Source of the DNA: Branchiostoma lanceolatum
Lineage: Eukaryota; Chordata; Leptocardii; Amphioxiformes; Branchiostomatidae
Assembly (NCBI RefSeq): GCF_035083965.1
Contig: NC_089731.1
Location: 10,328,001-10,392,000, forward strand
Reading direction: 5' to 3'
Length of the DNA: 64,000 nucleotides
A program made the position numbers and the translations under genes. The notes under the pieces were generated by a model that was not told where the DNA came from, did no database searches, and worked only from the letters and a program-made list of their open reading frames with translations. The first letter of the stretch is position 1, and the number at the start of each line of letters is the position of its first letter. Shown in pieces: positions 1 through 64,000 of this stretch.

Positions 1-3000
1 TACAAAATAATCAACCATTGCAATATTTTACCTTGTGTGCAAAACCTCTCCTCTTGATGTTCTCCAAAATGGAAGCAATCTTGGACTCATCAAACTTGCC
101 ATCACCGAGGAAGTTTCCACCATGGATAACACTAATCATGGTGATACAAAAAACAGCTCAGAAAACATTGCTTACTTAGTAGTTAATGGTCAATAATTGT
201 AGACATTATTGATAACAAGCATTGATGGTCACATGATGATCATAGTTCTATAACTTTCCACAACTACCCTCTTGGTTGCCATGGTTACTTACCTGTTCCC
301 TGCGATCTCTACCAGCTGGACCTCTCTGGTCTCACCTGGTTCAAACCGGACAGCAGTGCCTGCTGCAATATTCTGCAGAGGGAAGATAGTGTGTGAACAT
401 TAGGTAAGGATGGAGAAGATAATTACTACTGTGTATATTGAACAAGTTGCCGTCATGCTAAAACATGTACTTTGTAATCCACTTGCACTTACCAGTCTTT
501 TTCCATAAGCCAGGGTCCTGTCAAACTGCAGGAACTTGTTTACCTCCAGGAAATGGTAGTGGCTGCCAACCTGTTGGACATAAGCCACAGTGTTTTAGTT
601 AAATGCTCTCTCTGTGCCCCCCTCTCTTTTATATATTTATCTGCCTTTTTACCTAGACATCTAAAGACATAAAGGAAATGTGTCATTAAATCTATATGGC
701 CTTAACATAAGTTCAATTCAGTATTTCACCAGATTCTTTCCACATAAAGCATGAAATGTACACTTACTACAGTACACGAACAAGTATACATCAGTATAGA
801 TAACTCTTTCCTACAAGTATATATCATACATTTAGCAGCAAAATCTTTCCTCTGTATAGAGGAGTTCTATTGGACCCCACAAGTTTGAAACTCAGTTCCT
901 TTACCTGGATGGGCCTGTCACAGAGACTGGTGACTGTGATGTTGGCAGTTTTACGCCCCACGTTCATCTCAATCTCTCCAGTCTCGGTGTACAGTTGTCC
1001 TGGCACAACATGAAGACAGGCCCCCTAGAGCAACAAGGAAGACCAGTTTTACTTTCATTAAGTAATCTTTAGATACATTGCACAAAGTGTAACTTGCTAC
1101 ATTATATACACCATGTATATACATGTGTATATATATATTTATCTTCGCCGAGTACTTGTACTCGGAGAGGATTATGTTTTCGGTTGAAAAATCTGTTGGG
1201 TGGGTCTGAATGTATGTCAGGAGCATAACTCAAGAAAGCTTCAATGAATCTTTATGATTTTTGGTAGGTGTGTAGTGGTTGTGCAAAGAAAAGTCAAGTT
1301 CGAAAATGGTTCACCTTGCGTTTTTCAACAGTACTGCAGCAGACTTTACATTTTTTTGTGTTTGTATGTAGGCAAAAAAAGTGACCGAAACGTTGATGGA
1401 TCTTCATGATTTTTTGCAAGTGTGTAGATGTTGTGGAAACGGGGGTCAAGTTCAACAATGGTTCCCCTGGTATTTTCCGTTGATACTACAGCGGGCTTTG
1501 TGTGGATGTGTATTTGTATGTCGCCAGCATAACTCAAGAAGCTGTTGATGGATCCGTATGATATTTAGTCGATGGGTAGGGTTTACAGAAAGGAAGGTCA
1601 AGTTCGATAATGGGCCTTCTAGCGGGTACCTAAGGTACTGCAGCGGAGCTTCCAAATTTAGGGGCATATTTTCTGAAAGTGCTATGGTCATGATTTTTGT
1701 GTGGTAGATAGTTCACGCCACAGAAAGTAAGTTCTGTAAATTTGGGCCCCCTAGCGGCTTGTTAAGAACTGCAGTGGGTGTTTTTGTCTTGACATTCGGA
1801 CATGAATAACTTGAGAAGGATATTCCGGATATTCCGGATATTCCGGATATTCCGGATATTCCGGATATTCCGGATATTCCGGATAATCCGGATAATCCGG
1901 ATATTCCGGATATTCCGGATATTCCGGATAATCCGGATATTCCGGATGACTGCTGTCACTGTCACGGAAACACTCCTACACATCTTCAACTCAAAATGGT
2001 TACTATCCTAAAGAATTGTCCCTATTCATTAATCCGGGGACACCTTGTCACCTTCACACATTTAAGCACTGTTCAAAAATTCATATTCCTAATGCGACTA
2101 GACAAACCTCCCATTGAAACACACGTCTGTTCTTCTATATCTAACGTTACTATAACCGAAAAGTGAGGAGAAGTAGAATTTATCTAATGATAGTCATATT
2201 CTTTTTGTATCCGTTAACTGTACTTGTTATTTTGTTTTGTTGTGACCTGTACTTAGCCAAGTGTGGCAGAAATGTGCAATAAAGGTCTTCATTTATTATC
2301 TTCGCCGAGTACTTGTACTAGGAGAGGATTATGTTTTCGGTTGAAAAATCTGTTGGGTGGGTCTGAATGTATGTCAGGAGCATAACTCAAGAAAACTTCA
2401 ATGAATCTTTATGATTTTTGGTAGGTGTGTAGTGGTTGTGCAAAGAAAAGTCAAGTTCGAAAATGGTTCACCTTGCGTTTTTCAACAGTACTGCAGCAGA
2501 CTTTACATTTTTTTGTGTTTGTATGTAGGCAAAAAAAGTGACGGAAACGTTGATGGATCTTCATGATTTTTTGCAGGTGTGTAGATGTTGTGGAAACGGG
2601 GGTCAAGTTCAACAATGGTTCCCCTGGTATTTTCCGTTGATACTACAGCGGGCTTTGTATGTCGCCAGCATAACTCAAGAAGCTGTTGATGGATCCGTAT
2701 GATATGTAGTCAATAGGTAGGGTTTACAGAAAGGAAGGTCAAGTTCGATAATGGGCCTTCTAGCGGGATAAGGTACTGCAGCGGAGCTTCCAAATTTAGG
2801 GGCATATTTTCTGAAAGTGCTATGGTCATGATTTTTGTGTGGTAGATAGTTCATGCCACAGAAAGTAAGTTAAGAACTGCAGTGGGTGTTTTTGTCTTGA
2901 CATTCGGACATGAATGGGCCTTCTTGAGAAGGATATTCCGGATATTCCGGATATTCCGGATAATCCGGATAATCCGGATATTCCGGATAATCCGGATATT

Positions 3001-6000
3001 CCGGATATTCCGGATAATCCGGATATTCCGGATATTCCGGATAATCCGGATATTCCGGATATTCCGGATATTCCGGATATTCCGGATAATCCGGATATTC
3101 CGGATAATCCGGATATTCCGGATATTCCGGATAATCCGGATATTCCGGATATTCCGGATATTCCGGATATTCCGGATATTCCGGATATTCCGGATATTCC
3201 GGATATTCCGGATAATCCGGATAATCCGGATATTCCGGATATTCCGGATATTCCGGATATTCCGGATATTCCGGATAATCCGGATAATCGGGATATTCCG
3301 GATATTCCGGATAATCCGGATATTCCGGATATTCCGGATATTCCGGATAATCCGGATATTCCGGATATTCCGGATATTCCGGATATTCCGAATAATCCGG
3401 ATATTCCGGATAATCCGGATATTCCGGATATTCCGGATATTCCGGATAATCCGGATATTCCGGATATTCCGGATATTCCAGATAATCCGGATAATCCGGA
3501 TAATCCGGATATTCCGGATATTCCGGATATTCCGGATATTCCGGATAATCCGGATAATCCGGATATTCCGGATATTCCGGATAATCCGGATATTCCGGAT
3601 ATTCCGGATATTCCGTCACTGTCACGGAAACACTCCTACACATCTTCAACTCCTGTCTACAAAATGGTTACTATCCTAAAGAATTGTCCCTATTCATTAA
3701 TCCGGGGACACCTTGTCCCCAGACAACATGCTATCGGGGAATATCAATAATTTGTTGTCTGGAAATACCCGTTTTGTTGACTATGCAGAACGTTACAGAT
3801 GTTATAATTTATCCCTTTTATTTAGTACTGAATTGTATACCAGCATAAAATCCGGGATAACCAAATTCGTGGGGATAGTGACAGTGACAGCAGTCAGACG
3901 GACAGATTCCACCTGGGCTCAGTGCAGTTACTTTGGCACACTTAATAGAATAGAAAACGAATGTCATTTTGTGGTAGAATGTGGATTATATACCAAAGAA
4001 AGAAATGAACTGTATAATCTTGTAGAAAACCTATTTCCCTACTTCACACATTTAAGCACTGTTCAAAAATTCATATTCCTAATGCGACTAGACAAACCTC
4101 CCATTGAAACACACGTCTGTTCTTCTATATCTAACGTTACTATAACTGAAAAGTGAGGAGAAGTAGAATTTATCTAATGATAGTCATATTCTTTTTGTAT
4201 CCGTTAACTGTACTTGTTATTTTGTTTTGTTGTGACCTGTTGTAGCCAAGTGTGGCAGAAATGTGCAATAAAGGTCTTCATTTATTATCTTCGCCGAGTA
4301 CTTGTACTAGGAGAGGATTATGTTTTCGGTTGAAAAATCTGTTGGGTGGGTCTGAATGTATGTCAGGAGCATAACTCAAGAAAACTTCAATGAATCTTTA
4401 TGATTTTTGGTAGGTGTGTAGTGGTTGTGCAAAGAAAAGTCAAGTTCGAAAATGGTTCACCTTGCGTTTTTCAACAGTACTGCAGCAGACTTTACATTTT
4501 TTTGTGTTTGTATGTAGGCAAAAAAAGTGACGGAAACGTTGATGGATCTTCATGATTTTTTGCAGGTGTGTAGATGTTGTGGAAACGGGGGTCAAGTTCA
4601 ACAATGGTTCCCCTGGTATTTTCCGTTGATACTACAGCGGGCTTTGTGTGGATGTGTATTTGTATGTCGCCAGCATAACTCAAGAAGCTGTTGATGGATC
4701 CGTATGATATTTAGTCGATGGGTAGGGTTTACAGAAAGGAAGGTCAAGTTCGATAATGGGCCTTCTAGCGGGTACCTAAGGTACTGCAGCGGAGCTTCCA
4801 AATTTAGGGGCATATTTTCTGAAAGTGCTATGGTCATGATTTTTGTGTGGTAGATAGTTCATGCCACAGAAAGTAAGTTCTGTAAATTTGGGCCCCCTAG
4901 CGGCTTGTTAAGAACTGCAGTGGGTGTTTTTGTCTTGACATTCGGACATGAATAACTTGAGAAGGATATTCCGGATATTCCGGATATTCCGGATATTCCG
5001 GATAATCCGGATAATCCGGATATTCCGGATATTCCGGATAATCCGGATAATCCGGATATTCCGGATATTCCGGATAATCCGGATATTCCGGATATTCCGG
5101 ATATTCCGGATATTCCGGATATTCCGGATATTCCGGATATGCCGGATATTCCGGATATTCCGGATATTCCGGATATTCCGGATATTCCGGATATTTCGTC
5201 TGACTCCGTCTGACTCCGACACTGTCACGGAAACACTCCTACACATCTTCAACTCCTGTCTACAAAATGGTTACTATCCTAAAGTATTGTCCCTATTCAT
5301 TAATCCGGGGACACATTGTCCCCAGACAACATGCTATCGGGGAATATCAATAATTTGTTGTCTGGAAAAACTATTCTCCTCTATCTTAAATACCCATTTG
5401 GTTGACTATGCAGAACGTTACAGATTTTTTCCCTTTTATTTAGTACTGCATAAAATCCGGGATAAACAAATTCGTGGGGATAGTGACAGTGACAGCAGTC
5501 GGCTGGTTGGCGACATGACGAAATAGGGACAAAATAGAAAGCCTGACAAAAACACCTAAAACACCTAGAAACACGTCAACAACCAGCCAGATTTATTCTA
5601 TTCATATATATTGACTGTACTATGTCATCATCACTTTCAACTTACAACACTGCAATATCGAACCTTTGTGGCCCATATAATATCAACATACTCATATTTT
5701 TTCATGACCAGTTATAACATATATCAGCACACTCTACACATATAACGTTAACGTTACTAGTCCTGTACCACCAAATGATTTTTAACCATATCTAAACTGG
5801 ACTCATTCGCCCCATCATAACTTCCAAATGGTATGGAGCATGATCAAATTTGCAGGGGGTGATAAGCACGTAAATATTAATCACTCTCCATGATAAGCCT
5901 TGATTATTTGGCGAAGATAATGTGTTTGTGGAACTCTAGTTTATTCATAATCTTAATGACATCATACATGCAAAATGTCCACTTGTTAGTCAGCTTTTAT

Positions 6001-9000
6001 TCAGCATTTCACAACAGGAACAGTGATAAATATTGATACAAAAGAATATAATGAGAAATAAAAGTACCTAATAGTAATAACATTTTTTCATATACAGTTT
6101 GGTGCTTTAAGAAGTAGTAAAATTTGCAACTTGTTAAAGTCAGCATTTCATAATAAACTTGAATGGTCAACTGAAAGCAGAGGTCTGTTTTTTTGTAACA
6201 TTTCTGGTCACTTACTGCTTTGAAGACGTTCACATCTGGAATGGGAAGAAAGCTGCCATATAGCGCTAGTTCCAGGTTTCCGTCATCTAACACAATAGGC
6301 TGGTGGACTGTCACCTGTGGGGAGGGGGGCAAGGTGTCAATGTTAACACAACATAGACGTGGAGGAATAGTCTGAGACATACATTGTATAATGTAGATCT
6401 GAACAGTAGGAATAGTTGGATATAATGTAGATCTGAACAAAATAATTCTGAAACTATATGTTGCAACCACTTTTATAGGAAACACATTTTGTTGTAATCA
6501 AATCTGTACAAAAAGACTACTCCAGGGACTGATAAAATCTGGTCTATGTGGACAACTTAGTAACCTAGAACTTTTGTTTGTGACCGCACTAACTTCTCAG
6601 CATGTGACTGCACACATACCAAGGTGATTAACAAATGGACCAGTCATACAGCTTGCTTCAAGTGTCATAATTGACATGTTCGGATGATTTAACAAAAGAG
6701 TAGCCTACCAATTTTGTGCCATCTTGAAAGGTGCCCTCGACCTGCACCTCTGAGATCATGTCTTCCACACCTGGTTGTACCTGATTTGTTCCTGTAGAAT
6801 GGGCAAACAAGCATCTTACATAACATGCAGTGAACAATAGACACAACACAACGTTATTGTCTACAATCACTGTAACACATAGCTAATTCATTAACTTACA
6901 CAAAGTAGACACAACACTACAAACCTTCATTGTCTACTATCATGTACAGTCAAACCTGCCCAAGGCGACCACCCGGCGGACCAAGCAAAAACGGTCGCGA
7001 TGGACAGGTGGTCGCCATGAAGAGGATTCCACTCACATGTTTCCAGGTCGAGGTTTTCAATACAGTACGTAAATGGATGGAAAATTATGTGAATTTAGAC
7101 AACATGACCCCCACCAGGTTCAATTCTCATTGACAGGAAGATCCTACAAAAATTACATTTTCCGTTATCGTCGTAATAATTGTTTACCGCTACATCGTGT
7201 ACAAATTTTTGTCATAATTTTGACTACAAAACAATGCCAATGGTTGCCTCGATGATCGCAGCGCCCTCCCGCATTCACACGTTACATTAGATAGTACACT
7301 CTCACACACACGCACATCATTGAAGTTTTAAAGCCTAAGACAAATCCCTAGAAAACACCTGCTGACCCCAGCCTTTTTTGGGGCGCCGACCGCTGGATAA
7401 AAGGGGCAAAAAGTTTTCGATCTGACAACTAAAGATGAAAACGGAACGGTGTGATTTCGTCGCGCCGCGCCGCATCGAAAGGTAAGTCAGTGCAGCAGAA
7501 CGCACACCGTCCAATAAAGGTTTGTGAGATTCATGGAAATAAAAAGAAAATAAGAATATTAATTTTGATTAATAACTAGAGTATTCGTAAATGTTCATAC
7601 ACAAAAGCAACGTGTTTTAGAAAGGTCAGCGGTACGCCAAATCCGGTCCGCGCCAAATCCAAGATGGCGTCGGGACCAAGGACCAATATTTCTCGCCTGA
7701 CGTTATGCCCGCCGCGAAGTCATTTTTCGGCGGAATTTAGCAAGACACAGACACATTTTTGTTGAAAATACAAGAAATAGATAGTAGTTTCTGCGAAATC
7801 TGACTTTTTGACGCCATGCACTACGTTTTCGTTTTGAAAATTGAGTTTAAACCGAACTGAGTTTGCGGTAAACTATAAGATTACGATAGGCACAACAACA
7901 TCACAAACGTTTGTCTTTACAATGTTTATAGGGGGAACGTTTTATTAAAACACTTCATGGAGGAATCGATGCTATAACATTGCCATTCCATATATTTTTG
8001 TCCTTATTTTTGTACTTCAAAGTCTTGAAAACATTTCCGTGAAATCTGACAGCAAAATGATCCGATGTCACCACACGCTTGAAAATTAGGCGACCGCCAT
8101 GGGCAGGGATTGTGCTCTGTGCGGTCCCAATTCGTGGCGGTCGCGGTCGCGTTGGACAGGTGGTCGCCTTGGGCAGGCAGCTTAATGCTTGTGCCTATGG
8201 GGAAATTTTTCGGGACCGAGAAAAAGAGGTCGCCATGGCCAGGTGGTCGCGTTGAAAAGGTGGTCGCCTAGGCAGGTTTGACTGTATCTTTTAGAATATT
8301 AAAAAAAGCTCATTTTCCTATGAATTCGCCTCACCATAGTGATAAACAAGCAGAAGAAGTAATCTTTTCAAGCCAGCTTGAATTTTTTCCCCGTCATCCC
8401 AATTCCCATTGCGGAAAGATCCTACAAAGAATCATTTTTTCTCATCATCGTGTCCAAACGTAAAATTTTGACATTTCTATATTTTTATCCATCAATTTCT
8501 GTCTGTCAGGGTTGACGGAATGGACAGTCTAGTCTTAATATTTTTCCATCATATGCAACAAATTCCATCAGTGGACAGATTGACAAACTGATTTGTATTT
8601 ACCCAACATTTCTCGTCCCTTCTGCATGAGCTCAGACACAGGGTGGGTGCCATCTCGAATCAGTTCCTGGATCTGGGAAACAAAACAGCATGAATGAATT
8701 ATCTATCATGTATAAAAGTGTGGGGTCGTGTGGCACGACGGCAGAGCGTTCGGTCCCGAGTTTGAATCCTGTCGTGTCACCGATCTTGTGCCCTTGGGAA
8801 AGGCACTTTACACGACTTTCCTCACTCCACCCAGGTGTAAATGGGTACCTGACTTCGGTTGGGGAAGGTTTTATTGAGGTCACCTGGTGGCGCCGAATGG
8901 CAGCCGCCCAGACCCTTGCGACAAATCCACAAAATGCAAGTGTGGATAGATTAGGTATATGTTGTGTATTATGTGAAACATGTTAACCCTGCATCAATTC

Positions 9001-11759
9001 AGCGCTAGAAAGGCTGCCATTGCGGGTAACTTCTGACCAATAAAAGACATTATTATCATTACAAGTGTTGTCTGTTTTAAAATTTGTTTTTATATCATTT
9101 TGACATACAGTAGGTTGTAACTCATTTATTAAGATAGGGGGCTTCCTGAGACACAAAAAATGCAAAAAGGCAAGTCCAATGCAAGCCAACTATTTTAACA
9201 GTTGACTAAATTTCTTTGAACTTCAAAAGTCATTTACACAACTTGGACCAACATCAATATAATAGTAAGTTTGATATTTAAAAAAATTTCAGGATTTCTG
9301 TCGGCACCTGGTTAGATCAGCATTACAGAATATGACAGTACCGTAGTCACTATGTGTCACATTTGTAGTATTGCATATTGAACCTGAACTTGAGTCACAG
9401 ATGAAGTGGTCAGTATATTTAAAGTATATTTTTTTAAAAACAGCTGATTTTCTGGTTCTGATTTATGGAATGTAACTTTTATTTTCAGCCGAACAGATTT
9501 TACCAGTCAATACCATTGAAATCTTTTCATAGCACTTCTGTATGCAATCAGCAATGATGTTGTTGCACAAAAAAAACACTTGACATTCATTCACTTGACA
9601 TTCATTCACTCAAGGTTATTTTCTTCTTCTTTATAGGCATTGAAATACATGGTATATCATTTATTATTAAAACATGTAGTATAATCCACATGCATAATAT
9701 ACTTTTTGTCCCCAGCTTCAGTTCCAGGGTCTCACCGTACGAAGACATGATAAACATGTTATGTCTATGGTGTCTAGACTAATGGTCAAACAGGTCTGGG
9801 AGGTCAGTGACCCAGTGGTCTTGTACAAACATATGACATGATGGTCCATCCTATCCATTAATCACCCTGAAAATAGGTCAATAGAAATAAGGTCAGTGAC
9901 ATTACATGCCGGTTTTCTTATTTATGCCTATTGCCCTGTGCCCCCCCCCCCCCCCCCCAAAAAAAGAAGGAAGAAGTGAAGATTGGGCCAACCCAAACTG
10001 GTAAAAATTAGACCCAATCTATATAAAGGGATTTTCTTTTGTAAACCAGACAGTAAAGGGCAACCTTTCAACCAGTAGCAGAGCCATTACAGATTGCACA
10101 ATCTCCCACTGGGCTGGCGCAAATGGGCCACGCCCCTTAGATTATCCGCCATGGTGAGGGTGTTTAGGCAAGCTGGCTACTGTAGTGTAGGGTTTCATCA
10201 AGGAGGTTATATAGACTATATAACCTCCTTGGTTTTATGTGCCTCAGGGGAAAATGTTGCGATTCCCGCGGACTGACTCTCCTCTCCATTTTTCACTATC
10301 ATCCATAAGCCGCCAGGAAGGCCTGGTGGAGGTAACAGTTATAACCCTATTAAAGGGACTTGCCCTTGGAGACTTTCCAGCACGTGGTAGTTTCACGTGT
10401 AGACTGAGTTCACGTGTTAGCTGCGTGATCACCGCATGTGCACAGCGCATGCAGTGGTCGATTCCACTGTAGAAAATCAACACAAACTCTTATGATTTCA
10501 TCACGCACTAAGACCCCGTTCACACTCATTTTTTTCAATCGCGATTGAAGTATAATCGCGATTGAATCGATCCGATCGCGATTGATTTTTTCAGTGTGAA
10601 CGCTCCCAATCGCGATTGGAACGATCCAAAACGATCCAATCGCGATTGGATTGTAACTACCTCCGGAGGTAGTTTGATTGGATTAATCGTGATCGGATCC
10701 AATCCAATCCTATCAAATTTTGAGTGTGAACGCAACTACGATTCATTCCATCGCGATCCGCGGGGATTTCGGCCGGTTCAAGGCTAGGGTCGCAACTTAT
10801 CACATAAGTAATGTACCAAGTACAATGTTTTCCCACAAATCGTCGCTTCATTCACGCTCCCAGATTGTCTACAGCACTTGTCGCGTTCATTACCCGTACT
10901 ACAGCGAGGCCAATATACAAAAGCCTTCGTCGTTCACGCCTTCTCGCGATCATAGCCCGCCGATTGCCGTGTTCCCTTCCACGGCTACAGAACATTCTCC
11001 AGAGATACAAAATCATCAAGAGTTTGGGGACTCCCGCCATTTTGTAGCAAGCGACGCCGAACCTTTGACCTCGTGCTTCAATCGCGATCGGATCACGGCG
11101 TACTTTAATCCACTTGGCGAAAAGCAGTGTGAACGCAAAAGTTTCTTTGCGTTCAATCGCGATCGGATCGAACAATCGCGATTATACTTCAATCGCGATT
11201 GAAAAAAATGAGTGTGAACGGGGTCTAAATCAGATTCCAAGTTCACACAAAAATTGTGTAACTGGTAAAATCACATTGTCCTATACAAAACGGAAAAAAT
11301 AGCAACACGTGTAAAATGGCAACTTTTGCTAAATTTTGCTAATCACGAAAAGCAAGACAAATCGATACTTCAAAGCTCGGAAGTAACATTGTTTTGTACC
11401 TTATAAGTTTGTTGCTACTGCGTCAGGGTGTGATTGGCGCAGTGTTTTCGTTTCTATCTTCACAGCTTTATCTTATTTTGCATCAAAATAGTCTAAATGA
11501 TGCATGAGGGGTCGTCTAAGGATAATGTTCGCACATTTCTTACATCCAAACAAAAGGCAGAAGAACGTGTAAGAAATAGACTATTGTGGCAAAACTGGGG
11601 TATAAGTTTAAGGTTTTACATTACAAAACTGACCTGGCAGGCTATCAAGGCGACAGCTTCTGGGTGGTTGAGTCTCAGTCCCCTGGCCAGCCGTCTCTGT
11701 GCCACCCTGCCCGCCTGTTCTACCAACAGGCTCTCTTGTTCCCGCGGGCTCAACTTCAT
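1..11759 (-). CDS. urease, single-chain eukaryotic type, 5' part (gamma and beta domains; alpha domain outside window)
   Basis: Urease hydrolyses urea to ammonia and carbamate with a di-nickel centre in the cytoplasm. Eight coding exons are visible on the minus strand: 11634-11759 (start ATG 11757-11759), 8603-8672, 6709-6791, 6216-6314, 905-1024, 493-570, 293-372 and 32-131. All have AG/GT borders and joining phases. Exon 1 reads [15 protein letters not shown] and carries the gamma-subunit signature [12 protein letters not shown]. Exons 2-4 continue it with [28 protein letters not shown] and VTVHQPIVL. Exons 5-7 are the beta domain ([17 protein letters not shown] then [23 protein letters not shown]). 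Exon 8 is the beta-alpha linker ([22 protein letters not shown]), which resembles the linker of plant ureases such as jack bean. The Ni-binding, carbamylated-lysine and active-site residues belong to the alpha domain before position 1. Intron 4 (1025-6215) is filled with repeats. The gene is head to head with ureG. Confidence 0.95.
1820..1947. repeat. 9-bp minisatellite, array 1 (about 14 copies)
   Basis: Head-to-tail copies of ATATTCCGG with interspersed ATAATCCGG variants, in repeat unit 1 of urease intron 4. Predicted proteins here are by-products of a 9-bp unit without stop codons. Confidence 0.97.
2932..3615. repeat. 9-bp minisatellite, array 2 (about 76 copies)
   Basis: The longest array: 684 bases of ATATTCCGG and ATAATCCGG units, differing mostly at one T/A position, with a few other substitutions (for example near 3289, 3390 and 3480). 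Because the unit is 9 bp and lacks stops, long reading frames appear on both strands, giving D-I/N-P, R-I-F/I or E/D-Y-P repeats. None has a splice or start context to suggest a gene. Confidence 0.97.
3616..4160 (+). mobile_element. LINE reverse-transcriptase tail fragment (unit 2)
   Basis: The translation contains stretches typical of the end of a non-LTR retrotransposon ORF, such as FVDYAERYR and, further on, [20 protein letters not shown], a C-terminal Cys/His-type tail. It ends ITEK and stop near 4156, followed by a 3' UTR with AATAAA near 4267. Shorter matching pieces occur at 1962-2296 and 5200-5526; the latter keeps [20 protein letters not shown]. All are truncated and frame-broken, so they are fossils. 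Confidence 0.75.
4965..5198. repeat. 9-bp minisatellite, array 3 (about 26 copies)
   Basis: The third ATATTCCGG/ATAATCCGG array, in unit 3 of the composite repeat, with one copy reading ATATGCCGG near 5139. Confidence 0.97.
6947..8284. mobile_element. TA-flanked DNA transposon (Tc1/mariner-pogo-like ends), non-autonomous
   Basis: The element starts CAGTCAAACCTGCCCAAGGC and ends with the inverse CCTAGGCAGGTTTGACTG, flanked by TA at 6945-6946 and 8285-8286. The motif GGTGGTCGCC and its inverse recur several times near both ends. Its 1.34 kb contain no transposase that I can recognise. It lies in urease intron 2. TA duplication and CAGT-type ends are usual for the Tc1/mariner/pogo group, but the superfamily is an inference. 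Confidence 0.8.
8700..8965 (+). mobile_element. tRNA-derived SINE, family A
   Basis: It has a tRNA-like head (GTGGCACGACGGCAGAGC as an A-box-like part, GAGTTTGAATCCTG as B box) followed by a body containing CCTTGGGAAAGGCACTTTAC. The same body motif is seen at 47625-47860 in inverse orientation, and a shorter form at 14310-14615. It lies in urease intron 1. Confidence 0.75.
10200..10230. repeat. near-perfect 31-bp palindrome
   Basis: Arms AAGGAGGTTATATAG and CTATATAACCTCCTT around one central A. It could be a cruciform or two abutting transposon ends. It lies in urease intron 1. Confidence 0.9.
10512..11225. mobile_element. Harbinger-like MITE with 53-bp perfect terminal inverted repeats
   Basis: Positions 10512-10564 are the exact inverse of 11173-11225, beginning GACCCCGTTCACACTC. 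A 3-bp TAA duplication flanks the element (10509-10511, 11226-11228), as is usual for PIF/Harbinger. The palindrome AATCGCGATT recurs many times in the terminal thirds. The middle (10740-11060) is unique sequence with a minus-strand frame rich in Arg and no recognisable transposase. It lies in urease intron 1, just downstream of exon 1. Confidence 0.85.
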
Positions 11760-12839
11760 CCTTGCTGTGATCCTTGTTCTACCAGCAATTCTCCAGAGAT
11801 CCAGATATCACAAGCGGCCACTGGCAGTTACAAAGTAAGGATGGTACGTCTTCGTCCAAGATTAATTCACTCTACTTCTTTTAGCTGAGTGAGAGGTATA
11901 TAATTCCACGTCCTTAGGCAAATCCTACTCTTTGTTTGTGTTTGCCACCCGTCTGTGGGAATAATTCTAGACCAGCCAGTCCATATATACTAGCAGGGGG
12001 ATCCAGATTTAGGGTTGACATTTTATCATACAGTATGTCATCAGCAGCTGATATGAATTTAGGAAATTGAAGAATGTGATGTATTGAAGTGCTTTTGTTT
12101 TAAATAAAATAAATAAAATTGGTGGTACGTTGCGCTATTATAAGGGAAATATGTCAATATCTCACGTTCTGGTAGTGGTATCGTCCTCAGCCAGAGGAGA
12201 CACCAGGCAAGGTTAGCGAAAAGAGTGAAGGTCTTTTGCGGTTACAGGGGTGTAACGTTATATGCTTGTTTACAACCTCGACCTTGCTCTGTGTTACTGG
12301 ACATTGACGTACAAGACTCGTAGAAGCCGGACATTCCCCCTCTTTATCACGCCAAAGCTGTCGGTTTTTGGCTCAGCCTCAGACCAAAACCTTTCTGCTA
12401 GCATCCCTGCAGGCATGGCAGCTGCAACCCTTCCACACTGGTCAGGAGAGCACTGAACCGTGAGGGACAGAGAGAGAGTTTGTGTTTTTACACAGTAAAA
12501 CAACACACAGACTAGTAGTGACAGAACGTGGAGGGGGACAAAATCGTAACAGGTTTAACAATACTTGCAGTCTCTACAGACTCCTTGGGTTGCTGAAAAA
12601 ATGGTAATGTTATGAATAAGCCAAACTGTGTTAATGATTTGCCAAAGTTTTAGTAGCAGGCAAATGCACACATTCAGCAAACTATAGCAATGTGTGACTC
12701 CTGGCACCCCTATTTGACCAATTTCTAACCCTAGGCACCTGATGAAGACTCATAACTGGCAATCGTTCACCTCATTGATTCAAGCCCTTTATTTTTGCAG
12801 GATCATTTTCAAGATCATCATCTGAACCTGACATCTGAC
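11760..12839. promoter_or_regulatory. divergent intergenic region between urease and ureG
   Basis: About 1.08 kb separates the two start codons, which face away from each other, so this region must hold both promoters. A possible splice acceptor (TTTTTGCAG at 12792-12800) just before the ureG ATG suggests a ureG 5' UTR exon. I see no TATA box that decides a start site. Confidence 0.55.
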
Positions 12840-15800
12840 ATGGCATCTACTGATCAAGTGAGCTTTGTGAAAGGTAACAGTTAAGTTGAAATCATAGTTA
12901 ACGTTATGACAGGACTTTGCTGCACAACAACCATGCCAATTTTGAAATTTAATGTTGGGTTTTATTTGTTTGTTTGGGGCTCCCTTGACCTACTGCTCTG
13001 AGCTTGTAGGGAGAGCCCTGCATGATTTGATACTGTAAATGCAGAAATATTTGAGGTGGTTTTATGTTCGCGGTTTTCGCGGCGACCGTTTCACCGTGAA
13101 CTTAAAACCACCGCAAACATTTAGCAGTGTGTGACTAAAGCACTGCCGCGAACTTAAAAGCATGGCGAACACTCCATTTTCACTTTTAAAGTGCTCTAAT
13201 AGAGCAAAACTAAAAACCGTCATGCAAACTTAATGCATTTACAGTTCACTGTTTTGATACTCAGTTGGCCTTGTTGTTGCCCCAGTTGGACGGAGGTTAG
13301 TTAAGGTTTGTCAGGTCATCTAAGGACAGGGAACCTTTGGACTCCTTGAACTTTTGGGACCAAGTATAAGATATTTTTTCAGTTTGTGGAGACTTTCATG
13401 TCACATATATCACGGCTTTATGATTTTTTTTTGTCTTGTTGTATCGTACTGTAGCACACAAGAAGTTAAATCCAGGTACAAGGACAAAAGGTGTCGACAA
13501 GTTGCTTATTGTTCAATAAAATCAATTAATCTTAATAAGATGTGGCCATTAGGCAAATATATTCTATGATTAGGGCCTGGGCGACACAGAAGAATGCTGG
13601 TCAAAGGCAATTACCGGTAGGTGATCTAGATCTGAGGACAGGCTACTAGGTCAAAGGCCGTTAGGTGATCTGAGGACAAGCCATAGGGCTCAAAATAGTT
13701 GGTGCCTGTGCGCCCAAAACACTTCTGTGCACCTAATTTTTGACTGTGGGTGCACTGGTGCACCTAAATATTTTTGTACGCTATAGGGTACTGTAAAGGT
13801 ACTATTGTACACTAGTTTACAGAATATTCTTGAAAGTATCAAGAAAAGCAATATAACCTTTTGTTGTACTTTATTAGATTTATATAGAATCACAAATTGA
13901 AGTTCTTAAAAGAGGCATTGGCATTCAAACTTTGTAATATTATGTCTTGCTGACATTCAACTTCATTTCATGTTGTGCATCACAAATTCTTTCTGTGCAC
14001 CTAATTTTTTTGGTTGGGTACACCAGTACACCTATTTTCAAATATGAATTTCGAGCCCTTCAGCTAGGTAAAAGGCAGTTAGGTCATCTGAGGATAGGTA
14101 AACTATAAGCAGGTCAGTTGGGATTGAAACCCTCCCTCCTTGCACCATGACACTCACTGGACCCATAGCACAAACAAAACCCTTGACTATGTTTTTATCT
14201 GGAAAACAAATATTTTTCAAACAGTTGACAAGGGTGCCAACAGGTTGCTTTGTGGTTTTGTTTAAAACTAGTTAATCTTGATATGATTTGGTCATTATAT
14301 AGGCCACTTGTACAGCAGTGGCGTCGCAGTGGCGCAGTTCCTTGGTTCAAATCCGGGGTCCCCTGATTTGTCTCGTTGACGTTGTGCCCTATGCTTCACG
14401 CCACTGTGCCCCAGTGTGGAAAGGCACTTTACATGATTCTGTGACTTTGACACCTCAAGCACGTAAAAGAAACCACCACGCTTATCGAAAAGAGTATGGG
14501 TCCTTCCCGGTGAGAGTGGATCAAATATATCTGTTCTGATATGCAGCTTGTACTCTTCAGTACAAACCTGGTGTGGTATGCCATGAGGCAGTTTACTGGG
14601 TATGCAATACAAACAAACAAACAAACAGAATGTGGGTCAAAGACTGTCATGTCATCTGAGGACAGGCTGGCCTTAATTTGAACCTGCGTTTAGACCACCT
14701 GGTAGTTCAAATAGTTAATCATATGTTATGTTTTACTTTCACTTCCAATAGAAGTTGTTGTCAAAAATCATTTGTGTTGTGTCCTATATAATGTCTTTGG
14801 TTCTACATACAGCTGGGTCTATGGATGATGCCAGCAGTCAGGGGCATCATCATCACCATGGAGACCATGGCCACACCCATGAAGCCATGGAGCATCCAGG
14901 GAAATTTACAGCCAGAGATAGACCAGTCTTGAGAACAGACTGGAAGCAGGTAGGAGTTGTGAAACATGTGATATTGTAATGTGCAGTGTTGTGTCCAATC
15001 ATTTGGAATATATTGTGGTAACAAAAGGGTCAAGCAGTCATCCCCAGGTCCTTTTCCACGTAGCTTAGTACTGGTAGTGCAATGCCGCTTCGCAACGGCT
15101 CAAGTGTTTTGTCAAGGCAAGCACACTGGGTCACCCCTACCCTTTTTGATAAGTGTCATGAGAAAAGCTAGATTTGTCCCTGACACAAGTATTGTTTTCA
15201 TATTTCCTCAGCATGTCAGTCATGCAGATAAAGCAGCTCACTGCTTAGAACATTGCAAATCATTCATTTGTGGAACATGTAGGTCTCCTGATGTTGTTAT
15301 ACTTTGTGTATAATATGACAGAGAGCCTTCACAGTGGGAATAGGAGGCCCTGTCGGCTCGGGGAAGACAGCGCTGGTCCTGGCCCTGTGTAAACACCTGA
15401 GGGAGGCCCATGCCATCTGTGTGGTCACTAATGACATCTTCACCAGGTGAGCCATAACATAGTCTGGCTGCCAGACTGTTTCCAGGACCTACAAAGTACA
15501 AAGGCAAGCTCCTTGCTCTAGGGCCAGACCCTGTGTTAGACTTAGACCCTGAGAAACACAAAAGATATCGGGGGACTGGCATCCAGGCTAGCCATAACTT
15601 AGAAATTAGAGATATTCTCCTTCTTTTTTTTCAATATACACCTCTCAATCTATTGAACAGTTGGATTATTGAGTGTTGAATATGTTTTAGAGAAGACTGG
15701 GAGTTTCTCGTGAAGAACAAGGCCCTGCCAGAGGAGAGGATGAGAGCAGTGGAGACAGGAGGGTGTCCACATGCAGCCATCAGAGAGGTCAGTTGGTCTG

Positions 15801-17495
15801 ATTTACAAGCAGATAGATCTACATGTACTGGTGGCAAGGCAGTATCCAAAGGGCCAAACAGGCCTATTGTATAGTTATACTGTGTTTGGCCCTTTGGCCA
15901 CTGCCTTGCCACCAGTAGATCTGCTTGGAGATTATGTTGGTCAGCTGCATACACAAAAATGAGCACTGTCCCAGAACAGAATGTGCAAGCGATCAGGCTG
16001 GCTGGCGAATTGTTTGTATATAGCAATAATTAGCATCAACTGTCAATAAGTCACCACCATTTAACCCTTGACCTGAGCAGGTTACATGTACCTCTGTCAG
16101 TTGCAATGTGTTATCATACAGGCGTGTACAGTAGTTGTCATGTTGTAGTTAAAAAAGAATTCATCACGATTTCTGTTGGATGTTTGCGCAACATTGCATC
16201 AGAATTTTTCATCCATTGCATAGTCCTTCCTATGCAACGTTTGGAAACTAGGGATATTATCCTTACATGTACATATGCAAACATGACCTTATACAATACA
16301 TTCTGTCAAAGTGCTGCACAGATGCTCATTGAATGTATTCCATAGACTTGTATAGTATAATCTAAAATTGTAGTACATTGTATCTAGTATCGACATATTT
16401 TTTATTGGTAGGAATTTTTAACTCTTGAATTACTAGATAAAAAGGGTAAATTTAAATCAAATGGTCATTTTTTTACTGTTTTGTCATTTTCATCAGGATT
16501 ACTCACTGAATATGGAAACGGTGAAAGAACTGACAAAAAAGTTCCAGCCTGAATTGGTCATCATTGAATCTGGTGGAGACAACTTGGCTGCTAACTTCAG
16601 TACAGAGCTAGCAGATTACATCATCTATGTGATTGATGTAGCAGGTAAACAATGTGTTTCACACTTGTCAACTACAAGAAAGTTTGTGTTGACAGCCACT
16701 CCATTGAGTAGGGCGAGTCTACTAGTGCAGTCAGTTATTTTGTTGGCGGGCTTTCCTGGCCCTTCTCTTTGACTTAGCAGCAGGTTAGACTGTCTCGGTT
16801 TCAAAAGATGAAACACTGTTTTGGATCAGCTGTCACCAGGCACTGGAGAATAGTTTTAACCTACCATGACTCCTTAGACATAGAATTGTGCAAAATAACA
16901 TGTATTATTTTTTCCTCAGATTTGAGATACCCCGAAATTACATTATTAGAAACTGCAGTGAAAAAATCTTATTAAAGAGGAACACTGTTTTTTAATCCTG
17001 CAAGTTGCAATCTAATTCGACAATCTGCCAAAAAAACTTGTTTGAGATTGATTATATAGCCAATTCATTCTGTTCTCCCTTGTTGTGTGTGGATAGGAGG
17101 AGACAAAGTCCCCAGGAAAGGAGGGCCTGGAGTCACACAGAGCGACCTCCTGGTTATCAACAAGACGGACCTAGCAGAGGCTGTGGGGGCTGATCTTAAG
17201 GTGAGAGGTGCTGCAGAAGATAGGAAAATATGTCGTAAATTGTGACCATGTTGTTCCCAATGCCACCTCAGCCTAATCATTTATGTGTACCTCATTTACA
17301 TCAATGGAAATGCCCATGTTTCTCCAACCTTCCATCTTGACCTCCTGTTGCTAGGTGATGGACCGTGAGTCTGCTATGATGAGGGATGGAGGACCCACCA
17401 TCTTTGCCCAGGCAAAACACAACATTGGGGTTCCAGAGATAGCAGAGCTCATCTTATCAGCACTTAAACAATCAGTTCCACATCACACACAATAG
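12840..17495 (+). CDS. ureG: urease accessory GTPase UreG (261 aa)
   Basis: UreG binds GTP and nickel and delivers nickel to apo-urease in complex with UreD and UreF. Seven exons: 12840-12873, 14813-14949, 15322-15446, 15691-15787, 16497-16644, 17097-17200 and 17355-17495 (TAG). All phases join, giving 261 codons plus stop. Visible features are a His-rich nickel-binding N-terminus ([13 protein letters not shown], exon 2, as in plant UreG), the P-loop [11 protein letters not shown] (exon 3), [21 protein letters not shown] with the conserved Cys-Pro-His metal motif (exon 4), [11 protein letters not shown] (exon 5), [19 protein letters not shown] across exons 5-6, and the guanine motif NKTD. Bacterial UreG is about 205 residues; the excess is the N-terminal extension. 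The first small exon ([11 protein letters not shown]) fits in frame but is the least certain part. Confidence 0.95.
13032..13245. mobile_element. small MITE, ends ACTGTAAATGC / GCATTTACAGT
   Basis: An 11-bp terminal inverted repeat bounds 214 bp with several GCGAACTTAAAA-type internal motifs. It lies in ureG intron 1. A degenerate relative may lie at 31395-31490. Confidence 0.7.
14310..14615 (+). mobile_element. tRNA-derived SINE with (CAAA)n tail, family A-like
   Basis: The head has GTTCAAATCCGGGG as B box, then GGAAAGGCACTTTAC, and it ends in repeated CAAA near 14607-14627. It lies in ureG intron 1, upstream of exon 2. Confidence 0.7.
15827..15916. repeat. 34-bp-stem hairpin in ureG intron 4
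   Basis: Arms 15827-15860 and 15883-15916 are inverse copies with two mismatches and a 22-base loop. The arms contain GGTGGCAAGGCAGT and CCAAAGGGCCAAACA. Partial pairing (AGATCT, AAGCAGAT) continues outside. The hairpin starts 40 bases after the exon 4 donor. It may be a fold-back MITE or a precursor-miRNA-like transcript; no target-site duplication is evident. Confidence 0.85.
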
Positions 17496-17933
17496 TGAAC
17501 TGAAAGCTGTGTGGTAAACATCGGGCATTATCAAGTTAACATAGTGGAAATCTTTTTAGCTAATGACATGTGTTTTGAACAATGAGTAGTGTGCTGAACA
17601 TTAAGCAATTAATGAGTGAGCAATGATACATGATACAGGTTTTATTGTGGCCTGTATGGCACATCAAATTAAACATTACAGGTGTCCTTAGTGTAAGGAA
17701 ACAGAATTATGAAAGATTTGGCCAGCTTAGAAAGACAGGTGAGCATTTAGTATATAAATTAGATGATTTTTGTCAGTACTTAGGTGAAACATCGAAAACA
17801 AAAGATTATATATATTGACAAAGAGATTCATCATTGTGCCTTTATATATTTGTCATACAGTGTGCTACTACTAAAATGGAAAGCTTTTTGAAGATATATA
17901 ATGTTGTGAAAGTAGACCTGAACTACATTCTCC

Positions 17934-17939
17934 AATAAA
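17934..17939 (+). terminator. polyadenylation signal of ureG
   Basis: AATAAA about 440 bases after the ureG stop codon. Confidence 0.6.
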
Positions 17940-18990
17940 GGCTTGATATCTGATTGAAAAGAAACCAAGAGCTGTTTTGTCATTGGTGAATTGAGAAAAA
18001 GTTGTTAACATTTATGCTGAATATTTAGAAATAAAAATCTGTTACCATATTAAATTGTATTGCATTCTGATTAATTATTATAAAAGAAGAGTATTTCAAT
18101 AAACATTAAGACAGGCAATTTTGAAATAGATGGTCATCATAGTTTTGGGTTTAGCTATGGAACAGGACAACAGGTGTATGTTGCAAAAGTGACCCCTAGC
18201 ATATAACAGTAGAATTGCATCACAAGCAATATCCAAAACTGCACAGTGCCTCCAGTTGCCCAATGGATTTCGTTGCCCTTGCTCAGTTTAAGAAAAAAGT
18301 AGTAGGGAAAGTTTTCTACAACTTGTAGCACTCCTCAGAACTCTCTCAACTTCTTCAGTTTACATGTATATCCTTATCTCACAGTGCCACTAAGGTAGCC
18401 CCTGAAAACAAACCCAGTTGAACCCCCAATTAAGTATTGGGCATTCAGTTTGCAGAGCTCCTAGCCCTATAGTGACTTTGAACATGACTGGATACCATTC
18501 ATTTAACAGTCTGCCTGTGTTATGCCTATTCACCTTGGTATGAAGTCGTTTGCTAAACCTCAGGTAGCTAATTGTTCTGTGCATAATAAGTAACCAAATG
18601 TGTGTACCAAAGGTGGTGGCACTGCATCAGCTCTATATTGAATTCGCCCTCCATTCTTTCTCCCTTTGTTCTGGCAACACGAGACAGCGTTACAACCATA
18701 TTTAGACTTACTAGAGGTGACTCCTTTCTTTGTCAAAGAAGTTGGGGGTTAGTGTATCAGAAAAAAGAGCCTTTGATTCAAACTTTGCAGCTGGGAGACA
18801 TCTACAACCACAGTGCCTCAGGACTTTACTTGGAGCAGAGAAAGAACATTTTCTTGCAACCCGTTGCTCCAAGACTGCTGGGAGTCTAAGTAACCAGGGA
18901 AGCAGACCAGCAGCTAAGAGTTGCATCCCAAGGCTTACCAAGCCTCAGTATTCAAAGACGACAAATTGTGTGTGAACAGCAAACAACACG
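17940..18990. other. intergenic, ureG to first small membrane gene
   Basis: I see no supported gene here. The last ~100 bases before 18991 would be the 5' UTR of the small membrane gene; short frames here have no family features. Confidence 0.5.
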
Positions 18991-19203
18991 ATGGGTTGGT
19001 TGTGGAGCATTCTATGGCTGCTACTACTAATCTTCGTTGGATATCCACTGGGATTCCTGTTCGCGTGGTTCTGGGTTCTCCTCGGTCCGTTTGCAGCGTG
19101 CATCACCGTGTTAAAGGAGCCAATCGAGTTATTGTTCAGAGGGGCAAAACTGCCGATCACCTTTGCAGAGAACATGGTGAACCAGACCCCCATGTGTGGC
19201 TGA
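18991..19203 (+). CDS. small hairpin membrane protein, copy 1 (70 aa), unknown function
   Basis: A single-exon frame starting MGWLWSILWLLLLIF. Residues ~3-23 and ~25-44 are two hydrophobic segments separated by a Gly/Tyr-Pro turn (VGYPLGF), suggesting a membrane hairpin. The amphipathic tail ends GAKLPITFAENMV and a C-terminal Cys-Gly. A paralog at 20899-21120 shares about three quarters of its residues, and the changes are mostly conservative, so the protein is real and under selection. Both copies sit between ureG and ureF. No known domain is recognised; the overall look recalls other hairpin-type small membrane proteins, but that is only resemblance. AATAAA follows at 19832. Confidence 0.75.
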   Translation: MGWLWSILWLLLLIFVGYPLGFLFAWFWVLLGPFAACITVLKEPIELLFRGAKLPITFAENMVNQTPMCG

Positions 19204-19831
19204 TCCAGGACACGTCAACATTGGTGACCAACGACAAGCCAAGGTGTGGCTGGGAGCAGAATCAACTACTGTTACAGTAGTTCTTCAAATTGTAGTGACT
19301 GTCGATGCGCAAGAAATTTGCACATGAGATGATAAGGGAAAAGCTACATGGACAAACCAGGCAGATACATGCATCTTGATGTTGCAACTTGTTGAATCTG
19401 AATAATTTTTTAGGACACTTCTAAATCGGGACATTAAGTAATAACATTAGTTTCACACTTATCTTGAAATGATTTGGCATAACTTACGTTATGAAGTAAC
19501 AGGTGTTCTGATGTTCAGCATTTTATTGAACACTTCCATCAGTTTGACTAGCTAGCATCTCCTCAATTCCTGACCAAATCAACATGGCAACAATTAGGTC
19601 ACTAATGACGTCAACTGCTTATGCATGAAGGATCATGAAGGGTGTGGTATTGAACCATTGAACAGTTAGGGTACGTACTAGTAGTGTCTGCCATATATCA
19701 CTGTCAACTCTACCTAGATACTTCCACGGTACTGACTTTCAGTCACGCATGGCTGCTGAGTATGAATAATACATTAATTTTCTATTGTGAACTTAATCTG
19801 AATACAATTATCTTGTGCAGCCCTTTTTTTC

Positions 19832-19837
19832 AATAAA
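19832..19837 (+). terminator. polyadenylation signal after small membrane gene 1
   Basis: AATAAA about 630 bases after the stop, matching a long 3' UTR. Confidence 0.5.
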
Positions 19838-20898
19838 CTGTTGCTGTAATATTAATGGTTTTGATTGTGTGATGAGTATATGAATTATAAAGTGCCTAGT
19901 GATTGTTTGTTATGCCACTGAACCACATGCGTAACTCTCTACTCCCACCTTTACTTTCAGCTTGGCTGCCCCTGCATGCATTGCCAAGCCTACACAAACA
20001 TTGTTATGTGGGTGTTTAGAAAGGGCGTAGATTGTAATTTTTGAGCCCCCGGGGGAGGTTACCTTGCAGTGTCTATGGCTTTATTCTGCTTGTTATCTTC
20101 ACATCTTAGGGCAGTGACATTTTAATCTCACAATCACAGCAAGTGACTGAGTCGCTGATCCTCCTGTGATTACACCTGGCTCAGTTCAACTCGTCCGTCT
20201 GAAGAGAGACACACGGGCAGTTTCAACCAGGTGGGAGACCCAAGACCAGAGTTTGTGGCCTGAAACACCTGCCATAAAGGGATCGGGACAAGGATTGGGC
20301 AGTTCAGCTGAACCTGTGGGACACTGCACCTGAGAACAGCAGAAAACAGACCAGAAGTTGAACAACTGGGAGGATATAGAGGAATACAGCTACCTCGAAT
20401 ACAAGCCCAGGTATACCAGAGACAGCACACTGCCAGTTGGCGATAAGCTACAAAGAAACCAGAGTAGCCATTCTAATAGCTGCTTGACTTTTACTGAGGA
20501 GTGTTTTGTCATCAATTGCCCTGATAGAGCAAGGATCTCCAACAGACGTGTGAAAAACTTTGCTTCTGCTGGTGAAACTGTCGTACCAAAGCCACCGTAC
20601 TGGACATTGACATTCCAGCACGAACTACAGGAATCTCAAGGACGTTTGAAGGACACTTCTCTGCTGTTTGAAGGCTAAGTTTAGGGCTTGAATCTGTGTG
20701 GTCCACAAGATCTTAAATCACCTGAGTGTGGGTAGACTGTACAAAGGTCTAGACTTTGTGTCAATATAGGGTCAGTTGTTACCGGTATCTACAACAGCTG
20801 ACTATAATTTTCAGATTTACTGTACAGTTGTTGTACCTGTTGTAATCACAGTCCTTTGAAGTTGCAGTACGTTGTGTTAGCAGTACTAAACATACAAG
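19838..20898. other. intergenic between the two small membrane genes
   Basis: No coding family is recognised. A 106-residue plus-strand frame at 20358-20678 has no domain features and may be 5' UTR or chance. Confidence 0.45.
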
Positions 20899-21120
20899 AT
20901 GGGTAAATGTGATTGGATGTGGAGCATCTTGTGGCTCCTGCTTCTAATTTTCATAGGTTGGCCGCTGGGGTTCCTTTTTGCCTGGATCTGGGTGCTGATT
21001 GGTCCGTTTGCTGTCTGCATTTCGGCCTTAAAATCATTAGACGAAATACTTTTGAAAGGAGCAAAGTTACCGATCACTTTTGCTGAGAACATGGTGAAAC
21101 AAACACCAATATGTGGCTAG
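20899..21120 (+). CDS. small hairpin membrane protein, copy 2 (73 aa), unknown function
   Basis: Paralog of the gene at 18991, with a three-residue insertion (MGKCDWMWSILW). It has the same two hydrophobic segments around a Gly-Trp-Pro turn (IGWPLGF) and the same invariant block GAKLPITFAENMV, ending Ile-Cys-Gly. It is a single exon on the same strand, about 1.7 kb downstream, so the pair is a tandem duplication. The strongly conserved C-terminal block suggests that the tail, not only the hydrophobic part, is functional. A role in the urease pathway is suggested only by position. Confidence 0.75.
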   Translation: MGKCDWMWSILWLLLLIFIGWPLGFLFAWIWVLIGPFAVCISALKSLDEILLKGAKLPITFAENMVKQTPICG

Positions 21121-21267
21121 AAATCCTCAGGAAGGGTTTCCTGTCAATAATTTCAAGGAGCAAAGGGAATCAAAAGGCCTACTAGTATATTTTTACATAC
21201 AGCTTTGGGAAACCTGGAAAATCTAACAGCAACCTCTGGTGAAAACAAGGTGAAACAAACACCTAAA

Positions 21268-21273
21268 AATAAA
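21268..21273 (+). terminator. polyadenylation signal after small membrane gene 2
   Basis: AATAAA about 150 bases after the stop codon. Confidence 0.5.
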
Positions 21274-21872
21274 TAGTATGTGAATTGAAAACTTTAGGGA
21301 TGGACCACAAATGATCATGGGGGATGGGGTAGATGTTGCTAAGATGGAAAACTAAGAAAAGCATTGGCAGAAAAATGATGAAAGTAAGAAAGAAACAGGT
21401 CTAATATCTACACCCCCTCTCCCCATGATATGTACTAGTCCATCCAACATTGAGGATTAGAAAATGCAACTGTGTGGGAAAAAGCTATTAGCTGTCACCT
21501 TTTATGTGCACAAATATTTGCCTTTGCACTTTTGTACCTGAAAGTTTGTATTTTTGACAAAGTCAGCTTTTAGAAGTAACTGGTGTGCATGATGTTGACA
21601 ATATTTGTGATTTGGTGTGATTTAGGATCAGGATTTGTTCTGAGGATTTAACTTTAATCTACTGCACATCATCTTTTAATGAGGTAGAATTAGCATGGAT
21701 ACACTCCATGTTTACTTACTGTAAGCAAGGAGCTTTAAACTTCCTTGCTACATAAGTAGTATATTTAGCTTGAGGAAATTTTCTGGTGTCTTGCCTCCAT
21801 ATCTGTTACAGATCCCATTCTTCCAACGGTCCAATTAAATGTAGCTTTACAGTGTGGTTACAGTCAATGATG

Positions 21873-24800
21873 TTAGGAGTGGAAGAGTTTGGCAAACATG
21901 GTGTCGTGTGTGTTCTGTGTGATGTCTACCAGGGGGAAGGTCACACAGGCTTCCTCCACTGTACGGCTCACGTTCCTGAAAAAGTACAGGGAAATTCTCC
22001 AAATTATTTACTAAAACACGAACGATTGTCTTCCCAATACTAAAAAAGTTCATTTTCATTCTAAGGTACTGTTGAAGGGTGCCTGAGACGAGTTTCGGTG
22101 TGTTCTACAAATGCCAACTTAGTCAAGTATTTACCTTGATTTTTTCAGTTGGTAACGTTACCTTATTGCAATGCGATAATTTATGCAGCCAGTACGTATC
22201 CATATGAGTAATGAGGCTATTGTAGTGCCTTTTAAAATGCTAAGGGCACCTCCTTGCTCACAAGACCCCCATTTTACGTCCCTTCCAAAAGACGGGTGCA
22301 GCCTCAACCAGAATACCATTCCCCAGACTTGAACCAGGGTCTCCAAGTTACCAGCTAATTGGAACCAAGAGCTCAACTATGAGGCTTCTATCAACTGAGC
22401 TAATGGAAAATCTTTGATTGATTGATGAATTTTCAACTGTGTTGGTTAAAGATATCATTTCTGTCACTAAGGTCAAGAGATGTACTTCTTTATCTCAAAA
22501 AGATAATGACTAAGATTCTAGGTCATTCTAGCATACCTCTTAATGATGTTATCCACACCTTCCTGCAGTTCAAACTGAATTCTTTGAGCCTGGGAAGGGA
22601 AAGGTATGTTATGAAATTGAGGTAAAAGAGAGATAATCTTCTGTCTTTTCAGTGAACTGTGCAGAATTGGTCAACTACAAAAAAATTATGTAAACCTCCT
22701 ACTTGTGCAGTGTAGCAAAGATAAATTTGGTACATAGATGATCCAATATTAGGGAGAAGGTTACAAAACACTTCACAACCAACAGATTTGCCAGAGAGCA
22801 TGAGACTAAAAATGTAGTTACCTCAATGGTTCCAACATTGCCTAACCTGACAGCACTGGCTATTATAGTTCTCAGCACCCCAAACACAAACATCTGGAAA
22901 AGATATGAAAATATTCTCTAAAAGTTACACACACAATAATTCATTCTGAGATTGACAGGAACGTTTCAATCATACAACAACTATTGAATAGTCATTTGCT
23001 TAAGCATAAGCTTAAGCATTTCTTTCAAGGGTGGAACGTTAAGCTCTGGTCCACAGTGCATTGTACTGGTTGAAAAGAGCTTGGAAAATTTTCCCGGTAC
23101 AGGAAACCTGTAAATACCGTATATAGAGTCTGTCTTCTTTGTGGCAGCTCAACAGTTAAACGAGTTCCTTGAGCTAAACTGATTTGATATCACATTTACT
23201 TTTACCTTTTCTTTCTTACTGAAACATCTCCCTGGGGGTCCTAAATATAGATTAGTCAACCCTTACCTGGTGAGCTTGATGAAGGTCCAGCTGTAACACT
23301 GCACTCAGGAATCCAAACATCACGGCATAGTGACCATGAAGTCTGTCCTGTTCTAGTAAGGTCTGTGGATCGATAAAAACAAACATTAAAGCATTCAAAC
23401 TCTTTCACAAATAACGTAATGATATATCAGTGGCATGATAACCAACCTCTGCTTTGAGTCTGACTTCTTTTTTGTTGATAACTTGTAAGTATGGTCAGTA
23501 ATAACTATGCAGATCTTATTTCTTTATTGAATAGGATACTGGTATACATGGTGGACATTAGAATCACATTACACATTTACATTCTGAAAAAGGTCATGAG
23601 GTTTTAGCTGTATTTGTGGACTTTTTCTCTAGCGTGCTGATGTGAAATTTGTCCTTGACACACTAACATTATAGTAACTTTATACAAGAGGATTGGACAC
23701 ATAGTATTACCTCTATTCTCCTGATCTGTTCATCAGGGAATATCTTGGCTGCTGTCACAATTAAGGAATTTCCCTATGTAAAATAAAACATGTCATGTTT
23801 TTTTTTTTTTATTATTCAAAGAACATAACAAGATACAATAAGAGAACCATCCAACAATAACTGCTCATATACAAATAATATGAAATCAGATATAATAATA
23901 GTAACCGAAATTCGGTAATGATCACATAATTCATCCAACAGAGATGAATAATGTGATGTAACTCAGATTAAGGGATTTCTTACATGACAAAAATAACAAC
24001 AGAAGTTTCAATGAAACAAGAAATGAATCATATGAACCACATATTTAGCTGCATGTCATGTTAACAGTGGCATAAACACCATATTCAGAGATAATTCAAA
24101 TCAGCAATTTTGTTGCAAATATGGCTATGAAAATTTGTCAGACTGATAACACTTTGACTGTTACTTAAAATGAAATGGAATGCAACCACATTCCTAAATA
24201 GGGACCTTAGATATTAAATCTCAGGACTATTTCATGCAATGGCACAGTGACCTTGCCATGCCTACTATTTTCAATAAGTGTATTGGGTTCTTTTACATGC
24301 AGTGGTTTGTTGCATCACAGGGCATCGATGGCCAAATAGCCTGATCTCAAATAAAACACTGTACAAACTGTGTAACACAAGCCCGCTGTCAACAAAAGTG
24401 AAAGATGCCAGGTGGTCTATGTTCGGACACATTCTGAGAATGCCGACCGACACACCTGCACAACAGGCTTTAGACTTCGCCCTGATAGGATGCAACAGAT
24501 ATAGTTCCAGAAAAGGAAGACACTGCAAAAACTTACTGAGCCTACTGAGGGCAGACCTGAAGGAAAGAGGTCAAGGACCGTTGCGGTCAGAAAGAAACTT
24601 ACGGGAGCTAAGGAAGCTCGCAGCGAATCGGACTAAGTGGAAGGGACTGAAGGAAGACTGAATGCGGCTGCAGGATGTTTCAACTACTGCAGCAGCAGAA
24701 AACAGTGGACTACTACTTTGTTGCTTGATTGATGCTAACACCTAAAGCCCCAGGGCCGCCGACTCTACATCACCCTCTGAAAAGACGAATGCAATCGCTT

Positions 24801-26016
24801 ACAACATTTTTGAGCTGGGGCTGACCCTAGGATAGAACTCCAGCCCACAGATCCACGGAATTTGATTTATATGGCCAAGCAGCCGGGTTCCATTAATGCC
24901 CGCGCAACGGGAACAGTTGCATAACACAGAAACAAATCTACAATGACTTTGTGATAAGTCAACGGTATGCTGTCCTACTACCTACATGTACCTGTCTGAT
25001 GCTGGCTCGGTTGGCTACATGGTTGTTGAGACAAGCCTGACACCTGGAGTCCAGGTCTGTCAGTCTGTCCTGGTCCATGCAGCTGTGGTATGCAGCTGTC
25101 ACATATGGCAGGCTGAAAGAACCTGGAAATGCATGAAAAAAATAACCCATCACACTCATAGAGAAGAGTGGGGGTGACTCCATGTGCTAATTGGCTTTGA
25201 AAGCAAGCTAGCTGTAAGAAATCTGCATTGCTCAATTTGCTATTGAAATTGTTACCTTCAGCATTAATATGCTTTGTTTCAAGCTTTGAGTTTGACCAAA
25301 GCAGAAGAAGCTTTTTACATTGTACAGGTGTACTTGTGGTTATACATGTGATTACTTCCCAAATCTTAATTATATCACTAATTGAACTTAACACTGAATA
25401 AGAATATACAACCAACCTGAGCTTACACAACAACTATAAACTGGAATCTTACCTGCATTCTCCATACACTGTACAGTGAATTGCTTGAAGTTTTCTGAAA
25501 GAAAAAAAACAGGTACCCATTCATGTTGAAAATACTGTTTTGACTGGAAGGTCTACATGGGGGGGGGGGGATCCTGGTAACACCATTAGGTAACACTAAA
25601 CGGTAAATTTAGGAGAATATCGTCATAATCTAGTGTAGAATAAAACAGTGTAAGGTTAAATATGGGATGTCTGAGGATCAATGTTGTAACAATAATCATT
25701 TTATCAATAAAACATTTTTTCTTAAGTTCAACAGTTACCTGGGGTGTTGACAATGCCCAACTTGATGGCTGCTTCTAGACCCACACTGTGTGAAAACCCT
25801 CCAGTTGGGAAAGCTGTCATTTTCAGACAAACATAAAAGTTAACATGAGTTATTTAAGTATCATCGTCACATATACAGACACAAGGGAGTGCACACTGAA
25901 GTAAAAATGACAAAACGTCGAAATATCTGATACTGAAAACCACAGCATTGTTCTAATATAAGTAAATCGTCACCTGAATCTGAGATCTGAAGTATTGTAA
26001 CCAGTTTCCCGTTCAT
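21873..26016 (-). CDS. ureF: urease accessory protein UreF (225 aa)
   Basis: UreF bridges UreD and UreG in the urease activation complex and controls nickel release by the GTPase. Nine exons on the minus strand, in transcript order: 25974-26016, 25739-25813, 25453-25494, 24992-25122, 23711-23773, 23267-23362, 22822-22893, 22537-22589 and 21873-21975 (TAA). All phases join to 225 codons plus stop. Exons 1-2 give the family signature: LVTILQISDS then AFPTGGFSHSVGLEAAI. Exon 4 has SFSLPYVTAAYHS; exon 6 has HGHYAVMFGFL; exon 7 has VLRTIIASAVRLG; the C-terminus PLVDITQNTHDTMFAKLF matches the usual end of UreF. Length is normal for the family. The start is the first ATG after an in-frame stop. It is divergent from ureD, 413 bp between start codons. 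Intron 4 carries a LINE fragment, intron 8 a SINE. Confidence 0.95.
22185..22405 (-). mobile_element. tRNA-derived SINE, family B
   Basis: On the minus strand it begins TTAGCTCAGTTGATAGAAGC (A box) and has GGTTCAAGTCTGG (B box), then a body with GGAAGGGACGTAAA. Copies of the body also lie at 42690-42895 and 46915-47020. It lies in ureF intron 8. Confidence 0.8.
24278..24720 (+). mobile_element. LINE 3' fragment (reverse transcriptase C-terminus)
   Basis: The plus-strand frame 24278-24661 reads GHRWPNSLISNKTLY, then PLSTKVKDARWSMFGHILRM, ending LAANRTKWKGLKED. This layout is typical of the C-terminal tail of non-LTR retrotransposon ORFs in invertebrates. The RT core is absent, so it is 5' truncated. 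It sits in ureF intron 4 in the opposite orientation. Confidence 0.7.
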
Positions 26017-26429
26017 GTTGAACAGCTGAAGTAAACTGGAGCCAAAATTTAGCCCCAGGTCTGAGTTTCTGCAACTTCCTTACACTACAGCTCTTTGGGT
26101 CAAAGGTTGACTAGTCTACTAAAACTACGGTGTTGATAAAAAGTATACTTCTTTGAATAAAGATAATTTATCCATTATGAAGCTTTTGATTCATACTTTA
26201 AGTTAGCATATAATACAATATTTTATTATCTTATCACCATTTTGTATTTGCTGCTTTACTTTTTGATAACAAAAATCACTCGTATTATACCTCGCCCCTA
26301 AAAGATGAGTAGTATCACCAAAAACATGGCGGACGAAGGAGATTTTTGAGACGAACACAGACGATTTTCGGACGTGTTTTGTGAAATGACTGGAGTTTAG
26401 ACGTTGTTTACCGATTCACGCTAAAGAAA
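26017..26429. promoter_or_regulatory. bidirectional promoter region of ureF and ureD
   Basis: 413 bases separate the two divergent start codons. AACATGGCGG near 26324 resembles a YY1 site and also opens a seven-codon upstream frame (26326-26349) in the likely ureD leader. No TATA box is evident. Confidence 0.6.
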
Positions 26430-29134
26430 ATGGAGTTGTCTAGCTGTAAGGACGAAGATAAGTTTGAGACTGTTGATAAAACTGAGAAACGAACCCAGTC
26501 CCGACCCGAGGCAAGGGGGAGGGCGGTGTTTCAGCCAGCCTGGGAGAATGGGCAACTTGTTGCTGTCACCAATACTGTACTTCAATACACATACCCGGTA
26601 AGGGGAATCATTCACAACCATATTTACATGAAAAGTATGACATGAATAGTATCTTATAGCTGACAGTGCTAGCTTGAACCAAGTATATTTAACCTCCTTG
26701 ATTTTACTAACGTTAAGACTTTAAAAAAGTTTTTTGTCGTCTGCTAAAATTATAATTTACAATTTCATTTTCGGCTCGGGGCAAACGCCTGTTTTTTTAC
26801 GGATATAACGTTTCTTATTTTAATAGTTTTGCGATGTTAAATATATTCTTTGTGTCCTTCTTTTTATGATACATATTGTACTCCCTCACAGTTGAAGTTA
26901 CTGCTGCCTCAGAATGTCAGTAGGACAAAGACGTGCCAGTGGCTGTACGTCATCACGTTTGGTGGGGGTCTAGTCGCAGGGGATAACATCCAACTGGACA
27001 TAGAGCTGGCTGAAGATTGTGCAGTTGTAGTCACTACACAAGCCTCAACTAAGGTAGTAAACTTCTAACATTAATTTCTCTATTGATTTGCTGATAATTT
27101 GATTCATTTATAGATTCATTCATTCACACGTATCACATTCACTCAAATAACATTTGTCATTAAATTGTATGGGTCATCAGATAGATGTGTTGTAGTACAC
27201 ATACATTAGACTGTATGGACTTTATACTGTTCTATAAACTGCCCTGTTTTCTGTAGGTTTTCCACAGTGTGGATGATTTGGTGACTTGTCAGACATTAGA
27301 GTCTAAAGTTGGAGCTGGCTCACTTCTAGTCCTTCTACCTGATCCTGTGGTGTGTTATAAGGACGCAGCATACAGGCAGGAACAGGTATGTATATGATAG
27401 GAGCCTTCCAGTCAAGGAGGGATGAATAAGTAGAAAAGTAGTTTGCCTTTCCCTTGCCAAATTATCTATTATCAGTTTAGAAGTGAGTAGTTGAGATGTG
27501 CAAAGGATCAGTGTAGTTTGAGCTGCTTCCTCCCTGTGTGCTTGTGCTACACGGAAGTCTACATGTGTATGTCCTACGGTATGTTTCATTTTTGCTAAAG
27601 GTTCATAATTTAACACAACACATATCTTTTGTAGGTGTTCCACTTGAACCAAAGTTCCAGTTTAGTCCTGTTAGACTGGTACACATCTGGGAGGATGGCA
27701 CGGGGAGAATGCTGGGAGTTTCAAAGGTTAGTTTTGACTAGGTTGCAACACTTGGATTAGGAAATGTGGCATCGTGATCACTGAATTGGGACAGGTTAAT
27801 CAGATTTACGTCACAACTTTTTCACATTAAAAGCTGGCGGTACCTTTCTAAAGGCATCTTACAGTCTTAATATGTAAGCCTATTACCACTTAATATGTAA
27901 ACCTAGCAAAGGGCCCCATGCAGGGTATAAATCATCATGGCACATGTGATGATTCAACACATTTTATCTTTGACATTTCTTTTGAAGCATTTGTAGAAAA
28001 TTACAAGACAGCATCTTTGGATAATACAAAATAACTGCTGCTAAACCTTAGCATGAAAGTTCATCTGTGTTAGTTAAGTTTAGTCTTTCATAACTGCTGC
28101 TAAAGTTGACACAAGGCACAAAAACGTAAGAAATCAGATCCATGAAACCTTTATCTCTTTTTCAGTTACCACAGCATCAACAGTATCTACCTGGACAACA
28201 GGCTAGTGTTCAGAGATGTGGTGTGTTTACAGGACACTCCATTATTACCTGTAAATCAGGCAATGGCACAGTACAATGTGGTGGGCATGTGTGTTCTCAT
28301 TGGTCCAGCTCTGTCAGACCTCTACAAGAAACTGCTGAATGAACTCGGCAGGAGTAAGCCTTATGGTAAGTTCATGTTCTTAACCTTATTCCTACTGAGG
28401 CAAATGTCGGGACACACAAAGTTGTATTGGTTATGGCAGTGGCGGAAGGGAGAAGGTTAAACACGTAGACAGAAGTTTGCTGTAAGGACTTTGTCATTGA
28501 GTCTGTTGATGTTAATATCTTAGCAGCCAAACATGCAATACCACATCCAAGTACCAGTACGAGTCATGTCAAGCACAAACCCATCTGGTAGAACTTACTA
28601 GAAGAATTTATTCCCATACCATTGGCATTAGTACTGTGAGCTATCAAATGATCAATTGGTAAGTGTATGTTCTTTTAGGTTACAAGTACAAGAAAGATGT
28701 GGTTCTGAGTATCAGTCCTCTGAGGTTTGAAAAGGAAGGAGAAGAGATCCATGGTGCAGTTGTCAGAGTCATGGCATACACAACCACACAGGTGAACATG
28801 GCAGGTTTACTACTACAATGTACAATGTGTAGCTCTACATTTGTTATGTCATGGTTGGTATTTATTTTGTGGATGGTAATGTATTGTTGTGTGGGACATG
28901 TTCTTCTACATATTACAGTACTAGTATACAAAATATAACAGTTATGCATATATGTGTGTGTCAACAGTTATTATTTTAAGGCTAAGACCACCAAAGTATG
29001 ATACTATGACCATACTGTTTTCCCTTAGAAATGTTGTTTTTAATTGTTCTTTTCAGGTGTTCACTGAGATGGAGAGAATTTTACAAGATCTGTACCCCAG
29101 GCTAGGAGGGAACCCCTTTGAAAACAAATATTAA
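26430..29134 (+). CDS. ureD: urease accessory protein UreD/UreH (313 aa)
   Basis: UreD binds apo-urease directly and recruits UreF and UreG for nickel loading. Seven exons: 26430-26597, 26892-27053, 27257-27385, 27635-27726, 28166-28365, 28679-28791 and 29057-29134 (TAA). Phases join to 313 codons plus stop. Diagnostic stretches are GRAVFQPAWENGQL (exon 1), ITFGGGLVAGDNIQLDI and VVTTQASTKVFHSV across exons 2-3, LLVLLPDPVVCYKDAAYRQ, FHLNQSSSLVLLDWYTSGR with GECWEF (exon 4), and NSIYLDNRLVFRD (exon 5). Length fits the family (about 270-310). Its 3' end converges on NOL7, the stops being about 340 bases apart; ATTAAA at 29431 is a candidate poly(A) signal. Confidence 0.95.
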
Positions 29135-29472
29135 ATGGAATTTCTGCAATACACACAGATTTCTACTTTGGGAAGATGACTTTATCATTTTATGGTAGTT
29201 TTGTCCGGTCTGGTATCCACAATGTGAGACACAATATTTTTCGACAATTGTAAATACACAGGATGCTGTAATATTGGGAAAATGTTTATAAATTCAGGGA
29301 AATGATTATAAATTTCATATCCTACATGTACAGCAAATAATGCTGCTCAATTTACGATCATGATCAGCTTTATATTGATAACAGTGTAAGATGTACAGGA
29401 AAAATGACATCAAGTTTTGTATAGATTATGATTAAATGTTATCAAAGGATGTATCGAGCCTTCTTGATTACA

Positions 29473-32400
29473 CTAAAGTTCTTTCAGAGGGTCAATCCCA
29501 TCTGCAGGACCTCTTAACTTCTTTCTCTTAGCCCTTTTCGCCATCTTAAGGAGGAGCTTTCTTTCTATAGCTTCCTTCACTCTTCTTTCCTTCTTGAACG
29601 TTCTTTTCTTCATCCAGTATTGGGAGTCCTTTTTCTTCTGCTTCTTGGTCTTTTTCTGTTCTTTCTCTTCTGAAATAACAATGCAACACCAATTACAAAT
29701 TACAATCATTATCCAAAATACTCATACTTATGCATAGACTATAAAGAAAATATTTTTTATTGTAGCGGTAAATTTCAATCATTAGTTTACAGAGCTCTAT
29801 AATTAGGGCTTGGTTTCTAAACATAACATCAGGTACAGGTATTAGGTACAGCGGTTTAGATAGAGATCTGTACCTGTACCTGAGCAATTAGACACAGTAA
29901 CCTGTTGTCTTCAGTGATGATAGAAACATTAATCAACAGGTAACGGAATGTTTGTTTAAACCTCAGGTATCTTATGCAGAAAATCCATGTTTTGGAGAGA
30001 ATCTCAAACCAAAAATGGTGGTCCTGATTTCAACAACAATACAATGTTTTCCAGTGCTAAACTTTCATTTTTGTGGTAGGGATAACACATATCAAGTTAC
30101 CAAATAAGTCTTACTACTCTTAGTCAAGTTTTATACCTAAGTGTTAGTCTATTCAGGTACGTTTATACAGTATTGGTACATTGATGTTGCAGTATTCTGA
30201 ACCTGTCCCTAAATGATTTTTGCAGTATTGTACCAGTACTAGTATGCAGTCCTAGCTTTAATATACAACCAACCTTGGACTGTGAAGTGCACTGCGGGTT
30301 TGTGGTTGTGTTTGTTCTGTGCAGCCAGACTGGTCCCAACTGGTTCTCTCCTGATCCTGGTTCCGTACAGCTGCTTCTGTAGGAACTCTGCAGCTGTTTC
30401 TGACTTGGGTCTGGTTTTCTGTACCTCCTCCTCCAACACTACTGCCTCATAACCTTCTCCACTGCACGATTGGAAAGAAAGTTTTTAATACATGTAAAAT
30501 GTATATAAATGGCAAGAGTACATGCAAGAATGAATTATGAGAAACCCATTGAAAAGAACGAGTAACATTTTCAAACACATTGTAGCAGTGTCTAACAGTG
30601 CCCTTGTATGCTTGCAGCTTGTCACATGTTTACTCTTAATATGAGGTAAACATTTGCTTATTCTAGAGGGTCTGTATGGGGGGTCCTGACAACACTTTAC
30701 GCTAAATTCAGAAGAACCCTCTACGCAATTACGCTAAAAACAAGGAAGGGGATTACGCAAAATTTGATCACCTCGCTAGAGTCGCTACGAATTACATGGC
30801 TAAGATGGCTTTCCCTATGAACTACGAGAAATAAAAATAGGCTGCCTACGCATTACGGAAAAGAGCATGCAGACCCTACATTCTAGATCTGGTCTCTTGT
30901 TCTGATATTATGACATAATTGAACAACAGTTATTGTTCACATACAAAGTGCAGCTTAAAAGTAAAGATAAGCATTGATTATATTTGTGCTATTCCAGCAG
31001 TCACAGAATATCAGTTTGAATACTTACACTGCTCTGGCAGGCTTGTTTTTTCTTCTGTTTACAGCCTGGCTTGCCTTAGTCTCCAACTTCTGCTGCTTCA
31101 ACTGTGTCTTCATCTCAAGCTCTCTGAAACAGTAACATTCCAGAAGGTTAAGCAGTTGTCATTCAAACTAGTTAAGACAAGGCTTATTACTTCTTGAAAA
31201 TAAAATGATGAAATATGTCAAAGTTAAAAGTCTTCACAACTGTTGCCAGTCAGTACTACACAAACTGTTCTTTAAAATGACTGTAACTTGACTTTTCCTT
31301 CTTTTCTTATTAAGCAGGTCACTCAAATCACTGAGACCTCAGCACATATAAGTGAGTGGAAACTAGGAAATATAATGAGACTTAGCATTCATATACTGTA
31401 GATTAATTTGTTTTCACAGGGACTTAATTTTGCGGTATGAGGGGAAAGGAGGTTTTCAGTTTCCCAGCTGGAACAATTCTGTAGTACAGTAAAAATACAA
31501 AACACCTATTGGCCATGTCTTGATCTTGGGGTGTAAGGTCACACAAAAATAGAATGACAGCAAACATTTTAAGGTTTACAGTACCTTGTTCTTTCTGCTT
31601 CTACTTCCTTCAGCACATCAAGGGGGAGGGGCTGGATCTTCTGTTTCTGTCAGAGATAGGACAATAATGGATGATTTGCTGTTACAAAATCATAGGAACT
31701 TTTGCTGCAATAATGCTGTTGTATCATAAACAGTGGTACATTGTATAGATGGGCTATCAATCATTTACAAAATCACATTTCCATGCTCTCGTTGGAGTCC
31801 CAATGAAAGATGATAAAATAATTAATACCTTCTGCTGCTTGAAGAGTTCATCCTTCTTCTTCCTTTTGTCCTTGGCTGCTTCTTCCGACTTCTTGGTTTC
31901 ACTGATGGCAGTTTTCATGGCCTGCAGCGCCACCTGGCGACTTTTGGTGAAGGACACATCTTCTGGCGCCTCATCATCGCTGTCGCTGTGAAGAACTGGA
32001 ATTAGGGCAACAGGGCAAATGAAATGTCACTAAAATAATATATTTTACATGATGGAAGCTTTCCAGAGAAACAGAGAAATGCTTCATCTAAAACTAAATT
32101 AGAGATGTTGATATTTCCTAGATCACATTGGTGGATAAAACAGCACTTGCAAATGGGCTGCTAAAAAAATATTGGTAGACGGGGGTGGAAGAGGGTGGAT
32201 TGGAAGGGGGTAGGGTTCAAACCTCTGGATTGGAACTAGGATAGGGACAAAACCACGGTCCAGGCCTGACTTTGTACCTCTTCCCCCCCCCCCCCCCAAC
32301 ACCCCAACTTTTTACTTTTTGGAACAGCCCAAATTCATATGGCTTTGTTTGTTCATAGCATGTTTCCAATAACATGCATAATTGAAATTATGCTTCAGTA

Positions 32401-32572
32401 GATATTCAGTAGATATTTGTGTATTTTGAGCATTAACCGCTGTACTCTACTCTACCAACAGACTGTTTCAAAACATTTAATCGGTATAACGTTATCATAA
32501 TATAGTTTATGACGTACCTTCTCCTTCGTCCACCTCATGTTTTTGCACATGAACTTCTTCCATTGCCGACAT
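29473..32572 (-). CDS. NOL7: nucleolar protein 7 homolog (254 aa)
   Basis: NOL7 is a basic nucleolar protein linked to ribosomal RNA processing. Exons in transcript order: 32518-32572, 31829-31995, 31585-31646, 31028-31123, 30274-30461 and 29473-29669 (TAG), joining to 254 codons plus stop, close to the 257 of the human protein. Matching features are an acidic start then SDSDDEAPEDVSF (human has FDDEAPEELTF), a Lys-rich helix KDKRKKKDELFKQQK, the C-terminal block AAEFLQKQLYGTRIRRE with LAAQNKHNHKPAVHF, and a very basic end. Exon 4 uses the donor GCAGT|GTAAGTA rather than the earlier GT, which keeps the frame into exon 5. Confidence 0.88.
30667..30877. mobile_element. MITE with AGGGTCTGTATG-type ends
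   Basis: Left end AGGGTCTGTATG, right end CATGCAGACCCT, about 211 bp with repeated ATTACGC and ACGCTAAA motifs. It lies in NOL7 intron 4. A related stretch is at 25550-25610. Confidence 0.6.
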
Positions 32573-33144
32573 GTTAGCTGGCCTGTTGGACAATAGTTAC
32601 AATTAAAGACATTTATAAGGATCAGAGTCCATTTGGAGACTGGAAAGTAGGCAACATAATAAAGCAGCACAAAGTCGGCCACACACGCTTGATGCCCCCC
32701 TCCCCCATAACACAACGTGTCCCGTTTTCCCTTCGTTGATGCCCATTTTTGGCACATTTAACAACCAAATTTCAGCCTTCAAATACTTCACAAAACATAG
32801 CTTTACTCACCTTTATCTATGAGAGCCAAACGTGGAGGATTTCTGTACTTCCTTCGTGTTGAAAGTTGTTTTGTCACATGGACGCAGCCATCTTGAATAA
32901 AATTACCTACGTTGAAGCGCCCCCTGGCAGTGAAAGCTGGTACCGTTAATGACATTTCACAATCATCTCATCTGAACGGACAAGCTACGCAGTGTAGTGA
33001 ATCATGCCGAGTTGCCGATAACAGTGCAAACTGTATAGACGTGTTCACTAAAAAGATGTTCTTCGCCCAGATAAGCCAATATAACAGGATTCCCAGAACA
33101 AAGTGTTGTAAGAAATATCCATGAGGCGTAGTCATTTTATTATA

Positions 33145-33246
33145 TGTTCTCCAAGCAGAGGTTATAGTAGTGCCCTCCCTTCACAGTGTTAAAAATCCCG
33201 GCCGCCTGACTACTAGCCCCCGATCGAAATCTCTGCTTGGAGAACA
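33145..33246. mobile_element. 102-bp MITE, ends TGTTCTCCAAGCAGAG / inverse
   Basis: A perfect 16-bp terminal inverted repeat (33145-33160, 33231-33246). Related single ends and degenerate copies are at 38190-38335 and 53872-53890. Confidence 0.8.
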
Positions 33247-33998
33247 GGTTTTTATACCTGGAAGTTTTGGTTACACGGGAAAGGCACAGGAGGCAAACAG
33301 ACCCATCGAGCTGCAGGCACGCACGACTTAACCACTAGGCTAAAAGGTCGCGACCAGTTAGACTGTTACAGAGCGACTTACGTTAATTAGGCAGATAATT
33401 GCTCACATGCTCACAGCATCCACCTTTACAGCCGTCGATAAATGACACTACGGTGGCCCATTGGATTTACCCGATTGTGTCGTATACGCAAATGACTGTG
33501 TCGTCTACGCAAACGACTGACGACGCACAGAAGTGTGAGCGTGTGCTGCGAGCAGAAGTGTGTGTGCTGCACGCAGACGTATGCGAAAATTTCATCGGCC
33601 AACGTCAGACTCTCATGATGTCAAGTGACGTATTCGCATAGTCAGCTGTTAGGTGTTCGATCTTTGAACCTGGACAGATGTGTCCACTGAGAAAGTAATC
33701 TTCATCGATGGCCCTCTGCAGACTCCAAATCCAATGCGATAGGGCGAAAAAAGACAAGACTGGCAAAAAATAATAATAAGTCGGCTAAATTCAAGTGAAA
33801 ATAGACACCATAAGCGTTGTACATTTCATCTAATAAGAATTGAAGCGACAAAACAAGGGATCACAGCCAACATTTGTTTTATTCCTGGATTCAAGAAGTG
33901 CACCGATGCTATACGTGATATCTAAAGCAGATAGAAAAGATATAGTTTCAGCCAGCACAAAACAAATCTTTTTATCAAAGTGACATTACAACATGCAG

Positions 33999-34269
<271 letters not shown>

Positions 34270-34832
34270 AAACATATTCTGTAACTTATTCTGTAACTTT
34301 ATATATAAAACATATTCTGTAACTTTGGTTATATAATTTACTTTCCTATTTTATCTGGAAGACATCCTAGGGATTCAATGACTATTCTTTGAATTTCAGC
34401 AAGACGTCTATTGATTATATGGAATAATGTTCATGTTATGTAGCTAGCTCTGTAATATTAAATATTAGATGCCATAATTCTAATGATGTGAAAGAAGATG
34501 TCATCATACTGTACATTGTGCCAAAGAGTTAAATAAATGATCACTTCGGTGCCAATTATACAAAATCATAGAGTATGCATACAAATTACAAGTACTATGA
34601 TCCTTTGTGCTAGCGACCTCACCATTATTCCAAATCACATACATCTATAAAAATTCATATCACTGTTTTCATGACTCGGGCACAAAAGTATAACATCATC
34701 TGCATAGTTTTTACAAACATTGGCTTCAAACCACATCTATGGGTAAGCTTTAAAAAAGATTTGCGTATATTCGGAATACGAAAGCAATTCGTCTCTTGTG
34801 GTAAAAGCATTTGTTGACAATCACGTTCAGAC

Positions 34833-37800
34833 TTAGCTGGACCCGATGTCTTTTTCCATGGCCTTCTCCGCGTCTGTTTCAGCATTAACTAGATGTATGG
34901 AATAAATGAGTTAGCTGATAACTTAATATATAAAGTTAACAACCACGTGGCAAGTACCAAAATGTCTGGAAGGACATTGAGCAACAACAAACACTGCTTA
35001 GTAACCATTTCAAAACCAATGGCCAATAGATCATGTAGATGCATCAGGCTAGAGAATTAAAGCGTCTCTCGTGACAAATCATAAAACATACACGATATTT
35101 TGTTTCAGGCCATCTCACCTTTTGCCTGAACTTCCTTGCGAATAACCGTGATGGCGTCCCATATATCCTGTCCCTTTTCTCCGTAGGTTGCTATCAGTAC
35201 TGCTTTCTCTATAAAGAAGTAGAAGTCAAATTGTCATGTATTAGAACAGTGACCAATTGCAAGGGAGACAAAATCGTTCTGTTTCCCTCGGGCTTGTCAT
35301 CTTTTTGTTCGTAAATGATTGTATGAAAATTTGCCTTTTGATGAGTCATGTGCACTGACATGCAAAAGATAACCAACAATTCAATACTCATATTACATAG
35401 AACGGAAAACTAAAACCATTGAACCATCATAAATCATGACATATAAGATTTGATACAAATGATGTGAAAACTAGATGTATTATTGATATGTAAGTGACAG
35501 GATAGCAACTTGAGTACCTGTTTCCTGCTCCTCGGGCGCTAAACGGAACAGCTTCGCTCCGTCCTTACTGATCCTCCTCTGGATCTTTGCGCCTGGTGAG
35601 AGCGACAGAACCAGTCAGTACGAAGCACGTATTCATATTCAACTTACAACCCAAAGGAACGTTTGGACTTTCTTTTGACTGTGCAACTCAACTGCATTTG
35701 TCAAGAAATTAGTGAATTCACAGTGATCACCAGACAAGGAAGCAAAGAAGTCCAAATTCCTTTGTGTTCGAAGTTAGATAAGTCATTTAATCATGTAGCT
35801 TTACAAACCAAATGTGTTGACTCGGTTGGGTGGTTCAAATAGCCGCTGTTCGGAAATATTCGCTGAATACAAAACAACATCAGTAACCATGAAAGGAAAG
35901 CAAGGACAACTACTAGACCTTGTGATGATATAATTTGTATGACATACCACTATGCTGACAGGGCATTCACTAATATTTCACTTACCCAAGCAGCCGGCGT
36001 TTGAGGAATATCTTTGCACCGAATCAGACTGTTATGAAACCCCCGCCCATAGTCGTGTAGCCCAACGAGATATAAAGATACATTGTTTAATATATGTGAA
36101 TAAGGTACAGGGGTAAATAAGAACACTTCTGAGAAAGACTCTTAAAGAAACAATACATGATTTCTTACTTTCAGAAAGCGGATCCTTTCCGTTCACGACG
36201 TCCTTCTCCAGTTTTTTGAGAGCATTCTTCTCGTGGTAGTTCATCGGGAAGTCATTTTCAACTTGTTTCTTTGCTGTGAAGATAAGACTTAGGTTTCAAC
36301 AGTCTCCACATAAGGTACAAAACTAAGGAATAATTCCATTTGTCTACAATGCTAGTAGAGTAACTACAAACGTGTGGGTGGGGTGTACATGTAATGTCTA
36401 GACGTTAGAAATTCCTCCGATGATTGTAAAAGCCCATCCCATACTACACAGTCTTGTATTAGGTAGATTAGCCTTATGGAACTGTAGTTTTGTACCAGTA
36501 GATGCCATACTTTGTACCCTGTACAATTGTTGTGCAATAAAGTTATTACATGTAGTGTACCTACACCTGCTTACCTTTCAATTCAGCCTCCATGATCTTT
36601 TCGCTCACGTCAAAAAGTTGTTGAGCAATGTTTTGTCCGAGATTTTGGCGGAATTCTTCCTTTACTAAAGAAAAAGACACCATTTATTACAAAAAACGCC
36701 ATTGAAGTAGCATTACAAACAGTATATGGTGGAAGCAACTATTAACTGTTAGTAACGGTAGAGTAAAAAAAAACATTATTTTTCTGTCAATGTTCGCGAA
36801 ACAGCAAATACTTATCCTATACGTAACCTACGACGTTACCAATATATGACCTTATCTACGCTAATCCCAAAGAAATGTTCAAATTCCTTACTTTGTTCCT
36901 CTCGGAATGGGTTTTCCTTCAGAAGATCCCGGTATGCCAATGCCAGTTCCATTTTAGTAGCTGGGTCTACATCAAACGATATGGAGCATTTCATTGAACC
37001 GAGGGTTAACGTTTAGAAAGTTTCACGATTAGTGACATAGATATGAATATTTGGAAAGTGTGCAGGTCCAGTAATTCATTTCTCTGATATGTTCTTGACG
37101 ATAGAGTCAAGTTAAAAGACTCGGTGCAAGATATAAAGGCTGGTCAAAACTTCAAGTCTAACAAATATCGTAGTCCAAGCAAATTCCTTAGTTTGTCACA
37201 CAACACGGAGTTCATTGACCCTGTTCTTTGTTGAACTCAAAAGTTTGAAAAAATTAAAATATCTGGTAATCTCAGAAATTGTACCTTCGGCTCCTGGGTC
37301 CTTCCCCCTTCTAATGTCATCGATGACCTTACGCACTCCTTGTACTTTGTTCCCATTCCACTTCAGATCCTTTTCCGCGAGAAGAAGTCGTAGAACTGAA
37401 TAGAATGCAATTGTAAACAGATACATTACATAGAAACTTTATTGGCACAGCAAAAGTACTGCGAATTTCGCAAGGTCTACTACAAACAAAGTACAAACAG
37501 TCAAGTGGATACAAACGAATTAACCTATACATAAATGTATATGAATAGAGTAATAAACATGTTGAGTCCAACGTATCATTTACACAATTGGTTGTTAGGT
37601 GGATGGAGGTGCGGGGAGGGGGGCGCGACAAGAAGTACATATTCCAGTATTGTGTTTACGAATGCGTCCCGCGTATGAAATACACATCTGGTGCGTGCCC
37701 ATGACAACACTGGATTGATTAAAATCTCTCTGTAAAGTGTCGAATTATTCGAGATCTATATATCAGTCGGATCCACTGTTGATACTCACGATTGTTTTCC

Positions 37801-37907
37801 TTTTCCCTAAATGCGGGACCTCCCGAACCTGGTCCTACTTGGGGAACGTCTCCTTCACAAAACGTCACAACCATCAGGATAACTGCTATCAGTTTTAGAA
37901 AAGCCAT
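34833..37907 (-). CDS. secreted cysteine-free helical protein 1 (239 aa), unrecognised family
   Basis: Eight exons in transcript order: 37790-37907, 37285-37395, 36892-36966, 36575-36664, 36169-36273, 35518-35592, 35119-35208 and 34833-34888 (TAA), all split after the first codon base, giving 239 codons plus stop. A signal peptide (MAFLKLIAVILMVVTFCEGD) precedes a Lys/Glu-rich, probably all-helical chain without any cysteine. Exons 2-4 and 5-7 are homologous: lengths 111/75/90 against 105/75/90, and both copies carry the block RGKDP or NGKDP at the end of the first exon and EEQ at the end of the second. It is therefore an internal tandem duplication. A paralog follows at 39593-42155. Extracellular location is inferred from the signal peptide; function is unknown. 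Confidence 0.85.
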
Positions 37908-39592
37908 ATTGCCGTCCTGTAACGAAATGAGTGTCTCGTACTGTACAACTTGGACCAAGAAATCTAAAAGGACAATCTGTGCGTCACTGTTTAAGTTTGT
38001 GTTGGCCTCGTCTGCGTCGAAAGGAACCGGTTGGTTTGGTCATTTGTACGTGCGTACCCGCCATTAAGAATCATTACAGTTTCCCTCCAGGCAATATACA
38101 AGCACATACGTCAGAGAACAGGTATGACTGTGACTGTGTTAGGCCTCGCCTACTTTTACTGGACCACACCTCATTGACGCATGGAGATGATTTTCTCCAA
38201 GCAGATGTTTTGATCGTGGGTGGGGGTGTCTATAGCTAGTTGTGGCCATGAATTTTAACGCTTTAAAAATCGTGGCCACTGACTATAACCCCCTATCACC
38301 CATCCCCGATCGAAGCCTCTGCTTAGAGGATACGGAGATGGTTATGATGAAAATTCGTCGTTATAAAACTGTAGTTTACAACTTGAAGATCGTTGTGGGT
38401 ATACGTAGTAGTGAATACGTTGATACCAATGTTTCTTACCAAGGACGTTATCCTCGTTCTTACAGATAATATGTGTGCTAAACTGCCTTCTGTCGTATAG
38501 TATTGTTTATGTGCTCCTTGATCATTTCTCTCCACCCTGAACTCATTTTAACCCCCTTCAACCAACCATACCCTGCAGAGTAAAAGAGCGGGGTCCTACC
38601 TGTTGCGAGTGGCTCAAAACCTACAGTCCTATGGCCTCACATGGGGCAATTATCGTATTGAGGTCACCTGCGCACCGAATGGCAGCCGCTGCAGACCCTT
38701 GTGATCTAGCGCAGCCAATTATAAGCTCCTCGCAATTCAGCCCCTGGCTGCGAAGAGAGAGTAGTCGGCCCCACAATCAAACCAATCAACAGTCCGTAGA
38801 TGGTCATGGGATGTATAGACGTTTATCTACTGTATGTACAAATGTACCTGATTCCAAAATCTTCCAAAAGAAGTGACCTATCTATTTGGCTATTTGTTTG
38901 TTTGTCTGTCTGTCTGAATCAATGAGAAACTGTTCTGTTCCACGCCTTAGCTATTTGCTCACTTCTTTGTTAAAACAAGTGCCAGCTAATGTCAATTTAT
39001 CACTTTTGACACGATGTAAAATGAATATCTAAACTGACTCACCAGGCTGAGGCCAATGAAGTACAAATATTGTGAAGCATGCTTCAGTAACTCTATTTTC
39101 ATTTCTCTTTTACAATGAACCGATAAGGTTTAAAGGAATGAAATGAACACGTTTATCAGGAGATGAATGCACCGGTTTTTCCATTTATTGTGATAACACT
39201 AGGTAACATGTACACTATGAGGAGAAGTAGTATCTACTTTATCAGCAATTCACATTGATATAGTATTGTTATTGTATATAGTTGCGAACAATCATTCATA
39301 TTCTGCAGCATGTCATCATCAAGTTAGCGTATGTAAAGGTGGTTTAATTCTAAAACAACCTGGTTCTATTCTATGTTCTTTAGATATGAAATATTCTTTG
39401 GGTCTATAAAACTTGTGTGAACACAGTTTGTAGAAAATGTCCCTATATCAGCATTGTTACAGTACGTTTATCGCCAGTTTCAAAATTCAAGTTAGAGCCA
39501 TGTATATCCTAATGTATATCCCCTGTTTAGTACTTCAAACAGTAACTATATATCTCGAAAGCCAGAGTACCGTTGGTCTCTTGCTCTTGCCT
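37908..39592. other. intergenic between the two secreted-protein genes
   Basis: It holds the promoter side of secreted gene 1, a degenerate MITE of the TCTCCAAGCAGAG type (38190-38335) and a SINE-like fragment (38630-38760, with GAGGTCACCTG and CGAATGGCAGCCGC as in the SINE at 8870-8920). I see no gene. Confidence 0.5.
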
Positions 39593-42155
39593 CTAACTGG
39601 TTGCAGTAGCTAGTCCCTGTAGCTCCTTCTGTGCAGCGTTGGAAGCAACAGCTGAAAGGAACATAAATAGATTTGTTACTTAGCTTCATGTCCGAGGAAA
39701 ACACGCCAAACACAAAAGGGAAAAGACATTGTGTGAGAGCAAAAACATTCAATTATTTCTAAACGTAGAATGAACTACTCAATATATTTTGCAATGAGAG
39801 TGACATACTGAGAACAGCCACCATATGCATGCACAATTAGGAGATCATTCTTGAAAGTTTCTTGGATAGCTATATATATAATCATATTAGGTAGAACTTC
39901 TAAGTTCTTACCTTTCTTTACCGCCTCTTCGTGGATGATTTTGATCGCTTGGAACACCTTTTCTCCGGTTGCTTCTCCATACTCAGCATAGAATCGGTCT
40001 TTTTCTATAAAGTACAGAAAAAATAGAATCCATTTCACGTTTCTAAAAGTCTCCAATGAACATTTGCAGGATTAAAGGAGGTTCAACTCCCAATTAACTC
40101 CATTGTTGCCTGTTATCAAACCCTAATCGGATCTGCAGGGGGTGAAACATTATCTAAATCATGTGCTCTTGTTTACAAACTATTTTTTACAATTCCTTAA
40201 CATAACCAAAACTAACCTTCTTCTTGATCCTCTGGTGACAGTGAAAGTATCTTGGCGGCATCTTCTTTGATTTTCATTTCTATCTTTTTACCTAAGCAAG
40301 AGTAACAAAAGTGATCACGGCGTAATTATATCTGTATGTATGGAAGTATAGAAGTATCAACGGAAACAATAAGCGTATTTAGAAGCCTTGGCACAACTTA
40401 CGTTCATGAAGTGGGTCTTTCCCGTGCTCCACGTCCTTGACTAATTTGCCGAAGGCCTTCTTTTGGCTCGTCTTGAGGCCCAGCTCTTTGTCAATCCTCG
40501 CTTGCTCTGTCAGGATAAGAAATCATGTTTAAGAAATCAAGGCTGAGAAACAAGCTCGTAGCTCATATGTAACATGAAATCAGCCTTAGTGAACCTCCGA
40601 ATTCCTCGGCCATTTGATATATTTCAGCCTTTAGCACACTCAAGTAGCCGTTTGGCTTCCAATTATCTATGGGTTACAGAGTTAGGCAGCAGGGAGGAGG
40701 GCAAAACATCGCCTAGGGCGTCGTTTAGAAGACATTATATCTCTTGGGATGCAGTAACGATGTGTGATTCCTTGTTTTTCTTTTACAAAAGTATACACAC
40801 ACAAAAGAAATCATATGAATAACAATTTCTACCTTGAAGTTCTTGCCACATTATCTTCTCCGCCTCCTTAAAGATTGTTTCCGCCTTTTCAGCCCCAAGA
40901 ATGCTGCGGAACTCGTCTTTCACTGGAAGGGTGAAAGAAAACCTTGCTATATCAATTCACAAAACGTTCAAAGGCACGGTATAACATCAAGGTTATCATT
41001 TTCATGTAATATGGGAGCATTTGGATATCTAGATAATAGGCTTCCCATAACAACATTTTCAATACTACCAATGCACTACTGCAGTACTATTTTTGATACT
41101 ACCAATCTCTGTCATTGGCTTATTGCACAAATGTTTGTTTGTTTATTTGTTTGTCTGTTTGTTTGTCAGAGGAAAGAAAACAATACATACGCGTCATCTC
41201 GGCGCTTGGGTCTAGCATCATCATCCTCTTGAACGCCATGGCAATCTCATCCTTGACGATTTCCGCTGCCGAGAAGAATGGAAGGTACACAGGTCAACGT
41301 TTCTCTCAAAAGCTTCTGATTAAAGCTTCTGATTGAAGTGAGAAAAGAAACAGAATATCCGATACCTCTCAGAAACGGGAGTTATTGTACTTCGTGTGTC
41401 TTTCCCATAGCCATGGGAACATTTTTGGTGTCAAAACTGAGTTTTGTTTCTGTTTCTAAAACTGAATGCAGCTCATTGTGACTCGTACATGTATCATATA
41501 CCCTCACCGACATAGGCACCCAACCCCTGATGTATATAGATCATTCAAAATCATACTCTATACTGTGAACAACACATGCACATATCATTGGTCGAAACTA
41601 TCAAATCAACATAATTCATCAGAAACCACTACACTACATAGATAATCGAGTAGAGTTGCTGCCTACATTCTTGTTCAGGATCTTTGTCGCCCTCCTCGTC
41701 TTTGATGATTGTCTCCATGCCCTTTTCCACCTGGTCATTCCATTTCATCCCCTTTGCTGCTTTCAGTATTGCCATCACTGAAGATTGAGGTAGATGAAGA
41801 TTCCAATGATATTAGGCTGTAAATTTGTGTCTTCAACCATGTATGAAATACCATTAAGTACCTGGGTTATCGTGTTTTCTGTTTTGTGAAAGTATGAAAA
41901 CGAGAGAATCGCTTTTCAGACATCTGATATGTTTTCTACGAACATATTAATATGTTTTTGTACAGTTCTACCATATACAGATTTCAACATATACCCATCG
42001 GCGAAATTGTCTTCACCAACGTATTACCACACCGAATCTGACTCCAGTCTATACGTACGTTTAGATTCTGTTTCGTCGTTGAATGTTTGAGGTGCAGACT
42101 CGAAGCAGGGCAACGTGATTCCCAGCAACAGTATGATTAGACAGGAAGTCTTCAT
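39593..42155 (-). CDS. secreted cysteine-free helical protein 2 (234 aa), paralog of protein 1
   Basis: Eight exons: 42059-42155, 41667-41777, 41191-41265, 40833-40922, 40402-40506, 40217-40291, 39912-40004 and 39593-39651 (TAG). Internal exon lengths (111, 75, 90, 105, 75, 93) equal those of paralog 1 except one added codon, and every intron is phase 1. The signal peptide starts MKTSCLIILLLGITL; the mature chain has no cysteine. Conserved with protein 1 are MKWND/LKWNG, DKDPEQE/GKDPGAE, KDEFRSILG/KEEFRQNLG, AEKIM/SEKIM, HGKDPLHE/NGKDPLSE, SPEDQEE/APEEQET and EYGEATGEKVFQAI/TYGEKGQDIWDAI. The first and last exons diverge most. Expression may be driven by the duplicated CRE/CCAAT module upstream. 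Confidence 0.85.
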
Positions 42156-42286
42156 TTTGATCACAACTTGAGCCGAGATTTAAAAAGAAATGTCAAAACA
42201 AGAGACAGACAGAGTTACAGGACTCAGCCTAGATATGTATGGCTGCCAACTCAGAGTCACGGGGTCATTTTAAACCGGTTTTCCAA

Positions 42287-42372
42287 CCACTGACGTCAGG
42301 GCGATCTGATTGGTGGATGGAAGTGAATAACCACCGACGTCAGGGCGATCTGATTGGTGGATGGAAGTAATT
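42287..42372 (-). promoter_or_regulatory. duplicated 43-bp CRE/CCAAT promoter module
   Basis: Two direct copies (42287-42329, 42330-42372). The first has a perfect CRE TGACGTCA (42291-42298), the second GACGTCA. Each has ATTGG, that is CCAAT on the coding strand, about 12 bases from the CRE core. They lie 130-220 bases upstream of the start of secreted gene 2. Confidence 0.65.
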
Positions 42373-43560
42373 GGGGCGTCGTGCTATTTCGTGGTCTCCA
42401 TGCAAAGTTAACGATGATCTACACTGCTTTGTTACAAAAATGAATCATGATAAACAGAAGATTGGAAGATTTTTAAGCAACTAAAGATTTTCACATTTAA
42501 TTAGATGCCCTCAGATTTAATGAAAGCGATTTTAGCCAATTGCATCATATTCTTGAAAAGGATGAGTCACTGACTACGTAGTGGCAACTAACTTCATATT
42601 AAATGTTAAATGTGTTCACTGAAGAATGGCATTCACCCAGACAGCTCAATATAACAGCCGGCTAAAAGTTTTGTAAGAAATATCAATGAGGCCTAGCTAT
42701 AGGTTCTATGATTCATCTGAAGTACAACCAGTAGGTACCTATCTGGGTGATGAGGCTCTTTTAACGTGCTCGACGCACTCCTCGAACACGGGATCCCCAC
42801 GTTACGTCCCTTCCGAAATTCAAATGCAGCTCCAACCAGGATGCTCTACCCCGGATTCGAACAGGGGTCTCCCAGTTACAGGAGCTCAACTGTGAGTCTG
42901 CTTCCAATTTAGGTACAGGGACCTGGGTACCATCCAAGCTTAGTTCTTAATTCACGGCTCCCATACTACAAAACTACTTTAGATGGCAGCTAGGCTATAG
43001 GTTTTACACATTCTACCAAACTCATCATGCGAATTTCAGCATTTAATAAGATAAACGTTGTGTGCACATGTACTTGTACAATTAGAATTGTTTGCGTTTC
43101 TACTGACATTCGCTTCATCTACATTTACCGTCGTCGTAAAATGACACTGACATGGGTTTCATGGTGATAGAATAGTAATGATATTTATGTTAGCAAACGC
43201 TAGATTTAAACTTATGAGAAGGTACTTGATTTGAATCTCAACAACAGTATTTCCACATCATCGTATCTCAGTCTGTATGTACGTATATCGATGTAGCTAT
43301 CATGTACAATTCTGTCATTTACAAGGGTTCTTTCTTTCACGGGGAGGGGTACAATGTGAACACAATTACTGAGTCAATCACACCATTCAGCACTGATTGG
43401 TACGATAGTAGACCTGACAGCCTGGTGGGGGAATGAATGAATTGATGGATGGACGGACGGACGCATGGATGGATGGATGAACTAGTACTGTGGCAACGAT
43501 GAGCTCAGCGGAAAACTGTAGAATTTCTGCCCAACTGCTAGAGGCCAGCCACTGCACGCA
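42373..43560. other. intergenic, secreted gene 2 to PhyH-family gene
   Basis: It contains a repeat piece (42630-42700) related to 33045-33130 and the SINE copy below. I see nothing coding. Confidence 0.5.
42690..42895 (-). mobile_element. tRNA-derived SINE, family B, second copy
   Basis: On the minus strand it has CCTGTTCGAATCCGGGG (B box) and the body GGAAGGGACGTAAC, matching the copy at 22185-22405. Confidence 0.7.
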
Positions 43561-46500
43561 TTACTTGGCCGAATAGAAGGCCTCCGTGTGCTTGTTGTGG
43601 TTGACAATCTCCCATCTCTTCATCCACGGACCCTGGATGGTAGTGTCAAAGTCGTTCTCAGCACCTACTTCGTTTTCCTAGAAGAAAACGGACAAGAATC
43701 CAATGTTGTATTGTTACATTTGCTCCTAGAGAAGAACTCCTCTTACTACTCCGGTTCACAAGATTTTAGATATGCGGAGGAATGAATTTGCGGAACTCAA
43801 GTTACTATTGCATCAGAAAACCATACTATGGCTCGCTTCTGATGCGTCGCCAAAAAACACCGGTCTCCCGAAAAGATCCTTCCCAGTCCCTGTAATAGTT
43901 TCAGACAGACCCACCATGCTCCTTTGTTGTTGTTTGTTGCGATCCACGGCTTCGAATGTCTCCCAGTCGATCTTCAGGTCCGGGTTCTTTGCTGAGCGCA
44001 TGGGCAGGCAGTCCTTCAGCCCCCAGATGCCCACGGGTTTGGCGGGGTCCATCCAGCGCAGGTCCAGACTCCAGCGCACCTCGTTGGACACGTTCGGCAG
44101 GCTAGGAGAAGGATCACACTGCCGTATCAAACAGGATCATTGGAGATTCTTTTAACACAACCAGTAACTCTCACCTGCTGACGTTCCGCAAAAGCGCCAC
44201 CTACTTCGGCTACTTATAGCGGTAAGAAGCAGTACTCCAGTCAGAAGCTCTGAGAAAGGTGTCTGACAGAAACCGAAACGTCAGCAAGTGAGAGTTACTG
44301 GTTGTGTTAAACAAATCTCCAATATCCTATGTTCTACCAACCTGATAGAATCATTTTCGCCATTTCGTTTGCGAATGCACTCCTGTGTTGTTTCCTAACA
44401 TGTCGTATTGTAGATTAACATAACTGGCACATTTAGACGCTGCTATATTTTTCCAGAATGCTTTACTTACTTTGTACAATAGCATGCAAAACAGTCCATA
44501 CTGTTTTGGCTTTCAAGACTGGAGCTGATCAGTCGAAAATTTGGGTACAACTTTTGTGTTGGCAATTTGCATATTTGATTCAGAATTACTTCCACCAACA
44601 CAGATGAACTTTCAAGTGAAGTTCATACTGTAGTGTGAAAATCTTCTTACCCATTCCCCATCCGACCCCCCACATGTATGTTATCGTATCACTAGGAGGA
44701 TCACCATGCATTGGCAGGTGAATTTTCAGAGCTCATGGCTGCAGTACATACCTTCTGTGAGGGGTGGCGTTGTTGAAGAAGATGACACTCCCGAAGTTGA
44801 TATCACAGGTGACAACATCCTTATCCGGGTCACAACCTACAGACAACATGGTGACAAAAGAGCCAAATTTTGAAATCACTGGAAAACGATTTCCACTTGT
44901 CGTTTTGTCACTACCTGAGACCCAAACCATTGCACATCATGTGGATAGAACATTGGGACATATTTGTTGTCGGATCATAACAAGTCCGTTTCTTTGACCG
45001 ACATAAACATTGCTGGAACGAGAAAGCAAGACCACAGCTTGTCCAGGACCAAATATGCAAAAAAGGAAGTTTGCTGCAGCACCAAGATTGGCCACCAGGA
45101 GTCCAAAAGTCGACCTTGACAATCGCAATCATATCCAGAGATTCTTAAGTTATTCCGACGGACACGCACGCACACGCACACGTAACTGTAAAAAAATACC
45201 TCCTATTTTCATAGAGGTAATAAGGATAAACATAATTTGATATTTTAAATCTTGTTGACGTTGAAGGCCAGATCGTACCTAGAGTGTTTGTCAGCTCCCC
45301 CTCAGCCATCTCCACATACCAGGTCCCTCCCATACAGCACACGTGTTTAGCGGTGACGCCCTTACGATGTCCATACTTCACCATCTGCATACACCCGTTC
45401 TCAGCGTTAACGTCAAGGAAAGGAATCCACGCCGTACCCACAAACGTACCCAGCAGTTCTGGGGCGAAGTAGGCATTATCTGGAACGTTGAAAATAAATA
45501 TATAGTCCTTTTGGACAGTATGATTCGTGTATGATAATGATAACAACAGCATAGCAAGGCACAGGATAGAAACGTAAAGGAAAAGCACATATGCCTCTAA
45601 ACACAACATGTTTCCCTTCCCATCTCTCCAACAATGGCGTTTTCATGAGGACGACTTGCAAATTGGGTGTGGACGTTATATCTAGACGGTACGTATTCTA
45701 GCTAACATCATAGAAAGTCAGTTGATTTAAATGACAGGATAAAAAAAATATTAAACTTTCACGACCGATTATATTAATACAAAAATAAAACGCAAGATCA
45801 TCAAGCCTTTCAATTAACGTATTCATTCAATCTATGACTCACTCAGAATGACCGAAATGTGTTTACTAAATGTTCTTGCCCTGGTGGGTGTATAAAAGAC
45901 CATTTTTACCTTGGTGCCACGGCACGTCCATTTGCTGATTTTGCGGCGTCTGTTGAAAATGTGTTTTATAGGGTTAGCAGCTACTGTCTCCTTCAGTTAC
46001 AAACAGATTACACAAGACCGTAACTCAGCTAAAGCCTGGGGGCATTTGTAAGAAAATGTATTACGTACAGGGAACATACAAAGCTTACTGAACACCCAAT
46101 GGTTGGCCGATTTAGTCTCTTAACCGTGAACTAAGTTTGCCCTTCCCTTTACTTGTAGATTAGGTGTACCTTAGGCCGCAGGTTCCAGTTGGGATGTCCG
46201 GCTATCTCAGGACCTACAAGCTGCTCCATCACGTTCAGCAGGCGGTCATGGGCCCACAGATCACGGAACCCCTGCAGAAAAAATACAGAACTTCAAATAT
46301 CCTCTACACGAAACTAATTATAGTATCAGACATTAAAGGTCTTTCAACCTATGGGTTTTCACTCATTTTTCTTTCTGTCATGCCATCCCTTTTTGTATTG
46401 AAATCTGAAACCGACATGCAAATGTCCAGTATATACCCCGAACCTCCGCCATTAGCAAAGATTTGCTTACCTACGGTATATCTTATATTACTTTCTTATT

Positions 46501-48446
46501 TCTCGCTTTGCTTTCAGTATTTGTTTGACTGTATCTGTTTGATTGTATTTTGTTATACCATTTGTTTCGATGACGACACTGACATAAACCACCTGCTGGT
46601 GTTTGCCGTCCTCAAGTCCTGTAATTAAATGTCATTTAATGATAAAAAAAGATCAGCCGTTTTGTTGTTCGTGTTCTTACCTGTGGTAGTTTTGGGGTCT
46701 TGTGCAGGATAACGGAAATTCCCGGATACTCCTTCTCCAGGAGAATCAACCGCTCAAACAAGTTGGCATTCTCGTGCTTATCTACAACGAGGTAGAAGGA
46801 CAAGATCAACGTTCATTTACGAAGGGAAGAAGAACAGGTATCTTCTCTACAATGTTGTTCATCATGTAGTGCCTAATCAGCGAGTTTCCTTGCTGTTTCT
46901 GTAACAGGGTATAATATTACAGGGAGGAGTTGCTGGCCCTCCTCGAATACAGGATTCCCATTCTACCTCCCTTCCGAAAGACGGGTGCAGCCCCAACCGA
47001 GAAGCCCTTCCCAGGATGATAAAGTATAATCTATGAGGTTAAGATTAATTTCATCTTATAATTCTATCGACGTCTTTGTATTTCCTTAATTCTGGCTTCA
47101 TCATAAGTCAGCGCATCATGTTTGTTATAAGTTTCTTATCTCTTACTTTTGTGTCTTGTGTGTATATGTCTACTGGTGACGCTAATATAAGTTTGTCAAC
47201 TTGAGTGCGTCACCACCACGTCTGTAATATCTCTTCTCACTTAAACTTGACTAAAAAAATATGAAATTTCATCCGTTAATTCTGTCGACGTCTTTTCCTG
47301 CTGGCTTCCTCAGGTTGCGTCGTAGTTTCCTTGACCACGCAGTTTTATGTATGTTTTCTAGATCGACAATATGAAGAGTTTTAAAAACGTTGATATCCCG
47401 TACTTTTGATCAAGCCGGCGTCAAACATTCTGTCAGCCAAGTCGTCCATGAGGTAGGCGATGGCATCCCGCACTGGCTGCAGTTCCTCCGGTGTGAAGAA
47501 ATCTCTCACCACGACAAAGCCCTGAAAAAGGAACGATTCTGGCAAACAACCGGAATAGCGGGACGAAATACATCAGTTTGGCGTATATGACAATAATCAA
47601 ATACTCTTTATGGTTAACAAGTAAAGGTAGTCCCGTAGCCTGTTTGAGACCGTAAGGCCAGTGGGTTGTTATCCACCGTGTCTAGGGCAAGGTATTGGAA
47701 GGTGGAGCCCAACCTTTTCCTTCCACCGCCTTTTACCTCCCTAACCGGAGTCAGGCACCCATTTTTACACCTGGGTCGAGTGAGTAAAGTGCCTTTCCCA
47801 AGGGCATGACATCGGTGGCATGTCAGAGGATTCGAACCCAGGACCTTTGGGAGCATTATGATTACTTCATGCAAAGTCTGTGATACAGTATGACAGGAAT
47901 TTCGATATCAATATTAAAACGTGCGACCAATCTGCTGTTGTAGTACTTGTTCAGCAGGCATGTAACAAGGCTATTTAACCTCTGAATTATACCTTTGGCC
48001 TCTCGTACAGAGTCTACAACAGACGCCACCCTGGAGTGGACTTCAACCTTGTTTTTGTGCACGCAGAACATAGATACTGACGTTATGAACTCAACAAAAA
48101 ATATGAAAGTAAGTTCTTGCTTAACGTTGCCACGACAATTTCATATTAGACTTGGCAAATGATGTATTTGTCTAAATAAACGTTTTAAATTTAATCTTTT
48201 AAGGTTTAACACCTTTAACACACACTGTTATCTGTCTATCAGAAGGAAACACCAGTTTACCTCTTCATAGAACAGTCTGAGTTGCTCGTCCGTTAGTTGC
48301 CCGTCTTTCTTGACGTTTGGCTGAGGAGGAGGGGTGAGATAGATCTCTGGACAGGGAGACGCCATCTCGCCGTCTTCTGTCTTGTTCGCCATGTCGCTTG
48401 GAAAGGTAGCACGTAATTTGTCGCTACCATTCAGTGGTTTAATCAT
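43561..48446 (-). CDS. phytanoyl-CoA dioxygenase (PhyH) family protein (360-378 aa)
   Basis: A non-haem Fe(II)/2-oxoglutarate-dependent oxygenase. Exons: 48261-48392 (or to 48446), 47404-47521, 46681-46781, 46170-46271, 45910-45949, 45279-45479, 44752-44836, 43915-44101 and 43561-43677 (TAA). Phases join to 360 codons plus stop from ATG 48390-48392; an in-frame upstream ATG at 48444-48446 would add 18. Visible signs are DGQLTDEQLRLFYEEGFVVV at the start, the iron-binding His-X-Asp in PWHQDNAYFAPELLG (formed across exons 5-6), WIPFLDVNAENGCMQM, GHRKG, and the second iron His in NNATPHRR (exon 7). The C-terminus has RWMDPAKPVG and IQGPWMKRWEI. The substrate cannot be told; the protein looks closer to the wider PhyH-domain family than to peroxisomal PHYH, and no peroxisomal C-terminal SKL is present (it ends SAK). 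Confidence 0.9.
44139..44323. mobile_element. 185-bp inverted-repeat element, ~47-bp arms
   Basis: The arms begin ATTGGAGATT and contain AACACAACCAGTAACTCTCA and TGCTGACGTT, with the inverse at 44277-44323. The core has CTGACAGAAACCGAAACGTC. It lies in intron 7 of the PhyH gene, next to exon 8. Confidence 0.8.
46915..47020 (-). mobile_element. tRNA-derived SINE, family B, partial third copy
   Basis: It shares CCCTTCCGAAAGACGGGTGC and flanking body sequence with the copy at 22185; the tRNA-like head is degraded. It lies in PhyH intron 2. Confidence 0.6.
47625..47860 (-). mobile_element. tRNA-derived SINE, family A, inverse copy
   Basis: The inverse strand has GGTTCGAATCCTC as B box, then CCTTGGGAAAGGCACTTTAC and CACCCAGGTGTAAAAATGGG, as in the copy at 8700-8965. 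It lies in PhyH intron 1. Confidence 0.75.
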
Positions 48447-48658
48447 TGCCTAAGAGTAACTAACCTTTCGCTTCGTCACAGGCTCCATGACGCGGGCAAT
48501 GGTTAACACCGAGACAATATCTTAGACAATATTACTAAACTTGCTGTTGGCATGTTTATATGTACAGCTATCATGTCAGTCTGTTAGGGGATGAGGATGT
48601 CAGAGGATGACACCACATTGCCCACCAAAGTGGCCAATTCTAAACCATTCCTAAGGGG

Positions 48659-48736
<78 letters not shown>

Positions 48737-48835
48737 AACATACGCACACAAACGCACACACACACACACACACAAACGCATACATACAAAGAGAGGGAGA
48801 GAGGGAGAGACACGCACACACATACACATGCACAT

Positions 48836-48881
<46 letters not shown>
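48659..48881. repeat. (CA)n microsatellite
   Basis: CA dinucleotides, interrupted by a GA-rich stretch near 48789-48810. The long His-Thr or Cys-Val frames here are not genes. Confidence 0.99.
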
Positions 48882-48882
<1 letters not shown>

Positions 48883-49439
48883 AACCATTCAGTGCATCCA
48901 ACTTTGAGCTAATACATTGGTCAGTTTTGAGTCACTAGAAGTATGATCTTGGTATGGGATGTGTTGCTGGTAGGACAAGTGCAATAATTAATAAGTTCAC
49001 TGAACAAACTAGCATTATTTATTGGTAGAAAGTGATGTAATGAATCTCATTTCCATCACAATGATAAAGTTATGCTATTGTAGAATGATGTACATTGTTA
49101 TATTGGATTCAACTTTGTCTTCAATTCAAATGTCCTATTGCAAGATGTCTACGATACGAAACATATGACACAGTGAGGAATATCTGTACATATTGTACAT
49201 GCTACCAGGCAATATATGCTGTTGTAAATTATATATGAGTGTTTCGATGATATCATTAGTTTTGATCGATCCTGTACATACGTTTCATTTGAAACGCTTC
49301 TAAGATTTTCCATTTGCAGATATGTGTATACTATAGCTGCTATAGTTTGGAGTCTTCATGGAGTCCTGCTCATATATGAACTGTAAGTTATGTGCTCACG
49401 ACACATTTATCAACATTTCAGCTGAATGAAACAATACAG

Positions 49440-50120
49440 GTGTCCCTGTCCCTGGTGCTAAATGACACAGCACCACTGGTGCTCCTGTACCGGGTGCTGC
49501 TGAATGACGCACCAACAAGATGGTATCCCTGGTGCCAGGGACAGGTGCTGAATGACACACCAACAAAACTAGTGTCTCTGTACCTGGTGTGAAGGACACA
49601 CCGAGTCTGGTGTCCCTGTCCCTGAATGATACACCAACAAGACTGGTTTTACTCGCCCTGGTGTTGAATGACACACCAACAAGACTAGTACCCCTGTCCC
49701 TGGTGCTGAATGATACACCAACAAGACTGGTGTCTCTGTCTCTGGTGCTGAATGACACTCCAACAAGACTATTGTCCCTGTCCACGGTGCGGAATGACAC
49801 ACCAACAAGACTGGTGTCCCTGTCCCTGGTGCAGAATGACACACCAACAAGACTGGTGTCTTTGTCCCTGGTGCTGAATGCCACGCCAACAAGACTGGTG
49901 GCTTTGTTCCTGGTGTTGAATGACACGCCAACAAGACTAGTGCCTATGTCCCTGATGCTGAATGACACGCCAACAAGACTGGTGTCTATATGTCCCTGGT
50001 GCTGAATGACACGCCAACAAGACTGGTGTCTTTGTCCCTGATGCTGAATGACACATCAAAAAGACCGATGCCCCTGGTGCTGAATAACACAACAAGACTA
50101 GTGCCTCTGTCCTCGGTACT
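49440..50120. repeat. 42-bp minisatellite (about 13 to 16 units)
   Basis: The consensus includes GAATGACACACCAACAAGAC and a GTCCCTGTCCCTGGTGCT-like part. Early units are degenerate, and later ones are 42 bp, so the frame is kept: 14-residue repeats around NDTPTRLVSLS on the plus strand and TSLVGVSFSTRD on the minus strand. It lies downstream of the intelectin stop, so it may fall in its 3' UTR. I do not call it a gene. Confidence 0.93.
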
Positions 50121-50322
50121 GAATTACCATCTACAGCACTGATAGTTGATGACAAGTCACTACAGGTTAGGCTCCTTATTTACAAATCCATAACGTGCCG
50201 ACAAACTGCAGTAGGATAAAGTGCAAACAAATGTCTTTAGTTCCAAATTCTCCATTCCGTTTGACTAATATAAGGATTTTGTTTGAATTAGTAAATAGAA
50301 GTGAATGTTTTGCAGACTTTCT

Positions 50323-51402
50323 TCAGCGATAAAAGAACATGATGACGGACTCAGTGACACGTTTGTTGGCGCTCCATTTCTTCTCGGTACCATAGCCGCT
50401 CCAGTCTTTGGCGACGTAATCGCCGCACTGCTTAGGTGCACCTTCCGGCCAGTACCCACCTCCGCCGATACACACGTGCTCGGAGTTGCCATCGACGAAT
50501 TTGACGCCAGGACAAACGGCATGACAAGCGCGCTGGTAGTTGAACACTCGAAAGTGCACATAACCAGGGACAGCTTCATCCCGTGAAACAAGGTTCGGAG
50601 GCAGCAGTGACTGTACCAAAGCATTATTGCCCATACCATACACAATAGGGATTGCCGGACCGTTGTCGTGGATACGTGTGCCCAATCCGTAAGCAATAGG
50701 AAACTGATCTTTGAACAGCGAGTACAGGTTTCCTCCGTAGCCATCTAGGAAACCGTTGGAGGTGCGGTACCGTAGGTAGGCGGCGGTTTTGTACTCTTCC
50801 GGCGGCACGTTGTTCGGCACGTGCCATAGCATGACGTTGGAGGCGCTGATGCTGAAGTAGCCTGGGTTCTTGTAGTCGTCGCTGGTGGCCGACCCCATGG
50901 AGCCGAAAGTGTGCACGTTGGCCCAGTTGCCATCTCCGCCGGGGTAGTTGATGTTGTTCCCGCGGGTGCTGGACCAGCGATCCCCGGCCGTACACTTGCC
51001 GTACATGTCGTCCTCGTGCACGCTGGAGACCAGCGTCCAGCCGCCTCCGGCCGTGGTCATGTCGCAGTAGGTCTGGTAGATGGTTCCGTCCTTTCCGATG
51101 AGGAAGTAGACGCCGTCCTGGCTGGAGGGGTTGTTCTGTTTGATGAGAAGGCAGGAGGAGGCTGGGTTGAGCACGGTATCGAGACTGTGGTCATAGTAGT
51201 TTTCAGATGTCACGACGGTGGCTTCCATCTGTGAGAGGCGATTGTCGAGGGCGCTGACGATGTTGGTGAGGTTTGTGTCGTTGGTCTGGCGATTGTTCTT
51301 TCCCATTCTGAGCTGCAACCCTAGCTCCGCACGCTTGGCTTTCTCTCGTTCCAGTTCCAACTCAAGTTCCTGCAGTTTTCTGGTCTGGTTTCGTTGTCCT
51401 AT
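50323..51402 (-). CDS. intelectin (X-type lectin), coiled-coil N-terminal region; 5' exon(s) not found
   Basis: Intelectins are secreted, calcium-dependent lectins that bind exocyclic diols of microbial glycans. The last exon (1080 bases, 359 residues plus stop, acceptor at 51403-51404) begins with a heptad-like Glu/Lys/Leu coiled coil (LQELELELEREKAKRAELG) with possible N-glycosylation at NDT and NLT. The lectin domain follows: SCLLIKQNNPSSQDGVYF, YQTYCDMTTAGGGWTLVSSV, GDGNWANVHTFGS, ATSDDYKNPGYFSI, and the calcium/glycan site region NSEHVCIGGGGYWPE, QCGDYVAKDWSGYGTE, ending MFFYR. The lectin domain matches human ITLN1 along its whole length. The upstream exon with a signal peptide or membrane anchor must lie above 51403 but I could not identify it, so the N-terminus is incomplete. 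Confidence 0.93.
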   Translation of the reverse strand: MGQRNQTRKLQELELELEREKAKRAELGLQLRMGKNNRQTNDTNLTNIVSALDNRLSQMEATVVTSENYYDHSLDTVLNPASSCLLIKQNNPSSQDGVYFLIGKDGTIYQTYCDMTTAGGGWTLVSSVHEDDMYGKCTAGDRWSSTRGNNINYPGGDGNWANVHTFGSMGSATSDDYKNPGYFSISASNVMLWHVPNNVPPEEYKTAAYLRYRTSNGFLDGYGGNLYSLFKDQFPIAYGLGTRIHDNGPAIPIVYGMGNNALVQSLLPPNLVSRDEAVPGYVHFRVFNYQRACHAVCPGVKFVDGNSEHVCIGGGGYWPEGAPKQCGDYVAKDWSGYGTEKKWSANKRVTESVIMFFYR

Positions 51403-51850
51403 CTGTACATAACGGAATCAAAGCAAACAAGGGAGAGAGAAAGATTGCCGAGAAGTCTATGTTTTGCTGCTTGTCTGTGTGTCTGTTAGTGAACAGAATA
51501 AGTCAAGAACGCCTGGGTGGATTGTTGTCATATTTAGTGTGTTGATGTGTATGTGGGAAATCTCAAGATGATTAGATTTTGGGCGAAGTACTTTGCATAA
51601 TTAACGAGAAAAGTGTAAAAATGTGTTACATTGTATGAGTCTGTATATACTACTAGCTCAGGGTACCAGCTGGAATGTGTTACTCGTGTAGGGGAAGTGT
51701 TACTGGTGTAGTAAGGAGATATTCCCATTGGGCCAGGGGGTTTTACCGTGTCACCTAAAACGTGTTGGCTGGCACAAATTGGCTTCTCACTGACTTTTAG
51801 ATCTTGATCTTGTGAAATTGCACTGTTCCTCAAGGCACTGTGCACGTAGT

Positions 51851-52927
51851 TACCTTCGCCGAGAAGGTTATGCATAGGGTAGCGTTTGTATGTATAAGAA
51901 GACCAGCATAACTCAAGAATGCCTGGATGGGTTGTCTTGATATTTGGTATGTTGGTAGGTCTTGGTGAGACCTGAAAATGATTAGATTTTGGCCCCCCTA
52001 GCGGCTTGTTATAGTACTGCAGCGGAAATTCCTGTTTTGATATCTCATGTTTTGGATATGCTATGGAACCGACTTTTGAGTGGTAGATAGCTCTTTGGAA
52101 AGAGAGTAAAAGGTATCGGTTTGGACACCCTAGCGGCATTTTCTGGGACTGCAGGAGCAGGTTTTGCTTCAGAATGTGAAAGGGAATAACTCAAGAAGGG
52201 CTTGATGGATGGTCATGCTTTTTGCTAAGTGGATAGCTTGAGTGATGATTTACATGATTTAATACTTATTATGCAAATCAGTATCTAATTTGCATAACTA
52301 ATGATGAAAATTGATACATCCTCCAAATTCCATGGTAGGACTCTCAAACATGTGACATGACCGAGGAAGAGAGAAATAGTAATAAATATCAACTATGCAA
52401 ATGAAGACCTAATTTGCATAATTAATGAGAAATACTATAACTCTATAACTTACGTGGTGCTTTGTTTGATTGGATGATAATGATGCAAATCAGATTCTAA
52501 TTTGCATAATTAAAGAGGCAATTCAAAAACCCGCTGTGTTCCATGATATGACTATTCAAATATGCGAATTTGTAACTGAGGAAGAAAGGAATGTTGATAG
52601 ATAGAAAATATGCAAATGTAGACTTATTTGTATAATTAATGTCAAACTACTATAATTCCATACTAGTTAATGACGGCAATTTCATACTTGTGGCATTTGG
52701 AAGTAGTGTGAATGTGAACACCATTGAATCAAATTATGCTAATAAGGAGCTTATTTGCATAATTGATGATAAATGTTAGCACAGCCTTCTTTGTTTAGCT
52801 CATAGTCCTACTTTGGACAACTTATGTTATTTGGGTGAAGACGACCAACTGGTATGATTCATAATTGATGAGAAACACTGCCTATACGTCAGTCATAAAG
52901 GTTATTAAAGATCATTTGGCGAAGGTA
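51851..52927. mobile_element. DNA transposon, TACCTTCGCC ends, octamer-rich
   Basis: Starts TACCTTCGCCGAG and ends GGCGAAGGTA. The left part shares CATAACTCAAGAA and CCCCCTAGCGGCTTGTTA with the composite repeat at 1139-5922, so this is the same family. The right half has five degenerate repeats with ATGCAAAT and ATTTGCAT. No transposase is seen. Confidence 0.75.
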
Positions 52928-54069
52928 TGAGGTCGTAGAACTCTTGTTATGATTAGTTTAATATCACCTATGATTCTGTCCCACAATGATAGATTTCAGA
53001 ATTTCAATGGCAATAATTTCTAGCTGACAAAAGAATGAAAGAAATTGCAAATGTCTCTGGCTGAGCAAGGACAGTTTAAACACTCCTTGGGCTGAGCAAT
53101 GGGCTGAGGGAATTTAAAGCAAGTCTCGAGATTTCATCTTTTCTTTCACCGAACCAATGACTGTGGATCTTGTTGCAGAATAACAACTGAAAGACAAAAT
53201 ACATTCCCACAAATTACTAGTAATCTGTACATCAAGAAATACTTTTGTAACGGAACATCCCATGCTATGCGTGTGGCGACATGGGTCCAGACACTGTGGG
53301 GACATCTATCGACCGACACATAAAATGCAGCTCCTCAATCCGGTACTGGTACTCTCCACCACCAGGCCTTCATGCGGGGGTATGGATAGAAGAATGCGGA
53401 AAAAAAAAACGTTCAATGATTGGCCAGGAGAGTTCCGCGGCTCGCGCTACGGTCACATATCTGAACGGGTCCCGGCCGGGCAGTTTGCGGGAACGAAAAG
53501 TGTGATATAGAAGGCAACAAAAACCGCTTAGGTCGTACCTCACGTGTGCGTCTATCACGTCTATTCAACCGCGTATGACTTGCGCACTAACGTTCTTTTT
53601 TGGTTCAAGTGAGTTTGCGGAGAAGAAATTGTTTTCTACGTTGACCCACCGTTGTGCAGCCTGGTTATCGAACCAAAGAAATTACTTATTCGGCTGCAAA
53701 CTTAACCTAAGGCTGCACCAAGTAATTTTTATGGATGACGTCCGCGCGCGTATTGATTTTGGTCTGTTCCCAGAAAAAAACCCAAGAAATTCCGCTTCCT
53801 GTATCTATGACATCACCCGCGCGGTGTCCCCACAGCTCTGCAAAGCGCGGGAAGTTCAAACATTTAGATCTCCAAGCAGATGTCAGGCAGGGGGATCGAA
53901 ACGTTTAAGGTTTTTATTCCGGTGAAAACTCAAATACGTCGTCTTTCAGCCAGCCAGGTGCTTTTGGGGCGGAGTACGACATATGTCTGAAATACGACGT
54001 AGCAATACGCAGTACAACGTGGACTGTCTGACTGAATGACTTTTAGCTTGAAGTGCAAGGGGACACGTG

Positions 54070-54278
54070 CACCCTTGTACACCCTTCCTATTCATCCTAC
54101 TGTTTCTGCATCACTCTCGTACACCCTTGTGCACTCTCATTCATCCTACCTATACCTGATGCACCCTTGTACACCCTTCTAATTCATCCTATACTGATTC
54201 TGCATCACTCTCGTACACCCTTGTGCACTCTCATTCATCCTACCTATACCTGATGCACCCTTGTACACCCTTCTAATT
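54070..54278. repeat. 94-bp tandem repeat (about 2.2 copies)
   Basis: The unit contains TGCATCACTCTCGTACACCC; starts at 54107 and 54201 are 94 bases apart. CACCCTTGTACACCC also recurs within the unit. Confidence 0.9.
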
Positions 54279-54586
54279 GTGACGTTGCCATTCTTTATCC
54301 CCTAGGTAAATGGAATAGTACATTACCAATTTAGGTAGAGTAGAGAAGAGTAGGTATTTTGAAAGAAATCTATATGGACAACATACACCGAATAGAATCG
54401 ACACTAACGAATATCCAAGAAAATATTGAATGTTTAGTATTAAATTCTTATTCATAACAAATGTGTGATTTTTTTTTATTTCCTATTAAAATGACAAGTT
54501 TTGTGTACCCCCTGTTTTGTAAAATGTAGATGTCCAGATGTATATATTTGACGAATCATGTTCGAACAGATTTTTAGTTTGAAAAC

Positions 54587-57500
54587 ATGGCGGAAAATGG
54601 AGCCCACGCAAACAGAAAGTCTGCTGCAGGTAATGTTTTTCTGCTCCTCAAAACGCGCGAAAGAAAGGGTTTAACATGTCGCAATTTTACACTAAGCAGC
54701 TACTTAATTACCTTGCTGGAAATTTGGGTAATTTTTGTTGTATATTAAAGCGCCGTATCTCCCGCATTTTGAGAGACAAATTATGCGGTTGTCGTTGTCG
54801 CCGGTGGTCCATTTTTACCGCCGCCATTGCACCCCGACCAATCAAACCACGTGAATCGCATTGAAACTCAGATTCGTATCAGCCATTTCCCCGACAAATC
54901 CCTTTCTAACTTGCGTTAACGACTACATCTGACAAAACTCGCCAGTGAGATGGTGGAGGGTGTCTTTCCAAAGATGTTTTCAAATATTTGGCAATTTTGA
55001 CACTTTGGAAGTGATTGAAAGCGACCGCGATTTAACGTTTAGAAAAAAAAATAGTTTCTAAAATTCTAACGTTACTACTTTTCTCTAAACGTTAAAACGT
55101 TAATATAGAAGGAGAGCGGACGAGCTAGCGCCCCGCTGGGTCCTTTTGTTTCGCCCCGCTGCGACCCATTGTGAATAGCTGGCGCGGCGCCATCTTTGAA
55201 CCGATGCGTGAATCGCGGTTTTCTATGCAAAGGAGCTTCGGCATGACGTCACACGTGCCGAGCTTGAGCCGACCGGCAGCCGAGATGCCTCGGGTTTCCG
55301 ACGATTTACTTATTTGGAATACCCGGTAGGGTTCGGCAGACGTCATCATTCGATCGAGGACAAAATGGCGGTCATCTAGATACTTGAATTTTTGCCGTGC
55401 GACTACTTGTGGCAAGTTTATGGTCATTTTTGTTGACAAGTCTCCGGTTTTTAGCGTAAGAAATATAGATTCATACCTATAAATTCATGTTGCCACAAAA
55501 AATTTGTATCGTTTTTCTTCGGTAAGTTTTATTTTTTTCTGAGTAGCTGAAGGGGTCCTCGTTCCAAATTTGTTGTTTTGGTCGACGGACCCTGGGTAGA
55601 TTTTCCGGCACCTGGGAGTGACTTTTTGTATGATTTTCGTGCCCGTTCGTGCATGGAGGTCCTCGGTTGGTATCCATGAGTTCTTCGGTCATGTTTTGGA
55701 TAGCTATGTGTTTCCTTAGGAGACTTTTAGGCCGATTTATTTCGGCTCCCGATTGCAATGTTTACAGAAGAAGGTGTATGCGAGCCTACCCTGGGATCCA
55801 GACTGTTTATCGGGCCTTTTACCTGGTTTCTTTAGCCGGTTCCTTCTCCTCAATCCCTTCGGCGACCGAAAGCTCCAAGCCCACCGATGCCGTAAATTAT
55901 CAGCGTATTGGGGGAGTTCTACCGGTAGTCCGGGCGGGCTGACTTCTTGGACCGCCGCCGAAGGAAATCGCTAGCGACCCGGTACTAGTCTGGGCTCCAG
56001 GGAATGCGAGCCAAGTCAAGCTAAGTTTGTAATTTCTCCTCAGTCGGCATATATGCACATTAAAAGATACTGTTCTCTAAGACTTGTGTTTTTCAAGCCA
56101 TCCGGCGGTTTTGTATACATTCTCACAGACTTCGCAATCAAATGTACCGCGCGGCTGCCGGCGGCAGCGTTGGTTGCCGCAGTGCTTTGATTCTCGCCGT
56201 TAGAGAGATCATCTTCCACGTTGCATTCTTGTAACTCAAATGTTTCAAAGTCCTCCTCAAAAGTAACTGAAAAAAGATCGAAGTTGCTCCACACAGAGTC
56301 ATTATGCCTCCTTGGTCACACCCGTGAAAACAAAGCAAAGTAGACTTATCTTTAAGCTACAAAGAAATGGTATAGAAGGACCACTCATTAATTGGATTGA
56401 CAGTTATCTAAGAAACAGGTCACAGCGTGTAGTCATTGACGGCCAGTCTTCTGCCTGGGACATGACCAACGCTGGTGTTCCACAGGGGTCAATATTAGGC
56501 CCATTATTCTTTCTCGTTTATATAAATGACATTGTAAATGACCTTATTTCCCTCCCATTCCTATTTGCCGACGACAGCTCCCTTCTTCAAATTGTAGACA
56601 ACCCTTTTGATTCTGCTGCCTGTCTAAACGCCGACCTGTCCAGAATTCATGCTTGGGCCACCCAGTGGCTCATGGAGCTAAATCCCAAAAAATCAGAAGA
56701 AATGTGCTTCTCAGCCAAAAGAGATCCCCTTGTTCACCCACCCCTCTTTCTTAACAACAGTGTGATAAAGTCAGTCGATATCCATAAACATATTGGAGTT
56801 ATACTGAGCTCCAACATGTCCTGGAATTCCCACACTAATTACATTATAACCAAGGTATCCAAAAGTATTGATCTCTTTAGCGGCCTAAAATTCAAACTGC
56901 CTCGTCATATCCTCGAAACTTTATATAAATCATATATACGCCCCTGTCTTGAGTACGGCGACGTCATTTGGCACGGTACAACAGCCGAGCAAATTGAACG
57001 CATACAATATCACTGTGCCCTTGTTGTAACAGGCGCCATCAAGGGATCTTCTTACTTGGCAACTAGGAACGAACTTGGTTGGGAAACACTGTCAGACAGA
57101 AGACACCTTCATAGATTATGTTTGTTCTATAAAATTGTAAATGGTCAAACCCGAAACTACCTGTCTCAACTAGCACCCACACCTATCCTCTCATCATGTT
57201 CATACGAATTGCGTAATAGGATGAACTTAAAACCTCTAAATTATTCAACAAATCGTTTTGCCAGGTCCTTTGTTCCGTACTCGACGCACCACTGGAACAA
57301 CCTCGATTTGTCAACTCGCTCTTTAAACTACTGTCAATTTCGAACTGTTCTCCTAAAAACCATACGACCTGTTAAGCTCAACTATTTTAGCCATGGCCCT
57401 CGCCTTTCCTGTGTTCACCTATTACGCCTTCGCATTGGCACCTGTAGTCTAAACCACAGTCTCTTTACTCGAGGATTGTTAAACAGCCCAGCATGTAACT

Positions 57501-58007
57501 GCGGGTGCCAACGCGAAACAGTACCACATTATTTACTCCACTGCCCTATGTACAATGCCCAACGCTCAACCCTCCTCGGCAAACTCTCCAGGCTCTTAGG
57601 ACACACTCTTAATTTCCCATCATTATCGGACAACGCTAAAGTTTCCGTTTTACTCCGTGGTAGTCCTTCACATTCATCTGTTGTTAACTCCAATATTCTA
57701 TTAGCAACCCAAAACTTCATCACTACAACTAAGCGTTTTTAAAACACAGTTGTCCTGGCATTTTTTGTAATGTGTCCAACTATTTCATCAGTGGGTGGGA
57801 AACTGGACTTGCGCTTATCCTTTCTTGTAATATTAAGTACAATGTATTATTTTCTGTCTGATGTGATTTTCCTTTGCTTTTCATTTGTACTTGATTTCTC
57901 TCTGTAAAATATGTATGTTTTTTTTATGTAAGGGGTAGCGTCAAAATAAGTCTTGCACTTGAGTGCGCCCCCTTTTGTCACTCTGTATCTCTGTTTAAAT
58001 GTTTGAA

Positions 58008-58038
<31 letters not shown>

Positions 58039-61000
58039 AAAGTTGCCAAGCTCTGGGCGTGGGGTGTATGCATATCGGGGTAATTCGCACCTTGACGCGA
58101 CATTGACTTTTCACACCCGTTACACGCATAGTACAATAGAGACTCAGCTCGTCCGCTCTCCTTCTATAGGGCGTATTCAGTCACGTGACCCTCCCCCTAG
58201 CAACGCGCACTGGCGGCCATGTTGGTGCTCACTTGATAGTGGAGCCCTATGGAACTCTCCGTATATATGGCAGATGTTTTCTACGCCATTCACAATTTCC
58301 CTTCGAAACGTTTTGTCTCACAATCATGGTGTTTTGCCTCGTGGTCAGATGTTGGATTGGGACTGATAAAGCACACACTGATCGGGTAACAGTAAGATTG
58401 GTTTGGCGTTTCTCGTGTAGGTGAGGGAACATACGAAGGGACTAACGACTGAAACAAAAGTGGATTTCTGACATACGAACAGCGGATCTAAATAGTTGAA
58501 GTTTGAGAATCAACGTGAGTGTATGGAAACATTTGTTTAAAGTTTGTATCTGATCGAAAAGCAAATTACAGGCCCGTTGTGTAACACAGTGGCGGCACCG
58601 TGTAGTCGTTGCTTGAGATACGTTCGTAAACTGGGGGGTCTTTCAACGTCGAACTTTCCCGATCATAACGTACTCCCTGTCAACAAAATTTTTCATGACT
58701 CAAGACACTGTACTACGTGGTTGCAGGCCTTGGAACAATTGTATGCTGTGAACTGATTTTATGCGTACTCTGTAAACAGTTTAGCGGCCATGTTTGTAGG
58801 CTGCTGGGGAAAACATTTCCTCGCTCGTCGATAATGGGTCATTTCCAGTAGGTGAAATTGGATTTTTGTAGCGAAAAGGATGTGAGGCTGGAGACTCTTT
58901 GCATATAATAAAACAGCGATCAGACGACTTCGCATTCCTTGGAAATTTAGAGACCGTCGGACACCGAGAAACTTCGCTGCAGGGTGAGCACCAACATGGC
59001 CGCCCACGGAGGGCAGGGGTGATGACGTCACGTGAATACGCCCTATATAAAACCTTCTTGCTGTAGGTAAACAACAGTAGCTAATTGAACTATTAGCATA
59101 AAACCTTGTCATGAATTTATCTTCTTTTTTCAAAAGTTTATCCAGTTGCTTGAGTAACTATTTTTGCCGCACGTAAGAATAATTTAGGTGTTAACGTTAA
59201 AACACAGTATTACAACAAGTCTTTTTTTCCCTGTATTCAATAAAACATTAACTAACACTGACTAATATCAACGTTAAAATAATCAGATTATGGATTTAGA
59301 GCCAGGTTTGTATAGCAAGACGGCAGAGACAAGGTTTCCGTACACTGGACACGGGAGTCTCCTGAGTCAAGAGGCAGACTGAGGTGACTACATGTTGCTG
59401 GCTCTGCTCACTTTTCCTCAGCTGAAGTTCTCTTACTAGCTCTCCGCTATTGCTGTCCCCACTGAATTGCCATGCCTTAGAAATCACCCGACGTGCAATC
59501 TTATTAATTACAGCTTGCAAACACAATAATTGTACAACGCATTTCTACACTCAGAGTTTTCACCATTCTTACATGCGCAAATGCCTTTTTATGGCATCTA
59601 GAACGTTGTTGCAATAGAACTGACAGTAGTTTTCGACATATTGTACTATTTTTGGTATGTTGACCATTGCCGAAGGGTAAAAAATGTTTTTTATTTCAAA
59701 ATTTCAAAAATCTGGCGAAAATCAATGTGTACGCTGATGTCATCCATAAAATTTACTTGCTGTGGCCTTACAATCAACATTGTTGCATCATCATTCATGG
59801 TAATTAGTCATAGTCATGGGTATCACAGTGGATATAGCTGGTACATGAAATATGAGTGAATCAGATGGCATGCCGCTCCTGGTATGGACTTTTGATTATT
59901 GACTAAAATCATAAAGATGGCCCTTACTCGCTTAGGCCCAAGAAATGGATATGGCACCATGTGGTGTGGAAAGGACTTTTGACTGCACGATGCGATATGT
60001 TGTTGTCTCTTGAGTCTGAAGCATTTCGTGCAATATCCAGTCTCCACTAGTACAGCTACTTCCTTTGTGAGTTCAGTACCTACTAGTAAGGAATACACAA
60101 TGCAAATATGGCTTTTTAGTCACCTTATTGGTCAGAGTGTACAAATATCATTTCTAATGTTTGAGGCAGTTGTCTAGATTTTGGGAAAAGCTTTTAAACG
60201 TACGTAGATGCTGCAACACAAATCTCAACAGTGGCACCTCTCAATATGCATGTATACCTGATCATGGCGGATTGGTCAGCATATTCAAATTTTATTTCTT
60301 ATGTTTGAGTCAGTTTTCTAGAAAGAATGGGGAAAAAAGCCAAATCTCCATGATGGCACATCTCAATAAGCATGTACATTTTTGTATACCTGATCATGAT
60401 GAGTTTTTTTCCTTGCAGAGTTACGTTTCGAGCAGCTGCAGAAGTGGCGTGAGGACAATGGGCGGCAGCACAGGCCAGGAAGGGAACCCATGACTCCTGG
60501 TATTGTTAAGCGCAGCGGTACCAACGAGGCCAACCTTCCACCCTCAAGGGGAAGCTCTGTGAAGTATGACTCCTTCTGATCAGAAAATTGATAATTCCCC
60601 ACATTACATTAGGGTTACTCAAATTAAGTTTCTGAATTCAGTACAATTGTCAGGAGAGGGTCACTGACTTACACTAGCCAGTATGAATGATAGTTTTGAA
60701 ATTGTATTGTTTTCAAGTGCTCATTTTTGTGCCACTTTTGCAATGCCGTTTTCGTGTATACGTAGATGATTTGTATTTACTGATCACTGAATTGAAAACT
60801 GATTAGAAAGAAAATAAATCATTTCTACTGTTTCAGGAAAACATCTGCTCCCAAGAGGAAGCAAAAGGAGAATAAAGTCCAGGATGACAGGTAAGCAGCC
60901 AGGTGTAACTGTGTTTGATAGTCCTGTTGTCTCCCATCGTCTCATCCTTTGTTGTTCATCTTGCTTTTTCTTGACTAGAATCTGTTGTAGAAACTACCAG

Positions 61001-62806
61001 AATGCTTTGTGATAATTGATATACATAACTTTACTTATAACATGTAGGTGTATTTTCTTTGACAAACAAATAGTTCCACCGGCAAAACATTGATTTCATA
61101 ATATGTTTTTTTGTGTATGTAAATTACAGTTATCTGGAGAAGTTTGAACAGTGACGCTATTCGCTATCTATGATGAAGAAACTATACCCCTTTATTCCAT
61201 GTGCTACAAATGCATACACACATAGGTTTAACATAATGGCATCTCTCTCTGTATTCTCAGCAAAAGACCCCCATGGCGGCCTTCCAGTGCCAGTAAGACA
61301 CTGTTCTCCCAGCCGCTGACACGGTGCCGTAACCTCAACCTCAAACCAAAACTGAGGAAACTCAAGGATTATGTAGAAGAGAATCAACCTGAGATGGCAG
61401 GTGATGTGGGACAAGACATGGGACATGCAGGACAGGACATGGGACAAGCAACAGACAACATCGTAACATTCCCTCATCGCCCGAGTGCCATGGATCTCCC
61501 AGAAACTGCAGGACCTGCCAACACAGCTGTGACACATGAGGAGACTGATCTTGAGAACAGAAGTGACGGTCGGGAGGATGAGAATGACTCGGACATGATG
61601 GGGGCAGCAGCAGCTGCACCAAAGAAAACATCCATGAGGTCAGAAAGAGAGTTAAAATCATCTTTATTGTGTTTAGGTTAGAACAAACATACAATTTATT
61701 ACAAGCACAAGATGAATGATTAAAAACTCCTTGGACAACCCCTTTTCTGATTATATATAGGGCACTCAGGGGATGCAAAGTAAGGAGATATTGTTTATCA
61801 TGTGTCAGCCTGTTTATGCACCAAAACTGCTTTGAACATTTTTTTAAACATATATATCATATGAATGAGACACAAAAGGACATACATGTACTTGCATGTT
61901 GCACTGATTGTCTATTGCAGTTTCGTGTACTATTATAGAAGAAGAACTTTATTGCACGACTATTATAGCAGGTACAAAGTATGGCAACAACAGTAAACAT
62001 AGAACAAGACATGAGTATGGAATAAAACTATTCACTTCAACAAAATTACTATCTTAGGTTTTACATGATTCAAGTTTGGCTAATTTTGAGTATCATTATT
62101 TTTTCTAATAACAAAACAATCTTTTATATATTTGCCTATATAATGCTAATAATTGCAGCTCGAAAACAGTCCCGTCAGTTTTTCCCAGCCAACCATATTT
62201 CTTGCACTGTATGTCACATTGCATTGGCCCCTCAAGTTGAAGGCCAAATATGGATCAGTGGTCAATATCATTGATATCAATCATTTGTTCTTTTTGTTCA
62301 TAGAGACAAATGTTGTGCTCACCAAAATTTTTTTTGTATGGTTTCTTCACAGACAAGAGCTACATGTAGAACAGTCCAGGCTGAAGGAAAAGGGGAAGAC
62401 CCCGTCCCCCCGGTTCAACCATATCCTGACGTTCAGGACCCCGTCTCCAGGGTCTGCTGCTAGGAGGTTCAACAGTATCCTGGCGTTAAGGACCCCGTCT
62501 CCGGATCATGTGCGGCCTTCAGCGCTATTCAACACTCCAAAAAGGAGGTCTACATTCAACAGGTATGTTTGTTAGATCGGATTGGCTTGCTACAAAATGG
62601 ACATTAGCTGAGTTTATAACTATTACTAATCATTAAGCTAGTATAACTATAAGTAATTTGTAATGTATTTTAGTCAAACACTCAGGCGCTCTAGAAGACT
62701 AGCAATGGTGGCTCGTGGTGACGCCGGTCCGACGCTCTGCCTGGAACTGCCGTGCGTCTCCCCTCCATTCGCCAGCCACGATCCCTTAGGTGCCATCTCT
62801 CGCTGA
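54587..62806 (+). CDS. CKAP2/CKAP2L-like mitotic protein (320 aa as read; frame broken near 62790)
   Basis: CKAP2 proteins bind spindle microtubules and centrosomes. Exons: 54587-54629, 60419-60563, 60837-60890, 61261-61638, 62353-62562 and 62674-62806 (TGA), phases joining. The N-terminal LRFEQLQKWREDNGRQHRPG is like the family motif RRKQLEEWQKSKGK. Basic and low-complexity parts follow, then repeated TPSP sites (possible CDK sites) and LRRSRRL, like the VRRSSRI near the human CKAP2L end. The family C-terminus continues in another frame from about 62791 to a stop at 62895-62897 (SLADVSEEEFVLRANRALV, like SLDELLEVEETKCFIFRRNEAL). As written, the frame instead ends at 62806. One base too many or too few near 62785-62792 would explain this. 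Intron 1 (5.8 kb) contains nested transposons. The first exon starts in a YY1-like AACATGGCGG. Confidence 0.75.
55104..58168. mobile_element. TIR DNA element interrupted by a LINE
   Basis: A 23-bp perfect terminal inverted repeat (55104-55126, 58146-58168), beginning TATAGAAGGAGAGCGGACGA. Without the 1.7-kb LINE it would be about 1.36 kb. The minus strand near 56090-56150 encodes FDCEVCENVYKTAGWLEKHK, half of a C2H2-like zinc finger, in a short frame. No transposase core is recognised. It lies in intron 1 of the CKAP2-like gene. Confidence 0.8.
56342..58033 (+). mobile_element. 5'-truncated non-LTR retrotransposon (LINE), young-looking
   Basis: One open frame to 57742 encodes the reverse transcriptase from finger/palm onward: NAGVPQGSILGPLFFLVYIN, the catalytic FADDSSLL, the thumb region, then a Cys-rich tail CNCGCQRETVPHYLLHC. 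A 3' UTR of ~270 bases follows, with AATAAA inside a pure poly(A) run of about 28. It is flanked by the target-site duplication AAAGCAAAGT (56332-56341, 58034-58043). The endonuclease is missing. The clade (CR1/Jockey-like) is not resolved. The intact frame suggests recent insertion. Confidence 0.92.
58169..59043. mobile_element. TIR element, ends GGGCGTATTCA / TGAATACGCCC
   Basis: Flanked by TATA on both sides (58165-58168, 59044-59047). The inverted ends carry the E-box TCACGTGA, and a subterminal inverted repeat includes TGTTGGTGCTCAC (left) and GTGAGCACCAACA (right). No transposase is seen. It directly abuts the element ending at 58168. Confidence 0.8.
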
Positions 62807-64000
62807 CGTGTCAGAGGAGGAGTTTGTCCTTCGAGCCAACAGAGCGTTGGTTCAAGAGCCCCCCATGGCAGACAGTGATGCCAATCGACAAATCTGATGT
62901 ACTCAAACGTCCATAGTGTAGTCTAAGAATAGTTTTTAGAAACAGTGTCTGCATAGTCATTGAAAAAGTTATTGAAAATGGTCATTGAAAATGACAATAA
63001 TACAAGGGGGCAATACAAGACTTACATTTCAACAGTGGAAGTTTGGGCTAACAGGATTCTTGCATTGTTGATTTTAGTCTTTAAAACATGTAGTACTGTA
63101 GGGATCTATCTTTCAAAGGTTGTTGCAGAATGTTTGAGTAACTTGATTTATGTTCAACTATGAACTTGAGAAGTATGAGAAGATTTTATGCGCTCTACAG
63201 ACTATATAATAAAGCGAACGGAAAGCTAATAAGGCTAATATTTTAGAGCACAGAACACAACTAAAGATATTATATAAAGATACATTGTGCATCAAGTCAC
63301 AACAATTAAGACTTTATTACTACATGTTGTATTACATCCCATATGAACTTCTGCAGAAGTTGCTTTGCTTTGTACTGAAAGAAGACAATGTTTTTAAGAC
63401 AGGGAAAGAAAAGGTATGTGTTATCTCTAAGCCAAGCAACTTGGGCATGTACTGCCAACATGTCCCACGTGTCTGCTTGATCCAGATCCAGAGAATCCTC
63501 CTTCCCTCGGTCTGGATCTGCTGTAGGGATAAGGGATTCGCCGGTGCCAGCAGCCATCCATGGGACTATTGTCTGGTGTAGCTGTTGCATTGAGCAGTTT
63601 TACAAAGTACATGCTTCATTGAAGGGACATACAGTTACTGTCTTTAAACTGTTTTTGATGCATGAAGCTAAACATTGGACCAGGGTACTAGTATATGAGA
63701 TGTTATTTTAAACTTATGGCTTAGCCATCAAAATGTGCATGTCATACTGATTTATTTTAGATGATTCATGAATAAAATGTTGTGTGTGTTTGCAGTCAGC
63801 TTTACAAGAAGTCTGTTTCATCTTTACTTCGTCATTGAAAGTTGTTAAAGTTTGTTGTGTTTTGTAGCCACTAAGATTTTGAGTGCAGCTGTGATACTGG
63901 GCAGAAGAGAAGAAGAAGGGAATTTGTCTCCACTTTGAACTATATAACAAGGTATCATTCAATGTTCACACCTAAAGGCTTGCTCGTAACTATATAAATT
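62807..64000. other. 3' region of the CKAP2-like gene and downstream sequence
   Basis: AATAAA at 63208-63213 is the likely poly(A) signal. From 63,300 to the end I find no gene that I can support; short frames on both strands near 63,306-63,612 lack family features. Confidence 0.5.

Follow-up and report, generated by a model that had tools for sequence, protein, structure and literature searches.

The window analysed here, a stretch of DNA 64,000 nucleotides long, carries in its first 29 kb what appears to be an animal urease module: a plant-type nickel urease and three maturation proteins, UreG, UreF and UreD, encoded as two divergent gene pairs. We give this reading a probability of about 0.8, a figure that refers to the identity of the module and its intactness. 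The four genes are present with open frames, in the following order and orientation.

32 to 11759, minus strand: urease gene, gamma and beta parts; 8 exons, 252 amino acids in view, open at the left end
11634-11759, 8603-8672, 6709-6791, 6216-6314, 905-1024, 493-570, 293-372 and 32-131, minus strand: the urease exons
11760 to 12839: gap between the predicted start codons of urease and ureG, 1080 bp; a possible shared promoter
12840 to 17495, plus strand: ureG; 7 exons, 261 amino acids
18991 to 19203, plus strand: small open reading frame (ORF), 70 amino acids, with no family match near the cut-off
20899 to 21120, plus strand: small ORF, 73 amino acids, with no family match near the cut-off
21873 to 26016, minus strand: ureF; 9 exons, 225 amino acids
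26017 to 26429: gap between the predicted start codons of ureF and ureD, 413 bp; a possible bidirectional promoter
26430 to 29134, plus strand: ureD/ureH; 7 exons, 313 amino acids

The gene models were built by hand from splice signals and then checked by script, their start codons being predictions. Many exons were first placed by tblastn, the queries being proteins of the urease operons on plasmids of Deinococcus and Aminobacter, and the remainder by reading of the sequence. Together the four models comprise 31 exons and 27 complete introns, without a single internal stop, and the window contains no N. An initial annotation had placed urease, ureG, ureF and ureD side by side in positions 1 to 29134, each with introns and an intact frame. 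The introns (GT-AG in 27 of 27), the open frames, the Pfam assignments and the 29-kb span all bear this out, with two corrections: the urease in view consists of its gamma and beta parts only, and the two small ORFs separate ureG from ureF. The clustering exceeds chance, as a crude, post hoc estimate, assuming 20,000-30,000 genes per genome, gives 6e-11 to 1e-9 for four unlinked genes falling within 6-10 genes of each other. The genes form two head-to-head pairs, urease with ureG and ureF with ureD, and a bacterial-type operon, on a single strand and read as one transcript, is not what the locus presents, as its strands alternate -, +, -, +.

Identification of the urease rests on Pfam matches above cut-off to Urease_gamma (E 4.7e-43) and Urease_beta (E 5.1e-41), with an NCBIfam match, also above cut-off, to the gamma/beta fusion subfamily. 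Gamma and beta are in one reading frame, joined by a plant-type linker. The nearest PDB entries are the 840-residue ureases 4g7e and 3la4, which align from residue 1 to 251-252 with zero gaps, linkers included; identity to 4g7e is 138/251 (55%), and 3la4 aligns over residues 1-252. The entry text says only urease, and we take 4g7e to be the pigeon pea enzyme and 3la4 that of jack bean. In fusion, order, start and gap-free length, the urease part is thus of the plant type as judged from its sequence, in a comparison confined to gamma-beta. The final exon in view stops at position 32 at a GT donor, indicating that the gene continues leftward. Two bacterial UreC queries gave a best tblastn E value of 0.64 for the alpha domain against the window, which is chance level. 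This domain, which in a eukaryotic single-chain urease bears the nickel ligands, with four His, one Asp and the carbamylated Lys, would therefore lie to the left of position 1, and the part in view is the front of a urease that may be complete and catalytically competent.

The three accessory proteins likewise match their Pfam families far above cut-off. UreG matches Pfam CobW/HypB/UreG (E 2.2e-34), the NCBIfam equivalog TIGR00101 (E 1.2e-79, 266.8 bits against a cut-off of 204.2) and a solved UreG structure in PDB (2.6e-68); as a SIMIBI GTPase it carries a P-loop, a CPH motif and an NKTD of the NKxD type. UreF covers its Pfam profile in full (1-151 of 151, E 2.2e-30) and aligns with solved UreF over residues 7-224 (2e-9). 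UreD covers 1-200 of 201 profile positions (E 5.8e-54) and aligns with solved UreH over residues 53-206 (2.1e-11). A scan of viral contigs with UreG matched 12 stretches, none of them a relative.

No UreE was detected in the window, where two bacterial UreE queries reached a best E value of 0.062. The N terminus of UreG is rich in His, and, in the portion of the source available to us, a similar stretch is listed for Arabidopsis and other organisms free of UreE (PMC2770081, Table 1), a likeness that supports UreG having taken over the work of UreE. The same table, with the same limit on the source, lists it for bacteria such as Anaeromyxobacter and Cytophaga, so it is no proof of eukaryotic ancestry. 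Against a replacement of UreE speaks a coral annotation under K03187, an identifier that we presume to denote UreE. That annotation, in the part of the coral genome paper at hand, reads "urease accessory protein" (PMC3750612).

Family membership suggests how the module would work. UreG would gather nickel through its His-rich N terminus, in place of the bacterial carrier UreE; a complex of UreF and UreD would dock UreG onto apo-urease; GTP hydrolysis would free the nickel to enter the active site; and urease, once loaded, would cleave urea to ammonia and CO2. These roles agree with a study of Aspergillus fumigatus, in whose accessible portion UreG is described as a nickel carrier that hydrolyzes GTP, and UreF and UreD as the bridge between UreG and apo-urease (PMC10100864). 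We infer that the urease would be a single chain that includes alpha, that it would receive nickel and be active, and that the genes may be co-transcribed. For a Nepenthes urease, co-expression with UreD, UreF and UreG in Nicotiana benthamiana has been carried out (PMC5599630).

The surroundings of the module place it in an animal. Its neighbors include an intelectin, which matches Xenopus XEEL at 8.2e-104 and an Intelectin-1 chain at 6.5e-99, a PhyH gene (E 1.1e-16) and a NOL7-type NUC129 domain. Spliced genes beside intelectin, PhyH and NOL7-like neighbors indicate that the locus belongs to an animal. This is most likely a chordate, given the taxonomic range of intelectins, and possibly a lancelet. 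Bacterial contamination was considered and rejected on the introns and on the intelectin and PhyH flanks, as had been argued earlier from the same features; the NOL7 named with them is the less secure neighbor, its domain (E 1.6e-4, 22.4 bits) falling under the Pfam cut-off of 25. Elsewhere in the window, a long reverse-transcriptase ORF (56267-57742, Pfam RVT_1, E 1.8e-10) probably belongs to a non-LTR retrotransposon, and a tandem array of about 12 copies of a 42-base unit (49611-50124), in which either strand has long open frames, adjoins the intelectin gene.

To place the urease among its relatives, we compared its gamma-beta part with bacterial genomes. Used as a query, it found matches in 67 of 200 genomes in one phylum (that of G004), 5 of 101 in a second (G002) and 38 of 98 in a third (G003). 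A tree was made from 44 usable loci of 49 together with the window and 4g7e, of whose 46 rows 9 were identical and dropped, leaving 37; the rows are tblastn segments from which gaps and stops were removed. One bacterial sequence, from the second urease of genome G172, shares a clade (97/90) with the window and 4g7e, with no fixed order among the three. The next branches outward stand at 86/92 and 75/77, all values coming from a bootstrap that had not settled (0.989). The G172 sequence is identical to the window at 138/250 positions, as near as 4g7e. At least one bacterium thus has a relative of the plant type, and the tree alone is compatible with a bacterial source. Nor can identity by itself separate eukaryotic from bacterial ancestry, as the separate gamma and beta proteins of another bacterial locus (L018) reach 60% on conserved stretches (119/198) against 55% for 4g7e.

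The second urease of G172 (L043, 8834-11315 of contig G172:C203) deserves mention in its own right. It is a proteobacterial, plant-type pair of fused gamma-beta and alpha, and it resembles the window in its fusion and clade but differs in its separate alpha gene and in the absence of accessory genes from the 19.9 kb examined. A classical operon (L052) lies elsewhere in G172, and the L043 urease may borrow helpers or need none. The ORFs around it are, we presume, NikR-like, TonB-receptor-like and nickel-permease-like.

Gene order was compared with five bacterial clusters, L001 (Deinococcus), L002 (Aminobacter), L050 (G207), L051 (G308) and L052 (G172). As in the window, urease, UreF, UreG and UreD lie together in these operons, which differ from it in being on a single strand, in having a separate alpha gene and in the presence of UreE (in L052 a weak match). 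The order gamma-beta, alpha, E, F, G, D is found in three of the five, L001 (with hypA and hypB inside), L050 and L051; E and F come first in L002, and D in L052. For fungi, we take the first digit of an A. fumigatus locus tag to be the chromosome. That fungus, according to the part of the source available, has ureB (AFUA_1G04560), ureD (2G16070), ureG (2G12900) and ureF (6G04385), with UreE unreported there and a His-rich N-terminal extension on UreG, much as in the window, but its four genes are scattered by locus tag (1G, 2G, 2G, 6G), unlike the cluster seen here (PMC10100864). The initial expectation that fungal accessory genes are unlinked is thereby borne out for this one fungus.

Several histories could have produced this arrangement. 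The genes may never have separated since they formed part of a urease cluster in bacteria or early eukaryotes, in a linkage that now has no function. The proximity of urease and accessory genes in all five bacterial clusters is consistent with this, as is a urease type held in common with plants. We nonetheless put it well below even odds, since the bacterial clusters each lie on one strand and have UreE, whereas in the window the strands alternate, UreE is absent and two other ORFs lie within the cluster, and since the A. fumigatus genes, as far as that source was available, are scattered. The scattered fungal tags, the nonbacterial order and the two divergent pairs speak for genes that had no linkage in the animal ancestor and came together in this lineage, by chance or because co-inheritance or co-expression was favored by selection. 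These features fit a rearranged old cluster equally well, and we rate such a later joining only slightly higher, at appreciably less than even odds.

Two further readings would change the nature of the module itself, and both fare poorly. A bacterial urease operon could have been transferred into the animal lineage and gained introns later, and the proteobacterial gamma-beta of G172, equal to 4g7e in identity and in the same clade, speaks for such a source. This must be viewed in the context of the 27 introns, the gap-free collinearity with plant urease through the linkers, the lack of accessory genes beside the G172 pair in the 19.9 kb read, and the occurrence of urease in Nematostella, Strongylocentrotus and Ixodes, given in the accessible part of its source (PMC3073912), which together make transfer improbable. 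Hardly credible, in our view, is a decayed urease, whose alpha part or activity has been lost, leaving the front of the enzyme and its accessory genes. For it speak the absence of alpha from the window and a urease intron full of tandem repeats; against it, the leftmost exon has a GT donor at its end, and all frames in view are intact, which would be unlikely were function long gone. An intact animal urease module of the plant type remains our preferred reading.

Whether the divergent arrangement serves regulation was approached through the two intergenic regions. The longest word common to the 1080-bp and 413-bp regions is 11 bases, a length equalled in 47 of 200 resamples and thus no excess over chance. 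The CpG ratio is 0.94 in the ureF/ureD region and 0.44 in the urease/ureG region, values attained by 18% and 65%, respectively, of windows of the same size, so that neither is extreme. These results are neutral, and the regions may be shared promoters. Two divergent pairs among four genes in a row have a chance probability of 1/16. That the pairs aid co-expression is conceivable, and we rate it a little short of an even chance. More doubtful is the broader proposal that the enzyme and all of its metal-loading helpers form a functional cluster with two bidirectional promoters, an arrangement that deuterostomes with urease would have in common; were it true, this would represent an operon-like way for an animal genome to balance dosage.

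In bacteria an enzyme is commonly clustered with the proteins that load its cofactor, an arrangement unexpected in animals, and the locus offers a compact case in which to ask whether selection for balanced expression can keep animal gene order. It also bears on the point in vertebrate ancestry at which urease disappeared, and, should the alpha domain prove intact, it would provide a chordate for direct study of nickel use and urea breakdown. The components are known, urease having been in print since 2011 for Branchiostoma floridae, as well as for Strongylocentrotus, Nematostella and Ixodes, in the portion of the source available (PMC3073912). As far as we searched, the clustering is undescribed: a full-text search judged by titles and the openings of abstracts, with subscription literature mostly outside its scope, turned up no report of it. 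Urease "gene clusters" of oomycetes appear, in the accessible part of that source, to be groups by similarity rather than by position (PMC5993020).

The DNA within the cluster has minor features of its own. The two small ORFs between ureG and ureF are mutually similar, and each is a single exon. Neither product has a match in Pfam or, near its cut-off, in NCBIfam; both are hydrophobic by eye and end at the C terminus in LPITFAENMVxQTPxCG. One urease intron holds three arrays of the 9-base unit GGATATTCC, at 1818-1947 (14 copies), 2931-3615 (76 copies) and 4964-5195 (26 copies), and copies of a repeat element beginning TATCTTCGCCGAGTACTTGTACT occur in it at 1140, 2297 and 4286, each ahead of one of the 9-base arrays.
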